Assembly (NCBI GenBank): GCA_945893045.1
Contig: CAMDEA010000015.1
Coordinates: forward strand, 1-64,000
Length of the DNA stretch: 64,000 bases
Source: Planctomyces sp. SH-PL62
GTDB taxonomy: Bacteria > Planctomycetota > Planctomycetia > Planctomycetales > Planctomycetaceae
Reading direction: 5' to 3'
Positions 1 to 64,000 of the stretch are shown in pieces. The notes under the pieces were generated by a model. The model was not told the origin of the DNA. It worked only from the letters and a program-made list of their open reading frames with translations, and ran no database searches. A program made the translations under genes and the position numbers. The stretch's first letter is position 1; every line of letters begins with the position of its first letter.

Positions 1-120
1 AAACGCTCTGGTGCTCGTTGGAATCTCCGCAACGCCGAATCCGTCTCCGCCCTGACCAACCTCCGCGACAGCAATCAATGGCAACCCTATTGGTCAACTT
101 GCGACACCACAAAAACTTAA

Positions 121-1314
121 CACCGCCAATATCTCTGGGCACACCCCCACGAAGCCGCCTTCAACGAACTGCCGCACGCTCGCGCGGTTGCCGAGCACTT
201 CGGCACGCAGCATCACGAAGAACTCGTCACACCCGATGCGGCTGCGCTGCTGCATCAACTGACCGAATTCTACGACGAGCCGTTCGCCGACTCGTCTGCG
301 ATCCCGACGTTCCTCGTCTCGCAACTGGCCGCGCGGCATGTGAAAGTCGTCTTGTCGGGAGACGGCGGCGACGAGGCGCTCGGTGGTTACTCGCGCTACA
401 AGCACGATCTCAAAGAAGACTCACTGCGGAATCTGCTGCCGAGTTGGTTACGACGCAGTTTGCTGGCAGCGCTCGCGCAGCTCTGGCCGCGCACCGATTG
501 GCTGCCTCGGCCGCTGCGCTGGAAGTCGGCGTTGACGAACTTGTCGCTCGACTCCGAGGCGGCGTATGCCAATACGTTGACGCTCTGCCGACAGCCGGGG
601 CGGTCGCGGTTGTTGTCCGCGGATTTGTTGAGCGAGCTGCGCGGGCATGACTCGCAGCGGATTGCTCGGGAGTCGTTCTCACGTTTGGGTCAGGCTGGAA
701 AGCCTGACCTACTGAGCGGCATGATCGCGGCCGATATGGCGACGCTGCTGCCGGACGATTATCTCGTGAAGGTTGATCGCGCGAGCATGGCTCACGGCTT
801 GGAAGTCCGCCCGCCGCTGCTCGATCACGAGTTCTTGGAACTGTGTGCTCGGCTGCCGTCACGCTGGAAGATTCGGGACGGCGAAACCAAATGGCTGCTG
901 CGAGAACTCAGCCGCGACGTCTTGCCGGAGTCGATTCGCAACCGTCCGAAGCAAGGCTTCGAGGTGCCGCTCGACGACTGGTTCCGCGGCCCGTTGCGCG
1001 CGATGTTCGCCGACCTCGTGCTGTCCCGGAACTCAGCCGTGGCCGACTTCATCGACCCGCGCGAAGCTCGCCGACTGTTCGACGCTCATCAACGCGGCAC
1101 CGCTCGCCACGGCACCGTCCTGTGGATGCTGCTGTCGCTGGCGGCCTGGGCCGAGCGATATCTCAGCGCGTCAGACGAAGGGGTCGGGTCTACGATTTTT
1201 CGGAATTGGCCGACCACGGTTCCGCAAACTGCTGAGCGTCCGATCGGCCAATTCCGAAAAATCGTAGACCCGACCCCGCATTCGATGACCATTCATGGAG
1301 GACAACCTTCATGA
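121..1314 (+). CDS. Asparagine-synthase-type amidotransferase, C-terminal part; 5' end broken
   Basis: This encodes the ATP-dependent synthetase half of an AsnB-family amidotransferase, the kind found in exopolysaccharide clusters. Visible signatures are YDEPFADSSAIPT, the LSGDGGDE motif, and DDYLVKVDRASMAHGLEVRPPLLDHE, matching the intact paralogue at 42278-44287. The glutaminase domain and the SGGVDS PP-loop are missing. Frame 1 has a TAA at 118-120. Homology seems to begin near 131 in frame 3 (ISLGTP) and moves to frame 1 after a run of five C at 144-148, so there is a frameshift or a sequencing error. Positions 1-117 read as unrelated sequence. The last 45 or so residues come from an inverted repeat (1180-1277). 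The stop overlaps the next start as ATGA. Product family is secure. Whether the gene is functional, truncated, or an edge artefact cannot be decided here. Confidence 0.75.
   Translation, partial: HRQYLWAHPHEAAFNELPHARAVAEHFGTQHHEELVTPDAAALLHQLTEFYDEPFADSSAIPTFLVSQLAARHVKVVLSGDGGDEALGGYSRYKHDLKEDSLRNLLPSWLRRSLLAALAQLWPRTDWLPRPLRWKSALTNLSLDSEAAYANTLTLCRQPGRSRLLSADLLSELRGHDSQRIARESFSRLGQAGKPDLLSGMIAADMATLLPDDYLVKVDRASMAHGLEVRPPLLDHEFLELCARLPSRWKIRDGETKWLLRELSRDVLPESIRNRPKQGFEVPLDDWFRGPLRAMFADLVLSRNSAVADFIDPREARRLFDAHQRGTARHGTVLWMLLSLAAWAERYLSASDEGVGSTIFRNWPTTVPQTAERPIGQFRKIVDPTPHSMTIHGGQPS
1180..1277. repeat. Long inverted repeat inside the 3' end of the amidotransferase gene
   Basis: Near-perfect 34-bp arms (start GGGGTCGGGTCTACGATTTT) surround a short spacer. 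The repeat is translated in frame as the C-terminal tail of the upstream gene and ends about 30 bp before the next start codon. Confidence 0.9.
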
Positions 1315-2630
1315 CGCTCACTCCGGATCACAACCTTCCCACGATCTGCCAAGTCGTTCACAGCCTGCACATCGGCGGTGCCGAGTTACTTGTCACCGAC
1401 TTGTCGCGAGCGTTGCGGGATCGTTTTCGATTCGTCTTCGCGTGTCTCGACAGCGACGGCCCGCTGGCGGATCAACTGCGTGATGAGGGACACCTCGTCG
1501 AGGTGTTGCATCGGCAGGCCGGGGTCGATTGGAAATGCGGCCGGCGGTTGGCGCGATTCCTGCGCGAGCAAAACGTCGCGGCGGTTCACGCTCACCAATA
1601 CGCGCCGTTCTTTTATTCGCTGCTCGCTCGCGGGCTGGGCCAGCAACCGCCGATCGTGTTTACCGAACATGGCCGGCAACATCCCGATCATCCCCGGTAT
1701 AAGCGGATCGTGTGCAACCGCCTGTTGATGCGAGCTAACGACCGAGTCATTGCGGTTGGCGAAGCGGTGCGCAGCGCACTGATCGCGAACGAAGGCATCC
1801 CCGCGTCGCGAGTGGAAGTCCTGTTCAACGGCGTGCGACTGGAACACTATCGAGCCGCCGCCAGCAATCCGGCGTTGCGAGCGGCGGTACGTCGTGAGTT
1901 GGGCTTATCCGATTCCGACTTCGTGGTGGTTCAGGTTGCTCGGCTGAATGAACTGAAGGACCACGCGACGGCGGCTCGAACGATTGCGCGGACGACTCAC
2001 CGCGCCGCGAACATCCGCTGGCTCATCGTTGGCGACGGCGAGCAACGCGGAGCACTCGAAACGGCGGTGCAAGACCACGGCATCGGTCACGTGACGAAGT
2101 TGCTGGGAACTCGGCGCGACGTGCCGCGGTTGCTGGCGGCGGCGGATGCCTGCTTGCTGTCGAGCATCAGCGAAGGCATCCCGCTGACCTTGATCGAAGC
2201 GATGGCCGCACGGCTGCCAGTGGTCTCGACCAACGTGGGGGGCGTGGCCGAAGTCGTCGTCCCGGAAGTGACCGGCTTGCTGGCACCGTCCGGAGATGAC
2301 GCGCTCTTGGCCAATCATCTCACTCGATTGGACGCCGATCGTCAGCTCGCATCACGACTGGGCCGCAACGGAGCGGCTCGCGCGGAGGACATGTTTTCGT
2401 TTCAACAAATGGCTGATGGCTACGCGGCCGTGTTCGAGGAATTGACCTGGAGTGCTGTGGCTCGACACAGCCCTCCATCCAACGCAGTCCAACGCAACGA
2501 ACTGGCCATTGGAGATCGTGGTGAATTGACTGCCGATCACGAAGACGCCGTCCTGCAATTGCCAATCAACTCCGGAATTGATGGAGGGCTGCGTCGAGCC
2601 ACAGCACTCCAGGGGGTGCGGCCAACTTGA
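1311..2630 (+). CDS. GT4-family glycosyltransferase
   Basis: A retaining GT-B glycosyltransferase that would transfer a sugar from a nucleotide donor during surface polysaccharide assembly in the cytoplasm. An acceptor-domain motif GGAELLVTDLSRAL lies near residue 22 and the donor-binding motif EGIPLTLIEAMA at residue 288, followed by PVVSTNVGGVAEVV. The normal domain ends near residue 380. The remaining 55 or so residues are translated from an inverted repeat (2447-2612) and are unlikely to belong to the family. The start overlaps the previous stop (ATGA) and the stop overlaps a TTG start of the next ORF, so the cluster is probably one transcript. The specific sugar cannot be told. Confidence 0.9.
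   Translation: MTLTPDHNLPTICQVVHSLHIGGAELLVTDLSRALRDRFRFVFACLDSDGPLADQLRDEGHLVEVLHRQAGVDWKCGRRLARFLREQNVAAVHAHQYAPFFYSLLARGLGQQPPIVFTEHGRQHPDHPRYKRIVCNRLLMRANDRVIAVGEAVRSALIANEGIPASRVEVLFNGVRLEHYRAAASNPALRAAVRRELGLSDSDFVVVQVARLNELKDHATAARTIARTTHRAANIRWLIVGDGEQRGALETAVQDHGIGHVTKLLGTRRDVPRLLAAADACLLSSISEGIPLTLIEAMAARLPVVSTNVGGVAEVVVPEVTGLLAPSGDDALLANHLTRLDADRQLASRLGRNGAARAEDMFSFQQMADGYAAVFEELTWSAVARHSPPSNAVQRNELAIGDRGELTADHEDAVLQLPINSGIDGGLRRATALQGVRPT
2447..2612. repeat. Inverted repeat forming the C-terminal tail of the glycosyltransferase
   Basis: Arms 2447-2480 and 2580-2612 (CTGGAGTGCTGTGGCTCGAC and onward, ending CCCTCCATC) are nearly complementary, with about 100 bp between them. The same family recurs at 32645-32778. 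No stop codon is present in the reading frame used. Confidence 0.85.
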
Positions 2631-5600
2631 CTCTGACGCTTGAATCACTCGTTGTTTCGGAAGCCCGTGTCGCGACGACAGCTCGTCGTGCGCGCGTCTT
2701 GGCGATCACCAGCGAGCTGCCGTGGCCGCTCAACACGGGCGGGCACATTCGGACGTTTCATCTGCTGCGAGCGTTGGCCGAACAATTCGACGTGCGGTTG
2801 TTGACCGTCGTCGAAGAACAGGACGTCGCACATCTTGAGCAACTGCGGAACGTGGGGATCGAAGTCTGCGGCGCAGTGGTTGGACCGCGTCGGTCGTGGA
2901 GCGAAGCGGCGCGCGTGACGTCATCGGCGATGCGAGGCGAACCGTATGTGATGTATCGCCGGCATGATCGCGGCGAATTACGGCGGTTGGTGGAGCACGA
3001 AATCGCTCGCGAGACACCGGACGTCGTGTACTTCGATCATCTCGATCCGTTCGTGTTTCGGCCGCTGATTCCCGCAGGAGTGAGGTTGATCGCCGACTTG
3101 CACAACGTCTACTCGCGGCTGACCGAGCGGGTCGCTGACGAACATCGCGGCCCGAAGCGGATCTTTCTGCGACGTGAAGCGAAGCTGCTGGCACAGATTG
3201 AACAGCGAGTGACGCTCGCGGCAGACGTCGTGATGACGGTGTCGAGCGAAGAACAAAACACATTTCGCGGACTCGGAGGTCGCGACGTGCGGCTGGTGCC
3301 GAACGGCGTCGATTGCCGCGCGTACGCACATCTGCCGATCGGCCGCAACGTATTTCAAAATACCTGTAGCCCAGGCCCTTGTGGCCTGGTCGATTTGGTA
3401 ACGATCGAGAATCAACCGACCCACAAGGGGTCGGGCTACAGCGCGGATGCGATGTATTGCGATTTCGCACCGACGCTGTTGTATCTGGGCGCGATGTCTT
3501 GGCAGCCGAACGCGAAGGCGGCGGAGTTCTTGGCTCGCGAGATTTTGCCGGCCGTGCGGCAGCGTTTTCCAAACGCGCGGTTGCAGTTGGTCGGCCGCAA
3601 TCCGGGAGCGGATGTGCTCGCGCTGCGGCAACTGCCCGGCGTCGAGGTCGCGGCCAACGTGCCGGACGTCGGCGTGTATCTCGCACAGGCGACGTTGCTG
3701 GCCGTGCCTCTGGATTCGGGAGGCGGAACGCGGCTCAAGATTCTCGAAGCGTTCGCCGCTGGGCTGCCCGTCGTCAGCACTCCGATCGGCTGCGAAGGAA
3801 TCGACGCGACGGCCGGCGAGCATTTGTGGATCGCCCCGCGCGAGTCGTTCGCCGATGCGATCTGCGACGCGCTGGCTGATCCGGAAGCCAGTCGCTGTCT
3901 GGCGGAGAACGCTCGGCAGTTGGCGTGGAATCGCTACGACTGGTCGGCGATCGGGCGCGAGGCGTGCGCGGCGGTGCGCGCAGTAACGGATCCGAGCGGA
4001 AAGCCGATTGCAAATTGCAATCTCACTCACGACGTGAACCGTCACAGCCAAACGAACGCCGACCTGAAACAGACTCCCGACCCCTTCGTGCTGCACGTGC
4101 GCGTCGTCACCGGCACCGGCGGCGGTCCGGAGAAAACGATTCTCAACTCGCCGAGATTCTTGAAGCCGCTGGGATACGACTGCGCCTGCGCGTACTTGCA
4201 TCCGCCCGGCGATCCGGGCTTTGAGGTGCTGCGACAGCGAGCATCGGAACTCGATGCCGAGCTGATCTCGGTGCCGGATCGCGGCGCGACCGATTGGCGG
4301 GTCGTGCGGCAACTGCTGCGAATCTGCCGTGAGCGCAACGTCGCGGTGTGGCACGGTCACGATTACAAGAGCAATGCGCTCGGCCTGCTGCTGCGGAAGT
4401 TTCATACGATGGCGTTGGTCTCGACGGTGCATGGCTGGATTGTGCCGTCTCGAAAACTGGCGGCGTATCGCGCGGTCGATCTGGCTTGCTTGCGGCACTA
4501 CGACGAAGTCATCTGCGTGTCCGACGCATTGCTCGACGAGTGCCTGGCCGCGCGTGTGCCGCTGGAACGTTGCCGAGTCATCGAGAACGCGATCGACCTG
4601 ACGAAGTATTCCGACTTGCCGGATCGCGCCGCCGCGCGACGATCGTTGGGGCTGCCGGAACAAGGCAATGTCGTGGTGTCGGTCGGTCGTCTGTCTCCCG
4701 AAAAAGGCTTCGACGTTCTGATTCGCGCTGTCGATCAATTACTGGAATCCGGCTGCGATGTGCGGTTGCTGATCGCGGGCGAGGGAACCGAGCGGTCGGC
4801 TCTGGAGTCCTTGATCAGCGAACTGCATCGCGAGGACCGCATCCAGTTGCTGGGTCATCAACCCGACCCGCGCACGATTTACGCGGCGGCCGATGCGTTC
4901 GTGCTGAGCAGTCATCGCGAGGGATTGCCGAACGTGTTGCTGGAAGCGTTCGCGTGCGGATTACCCGTCGTGGCGACCGCGGTTGGTGGCGTGCCGCGTG
5001 TGATCGCCGATGAGCACAACGGCCTGCTCGTGCCGCCCGGAGACGTCAATGGGCTGACGGTGACGTTGTCGCGCCTGTTGCACAACGACGCGCTGCAACA
5101 ACAGCTCGCGACCGCCGCGCGACGGACGCTTTCGGAGCGTTGTCGCTTTGAAGCGCGGATGCGGAAGGTCGTCGGGGTGTATGACGAGGTGTTGGCAACA
5201 CAATCATCCCGCATTCGGAATGTCGTCAGTGCGTTTGGCCCGAAGGGTCAAGTCTCGTCAGCCCAGGGCAACGCCCTGGGTTCACGTTCCACGGAAGTGC
5301 CAAGCCCTGAAAGGGCGAAACTCTTCGCCGAACGAGTGTCGCCCCTTCAGGGCTTTGATCATGGCGCACCCACTCACCAAGGGCGTTGCCCTGGGCTGTC
5401 GAGTGCTGGCCCTTCAGGCCAAACCGCAGATTTGCAACCAACCCCGGTGGTCACCGTCACCGCTCAGCCGCGCGGTTGGCATGAATACCTCGCCGCACAC
5501 GGCTACGCGGGCTTTCAGCAATCGCCGCAGTGGTCGCAAGCGCTGTCGCACGGCTTGGAACATCAATCGTTCTTCTTGCAGGCGACGCAGGGGCAGCGGC

Positions 5601-6559
5601 TGGTCGGCGTGCTGCCGTTGCAACTGGTCGAGAGTCGGTTGTTCGGACGGTTTCTCGTCAGCTTGCCGTACGTCAATACGGCGGGTGTCGTCGCGGATTC
5701 GGACGTGGCGGCGATGGCGCTGGTCGATCGCGCGATGGAGTTGGCGGATGCGCTCGACGTAAAGCATCTCGAACTGCGGCACGAGCGGGCGATCGAGCAT
5801 CCGAAGTTGGTCAACGGTGTGACGGACAAGGTCCACATGCGGCTGCCGTTGCCTTCCACGAGCGAGGAACTTTGGGACGGGATCAAAGCCAAGGTGCGGA
5901 ATCAAATTCGGAAGGCTCAGAAGACGGACGGCTTCTCGGTGCATTGGGGCCGCGAAGAATTGCTCGGCGAGTTCTACGAGATCTTCTGCCACAACATGCG
6001 CGATTTGGGAACGCCGCCGTTCTCGCGGCAGTTGTTCGCGGAGATCCTGGCGGCGTTTCCCCGCCACTGTAGCCCAGGCCCTTGTGGCCTGGATGATTCG
6101 CAAAACAAGGACGAATCGACCGAGCCACAAGGGCTCGGACTACAGACTGCTGCGGCGGAGATCTGCGTCGTGCGGTTGCACGGCCGGGCGGTGGCGAGCG
6201 GATTGCTAGTGCATGGTCCTGGCACGACGCAGGTGCCGAGCGCCAGTTCGCTGCGCGAGTTCAATTCGTCAAACGCGAACATGCTGCTGTATTGGAACCT
6301 GCTGACGCGAGCGATCGAACGTGGTCAGCGCGAGTTTGATTTCGGTCGCAGCACGCGCGGCGGCGGTACGTTCAAGTTCAAGGCGCAGTGGGGCGCGATC
6401 GAGCATCCGGCCGTGTGGCAGCATTACGTTCGCCACGGCAGCGCCGGCGACATGCGGCCGAGCAACGGTAAGTTTCAAAAGTTGATTCAGATTTGGCAGC
6501 GTCTGCCCGTGTGGGTCACTCGGCTGATCGGGCCGGCGATCGTGCGCGGGATTCCTTAA
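2627..6559 (+). CDS. Giant fusion: glycosyltransferase + glycosyltransferase + FemAB/GNAT-like protein
   Basis: A 1310-residue ORF holding three proteins that are normally separate. Residues about 23-470 form a GT-B transferase of the kind linked to exosortase/PEP-CTERM polysaccharide loci (PWPLNTGGHIRTF; GGGTRLKILEAFAAGLPVV at 365). Residues about 487-860 form a second GT4 (VVTGTGGGPEKTIL; EGLPNVLLEAFACGLPVV at 765). Residues about 942-1310 form a FemAB-like acyltransferase fold protein (SLPYVNTAGVVAD; FDFGRSTRGGGTFKFKAQW at 1237). Both linkers and two internal insertions coincide with inverted repeats or half-repeats (residues 246-272, 479-486, 869-933, 1147-1173). The TTG start at 2627 is uncertain; family homology begins at about residue 23. 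It could be one polypeptide, or three genes joined by repeats that erased stops and starts. Confidence 0.85.
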   Translation: MTLTLESLVVSEARVATTARRARVLAITSELPWPLNTGGHIRTFHLLRALAEQFDVRLLTVVEEQDVAHLEQLRNVGIEVCGAVVGPRRSWSEAARVTSSAMRGEPYVMYRRHDRGELRRLVEHEIARETPDVVYFDHLDPFVFRPLIPAGVRLIADLHNVYSRLTERVADEHRGPKRIFLRREAKLLAQIEQRVTLAADVVMTVSSEEQNTFRGLGGRDVRLVPNGVDCRAYAHLPIGRNVFQNTCSPGPCGLVDLVTIENQPTHKGSGYSADAMYCDFAPTLLYLGAMSWQPNAKAAEFLAREILPAVRQRFPNARLQLVGRNPGADVLALRQLPGVEVAANVPDVGVYLAQATLLAVPLDSGGGTRLKILEAFAAGLPVVSTPIGCEGIDATAGEHLWIAPRESFADAICDALADPEASRCLAENARQLAWNRYDWSAIGREACAAVRAVTDPSGKPIANCNLTHDVNRHSQTNADLKQTPDPFVLHVRVVTGTGGGPEKTILNSPRFLKPLGYDCACAYLHPPGDPGFEVLRQRASELDAELISVPDRGATDWRVVRQLLRICRERNVAVWHGHDYKSNALGLLLRKFHTMALVSTVHGWIVPSRKLAAYRAVDLACLRHYDEVICVSDALLDECLAARVPLERCRVIENAIDLTKYSDLPDRAAARRSLGLPEQGNVVVSVGRLSPEKGFDVLIRAVDQLLESGCDVRLLIAGEGTERSALESLISELHREDRIQLLGHQPDPRTIYAAADAFVLSSHREGLPNVLLEAFACGLPVVATAVGGVPRVIADEHNGLLVPPGDVNGLTVTLSRLLHNDALQQQLATAARRTLSERCRFEARMRKVVGVYDEVLATQSSRIRNVVSAFGPKGQVSSAQGNALGSRSTEVPSPERAKLFAERVSPLQGFDHGAPTHQGRCPGLSSAGPSGQTADLQPTPVVTVTAQPRGWHEYLAAHGYAGFQQSPQWSQALSHGLEHQSFFLQATQGQRLVGVLPLQLVESRLFGRFLVSLPYVNTAGVVADSDVAAMALVDRAMELADALDVKHLELRHERAIEHPKLVNGVTDKVHMRLPLPSTSEELWDGIKAKVRNQIRKAQKTDGFSVHWGREELLGEFYEIFCHNMRDLGTPPFSRQLFAEILAAFPRHCSPGPCGLDDSQNKDESTEPQGLGLQTAAAEICVVRLHGRAVASGLLVHGPGTTQVPSASSLREFNSSNANMLLYWNLLTRAIERGQREFDFGRSTRGGGTFKFKAQWGAIEHPAVWQHYVRHGSAGDMRPSNGKFQKLIQIWQRLPVWVTRLIGPAIVRGIP
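3366..3439. repeat. GTAG/CTAC double-hairpin element inside glycosyltransferase 1
   Basis: Left hairpin CCAGGCC-CTTGT-GGCCTGG is preceded by GTAGC. The right arm, read on the minus strand, is GTAGCCC followed by the hairpin CCGACCC-CTTGT-GGGTCGG. The two stems differ yet each is self-complementary with the same loop. It is translated in frame as an insertion of about 25 residues. Confidence 0.9.
4059..4084 (+). repeat. Solitary half of the family found at 24548 and 25646
   Basis: These 26 bp match one arm of the inverted repeats at 24548-24650 and 25646-25749 with a single mismatch. No partner arm is seen upstream. It encodes DLKQTPDP in the linker between the two glycosyltransferase domains. 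Confidence 0.75.
5232..5424. repeat. Nested composite of three inverted hairpin pairs at a domain junction
   Basis: The outermost pair is at 5232-5251 and 5408-5424 (TGGCCCTTCAGGCCAAAC type). The middle pair is at 5259-5280 and 5380-5398 (GCCCAGGGCAACGCCCTGGG). The inner pair is at 5302-5317 and 5340-5357 (AAGCCCTGAAAGGGC). All are translated as the linker between glycosyltransferase 2 and the FemAB-like domain. Confidence 0.85.
6069..6143. repeat. GTAG/CTAC double-hairpin element inside the FemAB-like domain
   Basis: Left hairpin CCAGGCC-CTTGT-GGCCTGG follows GTAGC. The right arm read on the minus strand has CCGAGCC-CTTGT-GGCTCGG after GTAGT. Stem bases differ between arms but pairing is kept. 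Translated in frame. Confidence 0.9.
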
Positions 6560-6572
6560 TAAAGGTTGGGCC

Positions 6573-9500
6573 ATGTCCTTCTGGAAACGCATCTCGCCCT
6601 TCGCCGTGCCGACCGTGTTTCGGTTGTGCGTGGTGTTGGCGGCGGCGGTGGTGCTGACGTTTTTGTTGTTGTCGTCGGACCCGTCGCGGATCTTTCGCTG
6701 GATGCCGATTCGCGGCGGACGAGACGTTTACGAACACACTCCCGATTGGGTGCAGCACTTCTCGGCCTATCTGCTGTTCAGCTTTTTGTTGCAGTGGTAC
6801 GCGGCCGGGAAGTCACGCTGGTTCGTGCCGCTGCTGGCGGGGTTCGCGGTCATTCATGCGATGACCACCGAGTACCTGCAACGGTTCGTGCCGGAACGGA
6901 CCAGCGATCTGCGCGATCTGGTGGTGAACTTCCTGGGGATTGCGTCGGGGATGCTGGCGGCGCGGGCGGCGATGTGGTTGTTCGATGCGCAGTTTGCGGA
7001 CGTCGCGGTGCCGTTGCAGTTTCGTCCCGTGGGGCAGGTTTCCAACCTGCCCGTCCGATCCGGGCAGGTTGGAAACCTGCCCCGCGGTGCGTGCGGCCTA
7101 TCGCGCAACGCGGTAACGGTCGCGCCTGGCGAATTGAAACCGGCGCGAGTGATCAACTTTGGATTCTTGGCCGGGCTGAGCGTGGTGTCGATCGTGCTGG
7201 TCGGGACCGTGCATGTGGTGCATGGTTGGCAGGTGCAGCGGCACGCGGGTGGTTTGATGGAGCTGGGCCGTCAGGCTCAAGGGGAGGGTGATCTCAGGGC
7301 GGCGCGCGATTACTTCGCGCGGTATGTCGGCTTGGTGCCGGGGGATGTCGGCGCGTTGGCCGACTACGGATTGTTGTTGGATGAAATGCACGTGGGGCCG
7401 CGTCAGGCTCGGCAGGTGTTCATGGTTTACGAGGACGTGTTGCGTGCCGATCCGACTCGCGAGGAGATTCGTCGCCGGCAGATTGAGATTGCGATGGAGG
7501 CGGGACGCATTCCGGACGCACTGGCGCATGTGCGTGTGCTGCGGCAGTCGTATCCGACGGAGGGCAAGCTGGACTATCAAGCGGGTCGCTGCTTCGAGGA
7601 ACTGGCCGAGCACGACTCGGCGGTGAAGGCGTATGAGGCCGCGCTGGAACATTCGCCCGACTTGTTGGACACGTATGCTCGTCTGGCTTGGATGAATCAG
7701 ACGAAGCTGGAGCGACCGGAGCGTGCGCGAAAACTCTTGGACGATCTGGTCGCGCGCTTCCGAGCATCGGCGACGGCGTGGCTGACGCGCGGGCGGTTTC
7801 AGGCGGAGTTCGGATCGCGCGATGCGGCGCTGGCGGATCTGGAACAAGCCCGCAAGCTCGCGCCGGATGCGGTGGATGTGCTGTTGGCGTCGGCGCGATT
7901 GGCTTACGACCGAGCGACCGCCGCGCGCACGGAAGGCCGCGCTGCGTTGGCTCAGCGGATCGTCGCGGAGTCGCGGCAGCAGTTGCAGCGCGGTGTCGAG
8001 CAACATCCCAATCAACTCGATCTGCGGTTGCAGCGCGTGATGTTGGAAGTTCATTTCGGTGTGCCGACCGAGGCTCAGCGGCAGATTGATGAGTTGTTGA
8101 AGCTCAGTCCGAAGAACGTCCAGGCGCACTTACTGCTGGCGGATATGACGATCGAGCAAGGCCGCTTCGAGCAAGCTCAAGCGGCGATCGACAGGCTGCC
8201 GCACACGCCCGGTTCGGATGCGCTGCGGCGGTTCCTGGAAGGCCGCCGGTTGATGTCGCAGCGACAGTGGCCGCAGGCGATTGAGGCTTTGGAACATGCG
8301 CGGCGGATCACGACGGACTCATCCAGTCTGATGGAGCGGACGGAGCTTGCACTGGCGCAGTGTCACGCGGCGGCGGGGGACGATGAGGCTCAAGCGGCGG
8401 CGTTTCGGCGAGTGCTCAAGGCGAATCCGGTGTCGGTTCCCGCGCGGCTCGGCTTGGCGGCGGTGTTGCTCAAGCAGCAGCGGATGAACGAAGCGATTGC
8501 CGAGTTCCGGCCACTGGCGCATTTGCGGCAGGTGCGACTGCAGCTCGCACGGCTGTTGATTGCCCGCAATCTGCAACTGCCGGAGCTGGCTCGCGAGTGG
8601 AGTGAGATCGAGACGCTGCTCGCACAGGCGAAAGAGCAGCACGACGACTCGGCGAATGAACGGTTACTGCGATCCGAAATGCTGACAGCTCGTGGACAGC
8701 CGGATGCCGCGCGGCGCGTGATCGCGGAAGGGGCGGCACTCGTGAACGAGCAACGGGCGCGGGCCGGTGTTCTCGCAACGAGTCCGCGCCGTGCCGATCA
8801 ACAAGCCGCGTTGAAACTGCTCAGCGACCTGGCCGATCAAAACCAGTTGCTGCCGAAAGACCGCTGGTTGCTCGGCCGATTGCTGGAGTCGCAAGGACAG
8901 ACACACGAGGCCGATGGTCACTTCCGCGCGGTGTTGGCCGAGACATCCGCCGACGCGGAATATCGAATCGAGTACATCGGCCGTTTGATTCGTCGCGGCC
9001 AACTGGACGAAGCCCAGCAGCGGTTCGATGACTTGCGCCGACAACAGCCGCAAGCGTTTTCGACGCTGTCGCTCGAACTGCGGTTGCACGCGGCACGCGG
9101 CGAGATGGCCTCGGTGGTGAATCGGCTGAAAACAGAAGCCGACTTAGCAGGGGATGATGCCGCGCGTCTGTCGCAACTCGCAATTCTGGCCGACGGGATC
9201 GGGGCACCTCTCGCCGAACGGTTGTATCGGCAAGCGGCTGAGCGACAGCCGCAGTATGTGAGTGATTTGGTCCGCTTCCTGGTTCGCGCACAGCAAGTGC
9301 CGGCCGCGTTTGAAGTCTGTGAGTCCGCGTGGTCACGGCTGCCTTCCGAGTTGGTCGCGCCGCTGGCGCTGTCGTTGCTCGCGTTTCCGGAAGGCCGAAC
9401 CGAACGCTTGCCGCCGTTGGAGACGAAGCTCGTCAAAGCGGTCGAACAGAACACCCAGTCGCTGTCGCTTCTGGCCAACTTGGCGGACCTGCGTTGCTGG

Positions 9501-9950
9501 CAAGAACGCTACGCGGATGCGGAAGAGTTGTATCGCCGCGTGCTCAGCCGCGAGCCGACTCATGCGGCGGCCGCGAACCATCTCGCGTGGTTGTTGGCTC
9601 TGCGACAACACGATCTGGATGACGCGGCTCAGCTCATGGAAAAGCTGATCGAACAACACGGGCCGACTCCGCAGTTGCTCGACACACGCGGCTGCGTGTA
9701 CCTCGCGCTGCATCGTGTGCAGCCGGCTGTCAATGACTTTGCCGCCGCGAGCGATGAGGCTCCGTCACCCGTCACGCTGCTGCACCTGGCGATCGCTCAA
9801 GCCGAGTCGAACGATCTCGCGGCCGCTCAGGCGACGCTGGCCGAAGCTCGCCGACTAGGCTTGAAGTCCGATGCGCTGCACCCGCTCGAACGCCCGTGGC
9901 TGAGCAAGCTGGAACACGCGCTGTCGCGGTCATCAGCCGGAACGCGCTAG
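6573..9950 (+). CDS. VanZ-like membrane domain fused to a long TPR protein
   Basis: Residues 1-150 form a VanZ-like integral membrane domain (hydrophobic segments, EYLQRFVPERTSDLRDLVVN). Residues 153-171 are encoded by an inverted repeat (7029-7085). After a membrane segment near residues 194-216 come about 900 residues of tetratricopeptide repeats (for example AVKAYEAALEHSPDLLDTYA and YRRVLSREPTHAAAANHLAW). VanZ-like and TPR proteins are separate members of exosortase-linked polysaccharide clusters, so this looks like two genes joined at the repeat. ATG 6573 lies 13 bp after the preceding gene. The stop TAG falls inside a second repeat (9932-10210), which also supplies the last residues AGTR. 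The role in polysaccharide assembly or export is inferred from neighbours. Confidence 0.85.
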   Translation: MSFWKRISPFAVPTVFRLCVVLAAAVVLTFLLLSSDPSRIFRWMPIRGGRDVYEHTPDWVQHFSAYLLFSFLLQWYAAGKSRWFVPLLAGFAVIHAMTTEYLQRFVPERTSDLRDLVVNFLGIASGMLAARAAMWLFDAQFADVAVPLQFRPVGQVSNLPVRSGQVGNLPRGACGLSRNAVTVAPGELKPARVINFGFLAGLSVVSIVLVGTVHVVHGWQVQRHAGGLMELGRQAQGEGDLRAARDYFARYVGLVPGDVGALADYGLLLDEMHVGPRQARQVFMVYEDVLRADPTREEIRRRQIEIAMEAGRIPDALAHVRVLRQSYPTEGKLDYQAGRCFEELAEHDSAVKAYEAALEHSPDLLDTYARLAWMNQTKLERPERARKLLDDLVARFRASATAWLTRGRFQAEFGSRDAALADLEQARKLAPDAVDVLLASARLAYDRATAARTEGRAALAQRIVAESRQQLQRGVEQHPNQLDLRLQRVMLEVHFGVPTEAQRQIDELLKLSPKNVQAHLLLADMTIEQGRFEQAQAAIDRLPHTPGSDALRRFLEGRRLMSQRQWPQAIEALEHARRITTDSSSLMERTELALAQCHAAAGDDEAQAAAFRRVLKANPVSVPARLGLAAVLLKQQRMNEAIAEFRPLAHLRQVRLQLARLLIARNLQLPELAREWSEIETLLAQAKEQHDDSANERLLRSEMLTARGQPDAARRVIAEGAALVNEQRARAGVLATSPRRADQQAALKLLSDLADQNQLLPKDRWLLGRLLESQGQTHEADGHFRAVLAETSADAEYRIEYIGRLIRRGQLDEAQQRFDDLRRQQPQAFSTLSLELRLHAARGEMASVVNRLKTEADLAGDDAARLSQLAILADGIGAPLAERLYRQAAERQPQYVSDLVRFLVRAQQVPAAFEVCESAWSRLPSELVAPLALSLLAFPEGRTERLPPLETKLVKAVEQNTQSLSLLANLADLRCWQERYADAEELYRRVLSREPTHAAAANHLAWLLALRQHDLDDAAQLMEKLIEQHGPTPQLLDTRGCVYLALHRVQPAVNDFAAASDEAPSPVTLLHLAIAQAESNDLAAAQATLAEARRLGLKSDALHPLERPWLSKLEHALSRSSAGTR
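7029..7085. repeat. Double-hairpin inverted repeat at the VanZ/TPR junction
   Basis: GTGGGGCAGGTTTCCAACCT and its inverted partner; each arm is itself a hairpin (GGGCAGGTT-TCC-AACCTGCCC). The same family recurs at 23626-23681. Translated in frame. Confidence 0.9.
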
Positions 9951-10210
9951 TGCCACCGATGGCAATTGATGTGTCATGAAGGCCCAAAGTCCCCACGGAT
10001 GGCATGGCGAGACCACGGATAAAGCTAAAGTCGAATGTCTGTCATCCGTGGTATTGCGATGCCATCCGTGGGGACCATCCTCGAACAAAGCATCGTTTGA
10101 ACGGCAAGTGGGCAACCGACGGTTCCGGTGATCGATCAATTCCGAACTGTGGCACTAGCGTCCGGTTCGTGAAGTCATCGAGAACCGGACGCTAGCGCGT
10201 TCCGGCTGAT
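9932..10210. repeat. Nested inverted-repeat cluster between convergent genes
   Basis: The gene-free stretch is almost entirely repeat. The outer arm ATCAGCCGGAACGCGCTAG (9932-9950) pairs with 10192-10210. GTGGCACTAG (10150-10159) pairs with 9946-9955. An inner hairpin pair CTAGCGTCCGGTTC / GAACCGGACGCTAG lies at 10156-10195. A second, unrelated inverted repeat (GTCCCCACGGATGGCAT, 9989-10005 with 10059-10075) sits in the middle, as if one element had inserted into another. Confidence 0.85.
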
Positions 10211-10231
10211 CTTTTCTTGCGCAACGATTTG

Positions 10232-11026
10232 TCAAAATTCCGGAGCCAACAGCGTGACCGGCCCAGTGGTGCGCGACGATGGTTTGATCAATCCCTTTGA
10301 AACCGAATTGCCCGATCGCGGCGTTGCTGAATAGCTCATGGGCTGAATGGACAGCGGGCCAAAGTCGGGCGCGGAGAGCGTGGCCGGGACGCTGCGATTC
10401 CAACCGCCCGCCGGGGTGACGGCGGATGTATTGCCGCGGGCTGACGGAGCCATTGTCGTGGGCAGCGGAGGGACTGGCATCGGTTGACCGAACGGCGCGG
10501 AATGGTTTGGCATCCGTTGCGTGGCTGGCGGAACCTGCGGCAATGGAGGGGGAGGTAATGGAGCCGGTGGCGACGTAGGAGACGCTGGAGCCGTGGGGAC
10601 ATATTGCGGTGAAACCGGCACCGGGCCGTACGACGGCGGAGGCAACTGTGGCCCCGACATTGGCGGAGTCATCTGCGGTATCGCCGGCAACGTTGACCAC
10701 GGATTCGGAGACTCGGACTGCGGTGGGACCGGCCAGTTCGGTGCGGGCATGTTTGGATTCGGAGCCATCGACGGCGACCACATTGGCGGGGTCATCGCCG
10801 GGGCGAAGCGATCGGTGCAGCCGTAGCCTCGATCACAGCCTTCGGGCCACGCGCGCCAGCCGGTGCCGTAGTAGCCGAATTGGCAATCGTTGGGATGCAG
10901 CGTCTCGCGCTGGCTCTTCTTCGGAGACCAGCCGTTCCAATTCCCCGCGCGTGCCAGTGGCGAGCACAGAACGCACGCGCTGAACAACGCGGCGACTCCC
11001 GCAGCGCGAACGCTCCTTCGAAACAT
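10232..11026 (-). CDS. Secreted proline-rich planctomycete protein
   Basis: 264 residues with a signal peptide (MFRRSVRAAGVAALFSACVL then CSPLARA) and a segment HPNDCQFGYYGTGWRAWPEG of a kind I recall as recurrent in planctomycete secreted proteins. The rest is a Pro/Ser/Ala-rich low-complexity tail (PPAPLPPPPLPQVPP). An ATG 15 bp upstream is possible, but AAGGAG lies 7 bases before ATG 11026 and favours the inner start. It follows the Wza-like gene and a second small secreted protein on the same strand, separated by a GTAG/CTAC element. Function unknown; an envelope role is only a guess. Confidence 0.75.
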   Translation of the reverse strand: MFRRSVRAAGVAALFSACVLCSPLARAGNWNGWSPKKSQRETLHPNDCQFGYYGTGWRAWPEGCDRGYGCTDRFAPAMTPPMWSPSMAPNPNMPAPNWPVPPQSESPNPWSTLPAIPQMTPPMSGPQLPPPSYGPVPVSPQYVPTAPASPTSPPAPLPPPPLPQVPPATQRMPNHSAPFGQPMPVPPLPTTMAPSARGNTSAVTPAGGWNRSVPATLSAPDFGPLSIQPMSYSATPRSGNSVSKGLIKPSSRTTGPVTLLAPEF

Positions 11027-11069
11027 GAGTTGCTCCTTCAACAGTGTGACCGAGGCTCCGCCTCAGACC

Positions 11070-11133
11070 GTAGCCACGCTCGCCAGAGCGTGGGCGTCGA
11101 ACCATCAGCCCACGTTCTGGCGAACGTGGCTAC
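11070..11133. repeat. GTAG/CTAC double-hairpin element
   Basis: Left hairpin CCACGCT-CGCCAG-AGCGTGG after GTAG. The right arm read on the minus strand is GTAG then CCACGTT-CGCCAG-AACGTGG. The third stem pair is changed on both sides, so pairing is preserved. Intergenic, upstream of the 10232-11026 gene. Confidence 0.9.
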
Positions 11134-11140
11134 AACCAAG

Positions 11141-11782
11141 TCAGCGGTTCGGGAATGGGTAATAGGCTCCGTGATTCGTGAAGTACGCTCCGTGTCCGGA
11201 GGGTGCGATCCGACTGCCGGGTGTCGGCGGCAATTTGTCGGAACGTTGTCCGCGTTCGGCCAAGGTGCCTTGGACGCTGCCGGTTCCACCGTATTGATCG
11301 GACAAGAAGCGGACGTGATGTCCGGTGACTCCGAGATTCGACGAGGGGTCTTTCTGTTCGAGCGTTTCGAATTTCTTTTGCACATCGCCGAACTGATTTT
11401 GGAACTGCTCGTTGGCGGCGCGGAATTCCTGTTCGGGGCGGACCAGGCCGTGGTAATTCAACACCGCGTTGTCAGACCTCAAGAGATTCAAATAGGGACT
11501 GAATGCCGGCCGACTGCCGAGCGGCGATCGTGGTGCCGAATAATTGCGGCTCCTGCCGAACGGATTCGACGTCACGCGAGACGGACCGCCCGAAGTCTGT
11601 GCGGATGCGGTGCTCATTGAGAACAGCAGCAACAACACGACGAGGACCACTCGCCGTGAAACCAAAAGTGCGCAGGCGAGCGGGGCGGCGTCAGCCCCCC
11701 GGTGTCTTCGCCGTACAACCGGGGGGCTGACGCCGCCCCGCTCGCCAACATGGTGAGTGATGAGGTTCATGATGCGTTCCAC
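11141..11782 (-). CDS. Small secreted planctomycete protein with a repeat in its N-terminus
   Basis: 213 residues. The recognisable part is a hydrophobic signal segment (VVLVVLLLLFSMSTASA) and a conserved-looking core SPYLNLLRSDNAVLNYHGLV followed by RPEQEFR, of a type I associate with planctomycete hypothetical proteins. Residues 13-36 are encoded by an inverted repeat (11676-11745), so the ATG-proximal end may be artificial. A GTG or TTG start just before the hydrophobic segment is an alternative. The start lies 3 bp after the stop of the Wza-like gene, implying one transcript. Function unknown. Confidence 0.65.
   Translation of the reverse strand: MERIMNLITHHVGERGGVSPPVVRRRHRGADAAPLACALLVSRRVVLVVLLLLFSMSTASAQTSGGPSRVTSNPFGRSRNYSAPRSPLGSRPAFSPYLNLLRSDNAVLNYHGLVRPEQEFRAANEQFQNQFGDVQKKFETLEQKDPSSNLGVTGHHVRFLSDQYGGTGSVQGTLAERGQRSDKLPPTPGSRIAPSGHGAYFTNHGAYYPFPNR
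11676..11745. repeat. Inverted repeat, GCGAGCGGGG family
   Basis: Arms GCGAGCGGGGCGGCGTCAGC, continuing CCCCCGGT, and their inverse, with a short spacer. Related copies are at 30893-30974 and 59924-59996. Here it is translated in the N-terminus of the small secreted protein. Confidence 0.9.
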
Positions 11783-11785
11783 AAA

Positions 11786-12997
11786 TTAGAAGAGGTTTCC
11801 GCCGGCACCGCTGAGTGCTCGCACGGTGCCGTTGCCCAGCAACGTGATGCCCAGGATGCGTTCCCACGGAGCGGTGACTTTGGCCACGAGCGTGTCGAAG
11901 GTCACCATGTGATCGGCTCGGACATAGATCCGGTCGCCCGGCAGGATTTGGAAATTTGTCGTCGTTTGACCCCGTCGCACAATGCCGTCCCAGTCCACTT
12001 GCAGCACTTGATCGCGGCCGAGTTCCGGTGGTGCCGGTCGCGCGATCCAAATGTGCTTCTTCGACGCGACGGTCGGCAATCCGTTGATATGCGCGACAGC
12101 ATCGAGAATTGTTTCGTTGCCGGTGCAGGGGAAACGGAAGACTTGCTCGCCGGCACCGGCTCCGTCAGTGATCACGTAATAGATTTTGCTGTTGTAGGCC
12201 AGCACATCGACGTTGATTTCCGGCCGGTAAATCTGCGCGGCCAGACACCGTTCGAGATGCGCCTTGGCTTCATCGAGCGTCATCCCCGCGAGATACACGC
12301 TGCCGTAGACCCCCAACGACACGGTGCCATCCGGCCGGACCAGATGCTCACCCGCGATGTGCTGCCGAGCTTGCTCGGCCGCGACGTTCACATACACCTG
12401 CGGACTGACCAGCGTTTGCTTCAGATGCTGCTCGATCTTCTGCCGTGCTTGAGTCACCGACAGACCGGCGACGGCGACGTACCCGTACTCGGGGCCGAAG
12501 TCGATGATGCCGTCCGTCTGAATCGGAAACGCCCCGTTGATCTGTTTGAAGCCCTTCGCGACCTCTGGTTCCAACGGGTCCACCGGAATCGTGTTGGCCA
12601 CGCGCACGATCAATGTCTCCCCCGGCCGCAATGGCGTGTCGGGGACTCGCAAGCTGTTGACCGCTTCGATCAACAAGATGTCGGGAGCCTCGATGACGTA
12701 TCGCGGCAGCGTGACTTTGCACAACTCTCGCGGCGTGGTTGAGCCACTCGCCTGTTGGACCGGCCCGTAGCCATCGGTTGCATTGGCCGGCATGACCGCT
12801 CCCGCGGACCCGGACATCGGCTCGGAGTATCCCGACTGGTATCCTGACTGTGGCGGAAGCTCCGAGAACTGCTGCATGGGGGACGGACCCACCATGCGAC
12901 AACCCGGAACCGCCACGCACATCACGATCAACGCCCGGCAGATTCGGCCTGTCGGCAATGCGCTCCAACTCGGCGATCGTAGATTCATTGAGTTCAT
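11786..12997 (-). CDS. Wza-like polysaccharide export protein (Poly_export/SLBB)
   Basis: 403 residues resembling the outer-membrane polysaccharide export family. An N-terminal lipoprotein-like signal ends in VMCVAVPGC. A Poly_export-type domain follows (YVIEAPDILLIEA, LRPGETLIVRV, DGIIDFGPEYGYVAVAGLS, TQARQKIEQHLKQ). Then come SLBB-like segments (RPDGTVSLGVYGSVYLAGMT, TDGAGAGEQVFRFP, ILPGDRIYV). It would form or line the exit channel for the polysaccharide made by the cluster at 1-9950, although it lies on the opposite strand. It heads an operon with the secreted protein at 11141-11782. An inner ATG at 12988 is an alternative start. Family assignment is firm. Confidence 0.92.
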   Translation of the reverse strand: MNSMNLRSPSWSALPTGRICRALIVMCVAVPGCRMVGPSPMQQFSELPPQSGYQSGYSEPMSGSAGAVMPANATDGYGPVQQASGSTTPRELCKVTLPRYVIEAPDILLIEAVNSLRVPDTPLRPGETLIVRVANTIPVDPLEPEVAKGFKQINGAFPIQTDGIIDFGPEYGYVAVAGLSVTQARQKIEQHLKQTLVSPQVYVNVAAEQARQHIAGEHLVRPDGTVSLGVYGSVYLAGMTLDEAKAHLERCLAAQIYRPEINVDVLAYNSKIYYVITDGAGAGEQVFRFPCTGNETILDAVAHINGLPTVASKKHIWIARPAPPELGRDQVLQVDWDGIVRRGQTTTNFQILPGDRIYVRADHMVTFDTLVAKVTAPWERILGITLLGNGTVRALSGAGGNLF

Positions 12998-13413
12998 TGC
13001 GGATCGATTTCGAGCGTGACGGCGAATGAAGCATGACCTCGATCATGCAGGACCGTCAGTGAGATCGGACTCTGACGGAACAACCCTTTGTGCCAATTGT
13101 GCCGAGCGCGCCGAAACTGTCAGTCGCACCGCCAAGTCGCAGGCTAGATAAAATTTGCCGATCGCGTTGAGTTGCCCGCGTCCACGGTCGTTGTCTTTGA
13201 GAACTACGCTGCTGGCGGCTTTCATCAGTGGCTCTCTGATCGTTCCGTAGCCCGACCCCTTGTGGGTCGGAGGATTTTGAATAAGCGTCCATTTCTCATG
13301 AAAATCAAATCCTCCGACCCACAAGGGGTCGGGCTACGGAAGAAAGATCCACTTTTCGGATAGTCACTCACTGACCGCCGCACTCGGCGGTTTCCACGAA
13401 ACAGGCTTTGGGC
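12998..13413. other. Intergenic region with one double-hairpin element
   Basis: Divergent promoter space between the Wza-like gene (minus) and the membrane protein at 13414 (plus). Apart from the GTAG/CTAC element at 13247-13337, no gene with credible coding character is seen; the short ORFs here are repeat-derived. Confidence 0.6.
13247..13337. repeat. GTAG/CTAC double-hairpin element
   Basis: Both arms carry GTAGCCCGACCCCTTGTGGG then TCGG; the hairpin is CCGACCC-CTTGT-GGGTCGG. The spacer is about 43 bp and is itself partly inverted (GGATTTTGA against TCAAATCC). Confidence 0.9.
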
Positions 13414-14097
13414 ATGAAGAACATCCCCACTCGACAAGTCGTGCTCTGCGTTGGCTCGCTGGTGACGTGGGTGTTGTTATATGCGGCCGGGTTGCTGTTG
13501 GAGTCGGTCGAGCATCGGGTCGTGCTGGCCCCGCACATGATGGAAAAGCAATTGGGAACGGCCGGCAAAAATGTTTTCGATCAGGCGCTGAAGAACCATG
13601 TGCCCGGAGCCTGGTTGTTCTTCCGAGCTTTGATTTGCTACAGCCCCACGAACATGGCACTGCTGACTCTGATCTCCGCGTTCCTCGGCGGCTGTGTCAG
13701 TAATGCGATGGTGGCGAGCATGGAAGAACAAGAATTGAAGCGGCTGCCTTCGCGGCGTTTCGCGTTCCTCTCCGAGAATCCACTGGCCGCGACGATGCGG
13801 GGCTTTGTGGCCTATCTGTGTTTGATCGCGGGGCTGTATGTGGCGATGGATGACCCGTTCAAAGACAGCACTCCCGGCCAATATGCCCGGTTGGCTGGAT
13901 CGCTGTCGTTGGTGGCGTTCGTCGTGGGTTATGACCCGACGCGCATTGAGGGTTGGCTGCGCATGGTCCCCAGCCCGCAACCAATCGGCGGACGACTGGC
14001 TCCCGAATCGCCCAAGCCGGACACGCTCACGAAAGAACCGTCGTTGGCACCGGCTCGATTGCCGGTGGAACCCGGTTCGCCGCCGACCACAAAGTAG
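13414..14097 (+). CDS. Integral membrane protein, unknown function
   Basis: 227 residues. Hydrophobic segments are at about residues 8-28 (VLCVGSLVTWVLLYAAGLLL), 75-95 (MALLTLISAFLGGCVSNAMV), 127-145 (FVAYLCLIAGLYVAM) and 160-175, followed by a Pro-rich soluble tail. I do not recognise the family. ATG 13414 is preferred over the TTG 6 bp upstream. The stop codon TAG (14095-14097) is part of the GTAG that opens the adjacent inverted repeat, so the repeat abuts or defines the end of the gene. It converges with rhaB. Confidence 0.75.
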   Translation: MKNIPTRQVVLCVGSLVTWVLLYAAGLLLESVEHRVVLAPHMMEKQLGTAGKNVFDQALKNHVPGAWLFFRALICYSPTNMALLTLISAFLGGCVSNAMVASMEEQELKRLPSRRFAFLSENPLAATMRGFVAYLCLIAGLYVAMDDPFKDSTPGQYARLAGSLSLVAFVVGYDPTRIEGWLRMVPSPQPIGGRLAPESPKPDTLTKEPSLAPARLPVEPGSPPTTK

Positions 14098-14147
14098 ACG
14101 AGTCACTCCGTGACTCGAAGTTTCCGGTCACGGAGTGACCGGTCTAC
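14094..14147. repeat. GTAG/CTAC double-hairpin element between convergent genes
   Basis: Left hairpin CGAGTCA-CTCCG-TGACTCG. The right arm read on the minus strand is CCGGTCA-CTCCG-TGACCGG. The loop and GTAGAC flank are constant while the outer stem pairs change on both sides. Confidence 0.9.
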
Positions 14148-14164
14148 GTTGCGGCTTCGCCGCT

Positions 14165-15661
14165 TTAGCTCTTCGGTCGCTTCAGCAACTCCGCGAACCG
14201 AGCATTCGCGGCTTGCCAGTCGGACGCATTCGTCGGTTCGTAGTGTTTGAGTTCACTCGACCGCCGCACGACCTCGCGGATGTCGGACAGTGAGCCGATC
14301 TCACCCGACGTGCGCGCCTGCACCAGCACGTTGCCCAGCGCGGTCGCCTCGACGGGACCGGTCACGACCGGGCGACCGCAAGCGTTCGCGGTGAATTGAT
14401 TGAGCAACTCGTTCTTCGTGCCACCGCCGACGATGTGAATGACTTCGACCGGCACACCGGTCAGCTCTTCCATCCAGCCGAGCACCACGCGGTATTTCAA
14501 TGCGAGGCTTTCCAGACAGCAGCGAATGAGTTGCCCTTCGGATTCGGGCACCGGCTGATTGGTCTGACGGCAGAATCTCTGAATCGCGGACGGCATGTCG
14601 TCCGGGCTGAGGAACTGCGGATCGTCCGGGTCGATCAGCGATGCGAACGGCGTGGCGGCGGTCGCGAGCTGCACCATCGGCCCATAATCGAGCGGCCGAC
14701 CATGCCGCTCGAACGAGCGGCGGCATTCTTGCACCAGCCACAAGCCCATGATGTTCTTCAGCAGCCGATACGTGCCGTCGATGCCCCCCTCGTTGGTGAC
14801 GTTGAGTTCCAACGCTCGCGGTGTGAGCACCGCGTGCTGCACTTCGACCCCCATCAACGACCACGTTCCCGAACTGATGTAGGCCCAGCTCGGCGAGCCG
14901 GTCTTATCCGTTGGCACAGCCGCGACCGCGCTCCCCGTGTCATGAGTCGCCGGCGCGACGACGTTGATTCGGCCGAGATTCGTGCGGCGTGCCACGTCTT
15001 CACGCAATGCTCCCAATTTGGTTCCCGGTGCGATGACTTCGGGGAAGTAGTGCGACGGAATCTCCAGCCGCTGAAGCATGTCGAAGGCCCACGTCCGTTT
15101 CGTAGCATCGAAGCATTGCGTGGTCGTTGCGTTCGTGAACTCGACCACGCGGCTGCCGCACAGCAGCCAATTCACGAAGTCGGGCATCATCAGGAACACA
15201 TCGGCCAGCCGCATCAGGTTGGCGTTCGTCTGACTCATCGCCAGCAGTTGGTAGAGCGTGTTGATCTCCATGAACTGCAAACCGGTCGCCGCGAAGATGT
15301 CGCCGCGCGGGACTTTCGTCAGCGCGTGATTGAGCATCCCGCGCGAACGAGCGTCGCGGTAATGGTACGGCGCGCCGAGCATCTCGTTGGTCTTGGTCAG
15401 CAAGACGTAATCGACGCCCCAGGTATCCACGCCGACGCTGGTGATCGCCGACCCCAATTTGGTGGCCGCCGCGCTCAGCCCGTTCTGGATGTCGGCCCAC
15501 AGCCGGAGCACATCCCAGCGGAGCGTGCCACCGATGTTGACGGCTCCGTTGGGAAAGCGGTGCAGCTCGTCCAACTGCACGCGCTGGCCGTCAAACAATC
15601 CAGCGACCACTCGGCCACTCTCGGCCCCCAAATCAACCGCCAGATAACACCGGTTTTCCAT
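14165..15661 (-). CDS. rhaB: Rhamnulokinase
   Basis: 498 residues of the FGGY carbohydrate kinase family, phosphorylating L-rhamnulose to L-rhamnulose 1-phosphate. The N-terminal nucleotide-binding motif is [28 protein letters not shown] and the later [19 protein letters not shown] follow, with the C-terminal motif [14 protein letters not shown] near residue 410. The length fits RhaB (about 490). ATG 15661 directly precedes the family's usual N-terminus. An upstream extension to 15844 exists only because the adjacent mobile element is open, and I reject it. No other rhamnose genes lie nearby, so a catabolic operon is not evident. Confidence 0.9.
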
Positions 15662-15688
15662 GATGCCGCCTTGAAAAAAACGAACCGT

Positions 15689-15987
15689 TCTGACGCTCAC
15701 GGATTCCAGGGGCGAGGTTGTCGGTCCCCATCCGGCTTGCCTGGATGGAGCTAACGATGGTGAGCTAGAGGACGACAAACAGTCCACTTCTCTGACCCCA
15801 TCCGCCTCGTGCGGATGGTGAATCAGATCACGCAGGCGGCGCAAGCCTATGAATCTGATTCACCATCCGGACAAGCTGGATGGGGTCTGACGCGGAGTGT
15901 GATGGCCGGATTAGCACTCCATCTCCGGCTCCATCCAGACAAGCTGGATGGGGGCCAAAACAACCACTTGGAATCGTTGAGTGTCAG
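15689..15987 (-). mobile_element. 298-bp MITE-like element, copy 1
   Basis: Imperfect terminal inverted repeats (CTGACGCTCACGGATTCCAG at the left; minus-strand CTGACACTCAACGATTCCAA at the right) bound internal nested hairpins such as CCATCCAG-CTTGT-CTGGATGG. The minus strand aligns along its whole length with 56981-57278. No ORF of its own. It fills the gap between rhaB and the phosphatase gene. Exact ends and target duplication are uncertain. Confidence 0.85.
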
Positions 15988-16061
15988 GAAACGTCGACAC
16001 AACGAATGGAACAAATTGCGGCGTCAGCATGACGAACCGCTCGTCGATCGGCCAGCGAGAC

Positions 16062-17690
16062 TCAGGCGACTTCGCGGGCAATGCCCAGCAGGCACAGATC
16101 GTCGGAAGAGCGGCGCGTCGCTCGGAAATCCGCGACGTCGGCGATAATCGCCGCGACGCGAGCGAACATGCTGGGCTGGACCGCGCCAATTTGGCCCACC
16201 AGTCGCGAGAAGCCATACAAGCTGTTGTCCGGAGCCATCGCTTCGATCAGGCCGTCGGTCATCAGATAGATTTCGTCGCCGGGCCGTAACAGCGTGTGCA
16301 TCGGATGAAACTTTTCCTTCGACGAAATCCCCAGTGGGAAGCTCGACTTGCTGTTGGCCAGCGATTCCACCTGGCCCGTGTCGTGGTGGCGCAACACCGG
16401 CGCGGGATGGCCGGCGTTCATCACCGTCAGCAAATTCGTGTTCGCGTCGATCAGACACAGACAGAACGTGATAAAGCCCTCGTCGATCCCGCACACGAAC
16501 TGATTCAGCGAGTGCATCGCCAGCTTGAGTGTTTCCGCGGAGGCCAGGCAGTGCCGGACTTCGGAGGCAAATTGCGCCATCAGCAACGCGGCCGGCAGAG
16601 ATTTCCCACAAGCGTCCGCGATCCCAATCATCACCCGGCCATCCGGCAGAGAGTCCCAAAAGTAAAAGTCTCCACCGACGCTTTCGGCCGCTTCGTAATG
16701 GCTCTCGAAGAAATATCCCGGCAGATTGGGACGCTGACGCGGCAGCATGCGTATCTGAATTTGCCGCGCGGTTTCGAGTTGCCGGTGTGTTTGATCCATT
16801 CGCAAGACGGCCGTGTGCGCCTTCGCATATTCGATCGCCTGCCCCGTCAGGATACCGATCGTCCCGATCAATTCGACGTCGTCGTCCGTGAAGATGCGAT
16901 GATCGTCATCGGTCTCTAACAGGATCGTCCCCAACTTGGCACGTGACGGCCCGACGATTGGCACGCATAAGGTGTTCGAGCCTTCGACGTCCAAAACCGA
17001 TTCCTCGTCACCGGACTCGACAGACTTCACCAACGGTTGCCCGGAGATCACGACCTGCTTGGCCAATTCATTCCCGATGGGCACTCGCGTGATGATCGAG
17101 CTGTCATCATCGCGGCCGTGCTTCATCGCCACCGGCGTCAAGGTTCCCGTCGCATCGACCAACTGAATCTCGCCGACATCCGCCTGTGGAAAGATGTCAA
17201 ACAGCAAGTCCAACACGCGCGGAAAGAGTTCCTCGACGTTCAAGCTGCTGCCGAGCCGTCGCGTGATCTCCAACAGACTGTGCAAGCGATTGCTGTAGCC
17301 CAGCGCGGCGGTCTGCGTGCGCGTGGGTGGCAGCGATGTCATCGACACGCTCTGGGTCATGCCGAGCGTGAATTGTGACGTGTCAGCCAGCGGAGCCTCG
17401 GTCGTACAGAACGCGATGGGGACGTCAAAGATGTTGATGCGGTCGCCATCATTCAGAGGTGTGGCCTTCGACACGCGGCGGCCGTTCAAGAACGTGCCGT
17501 GAGCGCTTCCCAAATCTTCCACTTGATACTGCCGCCCGTCGAAAAAGACGCGGGCATGTTTGCGAGAGACCGTGCGCTTCATCAGCACGATGTCGCAAAA
17601 TCCTTCGCGGCCGATCACAGCGTCGCGTTGCTGAGTCAACGAATAACAAGCCCCCTGTGCGGGCGGGGCCAGCACGACGAGTCCAGGCAT
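16062..17690 (-). CDS. FHA-GAF-PP2C (SpoIIE/RsbU-type) phosphatase
   Basis: 542 residues. An N-terminal FHA domain (residues about 20-90: GREGFCDIVL, VSRKHARVFF, GSAHGTFLNG) would bind phosphothreonine. A GAF-type sensor occupies about 130-290. A SpoIIE-like PP2C phosphatase follows at about 320-542 (ESVGGDFYFWDSLPDGRVMI, GIADACGKSLPAALLMAQF, NAGHPAPVL, MTDGLIEA). The metal-ligand aspartates in GGDFY, ADACGK and MTDG are present. It is likely a signalling phosphatase acting in the cytosol, perhaps in a partner-switching pathway; no anti-sigma partner is adjacent. It shares a 257-bp divergent region with the gene at 17948. Confidence 0.9.
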   Translation of the reverse strand: MPGLVVLAPPAQGACYSLTQQRDAVIGREGFCDIVLMKRTVSRKHARVFFDGRQYQVEDLGSAHGTFLNGRRVSKATPLNDGDRINIFDVPIAFCTTEAPLADTSQFTLGMTQSVSMTSLPPTRTQTAALGYSNRLHSLLEITRRLGSSLNVEELFPRVLDLLFDIFPQADVGEIQLVDATGTLTPVAMKHGRDDDSSIITRVPIGNELAKQVVISGQPLVKSVESGDEESVLDVEGSNTLCVPIVGPSRAKLGTILLETDDDHRIFTDDDVELIGTIGILTGQAIEYAKAHTAVLRMDQTHRQLETARQIQIRMLPRQRPNLPGYFFESHYEAAESVGGDFYFWDSLPDGRVMIGIADACGKSLPAALLMAQFASEVRHCLASAETLKLAMHSLNQFVCGIDEGFITFCLCLIDANTNLLTVMNAGHPAPVLRHHDTGQVESLANSKSSFPLGISSKEKFHPMHTLLRPGDEIYLMTDGLIEAMAPDNSLYGFSRLVGQIGAVQPSMFARVAAIIADVADFRATRRSSDDLCLLGIAREVA

Positions 17691-17947
17691 GATGTCACTG
17701 CGTCCTACAAGGTGTCATTCATTGCGAGTTGCCTCGGAAGCCGACTGAGCGCGACAAGGTGTTACCATCCGGCGTGGTATTCCGCCACCAATAATAATCT
17801 TGGCTGCGCAAAACCGATGAGATCGGGCCTTGTCGCACCCCCCGAAAACCGGGATGCCTGTTGTCGATCATCACTCGCCTCGGTACGTTGTCGTCCGCTG
17901 GTCTCGATCTCCTGTTGATCGAGGTGATGTCAGTGACGAGAGCGATC

Positions 17948-19450
17948 ATGCGGGAAACAATTCTTCGCAAACTTCAGCCGGTGCGGCGACGCCAGTGGAC
18001 GGTCAGCGTCCTCCGAGCGGCCGTGTGGGGACTGAGCGGCGGATCGTGCGTCGCCGTGATGCTGGCTGTTTTGCGACTGGCCGGCTGGCTGGCAACCGCG
18101 TGGACCGGTTGGGGTGTGCTGTTGGGATTGCCGACCATCGCGGCCGGCATGGCGGCCTGGTGGAGCTGGCGACATGCCGATTGGCTCCCCGCAGCTCGCG
18201 CCGTGGATGGTCATTACGAATTGAAAGACCGCACCGAAACCGCGCTGGCGTTCCTGCGCCGCCAGCCCGCGAAGATCCCCACTGAGATCGAATCGCTGCA
18301 ACTTTCCGATGCCCTGCACCACTTGGAACGAGTCGAAGCCCGGAAAGTGGTGCCGTTCGCGTTGCCAAATTCGTTTCGCTGGTCGCTGGCCACGGCGGCG
18401 TTGGCAATCGCGCTGCTCTGCTGGCCGACGGGACACGCACAGGTCAACGCCGGACCCGCTCAACCGCTGGATGCGATCGTCACCGAAGCCGAGATCGTCA
18501 TGGAAGACCTTGAAGAATTGCTCGAACAATTGCCCGAAGATCACGACCCGGAGATCGACGCGATCATCAAAGAACTGCTCGCGAAGGCCGAGGAAATGAA
18601 AGAACCGGGCGTCGATGTTCGCGAGGCACTGGCCAAGCTGTCCGAGATGCAGTCGGCTCTGCAAGAAGTCGCCGCGCAATTCAACGTCGGTGCGACCGAC
18701 GAACAAATGCAAGCCATCGGCGAGGCGCTGCAATCCGCCGAGGCACTGCAAGAAGCCGGACAAGCTCTGCAAGCTGGCCAGTACGACAAAGCCACCGAAC
18801 AACTATCGAAGCTCGACAACCCCAAGCTCGACCGCAAGGAATCGCGAGCCGTCGCCGACAAACTGAATAAGGCGGCCGAAGCGGCTGACAAGAAGGGACT
18901 GAAAAAACTCAGCGAGGCCGCGAAGAAAACTGCCGAGGGACTCGATAAGGACAACGCCTCGCAAACCAAAAACGGACTCAGCCAACTCGCCGAATCGGCC
19001 AAGCAGCAAGGCAACTCCAAGAAGATCAGCGAACTGCTCAAGAAGCAGGGAGACAAACTGGCCGAGTGCAAAGGGAACTGCCAGGCGAACGCTCAAGGTG
19101 ACAAGCTCGCCGCCAAGCCCAGCTTGAAAGCCGGACGCGGAACCAACGAAACCATTCAAGGCGGACGCACCGAACTCGCCGCGAAGCGCGACGAGCAAAA
19201 GATTCAGGGCCTGAAGGGCGAGCAAGGGGACAGCGACACGGAAACGCTCACCACCAAAGAAGCGGATGAGACCGCGAAGCGCGAGTTGAAAGAGGTCTAT
19301 CACAAGTACCGCAAGCTCAGCGACGCGGTCCTGGAATCCGAAGACATCCCGCTGGGCCACCGCCAAACCATCCGCCGCTACTTTGAAGCCATCCGCCCCA
19401 CCCGCGATGATGCCGAAACCGTCGCACCGAACGACGCTTCGCGAAAGTGA
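17948..19450 (+). CDS. Membrane-anchored coiled-coil protein, unknown function
   Basis: 500 residues. An N-terminal part with paired transmembrane segments (about residues 18-40 and 48-68) and another near 145-163 (FRWSLATAALAIALLCWP) precedes a long Ala/Glu/Lys/Gln-rich region. That region is predicted by eye to be coiled coil (ELLAKAEEMKEPG, LNKAAEAADKKGLKKLSEAA). A conserved-looking end reads YHKYRKLSDAVLESEDIPLG. The ATG at 17948 begins MRETILRKLQ; ATG 17927 is an alternative. Similar large anchored coiled-coil proteins accompany MoxR/DUF58 clusters in planctomycetes as I recall, but no such neighbours are here. Function not assigned. Confidence 0.75.
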   Translation: MRETILRKLQPVRRRQWTVSVLRAAVWGLSGGSCVAVMLAVLRLAGWLATAWTGWGVLLGLPTIAAGMAAWWSWRHADWLPAARAVDGHYELKDRTETALAFLRRQPAKIPTEIESLQLSDALHHLERVEARKVVPFALPNSFRWSLATAALAIALLCWPTGHAQVNAGPAQPLDAIVTEAEIVMEDLEELLEQLPEDHDPEIDAIIKELLAKAEEMKEPGVDVREALAKLSEMQSALQEVAAQFNVGATDEQMQAIGEALQSAEALQEAGQALQAGQYDKATEQLSKLDNPKLDRKESRAVADKLNKAAEAADKKGLKKLSEAAKKTAEGLDKDNASQTKNGLSQLAESAKQQGNSKKISELLKKQGDKLAECKGNCQANAQGDKLAAKPSLKAGRGTNETIQGGRTELAAKRDEQKIQGLKGEQGDSDTETLTTKEADETAKRELKEVYHKYRKLSDAVLESEDIPLGHRQTIRRYFEAIRPTRDDAETVAPNDASRK

Positions 19451-19469
19451 TCACGAGATCCAAGGACTG

Positions 19470-20141
19470 ATGATGCCGACCACATTGACCAAACCCAAAC
19501 GCCGACCAAAGCCGCAGACTTTGGCCGAGCTTCTCAAGGATCTGGGCGGCATTCATCCCAGCCGCATCCGCATGAATCCACCTCCCGGCCGAGCGACCGA
19601 GAAAGACATCCTTCGTATCGAAGCGGAAGAGGGCCGATTGTTCGAACTCGTCGACGGCGTGCTGGTGGAGAAACCGATGGGAAGCCGAGAAGCGTTGCTG
19701 GCGACACGAATCAGTCAGTGGATCTTGAATGACCTCGACCAACGTGCGAACGATCTCGGCGTCGTGCTTGGAGCCGACGGTTTTCTGCGATTACGTCCGC
19801 GGTTGGTGCGTATCCCCGATGTCTCGTTCATTTCCTGGGACCAAATTCCAAGCGGTGAGTTTCCGACCGAACCGATCGCTTCGCTGTTCCCGGACTTGGC
19901 GGTCGAAGTGCTCAGCGACAGCAACACGCCGCGCGAGATCGCACGCAAGCTCGAAGAATACTTCGAGGCCGGTTGCCGCTTGGCGTGGATCGTCGATCCG
20001 GACACTCGCACGGCCGATGTCTACACGTCTCCGGACCAATGCACGCATCTCCGCTCGACGCAATCGCTCGACGGCGGCGACGTGCTGCCGGGGTTCAAGC
20101 TGTCGCTGAAAGAACTGTTTGCCAGCACGCGCCGGCGGTAA
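19470..20141 (+). CDS. Uma2-family (DUF820) PD-(D/E)XK endonuclease-like protein
   Basis: 223 residues. It shows the Uma2 pattern: a Glu in ELVDGVLVEKPMGS, then RIPDVSFIS, then FPDLAVEVLSDSNTPREIAR with the D-x(n)-E-x-L core, then KLEEYFEAGCRLAWIVDPD and a YTSPDQ segment. The family is abundant in planctomycetes and cyanobacteria; a restriction-like nuclease fold is established but the biological role is not. ATG 19470 lies 19 bp after the previous stop. A longer reading would overlap the upstream gene and lacks support. Confidence 0.9.
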   Translation: MMPTTLTKPKRRPKPQTLAELLKDLGGIHPSRIRMNPPPGRATEKDILRIEAEEGRLFELVDGVLVEKPMGSREALLATRISQWILNDLDQRANDLGVVLGADGFLRLRPRLVRIPDVSFISWDQIPSGEFPTEPIASLFPDLAVEVLSDSNTPREIARKLEEYFEAGCRLAWIVDPDTRTADVYTSPDQCTHLRSTQSLDGGDVLPGFKLSLKELFASTRRR

Positions 20142-20162
20142 TGAAATTGAGGGTGATCCATT

Positions 20163-22409
20163 TTGAGTCCGGACCTTCGCCGTTTGGTGACTGAGCAATT
20201 CGAGCCGGGCGAAGCCGCGCGATTTTGGGTCGAGTTGGACCTCAATGAGAGCCTGCGATTCGCACCGGGCCTGCTGGTGGCGACGGATCGTCGGTTGCTC
20301 GGCATTGCGAATCACTCCGCAACTCCGGTTTCGCTGCCGTGGTCGGACATCGGTTCTGTCGCTGCCAAAGAACACGGCGCGCTCGGTTCGCTGGAGGTCC
20401 GCGCGGCCAATGGTCAAACACACGTCTGGCGTTACACCATCGGTAAAGCGGCCGCGATTCACAAGCTGACTCAGCAGATCGAAAAGCTCCGACAGGGAAT
20501 CGACGATGCAGAGGAGGCGGACGACTCGGAACTGGAAGCCGATCTGCCGCTGCCGGCGGTCACACAGTCGTTCGCGCGGTTGCTGCGGTTCACGAAGCCG
20601 CACGCGAAAATGATGCTGCTGGGGTTCGTGCTGACGCTGCTGGGTTCGTTCTTCGCCGTGGTCCCCATGCCGCTGCTCGGCGAAGTGATGGACAAAGTCT
20701 TGATGCCCTTCGCGCTGGCCACCTATGCCAAGCCCGATGACCTGTTGAACGAGCGATCGTCGGTCGTCAAACCGATCGCCGATGCCGCGATCATCCAGGC
20801 GGAACGGCTCCGCGCGATTCCGACCGCGAAGTGGTATCTCCTCGCGTTCACCGGAGCGGTCCTGCTTTCGTGGCTGATCGGCTGGGCGCGGACGTTCGTC
20901 CTGGCCTGGATCAGCGAGCGTGTTGCCGCTGACCTGCGCAATCAAACGTACGCACACCTGCAGCGGCTGTCGCTGGAGTTCTTCGGCGGCAAGCGGACGG
21001 GGGATTTGATTTCTCGGATCGACACCGACACCGATCGCATCTGCTACTTCATCGCCGTGCATCTGACAGACTTCGCATCCGATATCGTGATGCTGCTTCT
21101 GATCGGCGCTTATGTGCTGTGCCAGGACGTGTGGCTGGGCCTGGCGACACTGGTACCATTGCCGTTGATCGGCTGGCTGGTTCACGGCGTGCGCATGAAA
21201 CTGCGATTCGGCTTCATGGCCGGCAGCCGCGCCTGGGCCGAAATGACCAACGTCCTGGCCGACACGATCCCCGGCATTCGAGTCGTCAAAGCCTTCGCCC
21301 AAGAGCAGCGTGAGATCGACCGCTTCAAGGCTCGCAACGATCAAGTCTTCAAGACCAACAATCACGTCAATAAATTGTGGTCGGCATTCAGCCCGTTGTT
21401 GGTGCTGCTGTCCGACATGGGCCTGCTGCTGATCTGGATGGTCGGCGTCTGGCAGGTTCTGGGGCATCACCTGACGGTCGGCGTGCTCTCCGCCAGCGTG
21501 TACCTGATCACGAAATTCTACGGCCGATTGGAAGCCCTCAGCCGTATTGTCGAACCGACTCAGCGAGCCGCCAACAGCACGCATCGCATCTTCGAGATTC
21601 TCGATCGAGTGCCGAGCATCGCCGATCCACCGCACCCGATCCGTCTCGGCCGAGCCACCGGAGCAGTCGAGTTTCGCGACGTGCAGTTTCGCTATGGCAC
21701 GCGTCCGATCCTGCGCGGCGTGAACTTACAGATTCGCTCCGGCGAGATGATCGGTCTCGTCGGCCCCAGCGGTGCGGGCAAGACAACGCTCATCAACTTG
21801 GTCTGCCGCTTCCACGACGTCGCGGAAGGGGCGGTCCTGATCGACGGTCACGACGTGCGGCAACTGGCCCTCGAAGACTACCGCCGCAACATCGGCATCG
21901 TGCTTCAAGAGCCATTCCTGTTCTACGGCACGATCGCCGAGAACATCGCCTACGGTCGCCCGAACGCGACGCGCGAACAAATCCTCGCCGCCGCGAAAGC
22001 CGCCCGCGCTCACGAATTCATCCTGCGGCAACCGGACGGCTACGACAGCTTCGTCGGCGAGCGCGGCATGTCCCTCTCTGGTGGCGAGCGGCAGCGCATC
22101 AGCATCGCTCGCGCGCTGCTCATCGACCCGGCGATCCTGATCCTCGACGAAGCCACCTCTTCCGTGGACACCGAAACCGAACGCGAAATCCAACTCGCGC
22201 TGGAAAACCTGACTCGCGGCCGCACGACGATCGCGATCGCGCACCGCCTGAGCACGCTTCGCCGAGCCGACCGCCTCGTGGTTCTCGAACAAGGCCGCGT
22301 CACCGAGATCGGCCGCCACGACGACTTGCTCGCTCGCAATGGCACGTATGCCCGCTTGCACAAAGCACAACTCGACATGGCTCACGGCGAAGTGAGCGAA
22401 GGCTCGTAA
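20163..22409 (+). CDS. ABC exporter: N-terminal PH-like domain, transmembrane domain and ATPase
   Basis: 748 residues. Residues 1-115 resemble a small PH-like or YvlB-type domain, unusual for half-exporters. The transmembrane domain spans about 140-430 (LLGFVLTLLGSFFAVV, YLLAFTGAVLLSWLIGWA). The ATPase has Walker A GPSGAGKTT at about 534, signature LSGGE at 638, and Walker B AILILDEATSSVD. It would pump an unknown substrate out of the cytoplasm as a homodimer. The start is TTG 20163. I recall that exporters with this extra domain pair with DUF1854 proteins in a cyanophycin-associated set; the DUF1854 gene lies at 23146, but no cyanophycin synthetase is in the window. Confidence 0.88.
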   Translation: MSPDLRRLVTEQFEPGEAARFWVELDLNESLRFAPGLLVATDRRLLGIANHSATPVSLPWSDIGSVAAKEHGALGSLEVRAANGQTHVWRYTIGKAAAIHKLTQQIEKLRQGIDDAEEADDSELEADLPLPAVTQSFARLLRFTKPHAKMMLLGFVLTLLGSFFAVVPMPLLGEVMDKVLMPFALATYAKPDDLLNERSSVVKPIADAAIIQAERLRAIPTAKWYLLAFTGAVLLSWLIGWARTFVLAWISERVAADLRNQTYAHLQRLSLEFFGGKRTGDLISRIDTDTDRICYFIAVHLTDFASDIVMLLLIGAYVLCQDVWLGLATLVPLPLIGWLVHGVRMKLRFGFMAGSRAWAEMTNVLADTIPGIRVVKAFAQEQREIDRFKARNDQVFKTNNHVNKLWSAFSPLLVLLSDMGLLLIWMVGVWQVLGHHLTVGVLSASVYLITKFYGRLEALSRIVEPTQRAANSTHRIFEILDRVPSIADPPHPIRLGRATGAVEFRDVQFRYGTRPILRGVNLQIRSGEMIGLVGPSGAGKTTLINLVCRFHDVAEGAVLIDGHDVRQLALEDYRRNIGIVLQEPFLFYGTIAENIAYGRPNATREQILAAAKAARAHEFILRQPDGYDSFVGERGMSLSGGERQRISIARALLIDPAILILDEATSSVDTETEREIQLALENLTRGRTTIAIAHRLSTLRRADRLVVLEQGRVTEIGRHDDLLARNGTYARLHKAQLDMAHGEVSEGS

Positions 22410-22490
22410 CCCATCTCCGTCCGACTGCGGCTTGACAGGACCATTCTCGAACATGACCGTGATGCTCAACCCAACACCCAGGAACGAGCC

Positions 22491-22739
22491 ATGTCAGATC
22501 CCGCGCTGCTAAAACGAATCGTCGTGAACCCCGAAATTTTCGCTGGCAAACCGATCATCCGCGGCCTGCGAATTTCCGTGGAACTCATCTTGAGCCTGCT
22601 GGCGCAGGGCGAGACGTTTGAATCATTGTTGGAGGACTATCCCGGCTTAGAGTTGGACGACATCCGGGCTTGTCTGGCATTCGCTCATGCGATGGTGGCT
22701 CATGAGTCATTGGATGACGTGGAGGTCGCGCGAACGTGA
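22491..22739 (+). CDS. DUF433 antitoxin-like protein
   Basis: 82 residues with the DUF433 signature RIVVNPEIFAGKPIIRGLRI and LLEDYPGLELDDIRACLAFA. Family members are small winged-helix-like antitoxins that pair with PIN-like toxins. The stop overlaps the GTG start of the DUF5615 gene by four bases, typical of a translationally coupled toxin-antitoxin pair. It would bind the toxin and probably the shared promoter. Confidence 0.88.
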   Translation: MSDPALLKRIVVNPEIFAGKPIIRGLRISVELILSLLAQGETFESLLEDYPGLELDDIRACLAFAHAMVAHESLDDVEVART

Positions 22740-23104
22740 GATTTCTCATCGACCGTTGCGCGGGACACCGCTTGGCTGTCGGGTTGCGTCAGCACAACCA
22801 TGATGTTGTCGAGGCAACTCAGCTTGGACCTGATCCCGGCGATCGGTCGCTCTTGGAGCAAGCTCTCCGCGATCAGCGAGTGCTCGTGACGATCGACACC
22901 GATTTCGGTCAATTGGTTTTTCAGGAAGGGCTGCCGCATGGCGGACTGTTGCGATTGCCTGACGTTCCGCCCGATCGACGAATTCAACTGACCTTGGACG
23001 TCGTGGCTCGCCACGGTGAAGCTTTGGAAGCTGGGGCCATTGTGACGGTGCGCGGTGATCGCATCCGAGTGTCTCGACCAACTCCACCCACCAATCAAAG
23101 CTGA
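22736..23104 (+). CDS. DUF5615 PIN-like toxin
   Basis: 122 residues with the PIN-like layout: N-terminal MRFLIDRCAGHRLAVGLRQ, a central acidic motif VTIDTDFGQLVF, and LLRLPDVPPDRR. Family proteins are predicted RNases of the Mut7-C/VapC-like fold. Asp6 and the aspartates in IDTDFG are the candidate metal ligands. GTG start within the overlapping GTGA. The classical antitoxin-like partner (DUF433) precedes it. The pair sits between two genes likely to belong together (ABC exporter and DUF1854), suggesting an insertion. Confidence 0.85.
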   Translation: MRFLIDRCAGHRLAVGLRQHNHDVVEATQLGPDPGDRSLLEQALRDQRVLVTIDTDFGQLVFQEGLPHGGLLRLPDVPPDRRIQLTLDVVARHGEALEAGAIVTVRGDRIRVSRPTPPTNQS

Positions 23105-23145
23105 TATTCCACCAATCTCCCCGTTCTTTTCGAGTTCATGATCTG

Positions 23146-23616
23146 ATGACTGAAACTTTTACTTTGGAACGTGATGACCAAGGCCGGCTCGGCGTGACGG
23201 ACACGCAGGGGCGGCGTCACGAAAATGTCGAACCGATTCGGGCGTTTCCGATCTCCGAGCCGGAGCTTTGGATTTCGCTGTGCGATCCGAACGGCCGCGA
23301 GGTTGCACAGGTGCGTGACTTGAATGAGTTGCCGACAGAACAGCGCGAGTTATTGCGGTCGGAACTGACTCGGCGCGAGTTTGTGCCGGTGATTCAGCGG
23401 ATCGAGAGCATCTCGTCACTGGCCGAGCCGTGTGAGTGGTTCGTGGAAACCGATCGCGGGCCGACGAGCTTTGTGCTCAACAGCGACGAGCACGTCCGCA
23501 AGCTCAGCCCGGACAAGGCACTGATTTTGGATTCGCACGGACTGCGCTACCTCGTGCAGGATGCGAGACAACTCGACTCGCACAGCCGCAAGTTGTTAGC
23601 ACGGTATCTGTCGTGA
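23146..23616 (+). CDS. DUF1854 family protein
   Basis: 156 residues. The DUF1854 pattern is visible: RAFPISEPELWISLCDPNGR, EVAQVRDLNELPTEQRELL, FVPVIQRI, and TDRGPTSFVLNSDEHVRKL ending in HGLRYLVQDARQLD. Biochemical function is unknown. The family often accompanies the ABC exporter type seen at 20163-22409, so I read these as a functional pair with the toxin-antitoxin module between them. Cytoplasmic, no signal peptide. Confidence 0.85.
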   Translation: MTETFTLERDDQGRLGVTDTQGRRHENVEPIRAFPISEPELWISLCDPNGREVAQVRDLNELPTEQRELLRSELTRREFVPVIQRIESISSLAEPCEWFVETDRGPTSFVLNSDEHVRKLSPDKALILDSHGLRYLVQDARQLDSHSRKLLARYLS

Positions 23617-23625
23617 TTTCATCTC

Positions 23626-23681
23626 GTGGGGCAGGTTTTCAACCTGCCCGTCCGGAATGGCAGGTTGAAAACCTGCCCCAC
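23626..23681. repeat. Double-hairpin inverted repeat, GTGGGGCAGG family
   Basis: Each arm is GTGGGGCAGGTTTTCAACCT then GCCC, itself a hairpin (GGGCAGGTT-TTC-AACCTGCCC). It ends 4 bp before the ATG of the hydrolase gene and creates a false in-frame GTG start. Confidence 0.92.
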
Positions 23682-23685
23682 GTTT

Positions 23686-24546
23686 ATGTCGCCACAGATC
23701 GAACAGATTGTCGCCTCCGACGGCTACCGGCTGAGCACACGGCACTGGCTGCCGAATCAATCGCCGCGCGGATTCGTTGTCGCGCTGCATGGCATTCAGA
23801 GCCACGGTGGCTGGTACGAATACTCGTGCCAGCAAATGTGCAACGCAGGTTACGACGTGTTGTTCGTGGATCGGCGCGGATCGGGAATGAATGCGGCATG
23901 TCGTGGCGATGCCCCGCACGGCGACCGGTTGATCAACGACGTCTTACAGGTTTTGGCGGAAGTGCGACGACGACGAGACCAAATCGGTCCGCACATTCCC
24001 GTCGTACTGCTCGCGGTCAGTTGGGGCGGGAAGGTTGCGGCGATCACGGCGGCTCGGCAGCCGGAGTTGGTCGATGCGCTGGCGTTGCTGTATCCGGGAC
24101 TTTGCTCGCGAGTGCAGCCGACTGCGGTGCAGCGAGCGCGGTTGTGGCTGGCGCGAAAGCTCGACATCCGCAACAAGCGGATCGAGATTCCGCTCAATGA
24201 TCCCGCGCTCTTCACGGCGGAACCGCGCTGGCAGGAGTTCATCCGCCGCGATCCGCTGACGCTGCGCGATGTGACTTCCGGGTTCTTGCTGGCTCATCAA
24301 GATTTGACGCACGAATCGTTGGCGGCGGCTGCTTCGATTCACTGTCCGACGTTACTGATGCTCGCGGGTCGGGATCGCATCATCGACAACGCCGCGACGA
24401 AGGATTGGTCGCGGCGGCTCGGCACGCGCGAACTCACGCTGCACGAGTACCCGGACGCGCAACACACGTTGGAGTTCGAACCGCATCATGAGCTGTTTGT
24501 GGCGGACTTGTTGGCGTGGCTGGAGTCTGTTTCCAGGCTCAGGTGA
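23686..24546 (+). CDS. Alpha/beta hydrolase, monoacylglycerol-lipase-like
   Basis: 286 residues of the serine hydrolase fold related to lysophospholipases. The oxyanion region is VVALHGIQSHGGWYEYS, and RRGSGMN follows. The proposed catalytic triad is Ser112 (AVSWGGK), Asp230 (LAGRDRIID) and His260 (DAQHTLEF). ATG 23686 directly follows the inverted repeat; the ORF stays open into the repeat but that extension is not family sequence. A RBS is therefore missing or lies within the repeat. The stop is followed at once by another inverted repeat, so the gene is bracketed by repeats of two families. Substrate unknown. Confidence 0.85.
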   Translation: MSPQIEQIVASDGYRLSTRHWLPNQSPRGFVVALHGIQSHGGWYEYSCQQMCNAGYDVLFVDRRGSGMNAACRGDAPHGDRLINDVLQVLAEVRRRRDQIGPHIPVVLLAVSWGGKVAAITAARQPELVDALALLYPGLCSRVQPTAVQRARLWLARKLDIRNKRIEIPLNDPALFTAEPRWQEFIRRDPLTLRDVTSGFLLAHQDLTHESLAAAASIHCPTLLMLAGRDRIIDNAATKDWSRRLGTRELTLHEYPDAQHTLEFEPHHELFVADLLAWLESVSRLR

Positions 24547-24547
24547 C

Positions 24548-24650
24548 GGGGTCGGGAGTCTTTTTCAGGTCGGGGTATTGGCGTGCGGCATCGGTTCGGG
24601 ATTCGATCGTGATTGGCCATTTGTCCGACCTGAAAAAGACTCCCGACCCC
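24548..24650. repeat. Inverted repeat, GGGGTCGGGAGTC family, copy 1
   Basis: 26-bp perfect arms starting GGGGTCGGGAGTCTTTTTCA around a 51-bp spacer. The arms are identical to those at 25646-25749 while the spacers differ. Confidence 0.95.
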
Positions 24651-24800
24651 TTCCGTTCTGCACGAAAAATGGCCGGTGGCGTTCTCGGAATCTCGCCGAT
24701 ACCATCCCCGCCCCGCTGACGGATGGCGGCAATTGTTCGGAGCAAACAGAGGGCACGGAGGTCACCATTTCGGATCACAAACCCGGTGGGACCAGGTGCG

Positions 24801-25616
24801 ATGAGCCACACAACTACGGCGGCACACGAGACGGAAAAAGACCTTATTCAGCGAGCTCAAACGGCGGTCAGCCAGTGCAATTGGACCGTTGGAGAATGCG
24901 CGGTCCAATGGACCAAGAAGTTCGCTCGCGGCCGAACGGATGCTGACTTCGGCGAGCTGGTCGGCATGTCCGGCGATCAGGTTTATCAGCGGCGTCGTGT
25001 CTGCGAGACCTTTGGTGATGTCAAAGAGAATTACTCGGCGTTGAAGTGGTCGCACTTTTATATCGCGCTCAACTGGGACAACTCGGCCGAATGCTTGAGC
25101 TGGGCTCACGAGAACTCGGCGACGATTGCCGAGATGAAGGCGTGGCGACGTCTGCAACTTGGTGAAGATGTCACTGCGACGGCCTCGGACGATGTGCCGT
25201 TTGGCAGCGACGGGGCCGCCGCTTTGGACGCCTACGATTCGGATCGTCCCGGCATCGTGCGGGCCGAAGGAGACCTCGATCTCCCCGCGTCGCGCGCTGC
25301 GATGGCTGGCGGAGCTGGCAAACGCGGCCGCGAGAATGCCGATGCCGCGACGTTGTCCGCTTCCGATAGCGAATACAGTCCGTTCCGTACCGGAGCGGTG
25401 AAGCCGCCGCGCGAGATTCTCGAAGACGTTCCCGGCGGTGGCCCGCCGCTGAGTGCCGAGCAAACGATCAAACGACTGGCCACGATGCTCGAACGCTGCG
25501 CGAAGGCAATCACTCCGGACGTGCAACGCCAATTCTCGAAGCTGCCGGAAAAGGTTCGCGTTCGATTCGTGGCAGCGATGCAGGAACTGCGGCAACGAAC
25601 CGCTGATTTGAAGTAG
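24801..25616 (+). CDS. Hypothetical protein with HTH-like segment, bracketed by matching repeats
   Basis: 271 residues, not recognised. Residues about 10-100 (KDLIQRAQTAVSQCNWTVGE, FGELVGMSGDQVYQRRRVCE) look helical with a possible ParB- or KorB-like helix-turn-helix around LVGMSGDQVYQRR. The middle is Ala/Asp-rich and disordered. The end (LSAEQTIKRLATMLERCAKA) is helical. ATG 24801 opens MSHTTTAAHE; the upstream in-frame extension is repeat-proximal and not supported. The gene lies between two copies of the same inverted repeat in the same arrangement. A DNA-binding role is inference only. Confidence 0.65.
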   Translation: MSHTTTAAHETEKDLIQRAQTAVSQCNWTVGECAVQWTKKFARGRTDADFGELVGMSGDQVYQRRRVCETFGDVKENYSALKWSHFYIALNWDNSAECLSWAHENSATIAEMKAWRRLQLGEDVTATASDDVPFGSDGAAALDAYDSDRPGIVRAEGDLDLPASRAAMAGGAGKRGRENADAATLSASDSEYSPFRTGAVKPPREILEDVPGGGPPLSAEQTIKRLATMLERCAKAITPDVQRQFSKLPEKVRVRFVAAMQELRQRTADLK

Positions 25617-25645
25617 TTTGACACGGCTGAGCACGACAGCGTTAC

Positions 25646-25749
25646 GGGGTCGGGAGTCTTTTTCAGGTCGGACCAATGGTTGTTGGATGTCCGTTCGCGA
25701 GGAGTCGCGATTTGGTTGCAGCTCCGACCTGAAAAAGACTCCCGACCCC
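25646..25749. repeat. Inverted repeat, GGGGTCGGGAGTC family, copy 2
   Basis: Same 26-bp arms as 24548-24650, different 52-bp spacer. It lies between the HTH-like gene and the HtrA-type protease, ending 22 bp before the protease ATG. Confidence 0.95.
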
Positions 25750-25771
25750 TTCGGTAAGAGTGAGGCATCTC

Positions 25772-26899
25772 ATGGAACCTCGCGATGAACCAACTGACTC
25801 GCGTTCGCGAGCTTCACTCGGCGCGAGGGTCAACAGTTCGCTGGTGATGATCCTGCTGGCTCTGGTGGCCGCGTTGATCTATCGCGACTTCGCGCGGCAC
25901 GACCGAGCCGTGGTCGCGCGCGGAGATTTGGCTCAGGATGAAGCGGCGACGGTCGAGCTTTTCAAACGCATCTCGCCGTCGGTGGTGCATGTGGACAACG
26001 TCGCACGGCAGGTGGATTTGAGCACCGACAATGTGCTCGAAGTCCGGCAAGGGTCCGGCAGCGGGTTCGTGTGGGACAGCGACGGCCATGTGGTCACGAA
26101 CTTTCATGTCATCCAGAACGCGAGCGGTGCCTGGGTCACGCTGGCCGACAACACTCGGCTGGAAGCGAAGCTCGTCGGCTTCGATGAATCCAAAGACGTC
26201 GCGGTGCTGAAAGTGGACTGCCCGGCGAACAAGCTCAAGCCGATTCCGCTGGGAACGTCTTACGATCTGGAAGTCGGCCAAAAAGTGTTCGCGATCGGCA
26301 GCCCGTTCGAATTGGATTTGACACTCACCAGCGGCATCATCAGCAGTCTGGGGCGTGAGATCGAATCGGTTTCCGGCCGCCCGATTCAGGGAGTGATTCA
26401 ATCCGATGCGGCGATCAATCCTGGTAACTCCGGCGGCCCGCTGCTGGACAGTGCCGGCCGTTTGATCGGTGTGACGACGGCGATCAAAAGTCCGACGGGT
26501 GTTTCCGTGGGAATTGGCTTCGCCGTCCCGGTGGATACGGTCAAACGCGCTGTGACGCAGTTGATTCGCATGGGCAAGGTGGAACGCGCGGGTTTGGGCG
26601 TCGGCCTGCTCGAAGACCACATCGCGGCTCGGCGGGGTATCCGCGGCGTGTTGATCCGGCGAGTGTCTCCCAACAGCGCTGCGGAAAAAGCTGGCCTGCG
26701 CGGAGATGATGAGGCTCAGCAGACTCCGGGAGATATCATTGTTGCCGTCGATGGCCACGACGTTTTGACCCAGAACGGCCTGTATCGCGTGCTGGATCTG
26801 CATGAGGTCGGAGACACGCTGCGACTGAAGGTGCTGCGCGACCAGAAGACTCTGGAAGTTTCGGTCACGCTGCAAGCACTCCCCTCGACCGCGCCCTAA
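25772..26899 (+). CDS. HtrA/DegP-family serine protease with one PDZ domain
   Basis: 375 residues. An N-terminal membrane anchor or uncleaved signal (SLVMILLALVAALIYRDFA) places the protease in the periplasm. The trypsin-like domain has catalytic His112 (TNFHVI), Asp142 (SKDVAVL) and Ser220 (GNSGGPLLD). One PDZ domain follows (about 280-370: GVLIRRVSPNSAAEKAGLRG, GDIIVAVDG). This is the DegS-like single-PDZ layout used in protein quality control or envelope stress signalling. ATG 25772 is preferred to a GTG 12 bp upstream. No sigma-E regulators adjoin it. Confidence 0.92.
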   Translation: MEPRDEPTDSRSRASLGARVNSSLVMILLALVAALIYRDFARHDRAVVARGDLAQDEAATVELFKRISPSVVHVDNVARQVDLSTDNVLEVRQGSGSGFVWDSDGHVVTNFHVIQNASGAWVTLADNTRLEAKLVGFDESKDVAVLKVDCPANKLKPIPLGTSYDLEVGQKVFAIGSPFELDLTLTSGIISSLGREIESVSGRPIQGVIQSDAAINPGNSGGPLLDSAGRLIGVTTAIKSPTGVSVGIGFAVPVDTVKRAVTQLIRMGKVERAGLGVGLLEDHIAARRGIRGVLIRRVSPNSAAEKAGLRGDDEAQQTPGDIIVAVDGHDVLTQNGLYRVLDLHEVGDTLRLKVLRDQKTLEVSVTLQALPSTAP

Positions 26900-26919
26900 T
26901 TGGGATCATTCAGGGCTTC

Positions 26920-26987
26920 GTAGCCAAGCTCGCCAGAGCTTGGGATGTTGTCACGGGTGGCACCCAATCTCTGGCGAGCTTGGCTAC
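26920..26987. repeat. GTAG/CTAC double-hairpin element
   Basis: Left hairpin CCAAGCT-CGCCAG-AGCTTGG after GTAG; the right arm has the same loop with one unpaired stem position. Same family as 11070 and 55676. Confidence 0.9.
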
Positions 26988-27085
26988 GAAACGCTGGCCA
27001 AGACGGCTTTCCGAGGGCTGATAGTAACTCGGCGGCGCGGCGGGTATCATGCGACCCTCTTGTTGATTCCCACCAGTAGGTTCCC

Positions 27086-27397
27086 ATGAATCAGAAAAAG
27101 CCAGCGCCGATGCATTCCGCCATTCCTCGCAAGGTCTGTCCGGTATGCGGCCAAGCGTCGTATTCGATCGCCGGGATTCATCCGCAGTGCGCCGAGGCTC
27201 AGGCCGACGAAAAGCGGATGAAGAAGGTCAAAGCCAAGAAGGCCGACAAGCCGATCGTGCTCGACGCGACCCCTTCCGCTTGGCGAAAGCCCTGTCCGAA
27301 GTGTGGCACTCATGTGCATGTCCGTAAGGCGCAGTGCGAGTGCGGGCATAAGTTCGTGGTGCAGAAGACAAAATCGGGCGTTGGCGACGACGATTAG
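27086..27397 (+). CDS. Small double zinc-ribbon protein
   Basis: 103 residues with two Cys clusters: CPVCG...HPQC (about 18-35) and CPKCG...CECGH (about 70-86), separated by a Lys-rich stretch (KRMKKVKAKKADKP). This suggests two zinc ribbons and nucleic-acid contact. I do not recognise a named family. ATG 27086 starts MNQKKPAP. Stand-alone gene upstream of the nitrite reductase operon; no evidence that it regulates it. Confidence 0.75.
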   Translation: MNQKKPAPMHSAIPRKVCPVCGQASYSIAGIHPQCAEAQADEKRMKKVKAKKADKPIVLDATPSAWRKPCPKCGTHVHVRKAQCECGHKFVVQKTKSGVGDDD

Positions 27398-27780
27398 TCT
27401 GCCTACGACCTTGTCCCCGGCTGCCCCCTCTTTAGGCGGACTGCGTTCGCCGTCGCGGCTCTCGACGTCAAACTTCAGAATCTGCCGAGACGCCGGATCG
27501 GGCAAAAGTCCTTGAGAAACTCGGCGTTGTGGCCGGGGCCGCACAGCGCAACTCGTCCTTGAGTCCACACGTTGCTCACCACGTGTGTATGGCTCGGCAC
27601 TGAGTTTGCTTCTCCAAAGAATTTGCCTCCGTGGCTGGCGCTCGGCAAGTCGGAGAACCAATCTGCTCGACCGATGGCTGTCTCGTGTGAGACGAAATGT
27701 TTGGTGCCGCCTGCGGTGACCGAGTCAGGTAGGACGTTATGGATTTGGTAGCCAACCCCACCGGCATCCGTGGTGCCGCG
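27398..27780. other. Leader region of the nitrate/nitrite assimilation operon
   Basis: 383 bp without a convincing gene. A minus-strand ORF crosses it (27475-28047) but half of it lies antisense to nirB and I do not accept it. It holds a sigma-54-like motif (27595-27610) and should contain the operon promoter. Confidence 0.5.
27595..27610 (+). promoter_or_regulatory. Candidate sigma-54 promoter (-24/-12)
   Basis: CGGCACTGAGTTTGCT has GG and GC separated by exactly 10 bases, matching the TGGCAC-N5-TTGC consensus except for the first T. It lies about 170 bp upstream of the nirB-type start. Sigma-54 control of nitrate/nitrite assimilation is established in other bacteria. By-eye match only. Confidence 0.35.
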
Positions 27781-30700
27781 ATGAGCGCTGAATTGAAACC
27801 TATCACGAATTCTCTGCCGCCGAAAAAGACAGTCGTTGTGATCGGCAACGGCATGGTCGGTCAACGCTTCTGCGAGAAGCTGGTTGAGTTCGACAAAGCG
27901 AATCAATACCGCATCGTGACCTTCTGCGAGGAACCTCGCGCCGCTTACGACCGCGTCGGGTTGACGAGCTTCTTTGCTCACCGCGATGCCGAGAAGCTGA
28001 TGATCGCGCGGATGAATTGGTATCACGATCACGGCGTCGAGATTCATCTCGGCGACCGCGCCTGTGCGGTCGATCGCGAGCAGAAAATCGTCCGCTCACA
28101 GAAGGGCGTCGAGATCAAGTACGACTTCGCGGTCATGGCGACTGGCTCGTACCCGTTCGTACCGCCGGTGCCGGGCTTCAACAAACAGGGCGTCTTTGTT
28201 TATCGCACGATCGAAGACCTCAACCACATCATCGAGTATTCCAAGAAGTCGAAACGCTGTGCGGTGATCGGTGGTGGATTGCTCGGCCTGGAAGCGGCGA
28301 AGGCGGCATTTGATCTGGGGCTGGAGACGCACGTCGTGGAGTTCGCTCCGCGACTGATGCCACGGCAAATCGATGACGCCGGCTCGCGCACGCTGGTCAA
28401 GAAGATCGAGTCGCTCGGCGTGACGGTGCATCTCAACAAGTCCACGAAAGAGGTTCACGGCAACGGGATCGTCGAGCGGATGGAGTTCAACGACGGCGCG
28501 ACTCTGGACGTCCAGATGATTATCGTCTCGGCCGGCATCCGTCCGCGTGATGATCTCGCTAAGGAAATCGGGATCGACGTCGGCCAGCGCGGCGGCATCA
28601 CCGTCAACGATCAGATGCAGACCTCCGATCCGACGATCTTCGCAATCGGCGAGTGTGCTCTGCATCGCGGTATGATTTATGGACTCGTCGCGCCCGGCTA
28701 CGAGATGGCCGAACTGGTGGCCGCGAACCTGACCGGCGACGAACGGCATTTCACCGGGACCGATCTCTCGACGAAGCTCAAGCTGATGGGCTGCGATGTC
28801 GCGTCGTTCGGCGACTACGAAGCTCCGCCCGAGCGCGGAGTGCCGCTGATCTTTGATGACACGTTTGGCGGCGTCTACAAGAAGTTGCTGTTCAGTCTGG
28901 ATGGCACGAAGTTGCTCGGCGGCATCCTGGTCGGTGACGCGAGCGAATATGGCACTTTCTCGATTCTGGCGAAGGGGACACAGCCGCTGCCGTGCAAGCC
29001 GCACGAGTTGCTGGTTGGCAAGTCCGGCGGGGCGGCGCTGGGCGGCGTCGATGCGATGCCGGACGAGGCACAGATTTGTTCGTGCAACAACGTCAGCAAG
29101 GGTGCGATTTGCCATGCGATTCGCGAAGAAAATCTCGATTCGGTCGGTGCCGTAAAAAGCTGCACGCGAGCCGGCACGGGCTGCGGCGGTTGTATGCCGC
29201 TGGTGACGGACCTGTTCAACGCCGAACTCAAGAAGGCGGGCAAGGTCGTCGTCAATCATCTCTGCGAACATTTTAAGATGTCCCGCACCGAGCTGTTTGC
29301 GGTGGTGAAAATCAAAGAACTCAAAACGTTCGATGCGGTGATTCAGAATTGCGGACGCGGCAACGGCTGTGAGATCTGCAAGCCGGCGGTGACGTCGATT
29401 CTTGCCAGCTTGTGGAACGAGAACATCATGGCGGGCGACCACGCGACGTTGCAGGACACGAACGATCGCTTCCTCGCGAACATGCAGCGCGGCGGGTTGT
29501 ACTCGGTCATTCCGCGCGTCCCCGGCGGCGAGATCACTCCCGACAAGATGATCGCGATCGCTGAAGTCGCCAAGGACTATAAGCTCTACACGAAAATTAC
29601 CGGCGGACAACGGATCGACCTGTTCGGTGCTCAGGTTCAAGACCTGCCGGACATCTGGGAACGCTTGGGAGCCGCGGGTCTCGAAAGCGGACACGCCTAC
29701 GGCAAGGCGCTGCGAACCGTGAAAAGTTGCGTGGGCACGACATGGTGTCGGTACGGCGTGCAGGACTCGGTCGGTTTCGCGGTGCGAGTGGAGAACCGGT
29801 ACAAGGGCGTGCGTGCGCCTCACAAAGTGAAGATGGCGGTCAGCGGCTGCGTGCGCGAGTGCGCCGAAGCTCAAGGCAAAGACGTCGGCCTCGTCGCGAC
29901 CGAGAAGGGCTACAACCTCTACGTCTGTGGTAACGGCGGAGCGAAGCCGCGCCACGCGGACTTGCTGGTGGGGGACATCGACGAAGAAACGGCGATCAAA
30001 TACATCGACCGCTTCTTCATGTACTACATCATGACCGCCGACCGCCTGACGCGTACGTCGGTCTGGTGCGACAAGCTCGAAGGAGGCATCGAACACATCC
30101 GCGACGTGGTCGTACACGACAAGCTGGGTCTCGGTGCCGAACTCGAAGCGATGATGCAGCGGCTGGTCGATACCTACGAATGCGAATGGGCCGCCGTCGT
30201 CAAAGACCCGGAGAAACGCAAACGCTTCACTCAGTTCGTCAACACGGACGAAACCGAATCGTGCATCGAGATCGTTCCCGAGCGCGGGCAAGCTCGTCCG
30301 GACTTCTGGCCGAATGAGGTCGTTTCGCTCGAACAATTCCGCATGTTGGACGGCCGCACGCTCGGCGAGCACGAAGCCGAAGCAGCGACAGCCGCGCCTT
30401 CGACCGAGTGGATCTCTGTCGGCAAAGTCTGGGACTTCCCGAAGGGTGGGGGAGCGACGATCAAATACGGAGCCGTGCAGATTGCCGTCTTCAACTTCTC
30501 GGCGCGCGGCGAGTGGTACGCGACTCAGAATATGTGCCCGCACAAGAAGGCGTTCGTGTTGGGCCGCGGCATCCTCGGTGACGCTGCCGGAGTGCCCAAG
30601 GTGGCCTGCCCGCTGCACAAGAAAACGTTCTCGCTGCAAACTGGCGAGTCGCTGCAAGGCGAGGAATATCACATTCGCACATTTCCCGTTCGCATCGACG

Positions 30701-30843
30701 GGGACGACGTGCTGCTCGAACTTCCGCCAACCGAACAGCTCGACCGCGAGTTGGCGACGGAAATCGGCTGCCGCCTGGCAACCTCGTGTCAGACGAGTTG
30801 CCAGACCGCATCCTCGCAGCCGCGCGAATTGTTGGAAGTGTAG
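27781..30843 (+). CDS. nirB: Assimilatory nitrite reductase, NirB-NirD fusion
   Basis: 1020 residues reducing nitrite to ammonium with NAD(P)H. Domains: FAD/NAD(P)-binding oxidoreductase (about 15-400, VVVIGNGMVGQRFCE; CAVIGGGLLGLEAAKAAF), BFD-like [2Fe-2S] domain(s) (about 430-560, CSCNNVSKGAICHAI; GTGCGGCMP; GNGCEICKP), and the sirohaem/[4Fe-4S] reductase domain with Cys650, Cys656, Cys690 and Cys694 (CVGTTWC, SGCVREC). It ends with a NirD Rieske domain (Cys919/His921 and Cys943/His946). Large and small subunits are usually separate, so the Rieske fusion is notable. ATG 27781 begins MSAELKP; ATG 27739 is a less likely alternative. First gene of the nitrate/nitrite operon. The final residues GCRLATSCQTSCQT derive from a short palindrome. 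Confidence 0.95.
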   Translation: MSAELKPITNSLPPKKTVVVIGNGMVGQRFCEKLVEFDKANQYRIVTFCEEPRAAYDRVGLTSFFAHRDAEKLMIARMNWYHDHGVEIHLGDRACAVDREQKIVRSQKGVEIKYDFAVMATGSYPFVPPVPGFNKQGVFVYRTIEDLNHIIEYSKKSKRCAVIGGGLLGLEAAKAAFDLGLETHVVEFAPRLMPRQIDDAGSRTLVKKIESLGVTVHLNKSTKEVHGNGIVERMEFNDGATLDVQMIIVSAGIRPRDDLAKEIGIDVGQRGGITVNDQMQTSDPTIFAIGECALHRGMIYGLVAPGYEMAELVAANLTGDERHFTGTDLSTKLKLMGCDVASFGDYEAPPERGVPLIFDDTFGGVYKKLLFSLDGTKLLGGILVGDASEYGTFSILAKGTQPLPCKPHELLVGKSGGAALGGVDAMPDEAQICSCNNVSKGAICHAIREENLDSVGAVKSCTRAGTGCGGCMPLVTDLFNAELKKAGKVVVNHLCEHFKMSRTELFAVVKIKELKTFDAVIQNCGRGNGCEICKPAVTSILASLWNENIMAGDHATLQDTNDRFLANMQRGGLYSVIPRVPGGEITPDKMIAIAEVAKDYKLYTKITGGQRIDLFGAQVQDLPDIWERLGAAGLESGHAYGKALRTVKSCVGTTWCRYGVQDSVGFAVRVENRYKGVRAPHKVKMAVSGCVRECAEAQGKDVGLVATEKGYNLYVCGNGGAKPRHADLLVGDIDEETAIKYIDRFFMYYIMTADRLTRTSVWCDKLEGGIEHIRDVVVHDKLGLGAELEAMMQRLVDTYECEWAAVVKDPEKRKRFTQFVNTDETESCIEIVPERGQARPDFWPNEVVSLEQFRMLDGRTLGEHEAEAATAAPSTEWISVGKVWDFPKGGGATIKYGAVQIAVFNFSARGEWYATQNMCPHKKAFVLGRGILGDAAGVPKVACPLHKKTFSLQTGESLQGEEYHIRTFPVRIDGDDVLLELPPTEQLDRELATEIGCRLATSCQTSCQTASSQPRELLEV
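30775..30804. repeat. Short hairpin repeat in the 3' end of the nirB-type gene
   Basis: CTGGCAACTCGT-type arms (CTGGCAACCTCGT / ACGAGTTGCCAG) with a 5-base loop, translated in frame just before the stop codon. Confidence 0.75.
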
Positions 30844-30848
30844 GTCGC

Positions 30849-32642
30849 ATGATGTCCGCTGCATTTCCAGAAGCCGCCGCCGCATCCGACAGGCGAGCGG
30901 AGGGCGTCAGCCCCCCGGTGGATCGCATGTCGTTTGATGACGAACCAACCGGGGGGCGGACGCCCCCCGCTCGCCAGGAATTTGATGGGCAGACGCTGCT
31001 CGCTCGTCTGCTCTCCGATCAGCAACAACTCACCGCCGTCGAAGCATTCTCGCGACATCACGACGGCGGTGAGTTGCCCGCGCAATCGCGGTACTACAAG
31101 TCGCTCATCCCCGCGAGTCCCCCCGGTCCCGGACAGCAGTTCGCGTTCGAGGTCGATCTGGATCGCTGCTCCGGCTGCAAGGCGTGCGTCACGGCGTGTC
31201 ACTCGCTCAATGGACTCGGCCAAGGCGAAACGTGGCGCGATGTCGGCATGCTCATCGGCGGTACGACCGAGCTGCCCGTATTGCAGCACGTCACGACCGC
31301 GTGTCATCACTGCATCGAGCCTGGTTGCATGAGTGCCTGCCCGGTGGACGCTTATGAAAAAAATCCCGTGACCGGCATTGTGAAACATCTCGACGATCAA
31401 TGCTTCGGTTGTCAGTACTGCATTCTGGCCTGCCCTTATGAGGTGCCGAAGTATCACAGCGGACTGGGCATCGTGCGCAAGTGCGACATGTGCTCGGATC
31501 GGCTGGCTCACGGCGAAGCTCCGGCTTGCGTGCAGGCGTGCCCGCACGAAGCGATCGCGATTCGGATCGTGAATGTCTCGCAGGTCGTCGAGGACTCCGA
31601 AGCGAACGTCTTCCTGCCGGCCGCTCCCGATCCGCAGATCACGCTGCCGACGACGACCTACAAGTCGAGCAAGGTCTTTCCGCGCAATCTCCTGCCGGTT
31701 GATTTCCATTCGGTGTCGGCGCAGCATCCGCACTGGCCGCTGATCGTGATGCTGGTGCTGACGCAATTCTCGGTCGGATCATTTCTGGTCGGTCTCGGAT
31801 TGGAGCGGCTGCTGTCGGCGGAATTGGTCTCGGAGATCCGGCCTCTGCACTCGTTGAATGCGCTGGCGTTCGGATTGCTCGCGCTGGCGGCGAGCACGCT
31901 GCACCTCGGCCGTCCGCAGTACGCCTGGCGAGCGATCATCGGCCTGCGGCACTCGTGGCTGTCGCGCGAGATCGTCGTGTTCGGTGCCTTTGCCGGAGCC
32001 GCGATTCTGTACGCAATCGGAAGCTGGTTCGGCTTTGAATCGGTGGGCCTTGGATCGTTCCTGCATGAAGCGATCGGCTGGTCGGTCGGAGCCTTCGGGC
32101 TGCTGGGCGTGTTCTGTTCGGTGATGATCTACGCCTTCACGCAACGTGCGTTCTGGAGCTTCCCGCTGACCGCCACTCGCTTCGTTTTGACAACGGCACT
32201 GCTGGGTATCGCCGCCACCTGGGTGACGTTGCTGGCTCTGGCCGTCATCAACAACGGGCCGGTGACACGATTGTTGGTAAGGCGCGGCGATCTCGTCTGC
32301 GAAGGGTTGATGATCGTGGCCGTGGCGAAGCTGGCGTTCGAGGCATTGATCTTCCGGCATCTGCTGCGGAAGCAAACAACGCCGTTGAAACGCTCGGCCT
32401 TGCTGATGACCGGCCCGCTAGTTCGCTGGACTCAAGCCAGGTTCGCCCTTGGATTGATCGGTGGCCTGCTGATGCCCGCTGTGTTGCGAACGCTGATCGG
32501 CGACGTGGCACCGTCATCACCGTCGATGCTGGCAACGTCCGCCGCATTGTTCGTGGCCTGCTTGGTCGGAGAGTTATTGGAACGATATCTGTTCTTCGCA
32601 GCGGTCGCGGCACCACGCATGCCGGGAACGCTGCGCGGTTAA
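30849..32642 (+). CDS. Iron-sulfur/membrane electron-transfer protein, DmsB-DmsC fusion
   Basis: 597 residues. After a short N-terminal region comes a DmsB-like ferredoxin (residues about 95-260) with four clusters: CSGCKACVTACH, CHHCIEPGCMSACP, CFGCQYCILACP and CDMCSDR...CVQACP. The second half (about 300-590) is a DmsC-like polytopic anchor (LIVMLVLTQFSVGSFLVGLG and further hydrophobic segments). It probably links the quinone pool to the molybdoenzyme encoded downstream. The start is ATG 30849 (or 30852), 5 bp after the nirB stop. Residues about 16-42 are encoded by an inverted repeat, so the N-terminus is atypical. Confidence 0.88.
   Translation: MMSAAFPEAAAASDRRAEGVSPPVDRMSFDDEPTGGRTPPARQEFDGQTLLARLLSDQQQLTAVEAFSRHHDGGELPAQSRYYKSLIPASPPGPGQQFAFEVDLDRCSGCKACVTACHSLNGLGQGETWRDVGMLIGGTTELPVLQHVTTACHHCIEPGCMSACPVDAYEKNPVTGIVKHLDDQCFGCQYCILACPYEVPKYHSGLGIVRKCDMCSDRLAHGEAPACVQACPHEAIAIRIVNVSQVVEDSEANVFLPAAPDPQITLPTTTYKSSKVFPRNLLPVDFHSVSAQHPHWPLIVMLVLTQFSVGSFLVGLGLERLLSAELVSEIRPLHSLNALAFGLLALAASTLHLGRPQYAWRAIIGLRHSWLSREIVVFGAFAGAAILYAIGSWFGFESVGLGSFLHEAIGWSVGAFGLLGVFCSVMIYAFTQRAFWSFPLTATRFVLTTALLGIAATWVTLLALAVINNGPVTRLLVRRGDLVCEGLMIVAVAKLAFEALIFRHLLRKQTTPLKRSALLMTGPLVRWTQARFALGLIGGLLMPAVLRTLIGDVAPSSPSMLATSAALFVACLVGELLERYLFFAAVAAPRMPGTLRG
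30893..30974. repeat. Inverted repeat, GCGAGCGGGG family, in frame
   Basis: Arms GCGAGCGGAGGGCGTCAGCC, continuing CCCCGGT, and the inverse. Translated within the N-terminus of the DmsB-DmsC fusion. Confidence 0.9.
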
Positions 32643-32644
32643 TC

Positions 32645-32778
32645 CTGGAGTGCGGGGGCTTGACCCCGCCCTCCATTCCTACGGAGTAGCGAATCTTGGT
32701 GGAGTTCAACGTGGAAGATGGGAAGAACAACCTCGCACAGGACATGATGGAGGGCGGTGTCGAGCCACCGCACTCCAA
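32645..32778. repeat. Inverted repeat spanning the start of the molybdoenzyme gene
   Basis: Arms 32645-32676 (CTGGAGTGCGGGGGCTTGAC onward) and 32747-32778, same family as 2447-2612. The TTG start used for the downstream gene lies in the spacer and the right arm is translated as [11 protein letters not shown]. Confidence 0.85.
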
Positions 32779-34969
32779 GGGATGGCTGCGCGCGTTCGAT
32801 GGGCCGTTGACCCGCGACTTGTTGCTATCGCCGGGTGGCTTTGGCTTGGGTCGAGTCCCGTCGAAGGACAAGCCCGATGCGACGACAACGGCTGTCTGCG
32901 GATATTGCTCAACGGGATGTAGCCTCAACCTGCATTTGAAAGATGGCGAGGCGATCTCGCTGTCGCCGAACACGAACTACCCGGTGAATCTCGGCATGGC
33001 CTGCCCGAAAGGTTGGGAGGCGTTGACGGTGCTCGACGCGCCGGATCGGGCGACGACTCCGTTGCTGCGCGATGCCGGCGGCAAGCTCCAGCCGGTGAAT
33101 TGGGACACGGCTCTGAAGACGTTCGTCGCGCGGATGCAGGGGATTCAATCGCGGCACGGGCCGGAATCGGTGGCGTTCATCAGCACGGGGCAGATGCCGA
33201 CCGAGGAAATGGCGCTGCTGGGCTCGCTGGCGAAATTCGGCATGGGGATCAAACACGGTGACGGGAACACCCGGCAGTGCATGGCGACGGCCGTCGTCGC
33301 GTACAAGCAGTCGTTCGGCTTCGACGCTCCACCTTACACCTACGCCGACTTCGAGGAGTCTGACACGATTGTCCTCGTTGGCAGCAATCTGTGCCTCGCA
33401 CATCCCATCATGTGGGAGCGGGTGATGCGGAACAAACACAAGCCGGAGATCATCGTCGTCGATCCGCGCCGCACCGAAACCGCGATGGCCGCGACGCTGC
33501 ATTTGCCGCTGTCACCCAAGTCGGACATGGATCTCTTCTACGGGATCGCTCGGATCTTGATCGAGCGCGGCTGGATCGACCGCGAGTTCATCGACGCGCA
33601 CACGAACGGCTTCGCCGAGTTCGCGGAGTTTGTGACATCGTTCACGCTCGATCGTGTCGTCACAGCGACCGGACTATCGGCTGAAACAATCGAACGCTTC
33701 GCGACGCTGATCCACGAAGGCCAACGTGTGTCGTTCTGGTGGACGATGGGAGTCAATCAGAGCTATCAGGGAGTCCGCACCGCTCAGTCGCTGATCAATC
33801 TCGCGCTGATGACCGGCAACATCGGCAAGCCGGGAACGGGAGCGAACTCGATCACCGGCCAGTGCAACGCGATGGGATCGCGGTTGTTTTCCAACACGAC
33901 GGGACTGCTCGGCGGTCACGATTTCGCAAATGCCGACCATCGCGCGAAGGTGGCTGGAATTCTCGGCATCGAAGAGAGTCGCATCCCGCGCGAGGCATCC
34001 TGGGCGTATCACGAAATCCTCGAAGGTGTCCTTAAAGGAAAGATTCACGGCTTGTGGATCATCTGCACGAACCCAGCTCACTCGTGGATCAATCAGCGGT
34101 TGTGTCATGACATCCTCGACCGCGTCGAGTTCCTGGTTGTGCAAGACATGTATCACTCGACGGAGACGGCTCAGCGAGCACACCTCGTCTTGCCGGCTGC
34201 CGGCTGGGCCGAAAAAGAAGGGACGTTCATCAACAGCGAACGCCGCTTCGGAGTCTTGAAGAAAGTGCGTCGTGCTCCGGGACAAGCCTTGTCCGACTTC
34301 TCGATCTTCCGGCTGATCGCCGACGCTTGGGGCTGCGGCAAGATGTTCGACCGCTGGGATTCTCCGGAGGCAGCGTTTCAGATTCTGAAACAGCTTTCCG
34401 CCGGCCAACCCTGCGACATCACGGGCATCGAGAACTACCGGATGATCGAGGAGAAGGGCGGGATTCAGTGGCCGTTTGCGAGTGGCGCGGGATCAGACGC
34501 GAGTGTCGAACAAGAGCGGCGACTGTTCGCCGACGGTCGGTTCTATCATCCGGATGGCCGGGCGAAGTTTTTGTTTGAGTCTCCGCGACCGATGCCCGAA
34601 CCGGCATCACCAAAATATCCATTCGTGTTGTTGACCGGTCGCGGATCCGCGTCGCAGTGGCACACGCAGACTCGCACGTCAAAATCCGAGGTTTTGCGGA
34701 AGCTCTATCCGCAGCACTTGTACGTGGAGATCAACCCGGCGGACGCGCGGTCGCTGGGAGTTCGTCCGAATGACACGGTGTCGGTCGAGTCTCAGCGCGG
34801 TCGAGTGGTCGCTCAGGCGTTCCTCACTCCGAGCGTCCTGATCGGACAGGTCTACATCCCGATGCACGAGGCCAATGCCAATCAATTGACCGATGCTGTG
34901 TTCGATCCGTACTCGAAGCAGCCGAACTACAAATCGTGCGCGGTCCGAGTGACACGAGTCGGAGCGTAA
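32696..34969 (+). CDS. nasA: Assimilatory nitrate reductase-type molybdopterin oxidoreductase
   Basis: 757 residues of the bis-MGD oxidoreductase family, most like NasA/NarB. The N-terminal [4Fe-4S] motif is CGYCSTGC (Cys68, 71, 75) with a fourth Cys in GMACPKGW. Further signatures are [38 protein letters not shown] and [10 protein letters not shown]. The C-terminal cofactor-binding domain has [19 protein letters not shown]. It would reduce nitrate to nitrite, feeding the NirBD fusion upstream, with electrons through the DmsB-DmsC protein. TTG 32696 is the only open start, but residues 18-28 come from an inverted repeat. The natural N-terminus probably began near [16 protein letters not shown]. 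Confidence 0.88.
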
Positions 34970-34986
34970 ATCGACTGCGCACGATC

Positions 34987-35046
34987 GCTCGTAGTGACCC
35001 AATTGATCGGGGCGGTCTCGACCCATTCAATGGGGTCACTACGAGC
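34987..35046. repeat. GTAG/CTAC inverted repeat between convergent genes
   Basis: Arms GCTCGTAGTGACCCAATTGA / its near-inverse GGGTCACTACGAGC, with GTAG at 34991 and CTAC at 35039. Lies between nasA (plus) and the Cys-rich protein (minus). Confidence 0.85.
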
Positions 35047-35079
35047 CAAGGAGCAGCGTCCGCCACGGGCGCAAAACGA

Positions 35080-35108
35080 AACCGGCCGAGGTTCCACCCC
35101 GGCCGGTT
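35080..35108 (-). terminator. Rho-independent terminator
   Basis: On the minus strand the stem AACCGGCCG pairs with CGGCCGGTT and is followed by TCGTTTTG. It lies 38 bp after the stop of the Cys-rich secreted protein gene. Confidence 0.65.
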
Positions 35109-35145
35109 GTTGTCTTACGTCTCTCGCCAGAAAGCCGTTGACGAC

Positions 35146-35553
35146 TTAGTTGTCGTAATCCACTTCGACGTAGCCCTTCTTGCTGCGAACTTCGACAGCA
35201 TACTTGCCGAAGTCCCACTTCTTATGTTTCCCATCCTTGCTGCAGGTTTCCTTGGGCGGGCAGCACTGATCCGGCACGCAAATCTGCACATTGACGCACG
35301 GAGCCTTGCAGCACGGATTGCACGGGTCCGGCTTCCAGCACGGATCAACGATCTGGACGACCATCGGCTTGGCGCAGCAAGCGATGTGGTCGAGATCCTT
35401 GTATTTCACACAGTGATACAGCCCACCCGCATCACCCGCTGCCGCGTGCGCGTGCATCGGTTCCGGCGTTGGGGCCGGAGGTTGTTTGGCTTCACTCACC
35501 ACTGCCGACATCGCCAGGACGCCAGCCACCATCAGACTCAACAGCTTCTTCAT
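35146..35553 (-). CDS. Small secreted Cys-rich protein
   Basis: 135 residues. Signal peptide MKKLLSLMVAGVLAMSAVVS ending near SEA, then a Pro/His stretch and about a dozen cysteines (DHIACCAKP, DPCWKPDPCNPCCKAPC, CVPDQCCPPKETC). It ends in a basic and aromatic tail. ATG 35553 is supported by AAGGAG 8 bases upstream; the longer ORF to 35628 lacks this. Likely disulfide-rich or metal-binding and exported; I recall similar short Cys-rich proteins in planctomycetes. Function unknown. It ends before a clear terminator. Confidence 0.85.
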   Translation of the reverse strand: MKKLLSLMVAGVLAMSAVVSEAKQPPAPTPEPMHAHAAAGDAGGLYHCVKYKDLDHIACCAKPMVVQIVDPCWKPDPCNPCCKAPCVNVQICVPDQCCPPKETCSKDGKHKKWDFGKYAVEVRSKKGYVEVDYDN

Positions 35554-35971
35554 GTTCTCGCTCCTTGTTTTGTTCTTTGGACACCCAGTCCCGGCTAACG
35601 GTACTGCGACGTCAGCCACTGACAACATACCTCACCCGCTGCAGGGTGAGTTGCCCGGAGAACCTATTTTGTTTGGAACTCTGCGGGCTATCACGCGCTT
35701 GCCGGTTCCGTCCGGCAAACCACGGTCGAATGATGAAGACCCCTTCCGCTCGACGCAAGCAATACACAGAAACAGTTTTCCTAGATTGCCCAGACTAACA
35801 CTGTGGCGATTCGGCATCATCGACAGATTGATGTGATCGGCTCGGCCCGATTTGAGTCACCGGATCGGTGGTCCGAGTTCAGCCAAGCCGATGTTTCACC
35901 ACCGGAGCACGTCTGCGAATGACCGGAAGTCATGGTTGGCGGACGCGCTGACACAAGTTACCCTCCGTGTT

Positions 35972-38011
35972 ATGAGCAAAAAACAACACGAAGTTCCGGC
36001 CGATGACTGGGCCGGGCTGGCCCAAAACCTGTTTGGTATCGATCTGGATCAGTCTGGCGGTGATGACGACCTGCTCGATAAAGACATGTTCAAAGTCGAG
36101 ATACCTGCGCCAGCGGAACCAGCGGCTCCGAAGGTTTCCGACGAGTTGATTACCTTCTCAGAGGCCGAGCCTCCGAATACTGCGGAAGCCCCGGCACCTA
36201 CGCCGGTCGTTGCTCCGAAAGTTACTGTCACAAAGCCAAAGCCGACGCCGCCCAGCAAAACGGTTGTCGCGAAAACGCTTGCCCAGGACGACCCTTTTGG
36301 AGCTGGCATCCTCGAAGCAGAGGAAATCGCGGCTGCAACTTCCCAGACAGATAGTTTTGACGAAGGACTCACGCTGCCGGAGGACTTCGATGACGAAGGT
36401 CTGACGCTGGCGTCCGATTTCGATGATGGATTGACGTTGCCTCTCGACCAGGAAGAGGACGGCCTGACTTTGGCTGCGGACGACGTCGATGATCTGACAT
36501 TCTCTTCTGAGAACGATTCGCCGAATGAAGTCGCATTTGACGGCGAAGACGACTCCGAAAACGCGCCGGCTGAAGGGAGCGATTCCAAGCCGGGGGCTCG
36601 CTCTGAAAGCCCTCGCAAACGAAATCCGCGCCGCACTCGCGAAGATGCTTACTGGGACATGCTCGAAAATTGGGAGTGGGAAGAGATCCCGGATAGCGAT
36701 TCGCCGCGAAGTGGCGGAGACCGATCACCCGTCCGTGGCGGCAGTCGAGATCGTGGCGGACGCAGCGGTGGAGACCGTGGTGGCCGCGGCGGACGCAGCG
36801 GCGGCGGGGATCGCGGTGGACGGGACGAACGGCCGCGCTCAGCGGGACCGGCACGTTCGGAAGAGCGTCCGCGTCGCGACGAATCTCGTCCTGCCGACGC
36901 AGCACCCACGACTCATCGAAGTGAATCCGGTGATCCAGCCGCTCGGCCACGACGTGACGACCGCCCGCGCGATGATCGTGGCCCGCGAACTGAACGCCGA
37001 CCAGATCGTGACTCGCGCCGTGACGAACCACGGCCAGCCGTTGCGAGTCAATTGGCGGCTCCAACAAACGTTTCCGATGATTTCGGTTCCGGCATCTTTG
37101 AAGAACAATCGTCGTCGGCACGGACACCCTCTGTTCCGAAACCGCCAGCTCCGGCCGCTCGTCCGCCACGCGAGGAGGCGGTCGCACAAAGCTCGCACGC
37201 CGCTGATGCGGTGTTGCGGGATTCGAATCGTGTGACCGGGCAATCCGTCGGCGACGAACTGGTCTGGCCCGATGAAAATGACAATTCCGATGTGCGGCCG
37301 GCAGCGATGGAAAGTGTGGTTGAGACCTCCGGCCTTCCGGCGGCTGACGTCGCAGGCGAGTCCGATCGAATGGTCTCCGCCTCCGACGTCGAACCACTCG
37401 ATGAATCCGAGCAGCGGTCACGGCGTCCTCGCCGCCGACGTCGCCGTGGTAGTGGCCCCATGTCCGATAGGACTGCACCGCCGGATGGCAACGAAGGCAC
37501 AACGTTCGATCTGAGCGAAGCCCTGTCGAGTGAAAGCGAGACTCCCGAGTTCATTCCGTCGGCCAGTGCGGATGATTCGGCCGTGAGCGCTGAGTCACCA
37601 GGAGATGCGACTGAAGACGCGACCGGCGAAGGTCCGTCGTCCCAACGTCGCGGTAGTCGTCGCCGTCGCCGCCGTCGTCCCGGTGAAAACGCGCCAGGTG
37701 ATGCGGCTCCCAACACGAATTCCGAGGTCCATGCGGAGAGTGAGATCACGGGGCCGGCCGAGATCTATGAAGACGACGAACCCCTCTTGAAGCCCATCGC
37801 CTATTCCAACGTTCCGTCCTGGGAAGAGGCACTCCGGTACTTGCTGGAACCACATCTGGTGGGCCGCAATCTGGGGCCCGACGACGAGGACGACGGCTTG
37901 GCCAGCGACCCACGCGGTTCGGGCGGCGCGGAACCGATATCAGCACCACCACCACCTCCACAGCGCCGTCGCCGAGGTGGCGGGAGCGGCGGTCGCGGAC
38001 GACGACCGTAA
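35972..38011 (+). CDS. Low-complexity acidic/RGG-rich protein with conserved C-terminal motif
   Basis: 679 residues, mostly disordered. It begins MSKKQHEVPADDWAGLAQNL. An acidic block with repeated EGLTL units spans about 130-175 (DEGLTLPEDFDDEGLTLASD). An Arg-Gly block spans about 247-290 (GGDRGGRGGRSGGGDRGGRD) and further Arg-rich clusters follow (RRPRRRRRRG). Near the end SNVPSWEEALRYLLEPHL precedes a GRGRRP tail. The tail motif resembles one I recall from other planctomycete RG-rich proteins. RGG and Arg-rich tracts commonly bind RNA, so an RNA-associated scaffold, perhaps RNase-E-like, is an inference. ATG 35972 fits the conserved start; the ORF is open further upstream. Confidence 0.7.
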   Translation: MSKKQHEVPADDWAGLAQNLFGIDLDQSGGDDDLLDKDMFKVEIPAPAEPAAPKVSDELITFSEAEPPNTAEAPAPTPVVAPKVTVTKPKPTPPSKTVVAKTLAQDDPFGAGILEAEEIAAATSQTDSFDEGLTLPEDFDDEGLTLASDFDDGLTLPLDQEEDGLTLAADDVDDLTFSSENDSPNEVAFDGEDDSENAPAEGSDSKPGARSESPRKRNPRRTREDAYWDMLENWEWEEIPDSDSPRSGGDRSPVRGGSRDRGGRSGGDRGGRGGRSGGGDRGGRDERPRSAGPARSEERPRRDESRPADAAPTTHRSESGDPAARPRRDDRPRDDRGPRTERRPDRDSRRDEPRPAVASQLAAPTNVSDDFGSGIFEEQSSSARTPSVPKPPAPAARPPREEAVAQSSHAADAVLRDSNRVTGQSVGDELVWPDENDNSDVRPAAMESVVETSGLPAADVAGESDRMVSASDVEPLDESEQRSRRPRRRRRRGSGPMSDRTAPPDGNEGTTFDLSEALSSESETPEFIPSASADDSAVSAESPGDATEDATGEGPSSQRRGSRRRRRRRPGENAPGDAAPNTNSEVHAESEITGPAEIYEDDEPLLKPIAYSNVPSWEEALRYLLEPHLVGRNLGPDDEDDGLASDPRGSGGAEPISAPPPPPQRRRRGGGSGGRGRRP

Positions 38012-38061
38012 CGTTGGGATCGCAAGGTCAATGGCACTCACTTTGATGAGTGCGGTGATGA

Positions 38062-38117
38062 GCCGGAACGCGCTAGCGGCGGATTTGTCGTTAGTTCTCG
38101 TGTCCGAACCGGACGCT
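38062..38117. repeat. Inverted repeat, GCCGGAACGCGCTAG family
   Basis: GCCGGAACGCGCTAGCG at the left and GAACCGGACGCT at the right match parts of the repeats at 9932-10210 and 46419-46627. It lies between two convergent genes, as at the other two sites. Confidence 0.75.
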
Positions 38118-38127
38118 TAACGAAATC

Positions 38128-38202
38128 AGCCCGACTCGCCGACGAGAAATTCGGAGTTGTGGTGCTCTCCGATTCCCTCGCTGACACGTCGGGCTGTTTT
38201 TG
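38128..38202 (+). terminator. Possible terminator, long loop
   Basis: AGCCCGAC (38128) pairs with GTCGGGCT (38188-38195), followed by GTTTTT. The loop is about 50 bases, so this is weak. Placed after the RGG-rich gene. Confidence 0.35.
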
Positions 38203-38210
38203 TCGCCGCA

Positions 38211-39575
38211 CTATTCGTTGCGAAGTGACATGGTCAGATCGCCGAGCTTTTGACGGATCTCGTTGAGCGACGTCACGCCGAAGTTTCGCACCGTCAGCAG
38301 TTCGTCGGCTGATTTCGAGACCAACTCGCCGAGGGTGGTGATCCCCAAGCGCGAAAGGCACTTTCGCGAACGCACGGTGAGGTTGAGGTCCGCGACGGTC
38401 ATCTCCATCTTCGCCCGGACTTCGGGGGCGAGATCTTCGCGGACAAAAGTCACGGCGGCGGGTTTCGCGTTCGCCAGCGATTGGCCAACGGTCAGCCCCT
38501 TCGAGCCCATCATGTCGCGAACTTCTTTCAGCGAAGTCTCGCCGAAGTTTTTGTTGGAGAGCAATTCGGCTTCGGTCACGCGGGTTAGATCGCCGAGCGT
38601 ATGAATGCCGGCGCGGTCCAGGCAGTTGCGACTGCGGGCGGACAACTCGAAGTCCGAGATGGGCACTGTCAGAACCGCTTCCAGTTCGCGATTACGGCGT
38701 GCCGTATCTTCGTCAAAGAACATGTCGCCGGCAGCTTCGGTGTCTTTGAGATACAGTCGCGCACGTTCGTTGGTCGGATCAAATTCCAACGCGCGGCGGA
38801 AGCAGAACGCGGCGGCGGGATACATCTCCTGGTCCTCGTACATCAGGCCCAGGTTGATGAGCGAACCCAAAAAGAACGGCGGGCGAGACAGCGATCGCTC
38901 GAACAATTTGATCGCGTCGTCATCGTTGCCGAGCTGGTTGTTCAAATTGGCGAGCCGAAACAACGCACCCGTGTGGTGCGGGTCCATGTCCACGGCCCGC
39001 TCGAAGTATTCGATTGCTCCGAACGTATCGCTGCGTTCCGCGAGAATGCAGCCCATTTGGAACGAGTATTCGGCGCGAGTCGCTCCCTGCCGCGCGGTGC
39101 TGCGGATGAGCTGTTCGGCATCTTCCAGCCGGCCAGATTGCCGGATTGCTCCCGCGCGAAGCAGCGTGCATTCGACGCCATCCCAACCGTATTCGCCGGC
39201 CTTTTGGAAGTTTTCCGCCGCGTCGTCGAACCGGCCCAGCGAGACCAACGACTGCGCGAAGTAGAACGATGCGGTTGCATCGCCATGCACTTTGGAAAGG
39301 TATTCGACTGCTTGCGCATGCCGGGCCATCAAATAGCTGGCGATTCCCAGCGCCAAATGGTTTCGCTTCGAAGCGTCCCCATCCAGCACCTGGTTCAAAA
39401 GTTCGGCGAGCACTTGGCGGACGTCGCCCACTTGCGTGCCAGCCACAGCCGAGCGGAGCTGTTTAACTTGTTCCGGTCCGAATGGGTTGGATTCGATCAA
39501 GACTTGGCGGACTTCAATCAAAGGCCGAGGAGCCAGGACGTCGGCTCCGCGCTTCGGGATCGGCGATGTAGACAT
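38211..39575 (-). CDS. TPR protein with two RNA-polymerase-alpha-CTD-like domains
   Basis: 454 residues. Residues about 60-290 hold TPR units (TGALFRLANLNNQLGNDDDA, AAFCFRRALEFDPTNERARL). Two copies of the helix-hairpin-helix domain of the RNA polymerase alpha C-terminus follow: about 310-370 (SDFELSARSRNCLDRAGIHT, FGETSLKEVRDMM) and about 395-450 (LNLTVRSRKCLSRLGITTLG, FGVTSLNEIRQKLGDL). In RpoA this domain contacts DNA and regulators. Two copies on a TPR scaffold suggest a DNA- or polymerase-associated factor. No signal peptide. I recall related planctomycete proteins, role unknown. It lies 97 bp upstream of rpsR on the same strand side. Confidence 0.88.
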   Translation of the reverse strand: MSTSPIPKRGADVLAPRPLIEVRQVLIESNPFGPEQVKQLRSAVAGTQVGDVRQVLAELLNQVLDGDASKRNHLALGIASYLMARHAQAVEYLSKVHGDATASFYFAQSLVSLGRFDDAAENFQKAGEYGWDGVECTLLRAGAIRQSGRLEDAEQLIRSTARQGATRAEYSFQMGCILAERSDTFGAIEYFERAVDMDPHHTGALFRLANLNNQLGNDDDAIKLFERSLSRPPFFLGSLINLGLMYEDQEMYPAAAFCFRRALEFDPTNERARLYLKDTEAAGDMFFDEDTARRNRELEAVLTVPISDFELSARSRNCLDRAGIHTLGDLTRVTEAELLSNKNFGETSLKEVRDMMGSKGLTVGQSLANAKPAAVTFVREDLAPEVRAKMEMTVADLNLTVRSRKCLSRLGITTLGELVSKSADELLTVRNFGVTSLNEIRQKLGDLTMSLRNE

Positions 39576-39672
39576 GAGTGCTCACCAATAAAGAACGCGG
39601 GCGAGGTGACAAGCAATCCTCTCCCGCAGAGATTTGGACAATCCAATTTCGCGAACGGCCAGACCGCTGCGG

Positions 39673-39957
39673 TTATTCTTCCGGAACGTATGACAGCAAC
39701 GCCATGAAGCGAGCACGCAGCACGGCCTCCTTGACGGCTCGTTGATACTTCGCACAGCTTCCGGTGCGGCGACGTCCGATGATCGTGGACGTCCGACTGA
39801 CCATCAGACGCAACGTCTTCAGGTCTTTGTAGTCGACGTAAACCGGTCGCGGCGGGCTATCGCATCCGTCCGGGCAGAACCGGCAAACAAGTTTCTTCTT
39901 GAGTCGCGCCTTCTTTTTGCGGCGCTTCTTAATATCCGTTGTTGTCATCCTCGTCAT
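39673..39957 (-). CDS. rpsR: 30S ribosomal protein S18
   Basis: 94 residues. S18 core: CRFCPDG near the N-terminus, then [35 protein letters not shown] and a [11 protein letters not shown] end. It binds 16S rRNA with S6 on the platform of the small subunit. A strongly basic N-terminus ([13 protein letters not shown]) is present. ATG 39957 has GAGG about 8 bases upstream; GTG 39966 and ATG 39948 are alternatives. It lacks the usual rpsF, ssb and rplI neighbours. Confidence 0.95.
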
Positions 39958-40069
39958 CAAACGCACCTCTACGGACCAAGTTCTCGCGACAGTGTCCAGG
40001 AAAGAAGGGCGGGAGTATGATGCCGCCCCAAGCGAGTTTCAACCCATCCAACTTGCCAAGGAAGCAACC

Positions 40070-41650
<1,581 letters not shown>

Positions 41651-41719
41651 TCAGAACCCCGTCGACGTTCTTCGTCGAGAGGGTCGCGTTCGAACTCTGC
41701 GTGGTTCACGGGCAAAGGC

Positions 41720-41748
41720 CTCGGTCTTATTAGGCGATAAAGACCGAG
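41720..41748. terminator. Stem-loop between zwf and a convergent small gene
   Basis: CTCGGTCTT (41720-41728) pairs with AAGACCGAG (41740-41748) around an 11-base loop, 70 bp after the zwf stop. No T-run on either side, so it may terminate weakly or need Rho. Confidence 0.45.
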
Positions 41749-41795
41749 CCCTCTGTCTCATGGGCTTTCATCCAACTTACGACGTTGATTCGTCT

Positions 41796-42041
41796 TCATG
41801 CCGCATGTGACGTAGGCCGCAGGTCCGCTTCTTCCCGTTCGCACAACTGTTGGCTGCGAGCGGCCAGATCTTCCCACGACAATCCGGACCGATGGCAGAT
41901 GTGCATCAGGTCCGCCGTGATCGCGACCAATGCTTCGTCCACGGGAGCTCCCGCCAATCCCTCGGCGATCCAGGTGTAATGCTTCGAGCGCAACACTTGT
42001 TCGATGTGACGAAACCAATCCGCGCGAGAGATGTCTTTCAT
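41796..42041 (-). CDS. Small hypothetical protein
   Basis: 81 residues, beginning MKDISRADWFRHIEQVLRSK and rich in helix formers. LVAITADLMHICHRSGLSWE is the most conserved-looking part. AAGGA lies 9 bases before ATG 42041, and codon use resembles that of neighbours. I do not recognise the family. No membrane segment or signal. It converges on zwf. Confidence 0.6.
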   Translation of the reverse strand: MKDISRADWFRHIEQVLRSKHYTWIAEGLAGAPVDEALVAITADLMHICHRSGLSWEDLAARSQQLCEREEADLRPTSHAA

Positions 42042-42277
42042 AGCTGGATTCCTTCTTCCGAGATGAGGCGAACGCCTGAGTAACCGGCCGCGAACGGGCC
42101 GAGTGATTTGTGGCCGTGACGTTACCCTCGCGATTTCGATTTGTCACGCCCTTTTTCGCCGCTATCTTCCGCCTTGCGGAGCCGCCGCGGCAAATCGTCG
42201 CCAGCATACTCCGTGTGCCGATGACCTCGGCCGACGGTACACGGAGAGTGCCGGCTACTATCGAGGGAACCACCAGC

Positions 42278-44287
<2,010 letters not shown>

Positions 44288-44633
44288 GCGTCTGCTCGCG
44301 GTCTGGCAGCACCAGCGTGATGCCGCGAAACAACGTCGCCGTGTCTTTCGCACGATCGTCGATTTCCATTCATTGCCGAGCATCGCTGTGATCGTTGTTC
44401 GCGCGAGCTCTTGTCGGCATCGAGGACACCATTGCCGATTTCAGCGCTGAAACCGCCGTTCTTCCCAGATAGGAATGGCCGTTTCGAGTGTGCGATGGCG
44501 CGGCGGTTGCGTTCCGAGAATCAGAGTCGGAATGCGACGGTGCCTGACCGCCAACCTCCAAGGCCCCATGATCAACGAGGCGCAGTCATTGGTCATTGAT
44601 TGGACCTTGGGTTTTGGAAATGGGGATTTGCCA
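44288..44633. other. 346-bp intergenic region before manA
   Basis: No supported gene. Near the right end AGTCATTGG (44584-44592) pairs with CCAATGACT (44631-44639), and TCATTGGTCATTGATTGG is a short imperfect tandem. The pairing region covers the manA start codon. Confidence 0.5.
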
Positions 44634-45653
44634 ATGACTCCGCTTCGCTTTCGTCCGCTGCTCAAACGCATTCGCTGGGGAGGCACACGGCTGGGAAGCG
44701 TGTTGGGCAAGCCGATCGGCTCCGAATCCGACTACGCCGAGAGTTGGGAGCTGTGCGATCACGGTTCCGATCAGAGCGTGGTTGATGGCGGATTGTGGAA
44801 TGGGCTGACGTTGCGGCAATTGATGGGGCAGCACGTTCGCGAGCTGTGCGGGACCGAGCGACGTCTGCGGCAGTTTCCGTTGCTCGTGAAGTTTCTGGAT
44901 GCCAGCGATCGGCTTTCGGTCCAGGTGCATCCGAATGACGTGCAGGCACGGTTTTTCAATCCGCATGAGAACGGCAAGACCGAAGCGTGGGTGATTCTCG
45001 ACGCGCGGCCCGACAGCCGTCTCTATGCCGGATTGAAGCGCGGAGTCGATGCGTTTCGTCTGCAACAACACTTGTCGGCCGGCACGGTCGAGGAATGTTT
45101 GCACTCGTATCCCGTGCGTGCGGGAGACTGCATCTTCATTCCAGCGGGGACCGTCCACGCGATCGGCGAAGGCATCCTGCTGGCCGAGGTGCAGCAATCG
45201 AGCGACCTGACATTTCGCCTGCACGATTGGGACCGACTCGGCGCGGATGGACAGCCGCGTCCGTTGCACATCGAGGAATCGCTGGCCTGCATCGACTTCG
45301 ACCGCGGCCCGGTCGATCCCGTTGTTCCGCGTCGCCTGAATCTCGTCAGCGAAGAGTTAGTCGCCAGCGAGTTCTTCACGCTGCACCGTCACACGCTGCG
45401 AGATTCGTGGCACGCCGCAAGTGATGGCCGCTTTCATGCGCTGCTGGTGCTCGGCGGCTGCGGAAATCTGACCTGCGACGACACCGAACACTCATTGCAA
45501 ACTGGATCGACCCTGTTGCTACCGGCGACCTGTCCGCCAGTGATCGTCGAACCTCGCGGCGAACTGATTCTGCTCGAAGTGTTCCTCCACCCGGCCGGGG
45601 TCAGGCAGCCTCGCTTGAAACGCGAATTGACCTGTTTTTCGCGATGGTCCTAA
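44634..45653 (+). CDS. manA: Mannose-6-phosphate isomerase, type I
   Basis: 339 residues interconverting mannose 6-phosphate and fructose 6-phosphate. Metal-site and family motifs are SVQVHPND, KTEAWVILDA and PAGTVHAIGEGILLAEVQQS followed by SDLTFRLHDWDR. The start MTPLRFRPLLKRIRWGG matches the family. A longer ORF upstream is not supported. It would supply mannose for GDP-mannose and polysaccharide synthesis, fitting the adjacent asnB and deacetylase-like genes. The ATG lies in one arm of a short inverted repeat, so translation could be affected by structure. Confidence 0.92.
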   Translation: MTPLRFRPLLKRIRWGGTRLGSVLGKPIGSESDYAESWELCDHGSDQSVVDGGLWNGLTLRQLMGQHVRELCGTERRLRQFPLLVKFLDASDRLSVQVHPNDVQARFFNPHENGKTEAWVILDARPDSRLYAGLKRGVDAFRLQQHLSAGTVEECLHSYPVRAGDCIFIPAGTVHAIGEGILLAEVQQSSDLTFRLHDWDRLGADGQPRPLHIEESLACIDFDRGPVDPVVPRRLNLVSEELVASEFFTLHRHTLRDSWHAASDGRFHALLVLGGCGNLTCDDTEHSLQTGSTLLLPATCPPVIVEPRGELILLEVFLHPAGVRQPRLKRELTCFSRWS

Positions 45654-45663
45654 CATCTCGTCC

Positions 45664-46434
45664 ATGCCGGCTCGCTATCTCATTCGTCTGGACGACATTG
45701 CTCCGCACATGGATTGGTTGCGGTTCGAGCGGTTGGCTCGCGTGTTCGATGAGTTCGGCATTCAGCCGTTGCTCGGTGTGATCCCGGACAATCAAGACCC
45801 GCAGTTGCGGCAGTTCCCTGAGTTCACTGGCGACTTCTGGGAGAAGGTTCGATCGCTGCAAGCGCGCGGTTGGGAGATTGCTCAGCATGGCTTTCAGCAT
45901 CTCTACGTCACGCGCGACTGCGGCTTAATGGGGATCAACCACCTGAGCGAATTTGCCGGACTGCCGTTTGAGGAACAGCTCCACAAATTGGCGCGCGGAC
46001 AACGTCTCCTGCGCGAGCACGGATTGCGGTTCGAGACGTTTATGGCTCCGTCGCATTCGTTCGATCGGCTGACGTTGCGAGCGCTCCGCGAACTTGGCTT
46101 CACGACCGTCACGGATGGTTTCGCTCCGTGGCCGTCGATTGAGCATGGTTTGATTTTCTTGCCGCAATGGTTGGCGGTTCCGCGTGTGTTGCCGCTTGGC
46201 GTGCAGACCTTCTGTCTGCACATCAACGTGATGACCGAAGGTCAAATCCGCCGCGTCGAACAATTCGTCGCCGAGCATCACCACGAGTTCCTGACGTTCG
46301 CCGATGCCCGATCGCTGGCGACCCCGCGCACGCTCAACCGAGTCGCCGGCCGAGTCGTCGGTTCGACGCTCCGCAGTCTGAAGATTCTGCGCCGCGGTCT
46401 GCGGACTCAAGTTTCATCGGCAGGAACGCGCTAG
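45664..46434 (+). CDS. DUF2334-type polysaccharide deacetylase-like protein
   Basis: 256 residues of the NodB/DUF2334 carbohydrate-esterase-like fold: YLIRLDDIAPHMDW at the start (metal-ligand aspartates), VIPDNQDPQL, WEIAQHGFQHLY (His ligands) and FMAPSHSFDRLTL. It may deacetylate a surface polysaccharide. It lies 10 bp after manA, so the two are probably co-transcribed. The final residues SSAGTR and the TAG stop are encoded by a GCCGGAACGCGCTAG-type repeat, exactly as in the unrelated TPR gene ending at 9950. Confidence 0.85.
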   Translation: MPARYLIRLDDIAPHMDWLRFERLARVFDEFGIQPLLGVIPDNQDPQLRQFPEFTGDFWEKVRSLQARGWEIAQHGFQHLYVTRDCGLMGINHLSEFAGLPFEEQLHKLARGQRLLREHGLRFETFMAPSHSFDRLTLRALRELGFTTVTDGFAPWPSIEHGLIFLPQWLAVPRVLPLGVQTFCLHINVMTEGQIRRVEQFVAEHHHEFLTFADARSLATPRTLNRVAGRVVGSTLRSLKILRRGLRTQVSSAGTR

Positions 46435-46627
46435 CTCAGTTTGTTCATGGCCGCGATGTAACCCGAAGCGTCAGCGAGGGAGTCATCACACACTCCCTCG
46501 CTGACGCTTCGGGTTACATCGCAGCGCGCTGCTCTCCCCAATGAGTAGGCCATGAATAATCTCGGCTAGCATCCGGTTCCCGTGTCAAACTGGACGCTAA
46601 AACGGAAACGCTCTAGCGCGTGCCGGC
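46419..46627. repeat. Nested inverted-repeat cluster between convergent genes
   Basis: The outer element has GGCAGGAACGCGCTAG at 46419-46434 and CTAGCGCGTGCCGGC-type sequence ending at 46627, with TTCATGGCC / GGCCATGAA inside it. Within its spacer sits a second, near-perfect inverted repeat at 46454-46523 (GCGATGTAACCCGAAGCGTC and onward). It covers the whole gap between the two facing stop codons. Confidence 0.85.
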
Positions 46628-47631
46628 TAATCAAGGTCAGTGGCCAGTCGTCGTTTGGCCGTTCGCTCATGCACGCAGCCGGACGCGATGTAGGCGATCC
46701 AGAACAGGGCGCTCGCCGCCGCGAAGCTGAGTCGCGCCCAGGTCGGTAGATGGCTCTGTCGCAAATAGCTTTCGATGAGAGCTGCGAAGATCAGCATCAC
46801 ACCGGCACCACCCGCCGTGCGGCCGACTTCCGGAGCCGTCCGTTTCAACGCTTCGCCGCGCGTATGTTCGCCGGGACTGATGACGGCCCAGCCAAGTTGC
46901 AAGCCGATTCCGCCACACAGCAGGATCGCGCCGAGTTCCGTCACTCCATGCGGCAGAATCCAGGCCCACATCTCGGAGTCGATCCCCGCTTGATGATGCA
47001 CTGCCACAAACGCGCCCATGATCATGCCGTTGTAGAGAATCAATAACGCGGTCGGCACCGCCGCCAGGACGCCCAGCGCCATCGAGAGCAAGCCGACTTT
47101 GAAGTTGTGGCTGAACAGGAACGACGCGAACAAGAACTTGCCGCCATCGCCTGTATCGCGTCCAGAACGGAGAATCTCCAGCAGTTGTTCTTTCGGAGTC
47201 CCCGGCACTCGCGGATCGCCCGGCGGCATCAGCGCGTACAACGCCAGCGGATCGTGCGCCCCCGCGAAGTATGCCAGCAGCGCCCCTGCGAGCATCAATC
47301 CCAAAGAGACCGTGTGAAACCGCCACTGCCGAGCGATCGAACGGGCAAAACCTTCCGACAAGAACCGCCACAGCCCGCGTAGTGCCGGTTCGCGCGGCGG
47401 CAAGTAAATCAAACTGTGAGCCGCCGCCGTCAGGCTGTTCAAGTACCCCACCAACTGGGCATCGGTCGTGCGAGTCTGCACCTGCGACAGATGCACGGTC
47501 GCTCGGCGATATAGCACATCCAACCGATGCTTTTCGTCTGGCGACAATCTCTTGGCCGACCGCCGGCCGCGCTGCAACAGCGTTGCCAACTCGTCCCACT
47601 CCTGCTTGTGACGTGAAATGAAATCTCCCAT
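46627..47631 (-). CDS. SpoIIM-like (DUF95) membrane protein
   Basis: 334 residues of the stage II sporulation protein M family as found widely in non-sporulating bacteria. A cytosolic helical N-terminus (HKQEWDELATLLQRG) precedes several membrane segments (FHTVSLGLMLAGALLAYFAG, NFKVGLLSMALGVLAAVPTA, LILYNGMIMGAFVAVHHQAG, ILPHGVTELGAILLCGGIGL), including the conserved NG.M.GAF and PHG.TEL motifs. It is divergent from an RDD-family gene, a common pairing with SpoIIM in planctomycetes and actinobacteria. Function is unknown, possibly membrane remodelling. The stop TAG abuts the nested repeat. Confidence 0.9.
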   Translation of the reverse strand: MGDFISRHKQEWDELATLLQRGRRSAKRLSPDEKHRLDVLYRRATVHLSQVQTRTTDAQLVGYLNSLTAAAHSLIYLPPREPALRGLWRFLSEGFARSIARQWRFHTVSLGLMLAGALLAYFAGAHDPLALYALMPPGDPRVPGTPKEQLLEILRSGRDTGDGGKFLFASFLFSHNFKVGLLSMALGVLAAVPTALLILYNGMIMGAFVAVHHQAGIDSEMWAWILPHGVTELGAILLCGGIGLQLGWAVISPGEHTRGEALKRTAPEVGRTAGGAGVMLIFAALIESYLRQSHLPTWARLSFAAASALFWIAYIASGCVHERTAKRRLATDLD

Positions 47632-47729
47632 ACTCGCCGCCGTTGGTCAGGGTCGCTGTCGGATTCGTTTGCAGTGGCATTGGAATGACTGACGAGGCAC
47701 GGCAACAAGTCACACTGAGTATCGTTCGC

Positions 47730-48584
47730 ATGTCCGAGATTCAGTTCGAGACTCCGGAAAACGTGCAACTGTCGTACAAGCCAGCGGGCTTGGGGACGCG
47801 CTTCCTGGCGTGGTTCGTCGATCAACTGATCATCTTCATTTGCCTGATGCTGCTGCTGTTCTTCGTGATCATCGCGGGAGCGGCTTCCGATTCGGTGTTG
47901 AAGAGCCTCACCGATCCGCTGCGCGATGCGGGCGAGGGTTTCGACCCGCGCGACCCGGAGTCGGCTCAGCGCGTCATGCTGTACTTGATCGGCCTGTGGA
48001 TGGTGGTCTGGGGACTGGGCAGCTTCTTCTATTTCGGAATCTCAGAGCTATGCCTGCGGGGTCAAACGCTCGGCAAACGCTCCTCGAAAATTCGCGTGGT
48101 GAAAGTCGATGGCTTCGCGCTGGACGCCATCAGCATCTTGGTGCGCAATGTGTTTCGCGTGGTCGATCATCTGCCGGTCTTGTGGATCGTCCCGCTGTTG
48201 TCGGCGCGCAGCCAACGCTTCGGCGACATGATCGCGGGGACGATCGTGATCGAGGACGAACCCGCCAAGCTGGCCGGCCCACGTCACACGCTGGCGAATC
48301 GCTCGGCAGCGGATGCTCGCTTCCGCTTTGATGCCGGGCAGTTGAAGAAGCTTCGCCCACAAGACGTCCAAGCGGTCGAGCAGTTGCTGGAGCGTTGGGC
48401 CGAAATCTCCGCTGACCGCCGCGAGCAGTTCGTCACCACGATCGTTTACTCGCTCTGTCAGCGTATGGATTGCGAGCCGCCCCCTTCAGGCACCGATCTG
48501 CACAAGGTGACCGATTCGCGGCGAGTCTTCCTGGAAGACCTGCTGGCGGCGGAGTATCGTCGGCAGAACCGCCAACTCGGCTGA
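47730..48584 (+). CDS. RDD-family membrane protein
   Basis: 284 residues. The RDD domain is at about residues 15-190: Arg and Asp in TRFLAWFVDQLIIFICLML, GQTLGKRSSKIRVVKVDG, and RSQRFGDMIAGTIVIEDE. A cytoplasmic helical C-terminus follows (KLRPQDVQAVEQLLERWAE). The start is ATG 47730 (MSEIQFETPENVQL). It is divergent from the SpoIIM-like gene with a 98-bp shared promoter region. Some RDD proteins are reported as ion antiporters, but the role of this SpoIIM-linked type is not known. Confidence 0.9.
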   Translation: MSEIQFETPENVQLSYKPAGLGTRFLAWFVDQLIIFICLMLLLFFVIIAGAASDSVLKSLTDPLRDAGEGFDPRDPESAQRVMLYLIGLWMVVWGLGSFFYFGISELCLRGQTLGKRSSKIRVVKVDGFALDAISILVRNVFRVVDHLPVLWIVPLLSARSQRFGDMIAGTIVIEDEPAKLAGPRHTLANRSAADARFRFDAGQLKKLRPQDVQAVEQLLERWAEISADRREQFVTTIVYSLCQRMDCEPPPSGTDLHKVTDSRRVFLEDLLAAEYRRQNRQLG

Positions 48585-48655
48585 GTGGTTGATGATCTGA
48601 GCGGTCGCCTCTAACGTGTCGCGCGCAGCTTTGGGGACGGCACGAAATAACTTCT

Positions 48656-48730
48656 GTAGCGGAACGGCGCAAGCCGTCCGGTGTCGGCGAATCGCCGCCC
48701 GAAACCGGAGGGCTTGCGCCCTGCCGCTAC
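48656..48730. repeat. GTAG/CTAC double-hairpin element
   Basis: Left hairpin ACGGC-GCAA-GCCGT, flanked by GTAGCGG and CCGGT. The right arm read on the minus strand is AGGGC-GCAA-GCCCT with the same flanks and loop. The stem change is compensated. Confidence 0.92.
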
Positions 48731-48801
48731 TTTGAACTCCGGGAAGTTAATTTGATCCGACCCCTTTGGACCTCTTTCTCGCACGCCAAGTCACGTCCAC
48801 G

Positions 48802-50079
48802 ATGCCTGCTTTCTCTTTCGTTCATGCTGCGGACTTTCATCTCGACAGTCCGTTTCTCGGCCTGAGTGGATTGTCCGAGGGACAAAGCCAGGTGATCGAG
48901 GAACTCCGCGAAGCCACCTTCCGCGCGTTTCAGTCGGTGATCGACCTCAGCCTGCGAGAGCAAGTCGATTTTCTGTTGGTCGCCGGGGATGTTTACGACG
49001 GTGCTGACCGCAGCTTGAAAGCTCAGTTGCGCTTTCGAGACGGACTTCGCCGGCTGAGCGAGGCGGGCATTCGGGCTTTCATCGTGCATGGCAATCACGA
49101 TCCGCTCGACGGTTGGGCCGATGCGATCCAGATGCCGCCAGGCGTGCATGAATTCGGATCGGAACTGACATCGGTCGCGTTTGAAAAAGCCGGGCGAGCG
49201 GTCGCGCGGATTCACGGGATCAGCTACCCGACGCGAAAGATCAGCAACCGCTTCGGCCTGGGCTTTCGACGGAGCGGCGATGAGCCGTTTCAGATCGGGC
49301 TGTTTCACTGCAACGCGGGCGGAGACACGCGGCACGATCCATACGCGCCGCGCACCGTCAGCGAGCTCGTCGAATCGCAATTGGACTATTGGGCGCTCGG
49401 GCACATTCACGAGTCGGTCGTGCTGCACTCGGCCGAACCCTTCATCGGTTATCCCGGAAACACCCAGGGCCGGCACATCAACGAACCCGGTCCGCGCGGC
49501 TGCTTTCTGGTTCGCGTCACGGCCGAGGGACAACTCGACGGAGCGCCGCGGTTCGTGGCGACGGACAGCATCCGCTGGCTCAGTGGCGAGGTGGAGATCA
49601 CCGGGATCGAAACGATCGACCTGCTGCTCTCGCGGATCGCAGACCACATGCAGGAACTGGCCGAGCAAGCCGAGGGACGATCCGTGGTGACACGCATCAC
49701 GCTCTGTGGTCGCGGAGTTCTGCATGGCGCGCTGACTCGGCCGAACGCCTGCCGAGACCTGTTGGATCAATTGCACGAGATCGGCGCGCAGCGGAGTCCA
49801 TTCCTGTGGATCGAGAAGCTCGTGCTGCGGACGCGGCCAAGCGTGGACCTGGAGGCTCGGCGTGTCACGCCCGATTTTCTCGGCGACTTGTTGCGGCTGA
49901 TCGACGGCATCCGCCAATCACCGGACGAGATGGCCGGCCTGCGCCACGAGCTGACTGATCTCTACGAACACGCGCGGGCCAGCAAGTTTCTGACGACCCC
50001 CTCCGAGGACGCTCTCCGCACGATGCTCGACGAAGCGGAAAGTCGCTGCGCCGATTTGCTGCTGGAGGGCGATGACTGA
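48802..50079 (+). CDS. YhaO/SbcD-like metallophosphoesterase
   Basis: 425 residues. Calcineurin-like phosphoesterase motifs in order: AADFHLDSPF, VAGDVYDG, VHGNHDPLDG, LFHCN and ALGHIHE. A C-terminal adaptor region follows. Related proteins (YhaO, SbcD/Mre11) are nucleases working with an SMC-like ATPase in DNA end processing. The partner ATPase starts one base inside this gene's stop (TGATG). ATG 48802 is chosen; a TTG 36 bp upstream would add repeat-proximal residues. DNA repair function is inferred from the family. Confidence 0.9.
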   Translation: MPAFSFVHAADFHLDSPFLGLSGLSEGQSQVIEELREATFRAFQSVIDLSLREQVDFLLVAGDVYDGADRSLKAQLRFRDGLRRLSEAGIRAFIVHGNHDPLDGWADAIQMPPGVHEFGSELTSVAFEKAGRAVARIHGISYPTRKISNRFGLGFRRSGDEPFQIGLFHCNAGGDTRHDPYAPRTVSELVESQLDYWALGHIHESVVLHSAEPFIGYPGNTQGRHINEPGPRGCFLVRVTAEGQLDGAPRFVATDSIRWLSGEVEITGIETIDLLLSRIADHMQELAEQAEGRSVVTRITLCGRGVLHGALTRPNACRDLLDQLHEIGAQRSPFLWIEKLVLRTRPSVDLEARRVTPDFLGDLLRLIDGIRQSPDEMAGLRHELTDLYEHARASKFLTTPSEDALRTMLDEAESRCADLLLEGDD

Positions 50080-53000
50080 TGCGCATCGCGGAGTTTCATG
50101 TCGAGGGCTTTGGACGATTGGCGAACGTCTCGATGACCGACGTCCCGCCGGGTCTGTCGATCGTGTTGGGCCAGAACGAGGCGGGCAAGACGACTCTGTT
50201 GGAGTTTCTCCGCGCGATCCTGTTCGGTCTCCCTGCCCGCAAGCAGAAGGAGTTTTACCCGCCGCTCAACGGAGGCCGCAAAGGGGGCCGCATCGTCCTG
50301 CGGAACGAACACGCCGAACGGATCATCGTCGAGCGTTTCGAAGGCAAAGGGACCGGACCGTTGAGCGTGACGCTGCCCGACGGGTCGCAGGGTGGCGAGG
50401 CGGAGTTTCGGCAACTCATCGGCTCGGCGACCGACGACCTCTACAAAAACGTCTTCGCGTTCAGCTTGTCGGAGTTGCAATCGTTTGAATCGCTCAGGAC
50501 CGAGAAAGTTCGCGACGCGATTTACAGCGCGGGCATCGGTATTGGCCGCAAGACGATTACTCAGATCATTCAAGAACTGACCAAGCAGGCCGGAGAATTG
50601 TTTGTGCCCGGCGGTTCGACAAAGGCCATGAACCAACTGCTCAGCCGCATCGAGGATCATGGCCGGCAGATCAAAGGCCATGAAAAGGACCAGGACGAGT
50701 ACGAGCGAATCCAGCGGGAACTCGCGGCCTGTGAAGCGGGCCTGGGACGCATCCGATCGGACCTGAAACAAGCACGGGAACGATTCCATCGGGTGGGTCT
50801 CCTTCAACAAGCACGCGAGGACTGGCTGACCTTGGGGGAATGCCGCGAGCAATTGCAGGCGTTGCCGCTGATCGAATCATTCCCGATGAATGGCGTGCAG
50901 CGATTCGAGGAATTGGTCACCGAGCGGCGCGGGGATCGGGGCCAGTTGGATCAAACGACATCTCAAATGGAGAGCGACCGAACGAGTCTCGCTGCGATTG
51001 ACGTCGATCAAGTTCTCCTGCACGCGGCCAAGGAGATTCGCCGCCTGGACCGAGGTTTGGAACTCCACGAGAAGAGTCGGCAACAACTTCTGTCGCTGAC
51101 GACAGAGCGCGAACTGGCCGAACAGAAACTGAGCGGCATGCTCGGCGATCTCGGTGACGAATGGGACGAGCAGAAGCTCACGGCGTTTGATCTGTCCGTC
51201 CCGATGCGCGAAGAAGTCGAGCAGTGCCGGCGAGCCTGCGAGGAAGCGAAAGTCGCGGCGCGCGAGCGAAAGCTCGAAGGGGAACTCGCGGGCCAAAAGC
51301 AAGCCGAAGACAGCCGCATCGAAGACGAATCGCGAGCGAAGCTCAATGCTCTGAGCCAACCGTTGGCGGCGCTGGATGCGGCCGGAATCCGCAAGTTGCA
51401 AATGGGCTGGGAGCGATACGCCAGTGCCTGTGACGATCGACCTCGCGTGGCACAGGATTGCGAGACCCAGATTGGCAACCTCAACGACACGCTGCGAAAG
51501 TTGGGGTCGCATTGGAACGAACCGAGACTTCGGGACTTTGACACGTCCTTGGCCGTTCAAGAGCGAATACTGACGCATCAGAAAATGCTCTCCGATCTCC
51601 GTTCCGCAGGGCAGGAGGCCGCCCGTCGCGTTCAAGAATCCCAGCAATCCATCGCCGACGCAAAAGGGGACTTGGAAAAGGCGGAAGCCGTGCTCGCGGC
51701 GATGCCGACGCCGGAAGTTCAAGACGCTGCGCGGTTGGCCGACGGCCAGCGTGCCTGCCGGACACTGCGGTCCCAACTCAATCACCACCAACAGCGTCAG
51801 GCCGAACTCGCGCATTGGGACGAGCGTCTGCGAGACTTCGATGCTCAAATCGCGCGTCTGCAACAGGAGTCTCAACGCGAGACGTTCGGTCTTCCGACCT
51901 GGACGCTGCCACTGGTGTTGAGCGTGGGTGTTGTGGCTTTGCTCGGTCTGGGATTCGGACGCGGTGATTGGGTCACGGGCAGCATTGTCTGTGGATTGTT
52001 CGCGATCGCGGCTCTCGCACTGGCACTGGCAGGCCGGGCATTTTCCGCGCGAGCGGAACAGCAGCTCGCGGATCGAACGCAAGCGATCAACGACCTTCAA
52101 CTGAGACGTCAGCAACTCGATCAGGCAGCGCGGAGTCTGCGTTCCGAAGTGACGGACTCGGAAAGCACGTTGCGCGAGCAGGCTCAGGCCGCGGGCTTCG
52201 CCAGCGTTCCGGATGGGCACGCGCTCGATGACGCCGCCGACCGTGTCGAGCGACAGCTCGCCCTCTTGCAGCAACGCGGGCCGGTCGAACAAAAACGTGA
52301 CGATGCCCAAGCCGCGATCACGAGAGCCCAAGCCGCACTCGCGCGAGCCACTGCGGCTGAGACCGAAACGACGAAGCTTCTGAACGCGGCCCAAGAGCAG
52401 TGGCGACAATGGTTGGTGCGGGCCGAGTTGCCGGAATCGTTCACGCCCGAAAGCGGGATCACGATCCTCGGCCGGCTGGATGCGGCTCGCGAACAACTTA
52501 AAGCCATCGACCGTGAACGAGACCGCATCGTCCAGATGCAGGAGGCGATCCGCGAGTACGAATCGCAGTTGCAGGCCGTGGCAGTCGCCAGCGGTTTGCA
52601 GGCGGCACTTCCGCAGGACTCGCGCGAGGCGGTGCCGTTCTTGGTGACTCGGCTGGAAGCGCACGAGAAGAACGCTCAGGCCATGGAGGAAGCGGCGCGA
52701 ATCCTGGCTGACTCCGTGAAGAAAGCGGCGCAAGCTCAGACCAAAACTGCGAAGGCTGAGAAGCTCTACCAAGCCGCACTGGACCGGGAACGGACGTGCC
52801 AACAGCAGTGGAGCGACCTGCGACAGCGACTTGGTCTGCGCGATTCGCTCGCGATCGACAGCGCTCCGCAAATGTTGCAGGCCATCGAACGTGCTCGCGA
52901 TCAGTGCGTCCAAGTTCGCGACCTGCGGAAACGAGAGACAACTTCACGAGCCGTCATCGACGTCTATGACAACGAAGTCCGCTCGGTCTGCAACACGATC

Positions 53001-54053
53001 AGACGCGCGGAGCCGACCAACGCGGAGGTTCCGAAAGCGGTCTCGGACTTGGCGAAGGAACTCGATCAGGCCGAACAGGCTGATCGTCGTGCCGGGACTT
53101 TGCGAGGAAACCTCGACCAACTTGCAGCCCGTGCCAAATTGCTGAAACACCAAATCGGTCAACGCCAAGAGGAGATCAACGCACTTCTGAATGCCGCAGC
53201 CACCACGGATGAAGAAGCGTTTCGTCTCATCGCTGCCGATTATGAAACTCGACAAGCACTCGATCAGCAAGCGCGGCAACTGGAACTGCGGTTGCTGCAA
53301 CTCGCCGGCAGCGTGAACGCGGTCCAGGCTTTGAAGGATGAACTCGCGCACGCGACTTCCGACGAACTCAGCACCGAGCGGATGACGTTGGAAGAAACGA
53401 TCGAGACGATCGAGCAGCAACAGACGAACGCTGCGGACGAACGGGGGCGATTGCGGGAACAGTTGGAACGATTGGAGAAGTCGGACGAAGTCTCGCGTCT
53501 GCGCATCGAGCAGCAGGCCGACCGCGCGGAGTTCGCCACTCTGGCCGAGGAATGGTCGGTTCTCAAAATCGCCACGCGACTCATCGACCGAGCACGCGAG
53601 AAGTACGAACGCGAACGCCGGCCAGGCGTGTTGAAAGAAGCCGAGCGTTATTTCGCGCGCTTCACGAACGGCAACTACACGGAGATTCTGACTCCGGCCG
53701 GTGAGGATCAGATTGTGGTGCTCACGCCCGATGGCTCGCGAAAGGAGGTCGGCCAACTCAGCCGAGGTACGGCCGAGCAACTTTATCTGTCGCTGCGATT
53801 CGGCTTTGTTCAAGCGTTCGTCGGCCGCTCCGAGCCGCTGCCGTTGGTCTTTGACGACATCCTCGTCAACTTCGATGCCGGCCGAGCACGAGCGGCGGTC
53901 GAAGCGATTCTCGAACTTTCCAAGTCGCTCCAAATCCTGCTCTTCACTTGCCACACCTCAACCGTCGAACTGATGCGAAAAGTCGATCGCACGATTCCCG
54001 TGTTCGCACTGAAAGACGGTCGCTTCACAGCGGTCGGCGGAGATCTGCCATAA
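50079..54053 (+). CDS. YhaN/SbcC-like AAA ATPase with coiled coils and membrane segments
   Basis: 1324 residues. Walker A GQNEAGKTT is at residue 31. Long coiled coils follow, interrupted at about residues 604-650 by two hydrophobic segments (TWTLPLVLSVGVVALLGLGF, SIVCGLFAIAALALALAGRA), then more coiled coil. The C-terminal ATPase half has the signature QLSRGTAEQLYLSL and Walker B LPLVFDDILVNFD. The layout is that of YhaN, which pairs with YhaO; membrane segments in place of the zinc hook of Rad50 are characteristic of that type. It presumably forms a membrane-associated DNA-processing complex with the upstream gene, with which it overlaps. Confidence 0.9.
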   Translation: MRIAEFHVEGFGRLANVSMTDVPPGLSIVLGQNEAGKTTLLEFLRAILFGLPARKQKEFYPPLNGGRKGGRIVLRNEHAERIIVERFEGKGTGPLSVTLPDGSQGGEAEFRQLIGSATDDLYKNVFAFSLSELQSFESLRTEKVRDAIYSAGIGIGRKTITQIIQELTKQAGELFVPGGSTKAMNQLLSRIEDHGRQIKGHEKDQDEYERIQRELAACEAGLGRIRSDLKQARERFHRVGLLQQAREDWLTLGECREQLQALPLIESFPMNGVQRFEELVTERRGDRGQLDQTTSQMESDRTSLAAIDVDQVLLHAAKEIRRLDRGLELHEKSRQQLLSLTTERELAEQKLSGMLGDLGDEWDEQKLTAFDLSVPMREEVEQCRRACEEAKVAARERKLEGELAGQKQAEDSRIEDESRAKLNALSQPLAALDAAGIRKLQMGWERYASACDDRPRVAQDCETQIGNLNDTLRKLGSHWNEPRLRDFDTSLAVQERILTHQKMLSDLRSAGQEAARRVQESQQSIADAKGDLEKAEAVLAAMPTPEVQDAARLADGQRACRTLRSQLNHHQQRQAELAHWDERLRDFDAQIARLQQESQRETFGLPTWTLPLVLSVGVVALLGLGFGRGDWVTGSIVCGLFAIAALALALAGRAFSARAEQQLADRTQAINDLQLRRQQLDQAARSLRSEVTDSESTLREQAQAAGFASVPDGHALDDAADRVERQLALLQQRGPVEQKRDDAQAAITRAQAALARATAAETETTKLLNAAQEQWRQWLVRAELPESFTPESGITILGRLDAAREQLKAIDRERDRIVQMQEAIREYESQLQAVAVASGLQAALPQDSREAVPFLVTRLEAHEKNAQAMEEAARILADSVKKAAQAQTKTAKAEKLYQAALDRERTCQQQWSDLRQRLGLRDSLAIDSAPQMLQAIERARDQCVQVRDLRKRETTSRAVIDVYDNEVRSVCNTIRRAEPTNAEVPKAVSDLAKELDQAEQADRRAGTLRGNLDQLAARAKLLKHQIGQRQEEINALLNAAATTDEEAFRLIAADYETRQALDQQARQLELRLLQLAGSVNAVQALKDELAHATSDELSTERMTLEETIETIEQQQTNAADERGRLREQLERLEKSDEVSRLRIEQQADRAEFATLAEEWSVLKIATRLIDRAREKYERERRPGVLKEAERYFARFTNGNYTEILTPAGEDQIVVLTPDGSRKEVGQLSRGTAEQLYLSLRFGFVQAFVGRSEPLPLVFDDILVNFDAGRARAAVEAILELSKSLQILLFTCHTSTVELMRKVDRTIPVFALKDGRFTAVGGDLP

Positions 54054-54171
54054 GTCTGCGTGGTTCGTCGCGCCCCGTCCGCCAACGCGACAGAACTGTG
54101 TTGGCGACACGCCGGCCGACGGGTAAGCTCATTCGACAACGGTGCGGTCAACGACTCACCAGGAGACGTCC

Positions 54172-55665
54172 ATGTTGCGGGTACTCGGCGGACCGAAACG
54201 ACTCTGCAACGGCGTCACACGCCGTGATCTGCTAAGTGTCGGCGGCTTGAGCCTGCTGGGTGTCGGCCATCCCGCACTCGTTCCCACCGGGATCGCGGCC
54301 GAGAAGTCTGCCGACACCACGCTGCCTGGATTCGGTCGCGCGAAGAACGTCATTTTGCTCTATTTATTTGGTGGTCCTAGTCACGTCGAAACGCTGGACT
54401 TGAAGCCGCAAGCTCCGGTCGAGATTCGTGGCAAGCTGCAATCCATCGACTCAAAGTTGCCGGGTCTGCATCTGTGCGAGCACCTGCCGAAGATGTCGCA
54501 GATCATGGATCGCGTCACCGTGGTTCGCTCGCTGACGCATCCGTGGAACTTTCATGGAATGCAGTACGCGACCACCGGATCACCCGAAGGGAGCGTCCCG
54601 CTCGAAGAGACGTTGGGGCATCCGCAGCATCAACCGTTCTTGGGCTCGGTGGTGCATTACCACGATCAGCAACGGCGCGGCTCGAAGCCACCGGGAGCGA
54701 TCCCGGACAACATCATGCTCCCCTTCCTGCTGAGCAGCCGGCGTTCGGCCGCGCGCTACACGGCTCCCTCGGCGATGTATCTGGGAAGTCGCTTCGATCC
54801 AATCTGGACCGAGTTCCGTGGCGAAGCCACGCGCCGCATGTTGCGACGCTCCTTCGGCCCGCCGGCCGAGTTCGCTGATCCGTACCTCGGAATGAAGCCA
54901 GACGGTCGCTTCCTGATCGCCGCCGAAGCGGACTTGCCGGCCGACTTGTCGATTGACCGACTCAATCGGCGACGATCGTTGCTCGATCAACTCGAATCGC
55001 TGCGCCGGGATCTCGATCGGCAAGGGTCGCGAACGACGCTCGATCAGAAACGGGAGCTGGCGTTTTCGCTGCTCGACTCGCGAACGATCCGCTCGGCGTT
55101 CGATCTCGATCAAGAGCCGGCGAACCTGCGCGACGCTTATGGCATGACGCTGTTCGGCCAATCGACGCTGCAAGCAAGGCGATTGGTCGAAGCGGGTTGC
55201 CGATTCGTGACCGTCGTGTGGGACGAGTTCGGCCAACTCAACGCCGGCTGGGACACGCACGTCGATCATTACAACCGCCTGACGAACGAACTTCTTCCGG
55301 GCTTGGACATGGCCTTCTCCGCGTTGATCCGCGACCTCGAAGCTCGCGGGATGCTCGACGACACGCTGGTGCTCGTGATGAACGAGATGGGCCGCACACC
55401 GCGCTTTGAAGGGGAAGGCCGTGGCCACTGGGGCCGCGCCTATTCCAACTTCTTCGCCGGAGCCGGTCTCAAGCGCGGCAACATCATCGGCCGCACCGAC
55501 TCGATTGGAGCGACCGTCGCCGACCGGCCACTCTCCGCGAAAGACATCCTGGCGACCATCTATCATCTGATCGGCATCAATCCCAACTCGACGCTGACCG
55601 ATGTTCTCAACCGCCCCGTTCCGCTGGTGCATGACGGGAAGATCATTCCCGAAATGCTCGCGTGA
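54172..55665 (+). CDS. DUF1501 secreted protein with Tat signal
   Basis: 497 residues. A twin-arginine signal (CNGVTRRDLLSVGGLSLLGV) leads into a DUF1501 domain of the alkaline-phosphatase-like/sulfatase-like superfamily: VILLYLFGGPSHVETLDLKP, VVRSLTHPWNFHGM, GRRFVTV-type GCRFVTVVWDEFGQLNAGWD, LVLVMNEMGRTPRFEGEGRG. DUF1501 proteins are abundant in planctomycetes and usually sit beside a DUF1549/DUF1553 cytochrome-type partner, which is missing here. ATG 54172 places the RR motif near residue 18. Function unknown. Confidence 0.92.
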   Translation: MLRVLGGPKRLCNGVTRRDLLSVGGLSLLGVGHPALVPTGIAAEKSADTTLPGFGRAKNVILLYLFGGPSHVETLDLKPQAPVEIRGKLQSIDSKLPGLHLCEHLPKMSQIMDRVTVVRSLTHPWNFHGMQYATTGSPEGSVPLEETLGHPQHQPFLGSVVHYHDQQRRGSKPPGAIPDNIMLPFLLSSRRSAARYTAPSAMYLGSRFDPIWTEFRGEATRRMLRRSFGPPAEFADPYLGMKPDGRFLIAAEADLPADLSIDRLNRRRSLLDQLESLRRDLDRQGSRTTLDQKRELAFSLLDSRTIRSAFDLDQEPANLRDAYGMTLFGQSTLQARRLVEAGCRFVTVVWDEFGQLNAGWDTHVDHYNRLTNELLPGLDMAFSALIRDLEARGMLDDTLVLVMNEMGRTPRFEGEGRGHWGRAYSNFFAGAGLKRGNIIGRTDSIGATVADRPLSAKDILATIYHLIGINPNSTLTDVLNRPVPLVHDGKIIPEMLA

Positions 55666-55675
55666 CTAGCGCGTC

Positions 55676-55741
55676 GTAGCCACGCTCGCCAAGAGCGTGG
55701 GTGATTCGAGGAAACCCCACGCTCTTGGCGAGCGTGGCTAC
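55676..55741. repeat. GTAG/CTAC double-hairpin element
   Basis: Both arms carry GTAG then CCACGCTC-GCCAA-GAGCGTGG. It starts 10 bp after the DUF1501 stop codon. Confidence 0.92.
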
Positions 55742-55795
55742 AGAATGCCGACTCGCACCGAGTTAGACCAAAACTCTTTCTATTCGATGAACTCG

Positions 55796-56830
55796 ATGAG
55801 GATACTCATGCTCCGTTTCTTTTCACGCTGGTTGTTCGGCTCGATGTGTTTGCTGCTCAGTCTGTCGTCGCTCGTCGCCGACGAGTTCCGCGTTACCGAG
55901 ACCGACGACGAGATCAAAATCGAAACGTCGAAGCTGGAAGCCGTCATTCGGAAGAAGGGCTACGTGTCCGGCGTCAAAGCGGCGTCGTTTCTCGACAAGC
56001 AAACTGGCTTCCGCGACGTCGGGTACGGCCTCGATATCGTCGATTGGATCATGGAACCGGGCAGCGATGAGGCGTATCGCGACAAGCTCGACAAGGAATT
56101 GGTCTACCAGTTCGGCAATCCCTATCACGGCCAGACGCCTAAGCGGTCGATCGAAGGCCCGCAAATCTGCACGCAGGCCAAAGAGATGTCACCGCGTGTC
56201 ATTCGCGGCAAAGATTTTCTCGCCGTGACGATGGACTTCCGGTATCGTACCGCTGCTCCGGGGAAGAAGACCGGCTCGCTCTGGCAACAGACGCTCGTGT
56301 TCCCCGCCGGCAAGCGGTACTTCGTGTCGAGCGACAAGATCACCGCCGTGAACTCCAGCGACGCGATGTTTCTGCGGCTCGACATGCCCGGCCACATCAA
56401 GCACACCAAAGGGGACACGTTCAGCGAGGTCTATCTCAGCTACTTCGACAAGCCGATCCCGTCGTCGGAATTCATCGAGAGCTTCGCCCCCGACGAAAAG
56501 TTCAACTACACGCGCGGCCGCGACGCTCTGCCGAAGCGCATGATTCGCGGCTACCACCTGCGCGATCGCGAGTCCGGCAAAGCCGGCCCGTGGCTCGCCG
56601 GCCTGACGCTGCAACCCGACGTCGTCTCCGAAGCCTGGTGCCATCAGCGCGGCTACGTCTGCCTGATCGAAGAATTCGGAGGCCGACCAATCAAAGCGGG
56701 CGAGTCCTTCAGCGCCGCGTTCGTCGTCGGCTTCTTCGATTCGCAAGACGACATGCACGCCACCTACGACCACTTCGCCGGCCACACCGGCCTGGAAGCC
56801 AGCGAGAACGGCTGGAAGCTGTTGAAGTGA
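55796..56830 (+). CDS. Secreted protein of unknown function
   Basis: 344 residues. A signal peptide (RFFSRWLFGSMCLLLSLSSL then VADE) precedes a beta-rich body: KLEAVIRKKGYVSGVKAASF, VTMDFRYRTAAPGKKTGSLW, DMPGHIKHTKGDTF, PWLAGLTLQPDVVSEAWCHQ. It resembles planctomycete proteins of unknown function found near sulfatases or sugar-active enzymes, as I recall, with no assigned activity. ATG 55796 or ATG 55808 are equally plausible starts. Longer in-frame extensions run into the repeat at 55676-55741 and are rejected. A carbohydrate-related role is speculation. Confidence 0.75.
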   Translation: MRILMLRFFSRWLFGSMCLLLSLSSLVADEFRVTETDDEIKIETSKLEAVIRKKGYVSGVKAASFLDKQTGFRDVGYGLDIVDWIMEPGSDEAYRDKLDKELVYQFGNPYHGQTPKRSIEGPQICTQAKEMSPRVIRGKDFLAVTMDFRYRTAAPGKKTGSLWQQTLVFPAGKRYFVSSDKITAVNSSDAMFLRLDMPGHIKHTKGDTFSEVYLSYFDKPIPSSEFIESFAPDEKFNYTRGRDALPKRMIRGYHLRDRESGKAGPWLAGLTLQPDVVSEAWCHQRGYVCLIEEFGGRPIKAGESFSAAFVVGFFDSQDDMHATYDHFAGHTGLEASENGWKLLK

Positions 56831-56855
56831 AACCGTCGTTTACATGCTTGGTTAG

Positions 56856-56990
56856 CCGAGCGACCGCATCGTCAAACGCCTGCCGAGAGAACTCAAAGGC
56901 CAACTCCCCAACCCGGAAGAGATCGCCAAACTTCTGGAAGACAATCCTGAGACAACGAAGAGAGACCGCATTGAAGAATTCAGACGCTAA
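56856..56990 (+). pseudogene. Orphan 3' coding fragment cut by a MITE-like element
   Basis: An open frame without a start codon reads SDRIVKRLPRELKGQLPNPE then EIAKLLEDNPETTKRDRIEE. It looks like real protein rather than noise and is preceded by an in-frame TAG (56853-56855). Its last codons and TAA stop lie in the left terminal repeat of the MITE copy at 56981. The parent gene is not recognised. Confidence 0.4.
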
Positions 56991-57278
56991 TGAATTCCAG
57001 AGATTTGTTTTGGTCCCCATCCAGCTTGCCTGGATGGAGCCAGAGATGGAATGCTAACCCGACAACAATTCGCTCCCTCAGACCCCATCCAGCTTGTCTG
57101 GATGGTGAATCAGATTCTTTGGCGTTCGCCGCCGCAGTGATCTGCTTCACCATCCGCACGAGGCGGATGGGGCCTGAGGGCTGGGATGTTTGTTGTTCTT
57201 TAGCTCGCCATCGTTCGCCCCAGCCAGGCAAGCTGGATGGGGGCGGAAACTTCTGTACCTGGAATTCGTTCGTGTCAG
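56981..57278 (+). mobile_element. 298-bp MITE-like element, copy 2
   Basis: Aligns along its length with the reverse complement of 15689-15987, including internal segments ATCCAGCTTG and GGATGGTGAATCAGATT. Terminal repeats are CAGACGCTAATGAATTCCAG and, inverted, CCTGGAATTCGTTCGTGTCA. Internal hairpins include CCATCCAG-CTTGT-CTGGATGG and CCATCCGC-CTCGT-GCGGATGG. It ends 11 bp before the TIR-domain ORF. Confidence 0.85.
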
Positions 57279-57289
57279 GAGGAACTGAC

Positions 57290-57700
57290 ATGACCGAGCA
57301 TCGAGACCATCAGCGATCGCAGGCGGATTCCGAGTCCTTCACGCAGGACGTGTTCTTGAGCCACAGTTCGCACGACACGGACGTGGTTCGCGAACTGGCC
57401 GAGCGGTTGCGCGGGGATGGCGTGCGGGTGTGGCCAAAAGAACTTCACAGCGAGTGGGAGATCAAGCTCGGCGACAGCGTTCCGAAGAAGATCGACGACG
57501 GCCTGGAGCAGTCGCGGGGGCTGGTGCTGTGCCTGTCCGAGCACGCCTTCGCGTCGGACTGGGCCACGCTGGAGAGTCAGACGTTTCGCTTCCGCGATCC
57601 GTTCAACAAGCAGCAGCGTGGCGGACCGAAACCAAAAACCAATGCCAAGTCCAAGTCGATTGACCAAACATGGCTATCGCGTGACCGGCTCCGCGATTGA
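57290..57700 (+). pseudogene. Truncated TIR-domain protein (N-terminal remnant)
   Basis: 136 residues. Residues about 19-108 form most of a bacterial TIR domain: DVFLSHSSHDTDVVRELAER, GDSVPKKIDDGLEQSRGLVL, SEHAFASDWATLESQTFRFR. The Glu of DWATLE is at the position of the catalytic Glu of NADase TIRs. Family sequence stops at about DPFNKQQR, where homologues continue with RFIPLRLDD-type sequence. The tail (GGPKPKTNAKSKSIDQTWLS) is unrelated and its end overlaps the convergent ABC permease gene. ATG 57290 follows AGGAG 8 bases upstream. It is probably the 5' end of a larger TIR protein whose 3' end survives at 61404-62079. Confidence 0.7.
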
Positions 57701-59890
57701 TCGAGACAGCTTGGATTCGGCCAGCGTCGCATAGATCTCGGTCCCGTTGCGTTCTGGCTCAGCAAAGTATTGACCGCAATGCGGACAGCGTTCGGAAGTG
57801 CGGGGCCGAGGTTTGTGGCAGCCAGAGCAGGCGACATTCAGCACTCGCTCGCGAAGCGTGAGCAACGTCAGCAGTCCTGCCGGACCCAGCACGGCCGTCG
57901 CGGCCAACCAACCCAGCGACGACGTTCGCGAGAACCGCCAATGCCAAACCAGCAGTGCCGTCACCAGCAGAGACAGCAACGACGAAGCCCACATCACGAT
58001 CACGAACTCCCGCGACGGCGGTGACACCACGGACTCGATCGGGACTCCGGGAATCGAGAGACGCTCAGCCGGCGACCACCAAGCGGTCAGCGTCGTCGCG
58101 GGAATCGCTGGCAGCAACACCGCTCCGAACAAACTGACACGCTGGTGGTAGGAACTGCCTCCATTGCTGACGATGTGCCGAAGAATTTTGCCCTCAGGAG
58201 TCGCCACGAATGTGTGGAGCGCGCCTTGTTCGAACGCCGCGCCATCCCGATAGGCTCGATACACGACGAGATTCTTCTCCGGCAATTCAGCGAATCCAAA
58301 CTGGCCGATGCCTTGCAGGGCGTTGGGAATCGTGAACTCGCCACGCACTAGGTCGTCGGTGACGCGAGCGTGTCCGTTCGGGTCGATCGGCGCGAGGACG
58401 CGATCCCCCTCGGTCAGGACGAACTTGCGGATCACGCGGTCGTGAACCATCCACATGGCCGACTCTTCTTGCCGTTGTGTGATGGCCAAATCGATCAGTC
58501 GATCGGGCGCCTCGACCGCATACACCCGGCTCAGGCGCGGGCGGTCGTGGTCCAGCAAGTACAGGCCGTCCTCAAATTGCAGTGCTTGCGTCCAATCCAG
58601 CGCCGATTTGATGCGCTCGAGTGATTGACCCGCCTGTCGCTGAACCTCGGCGAAGCCGGACCACACAATTCGTGAAGACCGCACCGATTCAGACGGCCCA
58701 CTGGAGAACCGCTGCGCCACTGGCTGATCGGCCGGGACGATGCCGTCGGGGCCGGCTCGCCATGTGAGCCGTCGGGTGCGCTGCTCGTAGCCGAGCAAGA
58801 CACGCTCGTTGGGGTCAAAGAACCAATGATGCGGCCGCGGGTTGGCCCAAAGATCCCCTAAGCGACGATAAGGACCATCTTGGCCGAATCCCCGACGTAA
58901 GAAACGAGGAGGATTGCCGTCCGATCGGCCGTGGCTCAGCGAAACAGACATCACCAGATCGCTCACGGAAACGCTGGGGGCAATCCCTTCCCCCTGATCA
59001 ACGACCGTCAGATCGCACAGCGCGCGGGCATACGGATCGTGCGGATCGACCGCGCGTTCCCAGCGGATGAGCCGTCCGTGCCGGTCGATCTCGTGAAGCA
59101 CAATGCGACTCGGCCACATCCACGGCAGCCGCAGATCTTCCAACGTCCCGCCGATGGTCATCAGCGCCGCACACGCCAGCAGCCCCAGGCTGACTGCCGA
59201 ACTGAGCGCCAGACACCAGCGCGATCTGCGAGTCTGATTCAAATAGCCCGTCCTGTTTCGGAACGCTCCCGCCGTTGCGACCGCCATCGCTGTCATGGTC
59301 GCCGCGAAGACGATCAACGCCGCACAGCCGCCAGCAAGCGTCGGCAGGCCCACCGATTCCACCACGATCACCATGCCAGCCGTTCCCATGATCGGCCCAC
59401 CGACCGGCAGCAGTCGCGTGCCGTACCAACGCACGTCACGCACGCCGATCAATGCTCCCGCGAACCAATAAGGTGCTCCGGCCAGCAGCATCACCAAGCC
59501 ATTCAGCGGAGCCGACCAATGAAACGGAGCCGGCACCTTTCCCGGAATCGACGACCAAACTGTCAGCAACAGCAGCGGAATCAAAACGGCAACCGCGTAC
59601 AGCGACAGCCCCACGATCACCTTCGCCAGCAAAATCCGCTCCGGCGTGATCGCCCGATGCCGCAAGTAGGCCCACCGGTCGCGCTGAGCCTCGAACACCG
59701 TTTGCAGCACTCCCAGCAACAACGCGCCGAGTGAAAACCCAAACGCGGCGAACATCAGATAGTCGGTCGTGAACAACGCGATGCGACGCTCATTGGATTG
59801 CATGGCCGCATGCCCGATCGCCGAGGCGACCAACAGCAGTACGCCCCACTTCCAGTTTTCGCGAAATTCTTTCCACAGCAACGTTCGCAT
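57674..59890 (-). CDS. ABC-2-type permease with large periplasmic part and zinc-ribbon tail
   Basis: 738 residues. N-terminal membrane segments (WGVLLLVASAIGHAAM, FAAFGFSLGALLLGVLQTVF, VIVGLSLYAVAVLIPLLLLT, GMVIVVESVGLPTLAGGCAA) are followed by about 330 hydrophilic residues. Further membrane segments come near 640-690 (FVIVMWASSLLSLLVTALLV), then a CSGCHKP...CPHCG zinc ribbon. It opens with MRTLLWKEFRENWKWG, typical of permeases paired with a single ATPase. It lies 22 bp downstream of the ATPase gene in a GntR-ATPase-permease operon. Substrate unknown; YtrA-type systems respond to envelope stress in Firmicutes. Confidence 0.85.
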   Translation of the reverse strand: MRTLLWKEFRENWKWGVLLLVASAIGHAAMQSNERRIALFTTDYLMFAAFGFSLGALLLGVLQTVFEAQRDRWAYLRHRAITPERILLAKVIVGLSLYAVAVLIPLLLLTVWSSIPGKVPAPFHWSAPLNGLVMLLAGAPYWFAGALIGVRDVRWYGTRLLPVGGPIMGTAGMVIVVESVGLPTLAGGCAALIVFAATMTAMAVATAGAFRNRTGYLNQTRRSRWCLALSSAVSLGLLACAALMTIGGTLEDLRLPWMWPSRIVLHEIDRHGRLIRWERAVDPHDPYARALCDLTVVDQGEGIAPSVSVSDLVMSVSLSHGRSDGNPPRFLRRGFGQDGPYRRLGDLWANPRPHHWFFDPNERVLLGYEQRTRRLTWRAGPDGIVPADQPVAQRFSSGPSESVRSSRIVWSGFAEVQRQAGQSLERIKSALDWTQALQFEDGLYLLDHDRPRLSRVYAVEAPDRLIDLAITQRQEESAMWMVHDRVIRKFVLTEGDRVLAPIDPNGHARVTDDLVRGEFTIPNALQGIGQFGFAELPEKNLVVYRAYRDGAAFEQGALHTFVATPEGKILRHIVSNGGSSYHQRVSLFGAVLLPAIPATTLTAWWSPAERLSIPGVPIESVVSPPSREFVIVMWASSLLSLLVTALLVWHWRFSRTSSLGWLAATAVLGPAGLLTLLTLRERVLNVACSGCHKPRPRTSERCPHCGQYFAEPERNGTEIYATLAESKLSRSIAEPVTR

Positions 59891-59912
59891 GTCAGTTCTC
59901 CGAGCAAGTCTC

Positions 59913-60926
59913 TCATTCGTTTGGCGAGCCGGGCGGCGTCAGCCCCCGGACTGGGGTCAGGTTGCCTACGTCCGGGGGGCTGATGCCCGCCGGCTCACTG
60001 GTTGTTTTTCCGGCGATCGTTTGCAGCAACGAGCGCCGGCGACCCCGGTCGTCCATGTAACTGACGACCGCATCATCCAGACCGACCGGGACCGATTTGA
60101 TCTCCACGCCGGACAGAGATCGCAATGCGACCTCGGCCGCTTCGAGTTCATTGGCCACGGTGACTCGCATCTCGTTGCCGAGGCAGGTCACGCCCAACAG
60201 GCCGGCCAGTGGGGGAAGCTGCGGAACCGGTCCCTCGAATCGCACAATCCACGCACCGACTCGGCGGCGAAATTCCTCGGCCGGACAGAGCACTCGCAAC
60301 ACGCCGCCATCCAAAATGGCGATGTGATCGGCAACTCGTTCGACGTCGTCCAGCAAGTGCGAACTGAAGAAGACCGTCCGCCGTTCATCGCGAGTCACGA
60401 ACAAGATCGCTTCCAACAAGGCTCGCCGAGCGACGGGGTCCAAGCCCAACGCCGGATCGTCCAGCACAAGCAACTCCGGCTCCGGAGCCAACGTCATCGC
60501 CAGACAGACTCCCGCTCGCTCGCCGCGCGACAGGTGTCGCACGCGGGACGACCGAGCCAGCCCGAAATGCCGAATCACCGCATCAAACAGCTCGCGATTC
60601 CACTGACGGAATCCGCCCGACTGAAATCGCTCGCACTCGTCGATGGTCATCCAACCGTAGGCAAAGTGACTTTCCGTGAGATATCCGATGCGGTTCCGCA
60701 TTTCCGGAGTCAGCGATTGCGAGTCGCAGCCCAACACACGAGCCGTCCCGCGCGTGGCCGTTTCCAATCCCAGCAACAACCGGATCGTCGTCGTCTTCCC
60801 GCTGCCGTTGCGGCCCAGAAATGCGAACACACTGCCGCGCGGCACCGTCAGGCTGAGTTGATCCACGGCGGCTTTCGCTCCGTAGTACTTCGTCAATCGG
60901 CAGGTTTCGATCACGTTATCGGTCAC
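59913..60926 (-). CDS. ABC transporter ATP-binding protein
   Basis: 337 residues from GTG 60926 (GGGAG about 8 bases upstream); TTG 60947 is an alternative. Walker A LGRNGSGKTT, signature LSRGERAGVCLAM and Walker B LLVLDDPALGLD are intact, followed by an H-loop SSHLLDD. The C-terminal regulatory part resembles YtrB/CcmA-type ATPases. The last 28 or so residues (SEPAGISPPDVGNLTPVRGL and on) are translated from an inverted repeat and are probably not native. It energises the permease encoded downstream. Confidence 0.9.
   Translation of the reverse strand: MTDNVIETCRLTKYYGAKAAVDQLSLTVPRGSVFAFLGRNGSGKTTTIRLLLGLETATRGTARVLGCDSQSLTPEMRNRIGYLTESHFAYGWMTIDECERFQSGGFRQWNRELFDAVIRHFGLARSSRVRHLSRGERAGVCLAMTLAPEPELLVLDDPALGLDPVARRALLEAILFVTRDERRTVFFSSHLLDDVERVADHIAILDGGVLRVLCPAEEFRRRVGAWIVRFEGPVPQLPPLAGLLGVTCLGNEMRVTVANELEAAEVALRSLSGVEIKSVPVGLDDAVVSYMDDRGRRRSLLQTIAGKTTSEPAGISPPDVGNLTPVRGLTPPGSPNE
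59924..59996. repeat. Inverted repeat, GCGAGCGGGG family, forming the ATPase C-terminus
   Basis: GCGAGCCGGGCGGCGTCAGC at the left and an inverted partner ending GCCCGCCGGCTC at the right. Translated in frame up to the TGA stop of the ATPase gene. Confidence 0.85.
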
Positions 60927-60957
60927 GATGGAATCTCCCGTCGCCAAGATTCGCGTC

Positions 60958-61353
60958 TCAGCGTTTACGCAATCCCACTTCTTTCAATCGTCGGTCCACA
61001 GCGGCCCGCACCTCGGCCGCGGAGAAGTCCAGCGCCGCCGCCTCGCTGAGCAATCCATCCAACACGGCGCTCAGCCGCCGATCCCGTTCATCGTCCGCAA
61101 AGACTTTCCGCTTGGCCGCGATGAACACACCCTGTCCGTGACGCGACTCGATAACCCCGTCGCGCACCAGATCGCCGAACGCGCGCGCGACCGTGTTGGG
61201 ATTCACGACCAACTGTTCGGCCAGCATCCGCACGCTGGGAAGCGGATCCCCCGCCGACAAGTCTCCCGCTGCGACGGCCAGGCGGACCTGATCGACGACT
61301 TGCCGATAAATCGGCGTCGCGCTACCGGGAGTGATTTGGAACTCAATGCTCAT
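60958..61353 (-). CDS. GntR-family regulator, YtrA-type
   Basis: 131 residues. A winged HTH (TPIYRQVVDQVRLAVAAGDL, LPSVRMLAEQLVVNPNTVAR, LVRDGVIESRHGQGVFIA) is followed by a short helical dimerisation tail. This is the YtrA subfamily layout, whose members repress an adjacent ABC transporter. ATG 61353 is chosen; the ORF upstream crosses the operator. It is the first gene of the regulator-ATPase-permease operon, with a perfect palindrome 12 bp upstream of the start. Confidence 0.92.
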   Translation of the reverse strand: MSIEFQITPGSATPIYRQVVDQVRLAVAAGDLSAGDPLPSVRMLAEQLVVNPNTVARAFGDLVRDGVIESRHGQGVFIAAKRKVFADDERDRRLSAVLDGLLSEAAALDFSAAEVRAAVDRRLKEVGLRKR

Positions 61354-61364
61354 GGCCGACTCTG

Positions 61365-61389
61365 TGTGTACTAGAACGACTAGTACACA
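61365..61389. promoter_or_regulatory. Operator palindrome for the GntR-type regulator
   Basis: TGTGTACTAG-AACGA-CTAGTACACA is a perfect 10-bp inverted repeat with a 5-base spacer. GTACTA/TAGTAC-type palindromes are typical of YtrA-subfamily operators. Its place just upstream of the regulator start indicates autoregulation. Confidence 0.8.
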
Positions 61390-61403
61390 TTGGCGGCGAG
61401 CCG

Positions 61404-62079
61404 GTGTTCTGTCAAGCAACCATTTCGTCGTTCACCCGCGTCTGTCCCCACTGCGGCACGCCGGTCGAAAACCGCGAAGTGGCGGTGAAGCGACTGCTCG
61501 CCGGGAAGAAAACGATCCTCTGCGTAGATTGCGAGAAACGAGTCCCGCTGTGGGATGAACTCGAAGAGCGGTTCGCCTCGGCCGAACTTCAGCAGCGCGT
61601 GCGGGAACTTCAGGCTCAGTCGCAGTTGGTGCTGGACAACGAAAGCCAGGAACGCGCGCTGGTGGGCGAGGTGATCTCCACCGTGGCCTTGGCCGGGCAG
61701 CTCAGCCGCGAGTTCTCCGTCAGCGACAAAGGTCTCGACATGGAGATCGAGTTCAACAACGACGACGGAGACGCGACCGGCCAGCGGCTGTACCTGCAAC
61801 TGAAATCGGGCGACTCGCATCTCACGATCCGCAAACGGGACGGCGCGGAGGTCTTTTAGATCAAGGACCAGCGTCACGTCTCGTACTGGATGAACCAAGC
61901 GTTTCCGGTGTTGCTCGTCGTCCGGAACTCGGCCGGGCGAAGTCCGCTGGATGGAAGTCGGCGACTGGCTCCGCGAGGCGACCGACAACGGGAAGAAGAA
62001 GGTGACGCAGATCGTCTTCGAGGGAGAACGCTTCGACGTTATGAGCATCCGCCGCTGGCGCGAACGGCTGTTCGGCTAG
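61404..62079 (+). pseudogene. C-terminal remnant of a large zinc-ribbon/DUF4365-type protein
   Basis: Frame 61404-61859 reads VCPHCGTPVENREVAVKRLL, ILCVDCEKRVPLWDELEERF, VLDNESQERALVGEVISTVA and LYLQLKSGDSHLTIRKRDGA, then EVF and a TAG stop (61857-61859). The same frame continues IKDQRHVSYWMNQAFPVLLV. Near 61935-61937 it slips by one base and resumes VRWMEVGDWLREATDNGKKK, VTQIVFEGERFDVMSIRRWR, to a TAG at 62077. So there is one nonsense mutation, one frameshift, and no N-terminal part. I recall this zinc-ribbon plus DUF4365-like tail as the C-terminus of very large planctomycete TIR/Roc-COR-type proteins. Homology starts near 61437. Confidence 0.75.
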
Positions 62080-62184
62080 CCGAGACATGGTCGCCTCAGC
62101 ATCTTTATCATGGGCCGTCGATTCAAACGGCGAGCGCCGACGCAAAGGATCGCCGCGACCAACGTCTTTCAGGAGTCTCCGCCG

Positions 62185-64000
62185 ATGCCCTCATCACAGT
62201 CTCCGGTCGATGTCCTTCGCGCTACGTTTGGGTTCGAGTCATTTCGCCCTGGCCAGGCGGCGGTGATTGAGCATCTGCTCGCCGGGCATTCGGCGGCGGC
62301 GGTTTTTCCGACGGGGAGCGGGAAGTCACTGTGTTATCAGTTGCCGGCGCTGTTGTTGCCGGGACTGACGGTTGTCGTGTCGCCGCTCATCGCGCTGATG
62401 AAGGATCAAATCGACAAGCTCAAGCGGTTGGGCATCGCGGCGGAGCGGCTGGATTCGACGCTCACCGCCGACGAGTCCTCGGCCGTGATGACGGCAATGC
62501 GAACGGAGCAACTCCGCTTGCTGTATGTTGCGCCAGAGCGGTTCAACAACGAACGCTTTCGCGAGGCGATTCAGCGAGTGCGCGTGTCGCTGTTCGCCGT
62601 GGATGAGGCGCATTGCATTTCGGAATGGGGACACAACTTTCGGCCGGACTATCTCAAGCTGACGCGCTTTGCCCGCGAGTGCCGCGCCGAGCGGTTGTTC
62701 GCGTTGACCGCCACCGCGACGCCGGCCGTTTTGGAGGACATCTGCCGGCAGTTTCAGATCGAACCGGCGCATGCGGTGCGGACGGGGTTCTATCGGCCAA
62801 ATCTTTCGCTGCGGATCACGCCGGTTTCGGGCAGCGAACAAGATGCGGCGTTGCTCGATCGACTGACTCGGCATGAACGCGGGCCGACGATTGTGTACGT
62901 CACGCTGCAACGGACGGCCGAACAAGTGGCTGATCGATTGGCTCGGCGCGGCTTCGACGCGCGGGCTTATCACGCCGGTATGAAGGACGAGGACCGCGCT
63001 GCTGTGCAAGACTGGTTCGCCGGTTCGGATCAGGCCATCGTGGTCGCGACCATCGCGTTCGGCATGGGGATCGACAAAGCCAACATTCGCTACGTGTACC
63101 ACTACAACTTACCGAAGAGCCTGGAGAACTACTCGCAGGAAATCGGCCGCGCGGGACGTGACGGAGCGGCGGCCCTTTGCGAATTGCTGGCCTGCTCGGA
63201 CGACATCAACACGCTGGCAAATTTTGTATTTGGCGACACGCCGTCGCTGGCCTCGGTGAGCAGTCTCGTCCGCGAGGTCTTGCAGTTGGGGGACGCCTTT
63301 GACGTGTCGCTGTATGACTTGTCGTTTCGGCATGACATCAAACAGATCGTCGTCCGCACGCTGCTGACGTACTTGGAACTCGATGGCTACCTGGAAGAAG
63401 GGACGCCGTTTTATGCCGAGTACCAATTCAAACCGCTCGTGCCGTCGGCAGAGATCCTCTCGCAGTTTGAAGGTGAGCGTCAGGAGTTTTTGCGGCGGCT
63501 GTTCTGCCAGGCGACGAAAGCCAAAATCTGGTTCTCGCTGGACATCGCAAGCGCCGCGACCACGCTGGGCCAACCGCGTGACCGCATCGTCCGAGCACTC
63601 GACTATTGCGCCGAAAAGCAGTGGCTCGAACTGAAAGTCGAAGGAGTCCGCAACCGCTACCGCCGCCTCAAATCCCCGACCGACCTGACGGCCCTCGCCA
63701 CCGAGTTGCACGACAAAGCGTTGCTCCGCGAAGCCCGTGAGATCGCCCGCCTCAATGAAGTTCTCGAACTCGTCGAACACGACGGCTGCCAAGTCTCGCA
63801 TCTCGGAGCGCATTTCGGCGAACCGCTTCCCGCTCCGTGCGGCCACTGCTCGCACTGTCTCGACGGGAAGGCGACTCAACTGCTACCGCGCCGCGCTCCG
63901 CCGATCGACGACCGGCGATGGCAAGAAGCCGTCGCCTTCCGAGCCACGAAACTCGATCTCTTTGCCGACTCGCGCGCGTTCGTCCGTTTTCTCTGCGGCC
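62185..64000 (+). CDS. recQ: RecQ-family ATP-dependent DNA helicase, 3' end outside the window
   Basis: 605 codons are visible and the frame is open at the edge. Motif I PTGSGKSLCYQLP starts at residue 42, the DEAH box (VDEAHCISEWGHNFRPDY) at 140, and motif VI QEIGRAGRDG follows. The RecQ zinc site is Cys535, Cys552, Cys555 and Cys558 in the C-x16-C-x2-C-x2-C arrangement. It unwinds DNA 3' to 5' in recombinational repair. ATG 62185 has AGGAG (62171-62175) 9 bases upstream. The aromatic-rich loop reads CISEWGHNF where the common form is CISQWGHDF, a small variation. A winged-helix and HRDC domain would lie beyond Cys558, partly outside the window. Confidence 0.95.
   Translation, partial: MPSSQSPVDVLRATFGFESFRPGQAAVIEHLLAGHSAAAVFPTGSGKSLCYQLPALLLPGLTVVVSPLIALMKDQIDKLKRLGIAAERLDSTLTADESSAVMTAMRTEQLRLLYVAPERFNNERFREAIQRVRVSLFAVDEAHCISEWGHNFRPDYLKLTRFARECRAERLFALTATATPAVLEDICRQFQIEPAHAVRTGFYRPNLSLRITPVSGSEQDAALLDRLTRHERGPTIVYVTLQRTAEQVADRLARRGFDARAYHAGMKDEDRAAVQDWFAGSDQAIVVATIAFGMGIDKANIRYVYHYNLPKSLENYSQEIGRAGRDGAAALCELLACSDDINTLANFVFGDTPSLASVSSLVREVLQLGDAFDVSLYDLSFRHDIKQIVVRTLLTYLELDGYLEEGTPFYAEYQFKPLVPSAEILSQFEGERQEFLRRLFCQATKAKIWFSLDIASAATTLGQPRDRIVRALDYCAEKQWLELKVEGVRNRYRRLKSPTDLTALATELHDKALLREAREIARLNEVLELVEHDGCQVSHLGAHFGEPLPAPCGHCSHCLDGKATQLLPRRAPPIDDRRWQEAVAFRATKLDLFADSRAFVRFLCG

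What the first reader, a model, noticed from the sequence alone, without database searches (positions are those of the whole stretch)
3366..55741. Nine GTAG-hairpin / inverted hairpin-CTAC elements with one architecture
Loci 3366-3439, 6069-6143, 11070-11133, 13247-13337, 14094-14147, 26920-26987, 34991-35042, 48656-48730 and 55676-55741 each begin GTAG plus a hairpin and end with an inverted hairpin plus CTAC, 52-91 bp in all. The sequences otherwise fall into at least five families. REP elements moved by RAYT (TnpA-REP, Y1) transposases carry a conserved GTAG at the hairpin foot and occur as inverted pairs (REPINs). If these are REPINs, one genome hosts an unusually diverse set sharing only GTAG and shape.
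Basis: partly seen in the sequence, partly recalled or inferred. Interest (0 to 1): 0.88.

Follow-up and report, generated by a model that had tools for sequence, protein, structure and literature searches.

The report
REPIN menagerie with shared insertion slots
The nine paired hairpins are REPINs, tiny mobile DNA elements most likely moved by special transposases; this planctomycete carries at least ten kinds at once, some sit inside genes without breaking the reading frame, and sister species often have an unrelated element at the very same spot.

Summary
Confirmed. All nine loci are GTAG-tagged REPINs (inverted REP pairs) of five families, each repeated elsewhere in the genome. Paired GTAG hairpins: 36 in 400 kb against 0 in five shuffles; 104 in 1.264 Mb, in at least ten families.
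Host: a Planctomycetota genus. All 7 RAYT-like genes of the own assembly, and 41 of 60 RAYT-type loci of sisters, have inverted repeats at both flanks (14 of the 60 of GTAG/GTGG type). Families A and F have a cognate in the own assembly; B, D, H, I and a C-like type only in sisters; none was seen for E, G and J.
(2) Orthologous positions in sister species are 'slots' that hold unrelated families or nothing.
GTAG REPs, RAYTs, intragenic REPs and one same-site pair are in print (PMC3733652). The family number and slot turnover look new to me. Side finding: one slot sits directly behind a conserved A9 frameshift-like site.

The parts
3366..3439 (.). REPIN, family A, inside the ORF 2627-6559, read in frame
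6069..6143 (.). REPIN, family A, inside the ORF 2627-6559, read in frame
11070..11133 (.). REPIN, family B (loop region TCGCCAGA)
13247..13337 (.). REPIN, family A, long 91-bp form; not present between the aligned flanks in sisters G008 and G004 (flanks trimmed by 27-55 bases)
14094..14147 (.). REPIN, family C; sister G008 has the same element with a decayed right end
26920..26987 (.). REPIN, family B, right arm imperfect
34991..35042 (.). REPIN, family D; its cognate RAYT was seen in sister G004 (L234), not in the own assembly
48656..48730 (.). REPIN, family E, bulged stems; no RAYT seen for it
55676..55741 (.). REPIN, family B variant with loop CCAA
689..712 (-). single REP, family F (GTAGGTCAGGCTTTCCAGCCTGAC), the family of the RAYT on contig C27
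2627..6559 (+). ORF of 1310 aa with two GT4 glycosyltransferase units and a GNAT/FemAB-like domain; host of two in-frame REPINs

Best explanation
The nine loci are REPINs: non-autonomous mobile elements made of two inverted REP hairpins, each with an unpaired GTAG foot. They were most likely dispersed by RAYT (TnpA-REP) Y1 transposases of the HUH class. Several deeply diverged RAYT lineages circulate in this planctomycete genus. Each recognises its own hairpin, and GTAG serves as the common guide for the cut. That is why the families share only the foot and the shape. Insertions are kept where they do little harm: between genes, or in loops and linkers of proteins when the reading frame stays open. 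Because such positions are few, or because standing hairpins attract new ones, unrelated families come to occupy the same slot in sister species. Shown here: family structure, copy number, RAYT linkage, absent sites, in-frame insertion, slot sharing. Inferred: the enzymatic steps, the guide role of GTAG (shown in print for other RAYTs), and the cause of slot sharing.
For: Copy number and controls. RAYT-like genes of the own genome, 7 of 7 with inverted repeats shared by both flanks: C27 family F, C11 family A, C31 and C110 GTGG/GTAG types, C2, C8, C155 other types. Sister RAYT-type loci: of 60 examined, 12 have like GTAG hairpins on both sides, 2 GTGG, 27 another shared inverted flank of 16 or more bases, 19 none clear; 300 random places of the own genome gave 0 and 2. 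Among them: B (L324), D (L234), H (L314), I (L313, L315), F (L236; F-like L295), C-like (L318). Of nine named Planctomycetota loci looked at (L137-L145, of 80 fetched), 7 carry repeated GTAG REPs of the L007 kind or a near variant. H-x-H and Y are invariant in ten aligned RAYTs with GTAG or GTRG flanks; tree. Compensatory stem changes occur in all six families counted. Absent sites. Frame.
Against: Families B and C, abundant here, and E, G, H, I and J have no cognate RAYT in the 89%-complete own assembly; repeats break assemblies, so this may be a gap. The B-type model found no third copy in eleven genomes beyond its own two source genes. 19 of 60 sister loci showed no clear flanking repeat. 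Shared flanks are not special to RAYTs: 4 of 5 IS200-like genes tested have some too. The closest named homologue, L137, has a family F pair on one side only, and L144 none. The C11 RAYT has a TAG inside and the C110 RAYT is frame-shifted. Broken pairs outnumber compensatory ones in B (21 against 14), A (11 against 7) and H (11 against 9). Loops are more conserved than stems in A, B, C and G, but not in F and H. At least one of the 104 pairs (L050 9246-9385) has unlike arms and looks like chance. No transposition was observed.
Confidence: 0.92

Rival explanations
1. The pairs are bidirectional transcription terminators or mRNA 3'-end hairpins that happen to share GTAG/CTAC.
For: Several of the nine sit between the ends of long ORFs (by eye). 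Of 104 pairs, 46% are covered by an open stretch of 600 bases or more, against 90% of random places, and 27 of 104 have coding flanks on both sides in one strand, against 624 of 1040 random places: genes are avoided.
Against: Shared sequences across many loci, a GTAG foot in most copies, the same elements flanking RAYT genes, and 17 of 104 inside genes in frame.
Confidence: 0.03
2. Slot sharing is passive: only a few loops or linkers tolerate an insert, so independent insertions pile up there (selection on the host protein).
For: One insert falls in the linker between the two GT4 domain matches; others lie between or within domains that still match Pfam; three sisters lack any insert at one slot.
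Against: In 3.4 kb of aligned coding DNA of ten genomes, the inverted-repeat inserts sit at three positions of variable length plus a fourth with exchanged segments of similar length, which is few for a neutral-tolerance model.
Confidence: 0.55
3. Slot sharing is active: a standing REPIN is a preferred target for the next one, which nests in it or swaps an arm, and the old one then decays.
For: At slot 36122 sister G006 has another element inside a C-type REPIN, and G002 has one beside a C-type remnant; at 37513 G008 has one C-type arm and one arm of another type.
Against: Only these three cases were seen; most other occupants look like complete single-family elements.
Confidence: 0.35
4. Ordinary MITEs of a DDE transposase with target-site duplications.
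For: Short inverted-repeat elements in many copies.
Against: Hairpin arms with an unpaired GTAG foot, and HUH/Y1 genes flanked by the same arms.
Confidence: 0.02

Closest known systems
GTAG REP elements and REPtrons (Di Nocera et al. 2013, PMC3733652; abstract, sections 5, 8, 15, 16 and passages read)
   Same: GTAG foot, stems mostly 6-9 bp, short loops, head-to-head dimers, repeat-specific RAYT genes; GTAG repeats already reported in Planctomycetes; several genomes with more than one family; REPs inside genes; one case of different REPs at about the same site (Xanthomonas recB).
   Different: Here at least ten GTAG families in one genome (S. maltophilia has families 6 to 9 in that paper; its figures with the per-genome numbers were not held), and repeated exchange of families at the same site across ten genomes of one genus.
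REPINs (Bertels and Rainey 2011, PMC3116915; search listing with abstract start only)
   Same: Inverted REP pairs as the mobile unit, with a RAYT gene (recalled).
   Different: Many unrelated populations coexist here.
TnpA-REP recognition (PMC8266576; passages read)
   Same: GTAG takes part in choosing the cut; the S. maltophilia RAYT reads the loop and needs a paired stem, as the patterns of most families here suggest.
   Different: No biochemistry here.
Class 3 TnpA-Y1 proteins with a CnGA foot, found mainly in Planctomycetes, Acidobacteria and Proteobacteria (PMC6006769; passages read)
   Same: C2 and C8 genes have NHVH, WT and Y(I/V)LEAQ motifs; the C2 flanks begin CTGA.
   Different: Assignment by motif, by eye.
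Rickettsia palindromic elements, RPE (recalled, and as cited in PMC3733652)
   Same: Palindromic elements read inside proteins.
   Different: No RAYT is known for RPE (recalled); here slots are shared by many families.

Membership tests
REPIN / GTAG REP | GTAG at the foot of a hairpin, two in inverted orientation | tested here: met
   9 of 9 by reading, 6 of 9 by strict scan
REPIN / GTAG REP | many copies per genome, above chance | tested here: met
REPIN / GTAG REP | linked RAYT gene with the same REP at its flanks | tested here: met
   own genome for A (gene with a TAG inside) and F; sisters for B and D; C-like type in a sister; none seen for E
REPIN / GTAG REP | presence/absence at orthologous sites | tested here: met
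REPIN / GTAG REP | mobilised by the RAYT | not testable with these tools
   needs enzyme or strain work
RAYT (TnpA-REP) | Y1 domain with HUH and catalytic Y | tested here: met
   H-x-H and Y invariant in 10 of 10 aligned; NF047646 near its cut-off of 80 bits for C27 and C155: 78.7 and 78.8, 80.2 and 81.3
RAYT (TnpA-REP) | sequence relation to solved E. coli TnpA-REP (4er8) | tested here: inconclusive
   C27 E = 0.032; C31 only an unrelated match at E = 0.89
MITE with target-site duplication | duplication of target bases at both ends | tested here: inconclusive
   no constant duplication seen by eye in flanks; sister divergence may hide it

The most novel reading that the evidence does not exclude
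REPINs in this genus act as interchangeable coding cassettes. Fixed slots in proteins are re-occupied over evolution by unrelated REPIN families, which land on or swap arms with the standing hairpin and stay in frame. The host thereby acquires a stream of new linker peptides. At one slot, directly behind a conserved A9 slippage-like site, the hairpin may have been recruited to set the level of a programmed frameshift.
Probability: 0.25. Interest if true: 0.82.

Novelty: new variant of a known kind. Interest (0 to 1): 0.64.

Why it matters
Most REPIN work rests on proteobacteria with one to a few families per genome (recalled). A genus in which ten or more families coexist, with their RAYTs scattered among sister species, lets one read which RAYT residues go with which hairpin, and test whether families compete for sites. 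The in-frame slots show mobile elements rewriting protein linkers again and again, with empty and occupied states available for direct comparison.

Tried and rejected
Rfam gave no match in the window at gathering scores. The first strict scan saw no convincing REPs beside the C8, C31, C110 and C155 genes; a search for any shared flank showed other feet (GTGG, GTRG, a CTGA-like class-3 type, GGGG). I first read the C2 RAYT as cognate of family C, because a C-type REPIN lies about 850 bases away; its own flanks are of another kind, so this was dropped. An own-genome search with a model of ten GTAG/GTRG-type RAYTs found no new strong RAYT. PDB sequence search was weak. Two paper searches gave nothing of use. 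The open-frame test was only rough, so the codon model was used instead. In one search the label 'same' lumps C-type and GTCGCTCC-type elements, 'different IR' is rule-based, and many rows repeat the same slots.

Rows dropped or not looked at: one search takes only perfect or near-perfect hairpins 40-160 apart, so families D and E are under-counted there, and its clustering merged C and H. Of 80 named loci fetched only L137-L145 were examined. Sister G009 was searched only, and G001 gave no match. In the tree I left out loci without clear flanks and other fragments, the broken C110 gene, the C11 gene and L319 (my script chose the wrong strand); its labels are mine. The IS200-like status of C30, C217, C40 and C64 rests on their Pfam scores; C9 and C48 passed the NCBIfam IS200 cut-off. 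At site 14094 three further sisters aligned only with trimmed flanks and were not counted. Of the 17 in-frame inserts, the ORF of one (L047) was not scanned with Pfam.

Full report
What is there. All nine loci begin GTAG, end CTAC and can be read as two inverted hairpins. A strict scan finds 6 of the 9 as perfect pairs and none in 20 dinucleotide shuffles of the window. They fall into five families, A to E, each repeated in the genome well above a reversed-consensus control. One more single REP, of family F, lies at 712-689.

Genome-wide. The window is part of contig C15 of a 7.83 Mb assembly of 251 contigs, 89% complete. In a first sample of 20 stretches (400 kb) the scan found 36 pairs against 0 in each of five shuffles. 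With 40 more stretches and the window (61 pieces, 1.264 Mb; taken from the longer contigs by position, not at random) it found 104 pairs, at least one of which looks like chance; this would scale to roughly 640. Families with repeated members are A, B, C, D, E, F, G (ACGCCTACGT), H (ACATTCCATGT), I (GGGACTCCGTCCC) and J (GACTCTCCGAGTC): at least ten, besides GTGG, class-3-like and other inverted repeats.

Host. The best match to the C27 RAYT among named genomes is 83% identical, in a MAG labelled Planctomyces sp., and the next six are also Planctomycetota, so the host is taken to be a planctomycete. Eleven other genomes of the genus (G001-G011) and one of the family (G012) were available without names; later searches used ten of the eleven.

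Transposases. PF01797 and NF047646 searches give seven RAYT-like genes in the own genome besides six IS200-like ones. All seven have inverted repeats shared between their two flanks: family F at C27; family A at C11, whose gene has a TAG inside; GTRG types at C31 and at C110, the latter frame-shifted; class-3-like types at C2 and C8; a GGGG type at C155. Four of five IS200-like genes tested also have some shared flanks, so it is the match to dispersed REP families that counts. In sisters, 60 RAYT-type loci were examined: the loci of all genus matches and one of G012. Twelve have like GTAG hairpins on both sides, 2 GTGG hairpins, 27 another shared inverted flank of at least 16 bases, and 19 nothing clear; at 300 random own-genome places the figures are 0 for GTRG hairpins and 2 for shared flanks. 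They include RAYTs flanked by family B (L324), D (L234), H (L314), I (L313, L315), F (L236; F-like L295) and a C-like type (L318). A search with a ten-RAYT model added no strong new gene in the own genome, and the B-type pair of genes found no third copy in eleven genomes. RAYTs with GTAG-flanked genes fall into several deep lineages: the label needs 6 changes on a tree of 50 proteins, shuffled mean 17. GTAG is thus shared by distant RAYTs, each with its own hairpin. This fits published biochemistry, in which GTAG takes part in choosing the cut and one RAYT reads the loop (PMC8266576, passages read).

Inside genes. 3366 and 6069 lie in one 1310-aa ORF with two GT4 units and a GNAT/FemAB-like domain, and are read as CSPGPCGLVDLVTIENQPTHKGSGY and CSPGPCGLDDSQNKDESTEPQGLGLQ. 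A codon model over the 104 pairs found 27 with coding flanks on both sides in the same strand; the frame is the same in 20 and shifted in 7 (1/3 same expected if frames were random, P about 2e-5), and 17 are open through the element. Genes are avoided overall: 624 of 1040 random places have such flanks, 608 of them in one frame. Pfam scans of ten further ORFs show inserts inside a protein kinase match, a PSD1 match and an AAA_16 match, between two glycosyltransferase matches, and between PSD4 and PSCyt3; in three ORFs (YHS, FG-GAP, PFK) the insert lies outside the best match shown, and two ORFs had no match at the threshold used.

Slots. At 34991 the seven alignable sisters hold an F-like REPIN (G004), another inverted repeat (G002), a decayed element (G010) or no pair (G003, G005, G006, G007; the G005 gap contains a GTAG followed by an imperfect palindrome that the scan does not accept). 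At 3366 and 6069, G006, the only sister of eleven searched with a close DNA match to this ORF, has different inverted repeats, also in frame. In a 3.4-kb coding stretch of C11 aligned over ten genomes, the insertions of variable length fall in three slots, apart from one 38-base insert without inverted repeat in G008 and one block at the alignment end; at a fourth place, near L052 5300-5400, unlike segments of similar length stand in for one another, a GTGG-type hairpin in G005 and G007 among them. At 37513 three sisters are empty (2-4 bases between flanks), and the others hold a GTCGCTCC type (G007, G010), a GGTCTCCC type (G004, G006), family J (G002) or a mosaic (G008). At 35059 there are family F (own, G005, G008), family I (G004; decayed in G003), a class-3 type (G010), a GTAGCCACGGGCGG type (G002), or no inverted repeat (G006, G007, G011). 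At 36122 there are family C (own, G007, G010), family J (G004), GTGG-footed palindromes (G005, G011; decayed in G003) and the GGTCTCCC type (G002, G006, G008), nested in or beside C-type remnants in G006 and G002. In a wider comparison over about 26 kb of own sequence, 52 elements were listed and 37 could be aligned in at least one sister; 18 had a different inverted repeat in at least one sister, 18 an empty site and 24 the same element, categories overlapping and rows repeating the same slots.

A side finding. The slot at 36122 lies directly behind GCAAAAAAAAAGTAG, present in all ten aligned genus genomes; it is the only A9 or T9 run in 1.2 Mb of own sample. The upstream ThuA/laminin-G ORF ends there and the DUF6797 ORF continues in the -1 frame, while in G012, of another genus, both form one open frame. 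This looks like a programmed slippage or frameshift site; no expression data were available.

Relation to print. GTAG REPs, REPtrons, Planctomycetes among their hosts, REPs inside genes and one same-site pair of different REPs in Xanthomonas recB are in PMC3733652 (abstract, sections 5, 8, 15, 16 and passages read). In the lists (open-licence PMC only) I saw no title or abstract start on slot turnover of REPINs across sister species; I read only the papers named, so this is no proof of absence.

Noticed in passing
L052 about 6174-6185 (own contig C11) and the same place in nine sister genomes: Conserved GCAAAAAAAAAGTAG at the joint of a ThuA/laminin-G ORF and a DUF6797/cytochrome ORF that lies in the -1 frame; one single ORF in G012. 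Likely programmed slippage or frameshift, with an inverted-repeat element just downstream in nine of ten and a decayed one in G003.
   Followed up: partly
L009 (own contig C155), 606-1565: RAYT-like gene with a weak DnaA C-terminal (HTH) match under Pfam's cut-off, and GGGGTCAGGT-type terminal repeats, as in the TIRtrons of PMC3733652.
   Followed up: partly
L008 and L010 (contigs C8 and C2): Two class-3-like Y1 genes flanked by inverted repeats with GCCAGC or GCTAGC cores; these repeats are numerous in the sample (20 and 40 hits against 0 and 1 reversed).
   Followed up: partly
window 36000-54900: In sisters G002 and G008 the matches to window 36000 and 54900 lie only about 5 kb apart on one contig, so this part of the window looks like an insertion or rearrangement.
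   Followed up: no
L076 (G008), beside the element orthologous to 55676: About 490 extra bases just left of a family B element that has lost its left GTAG.
   Followed up: no
L058 18502-18568: A family F REPIN adds 23 residues to a Ser/Thr kinase just behind its DFG motif, inside the Pfam match.
   Followed up: partly
L065 337-1155 (contig C110): A frame-shifted RAYT with single GTGG hairpins at both ends in inverted orientation, like a small insertion sequence.
   Followed up: no
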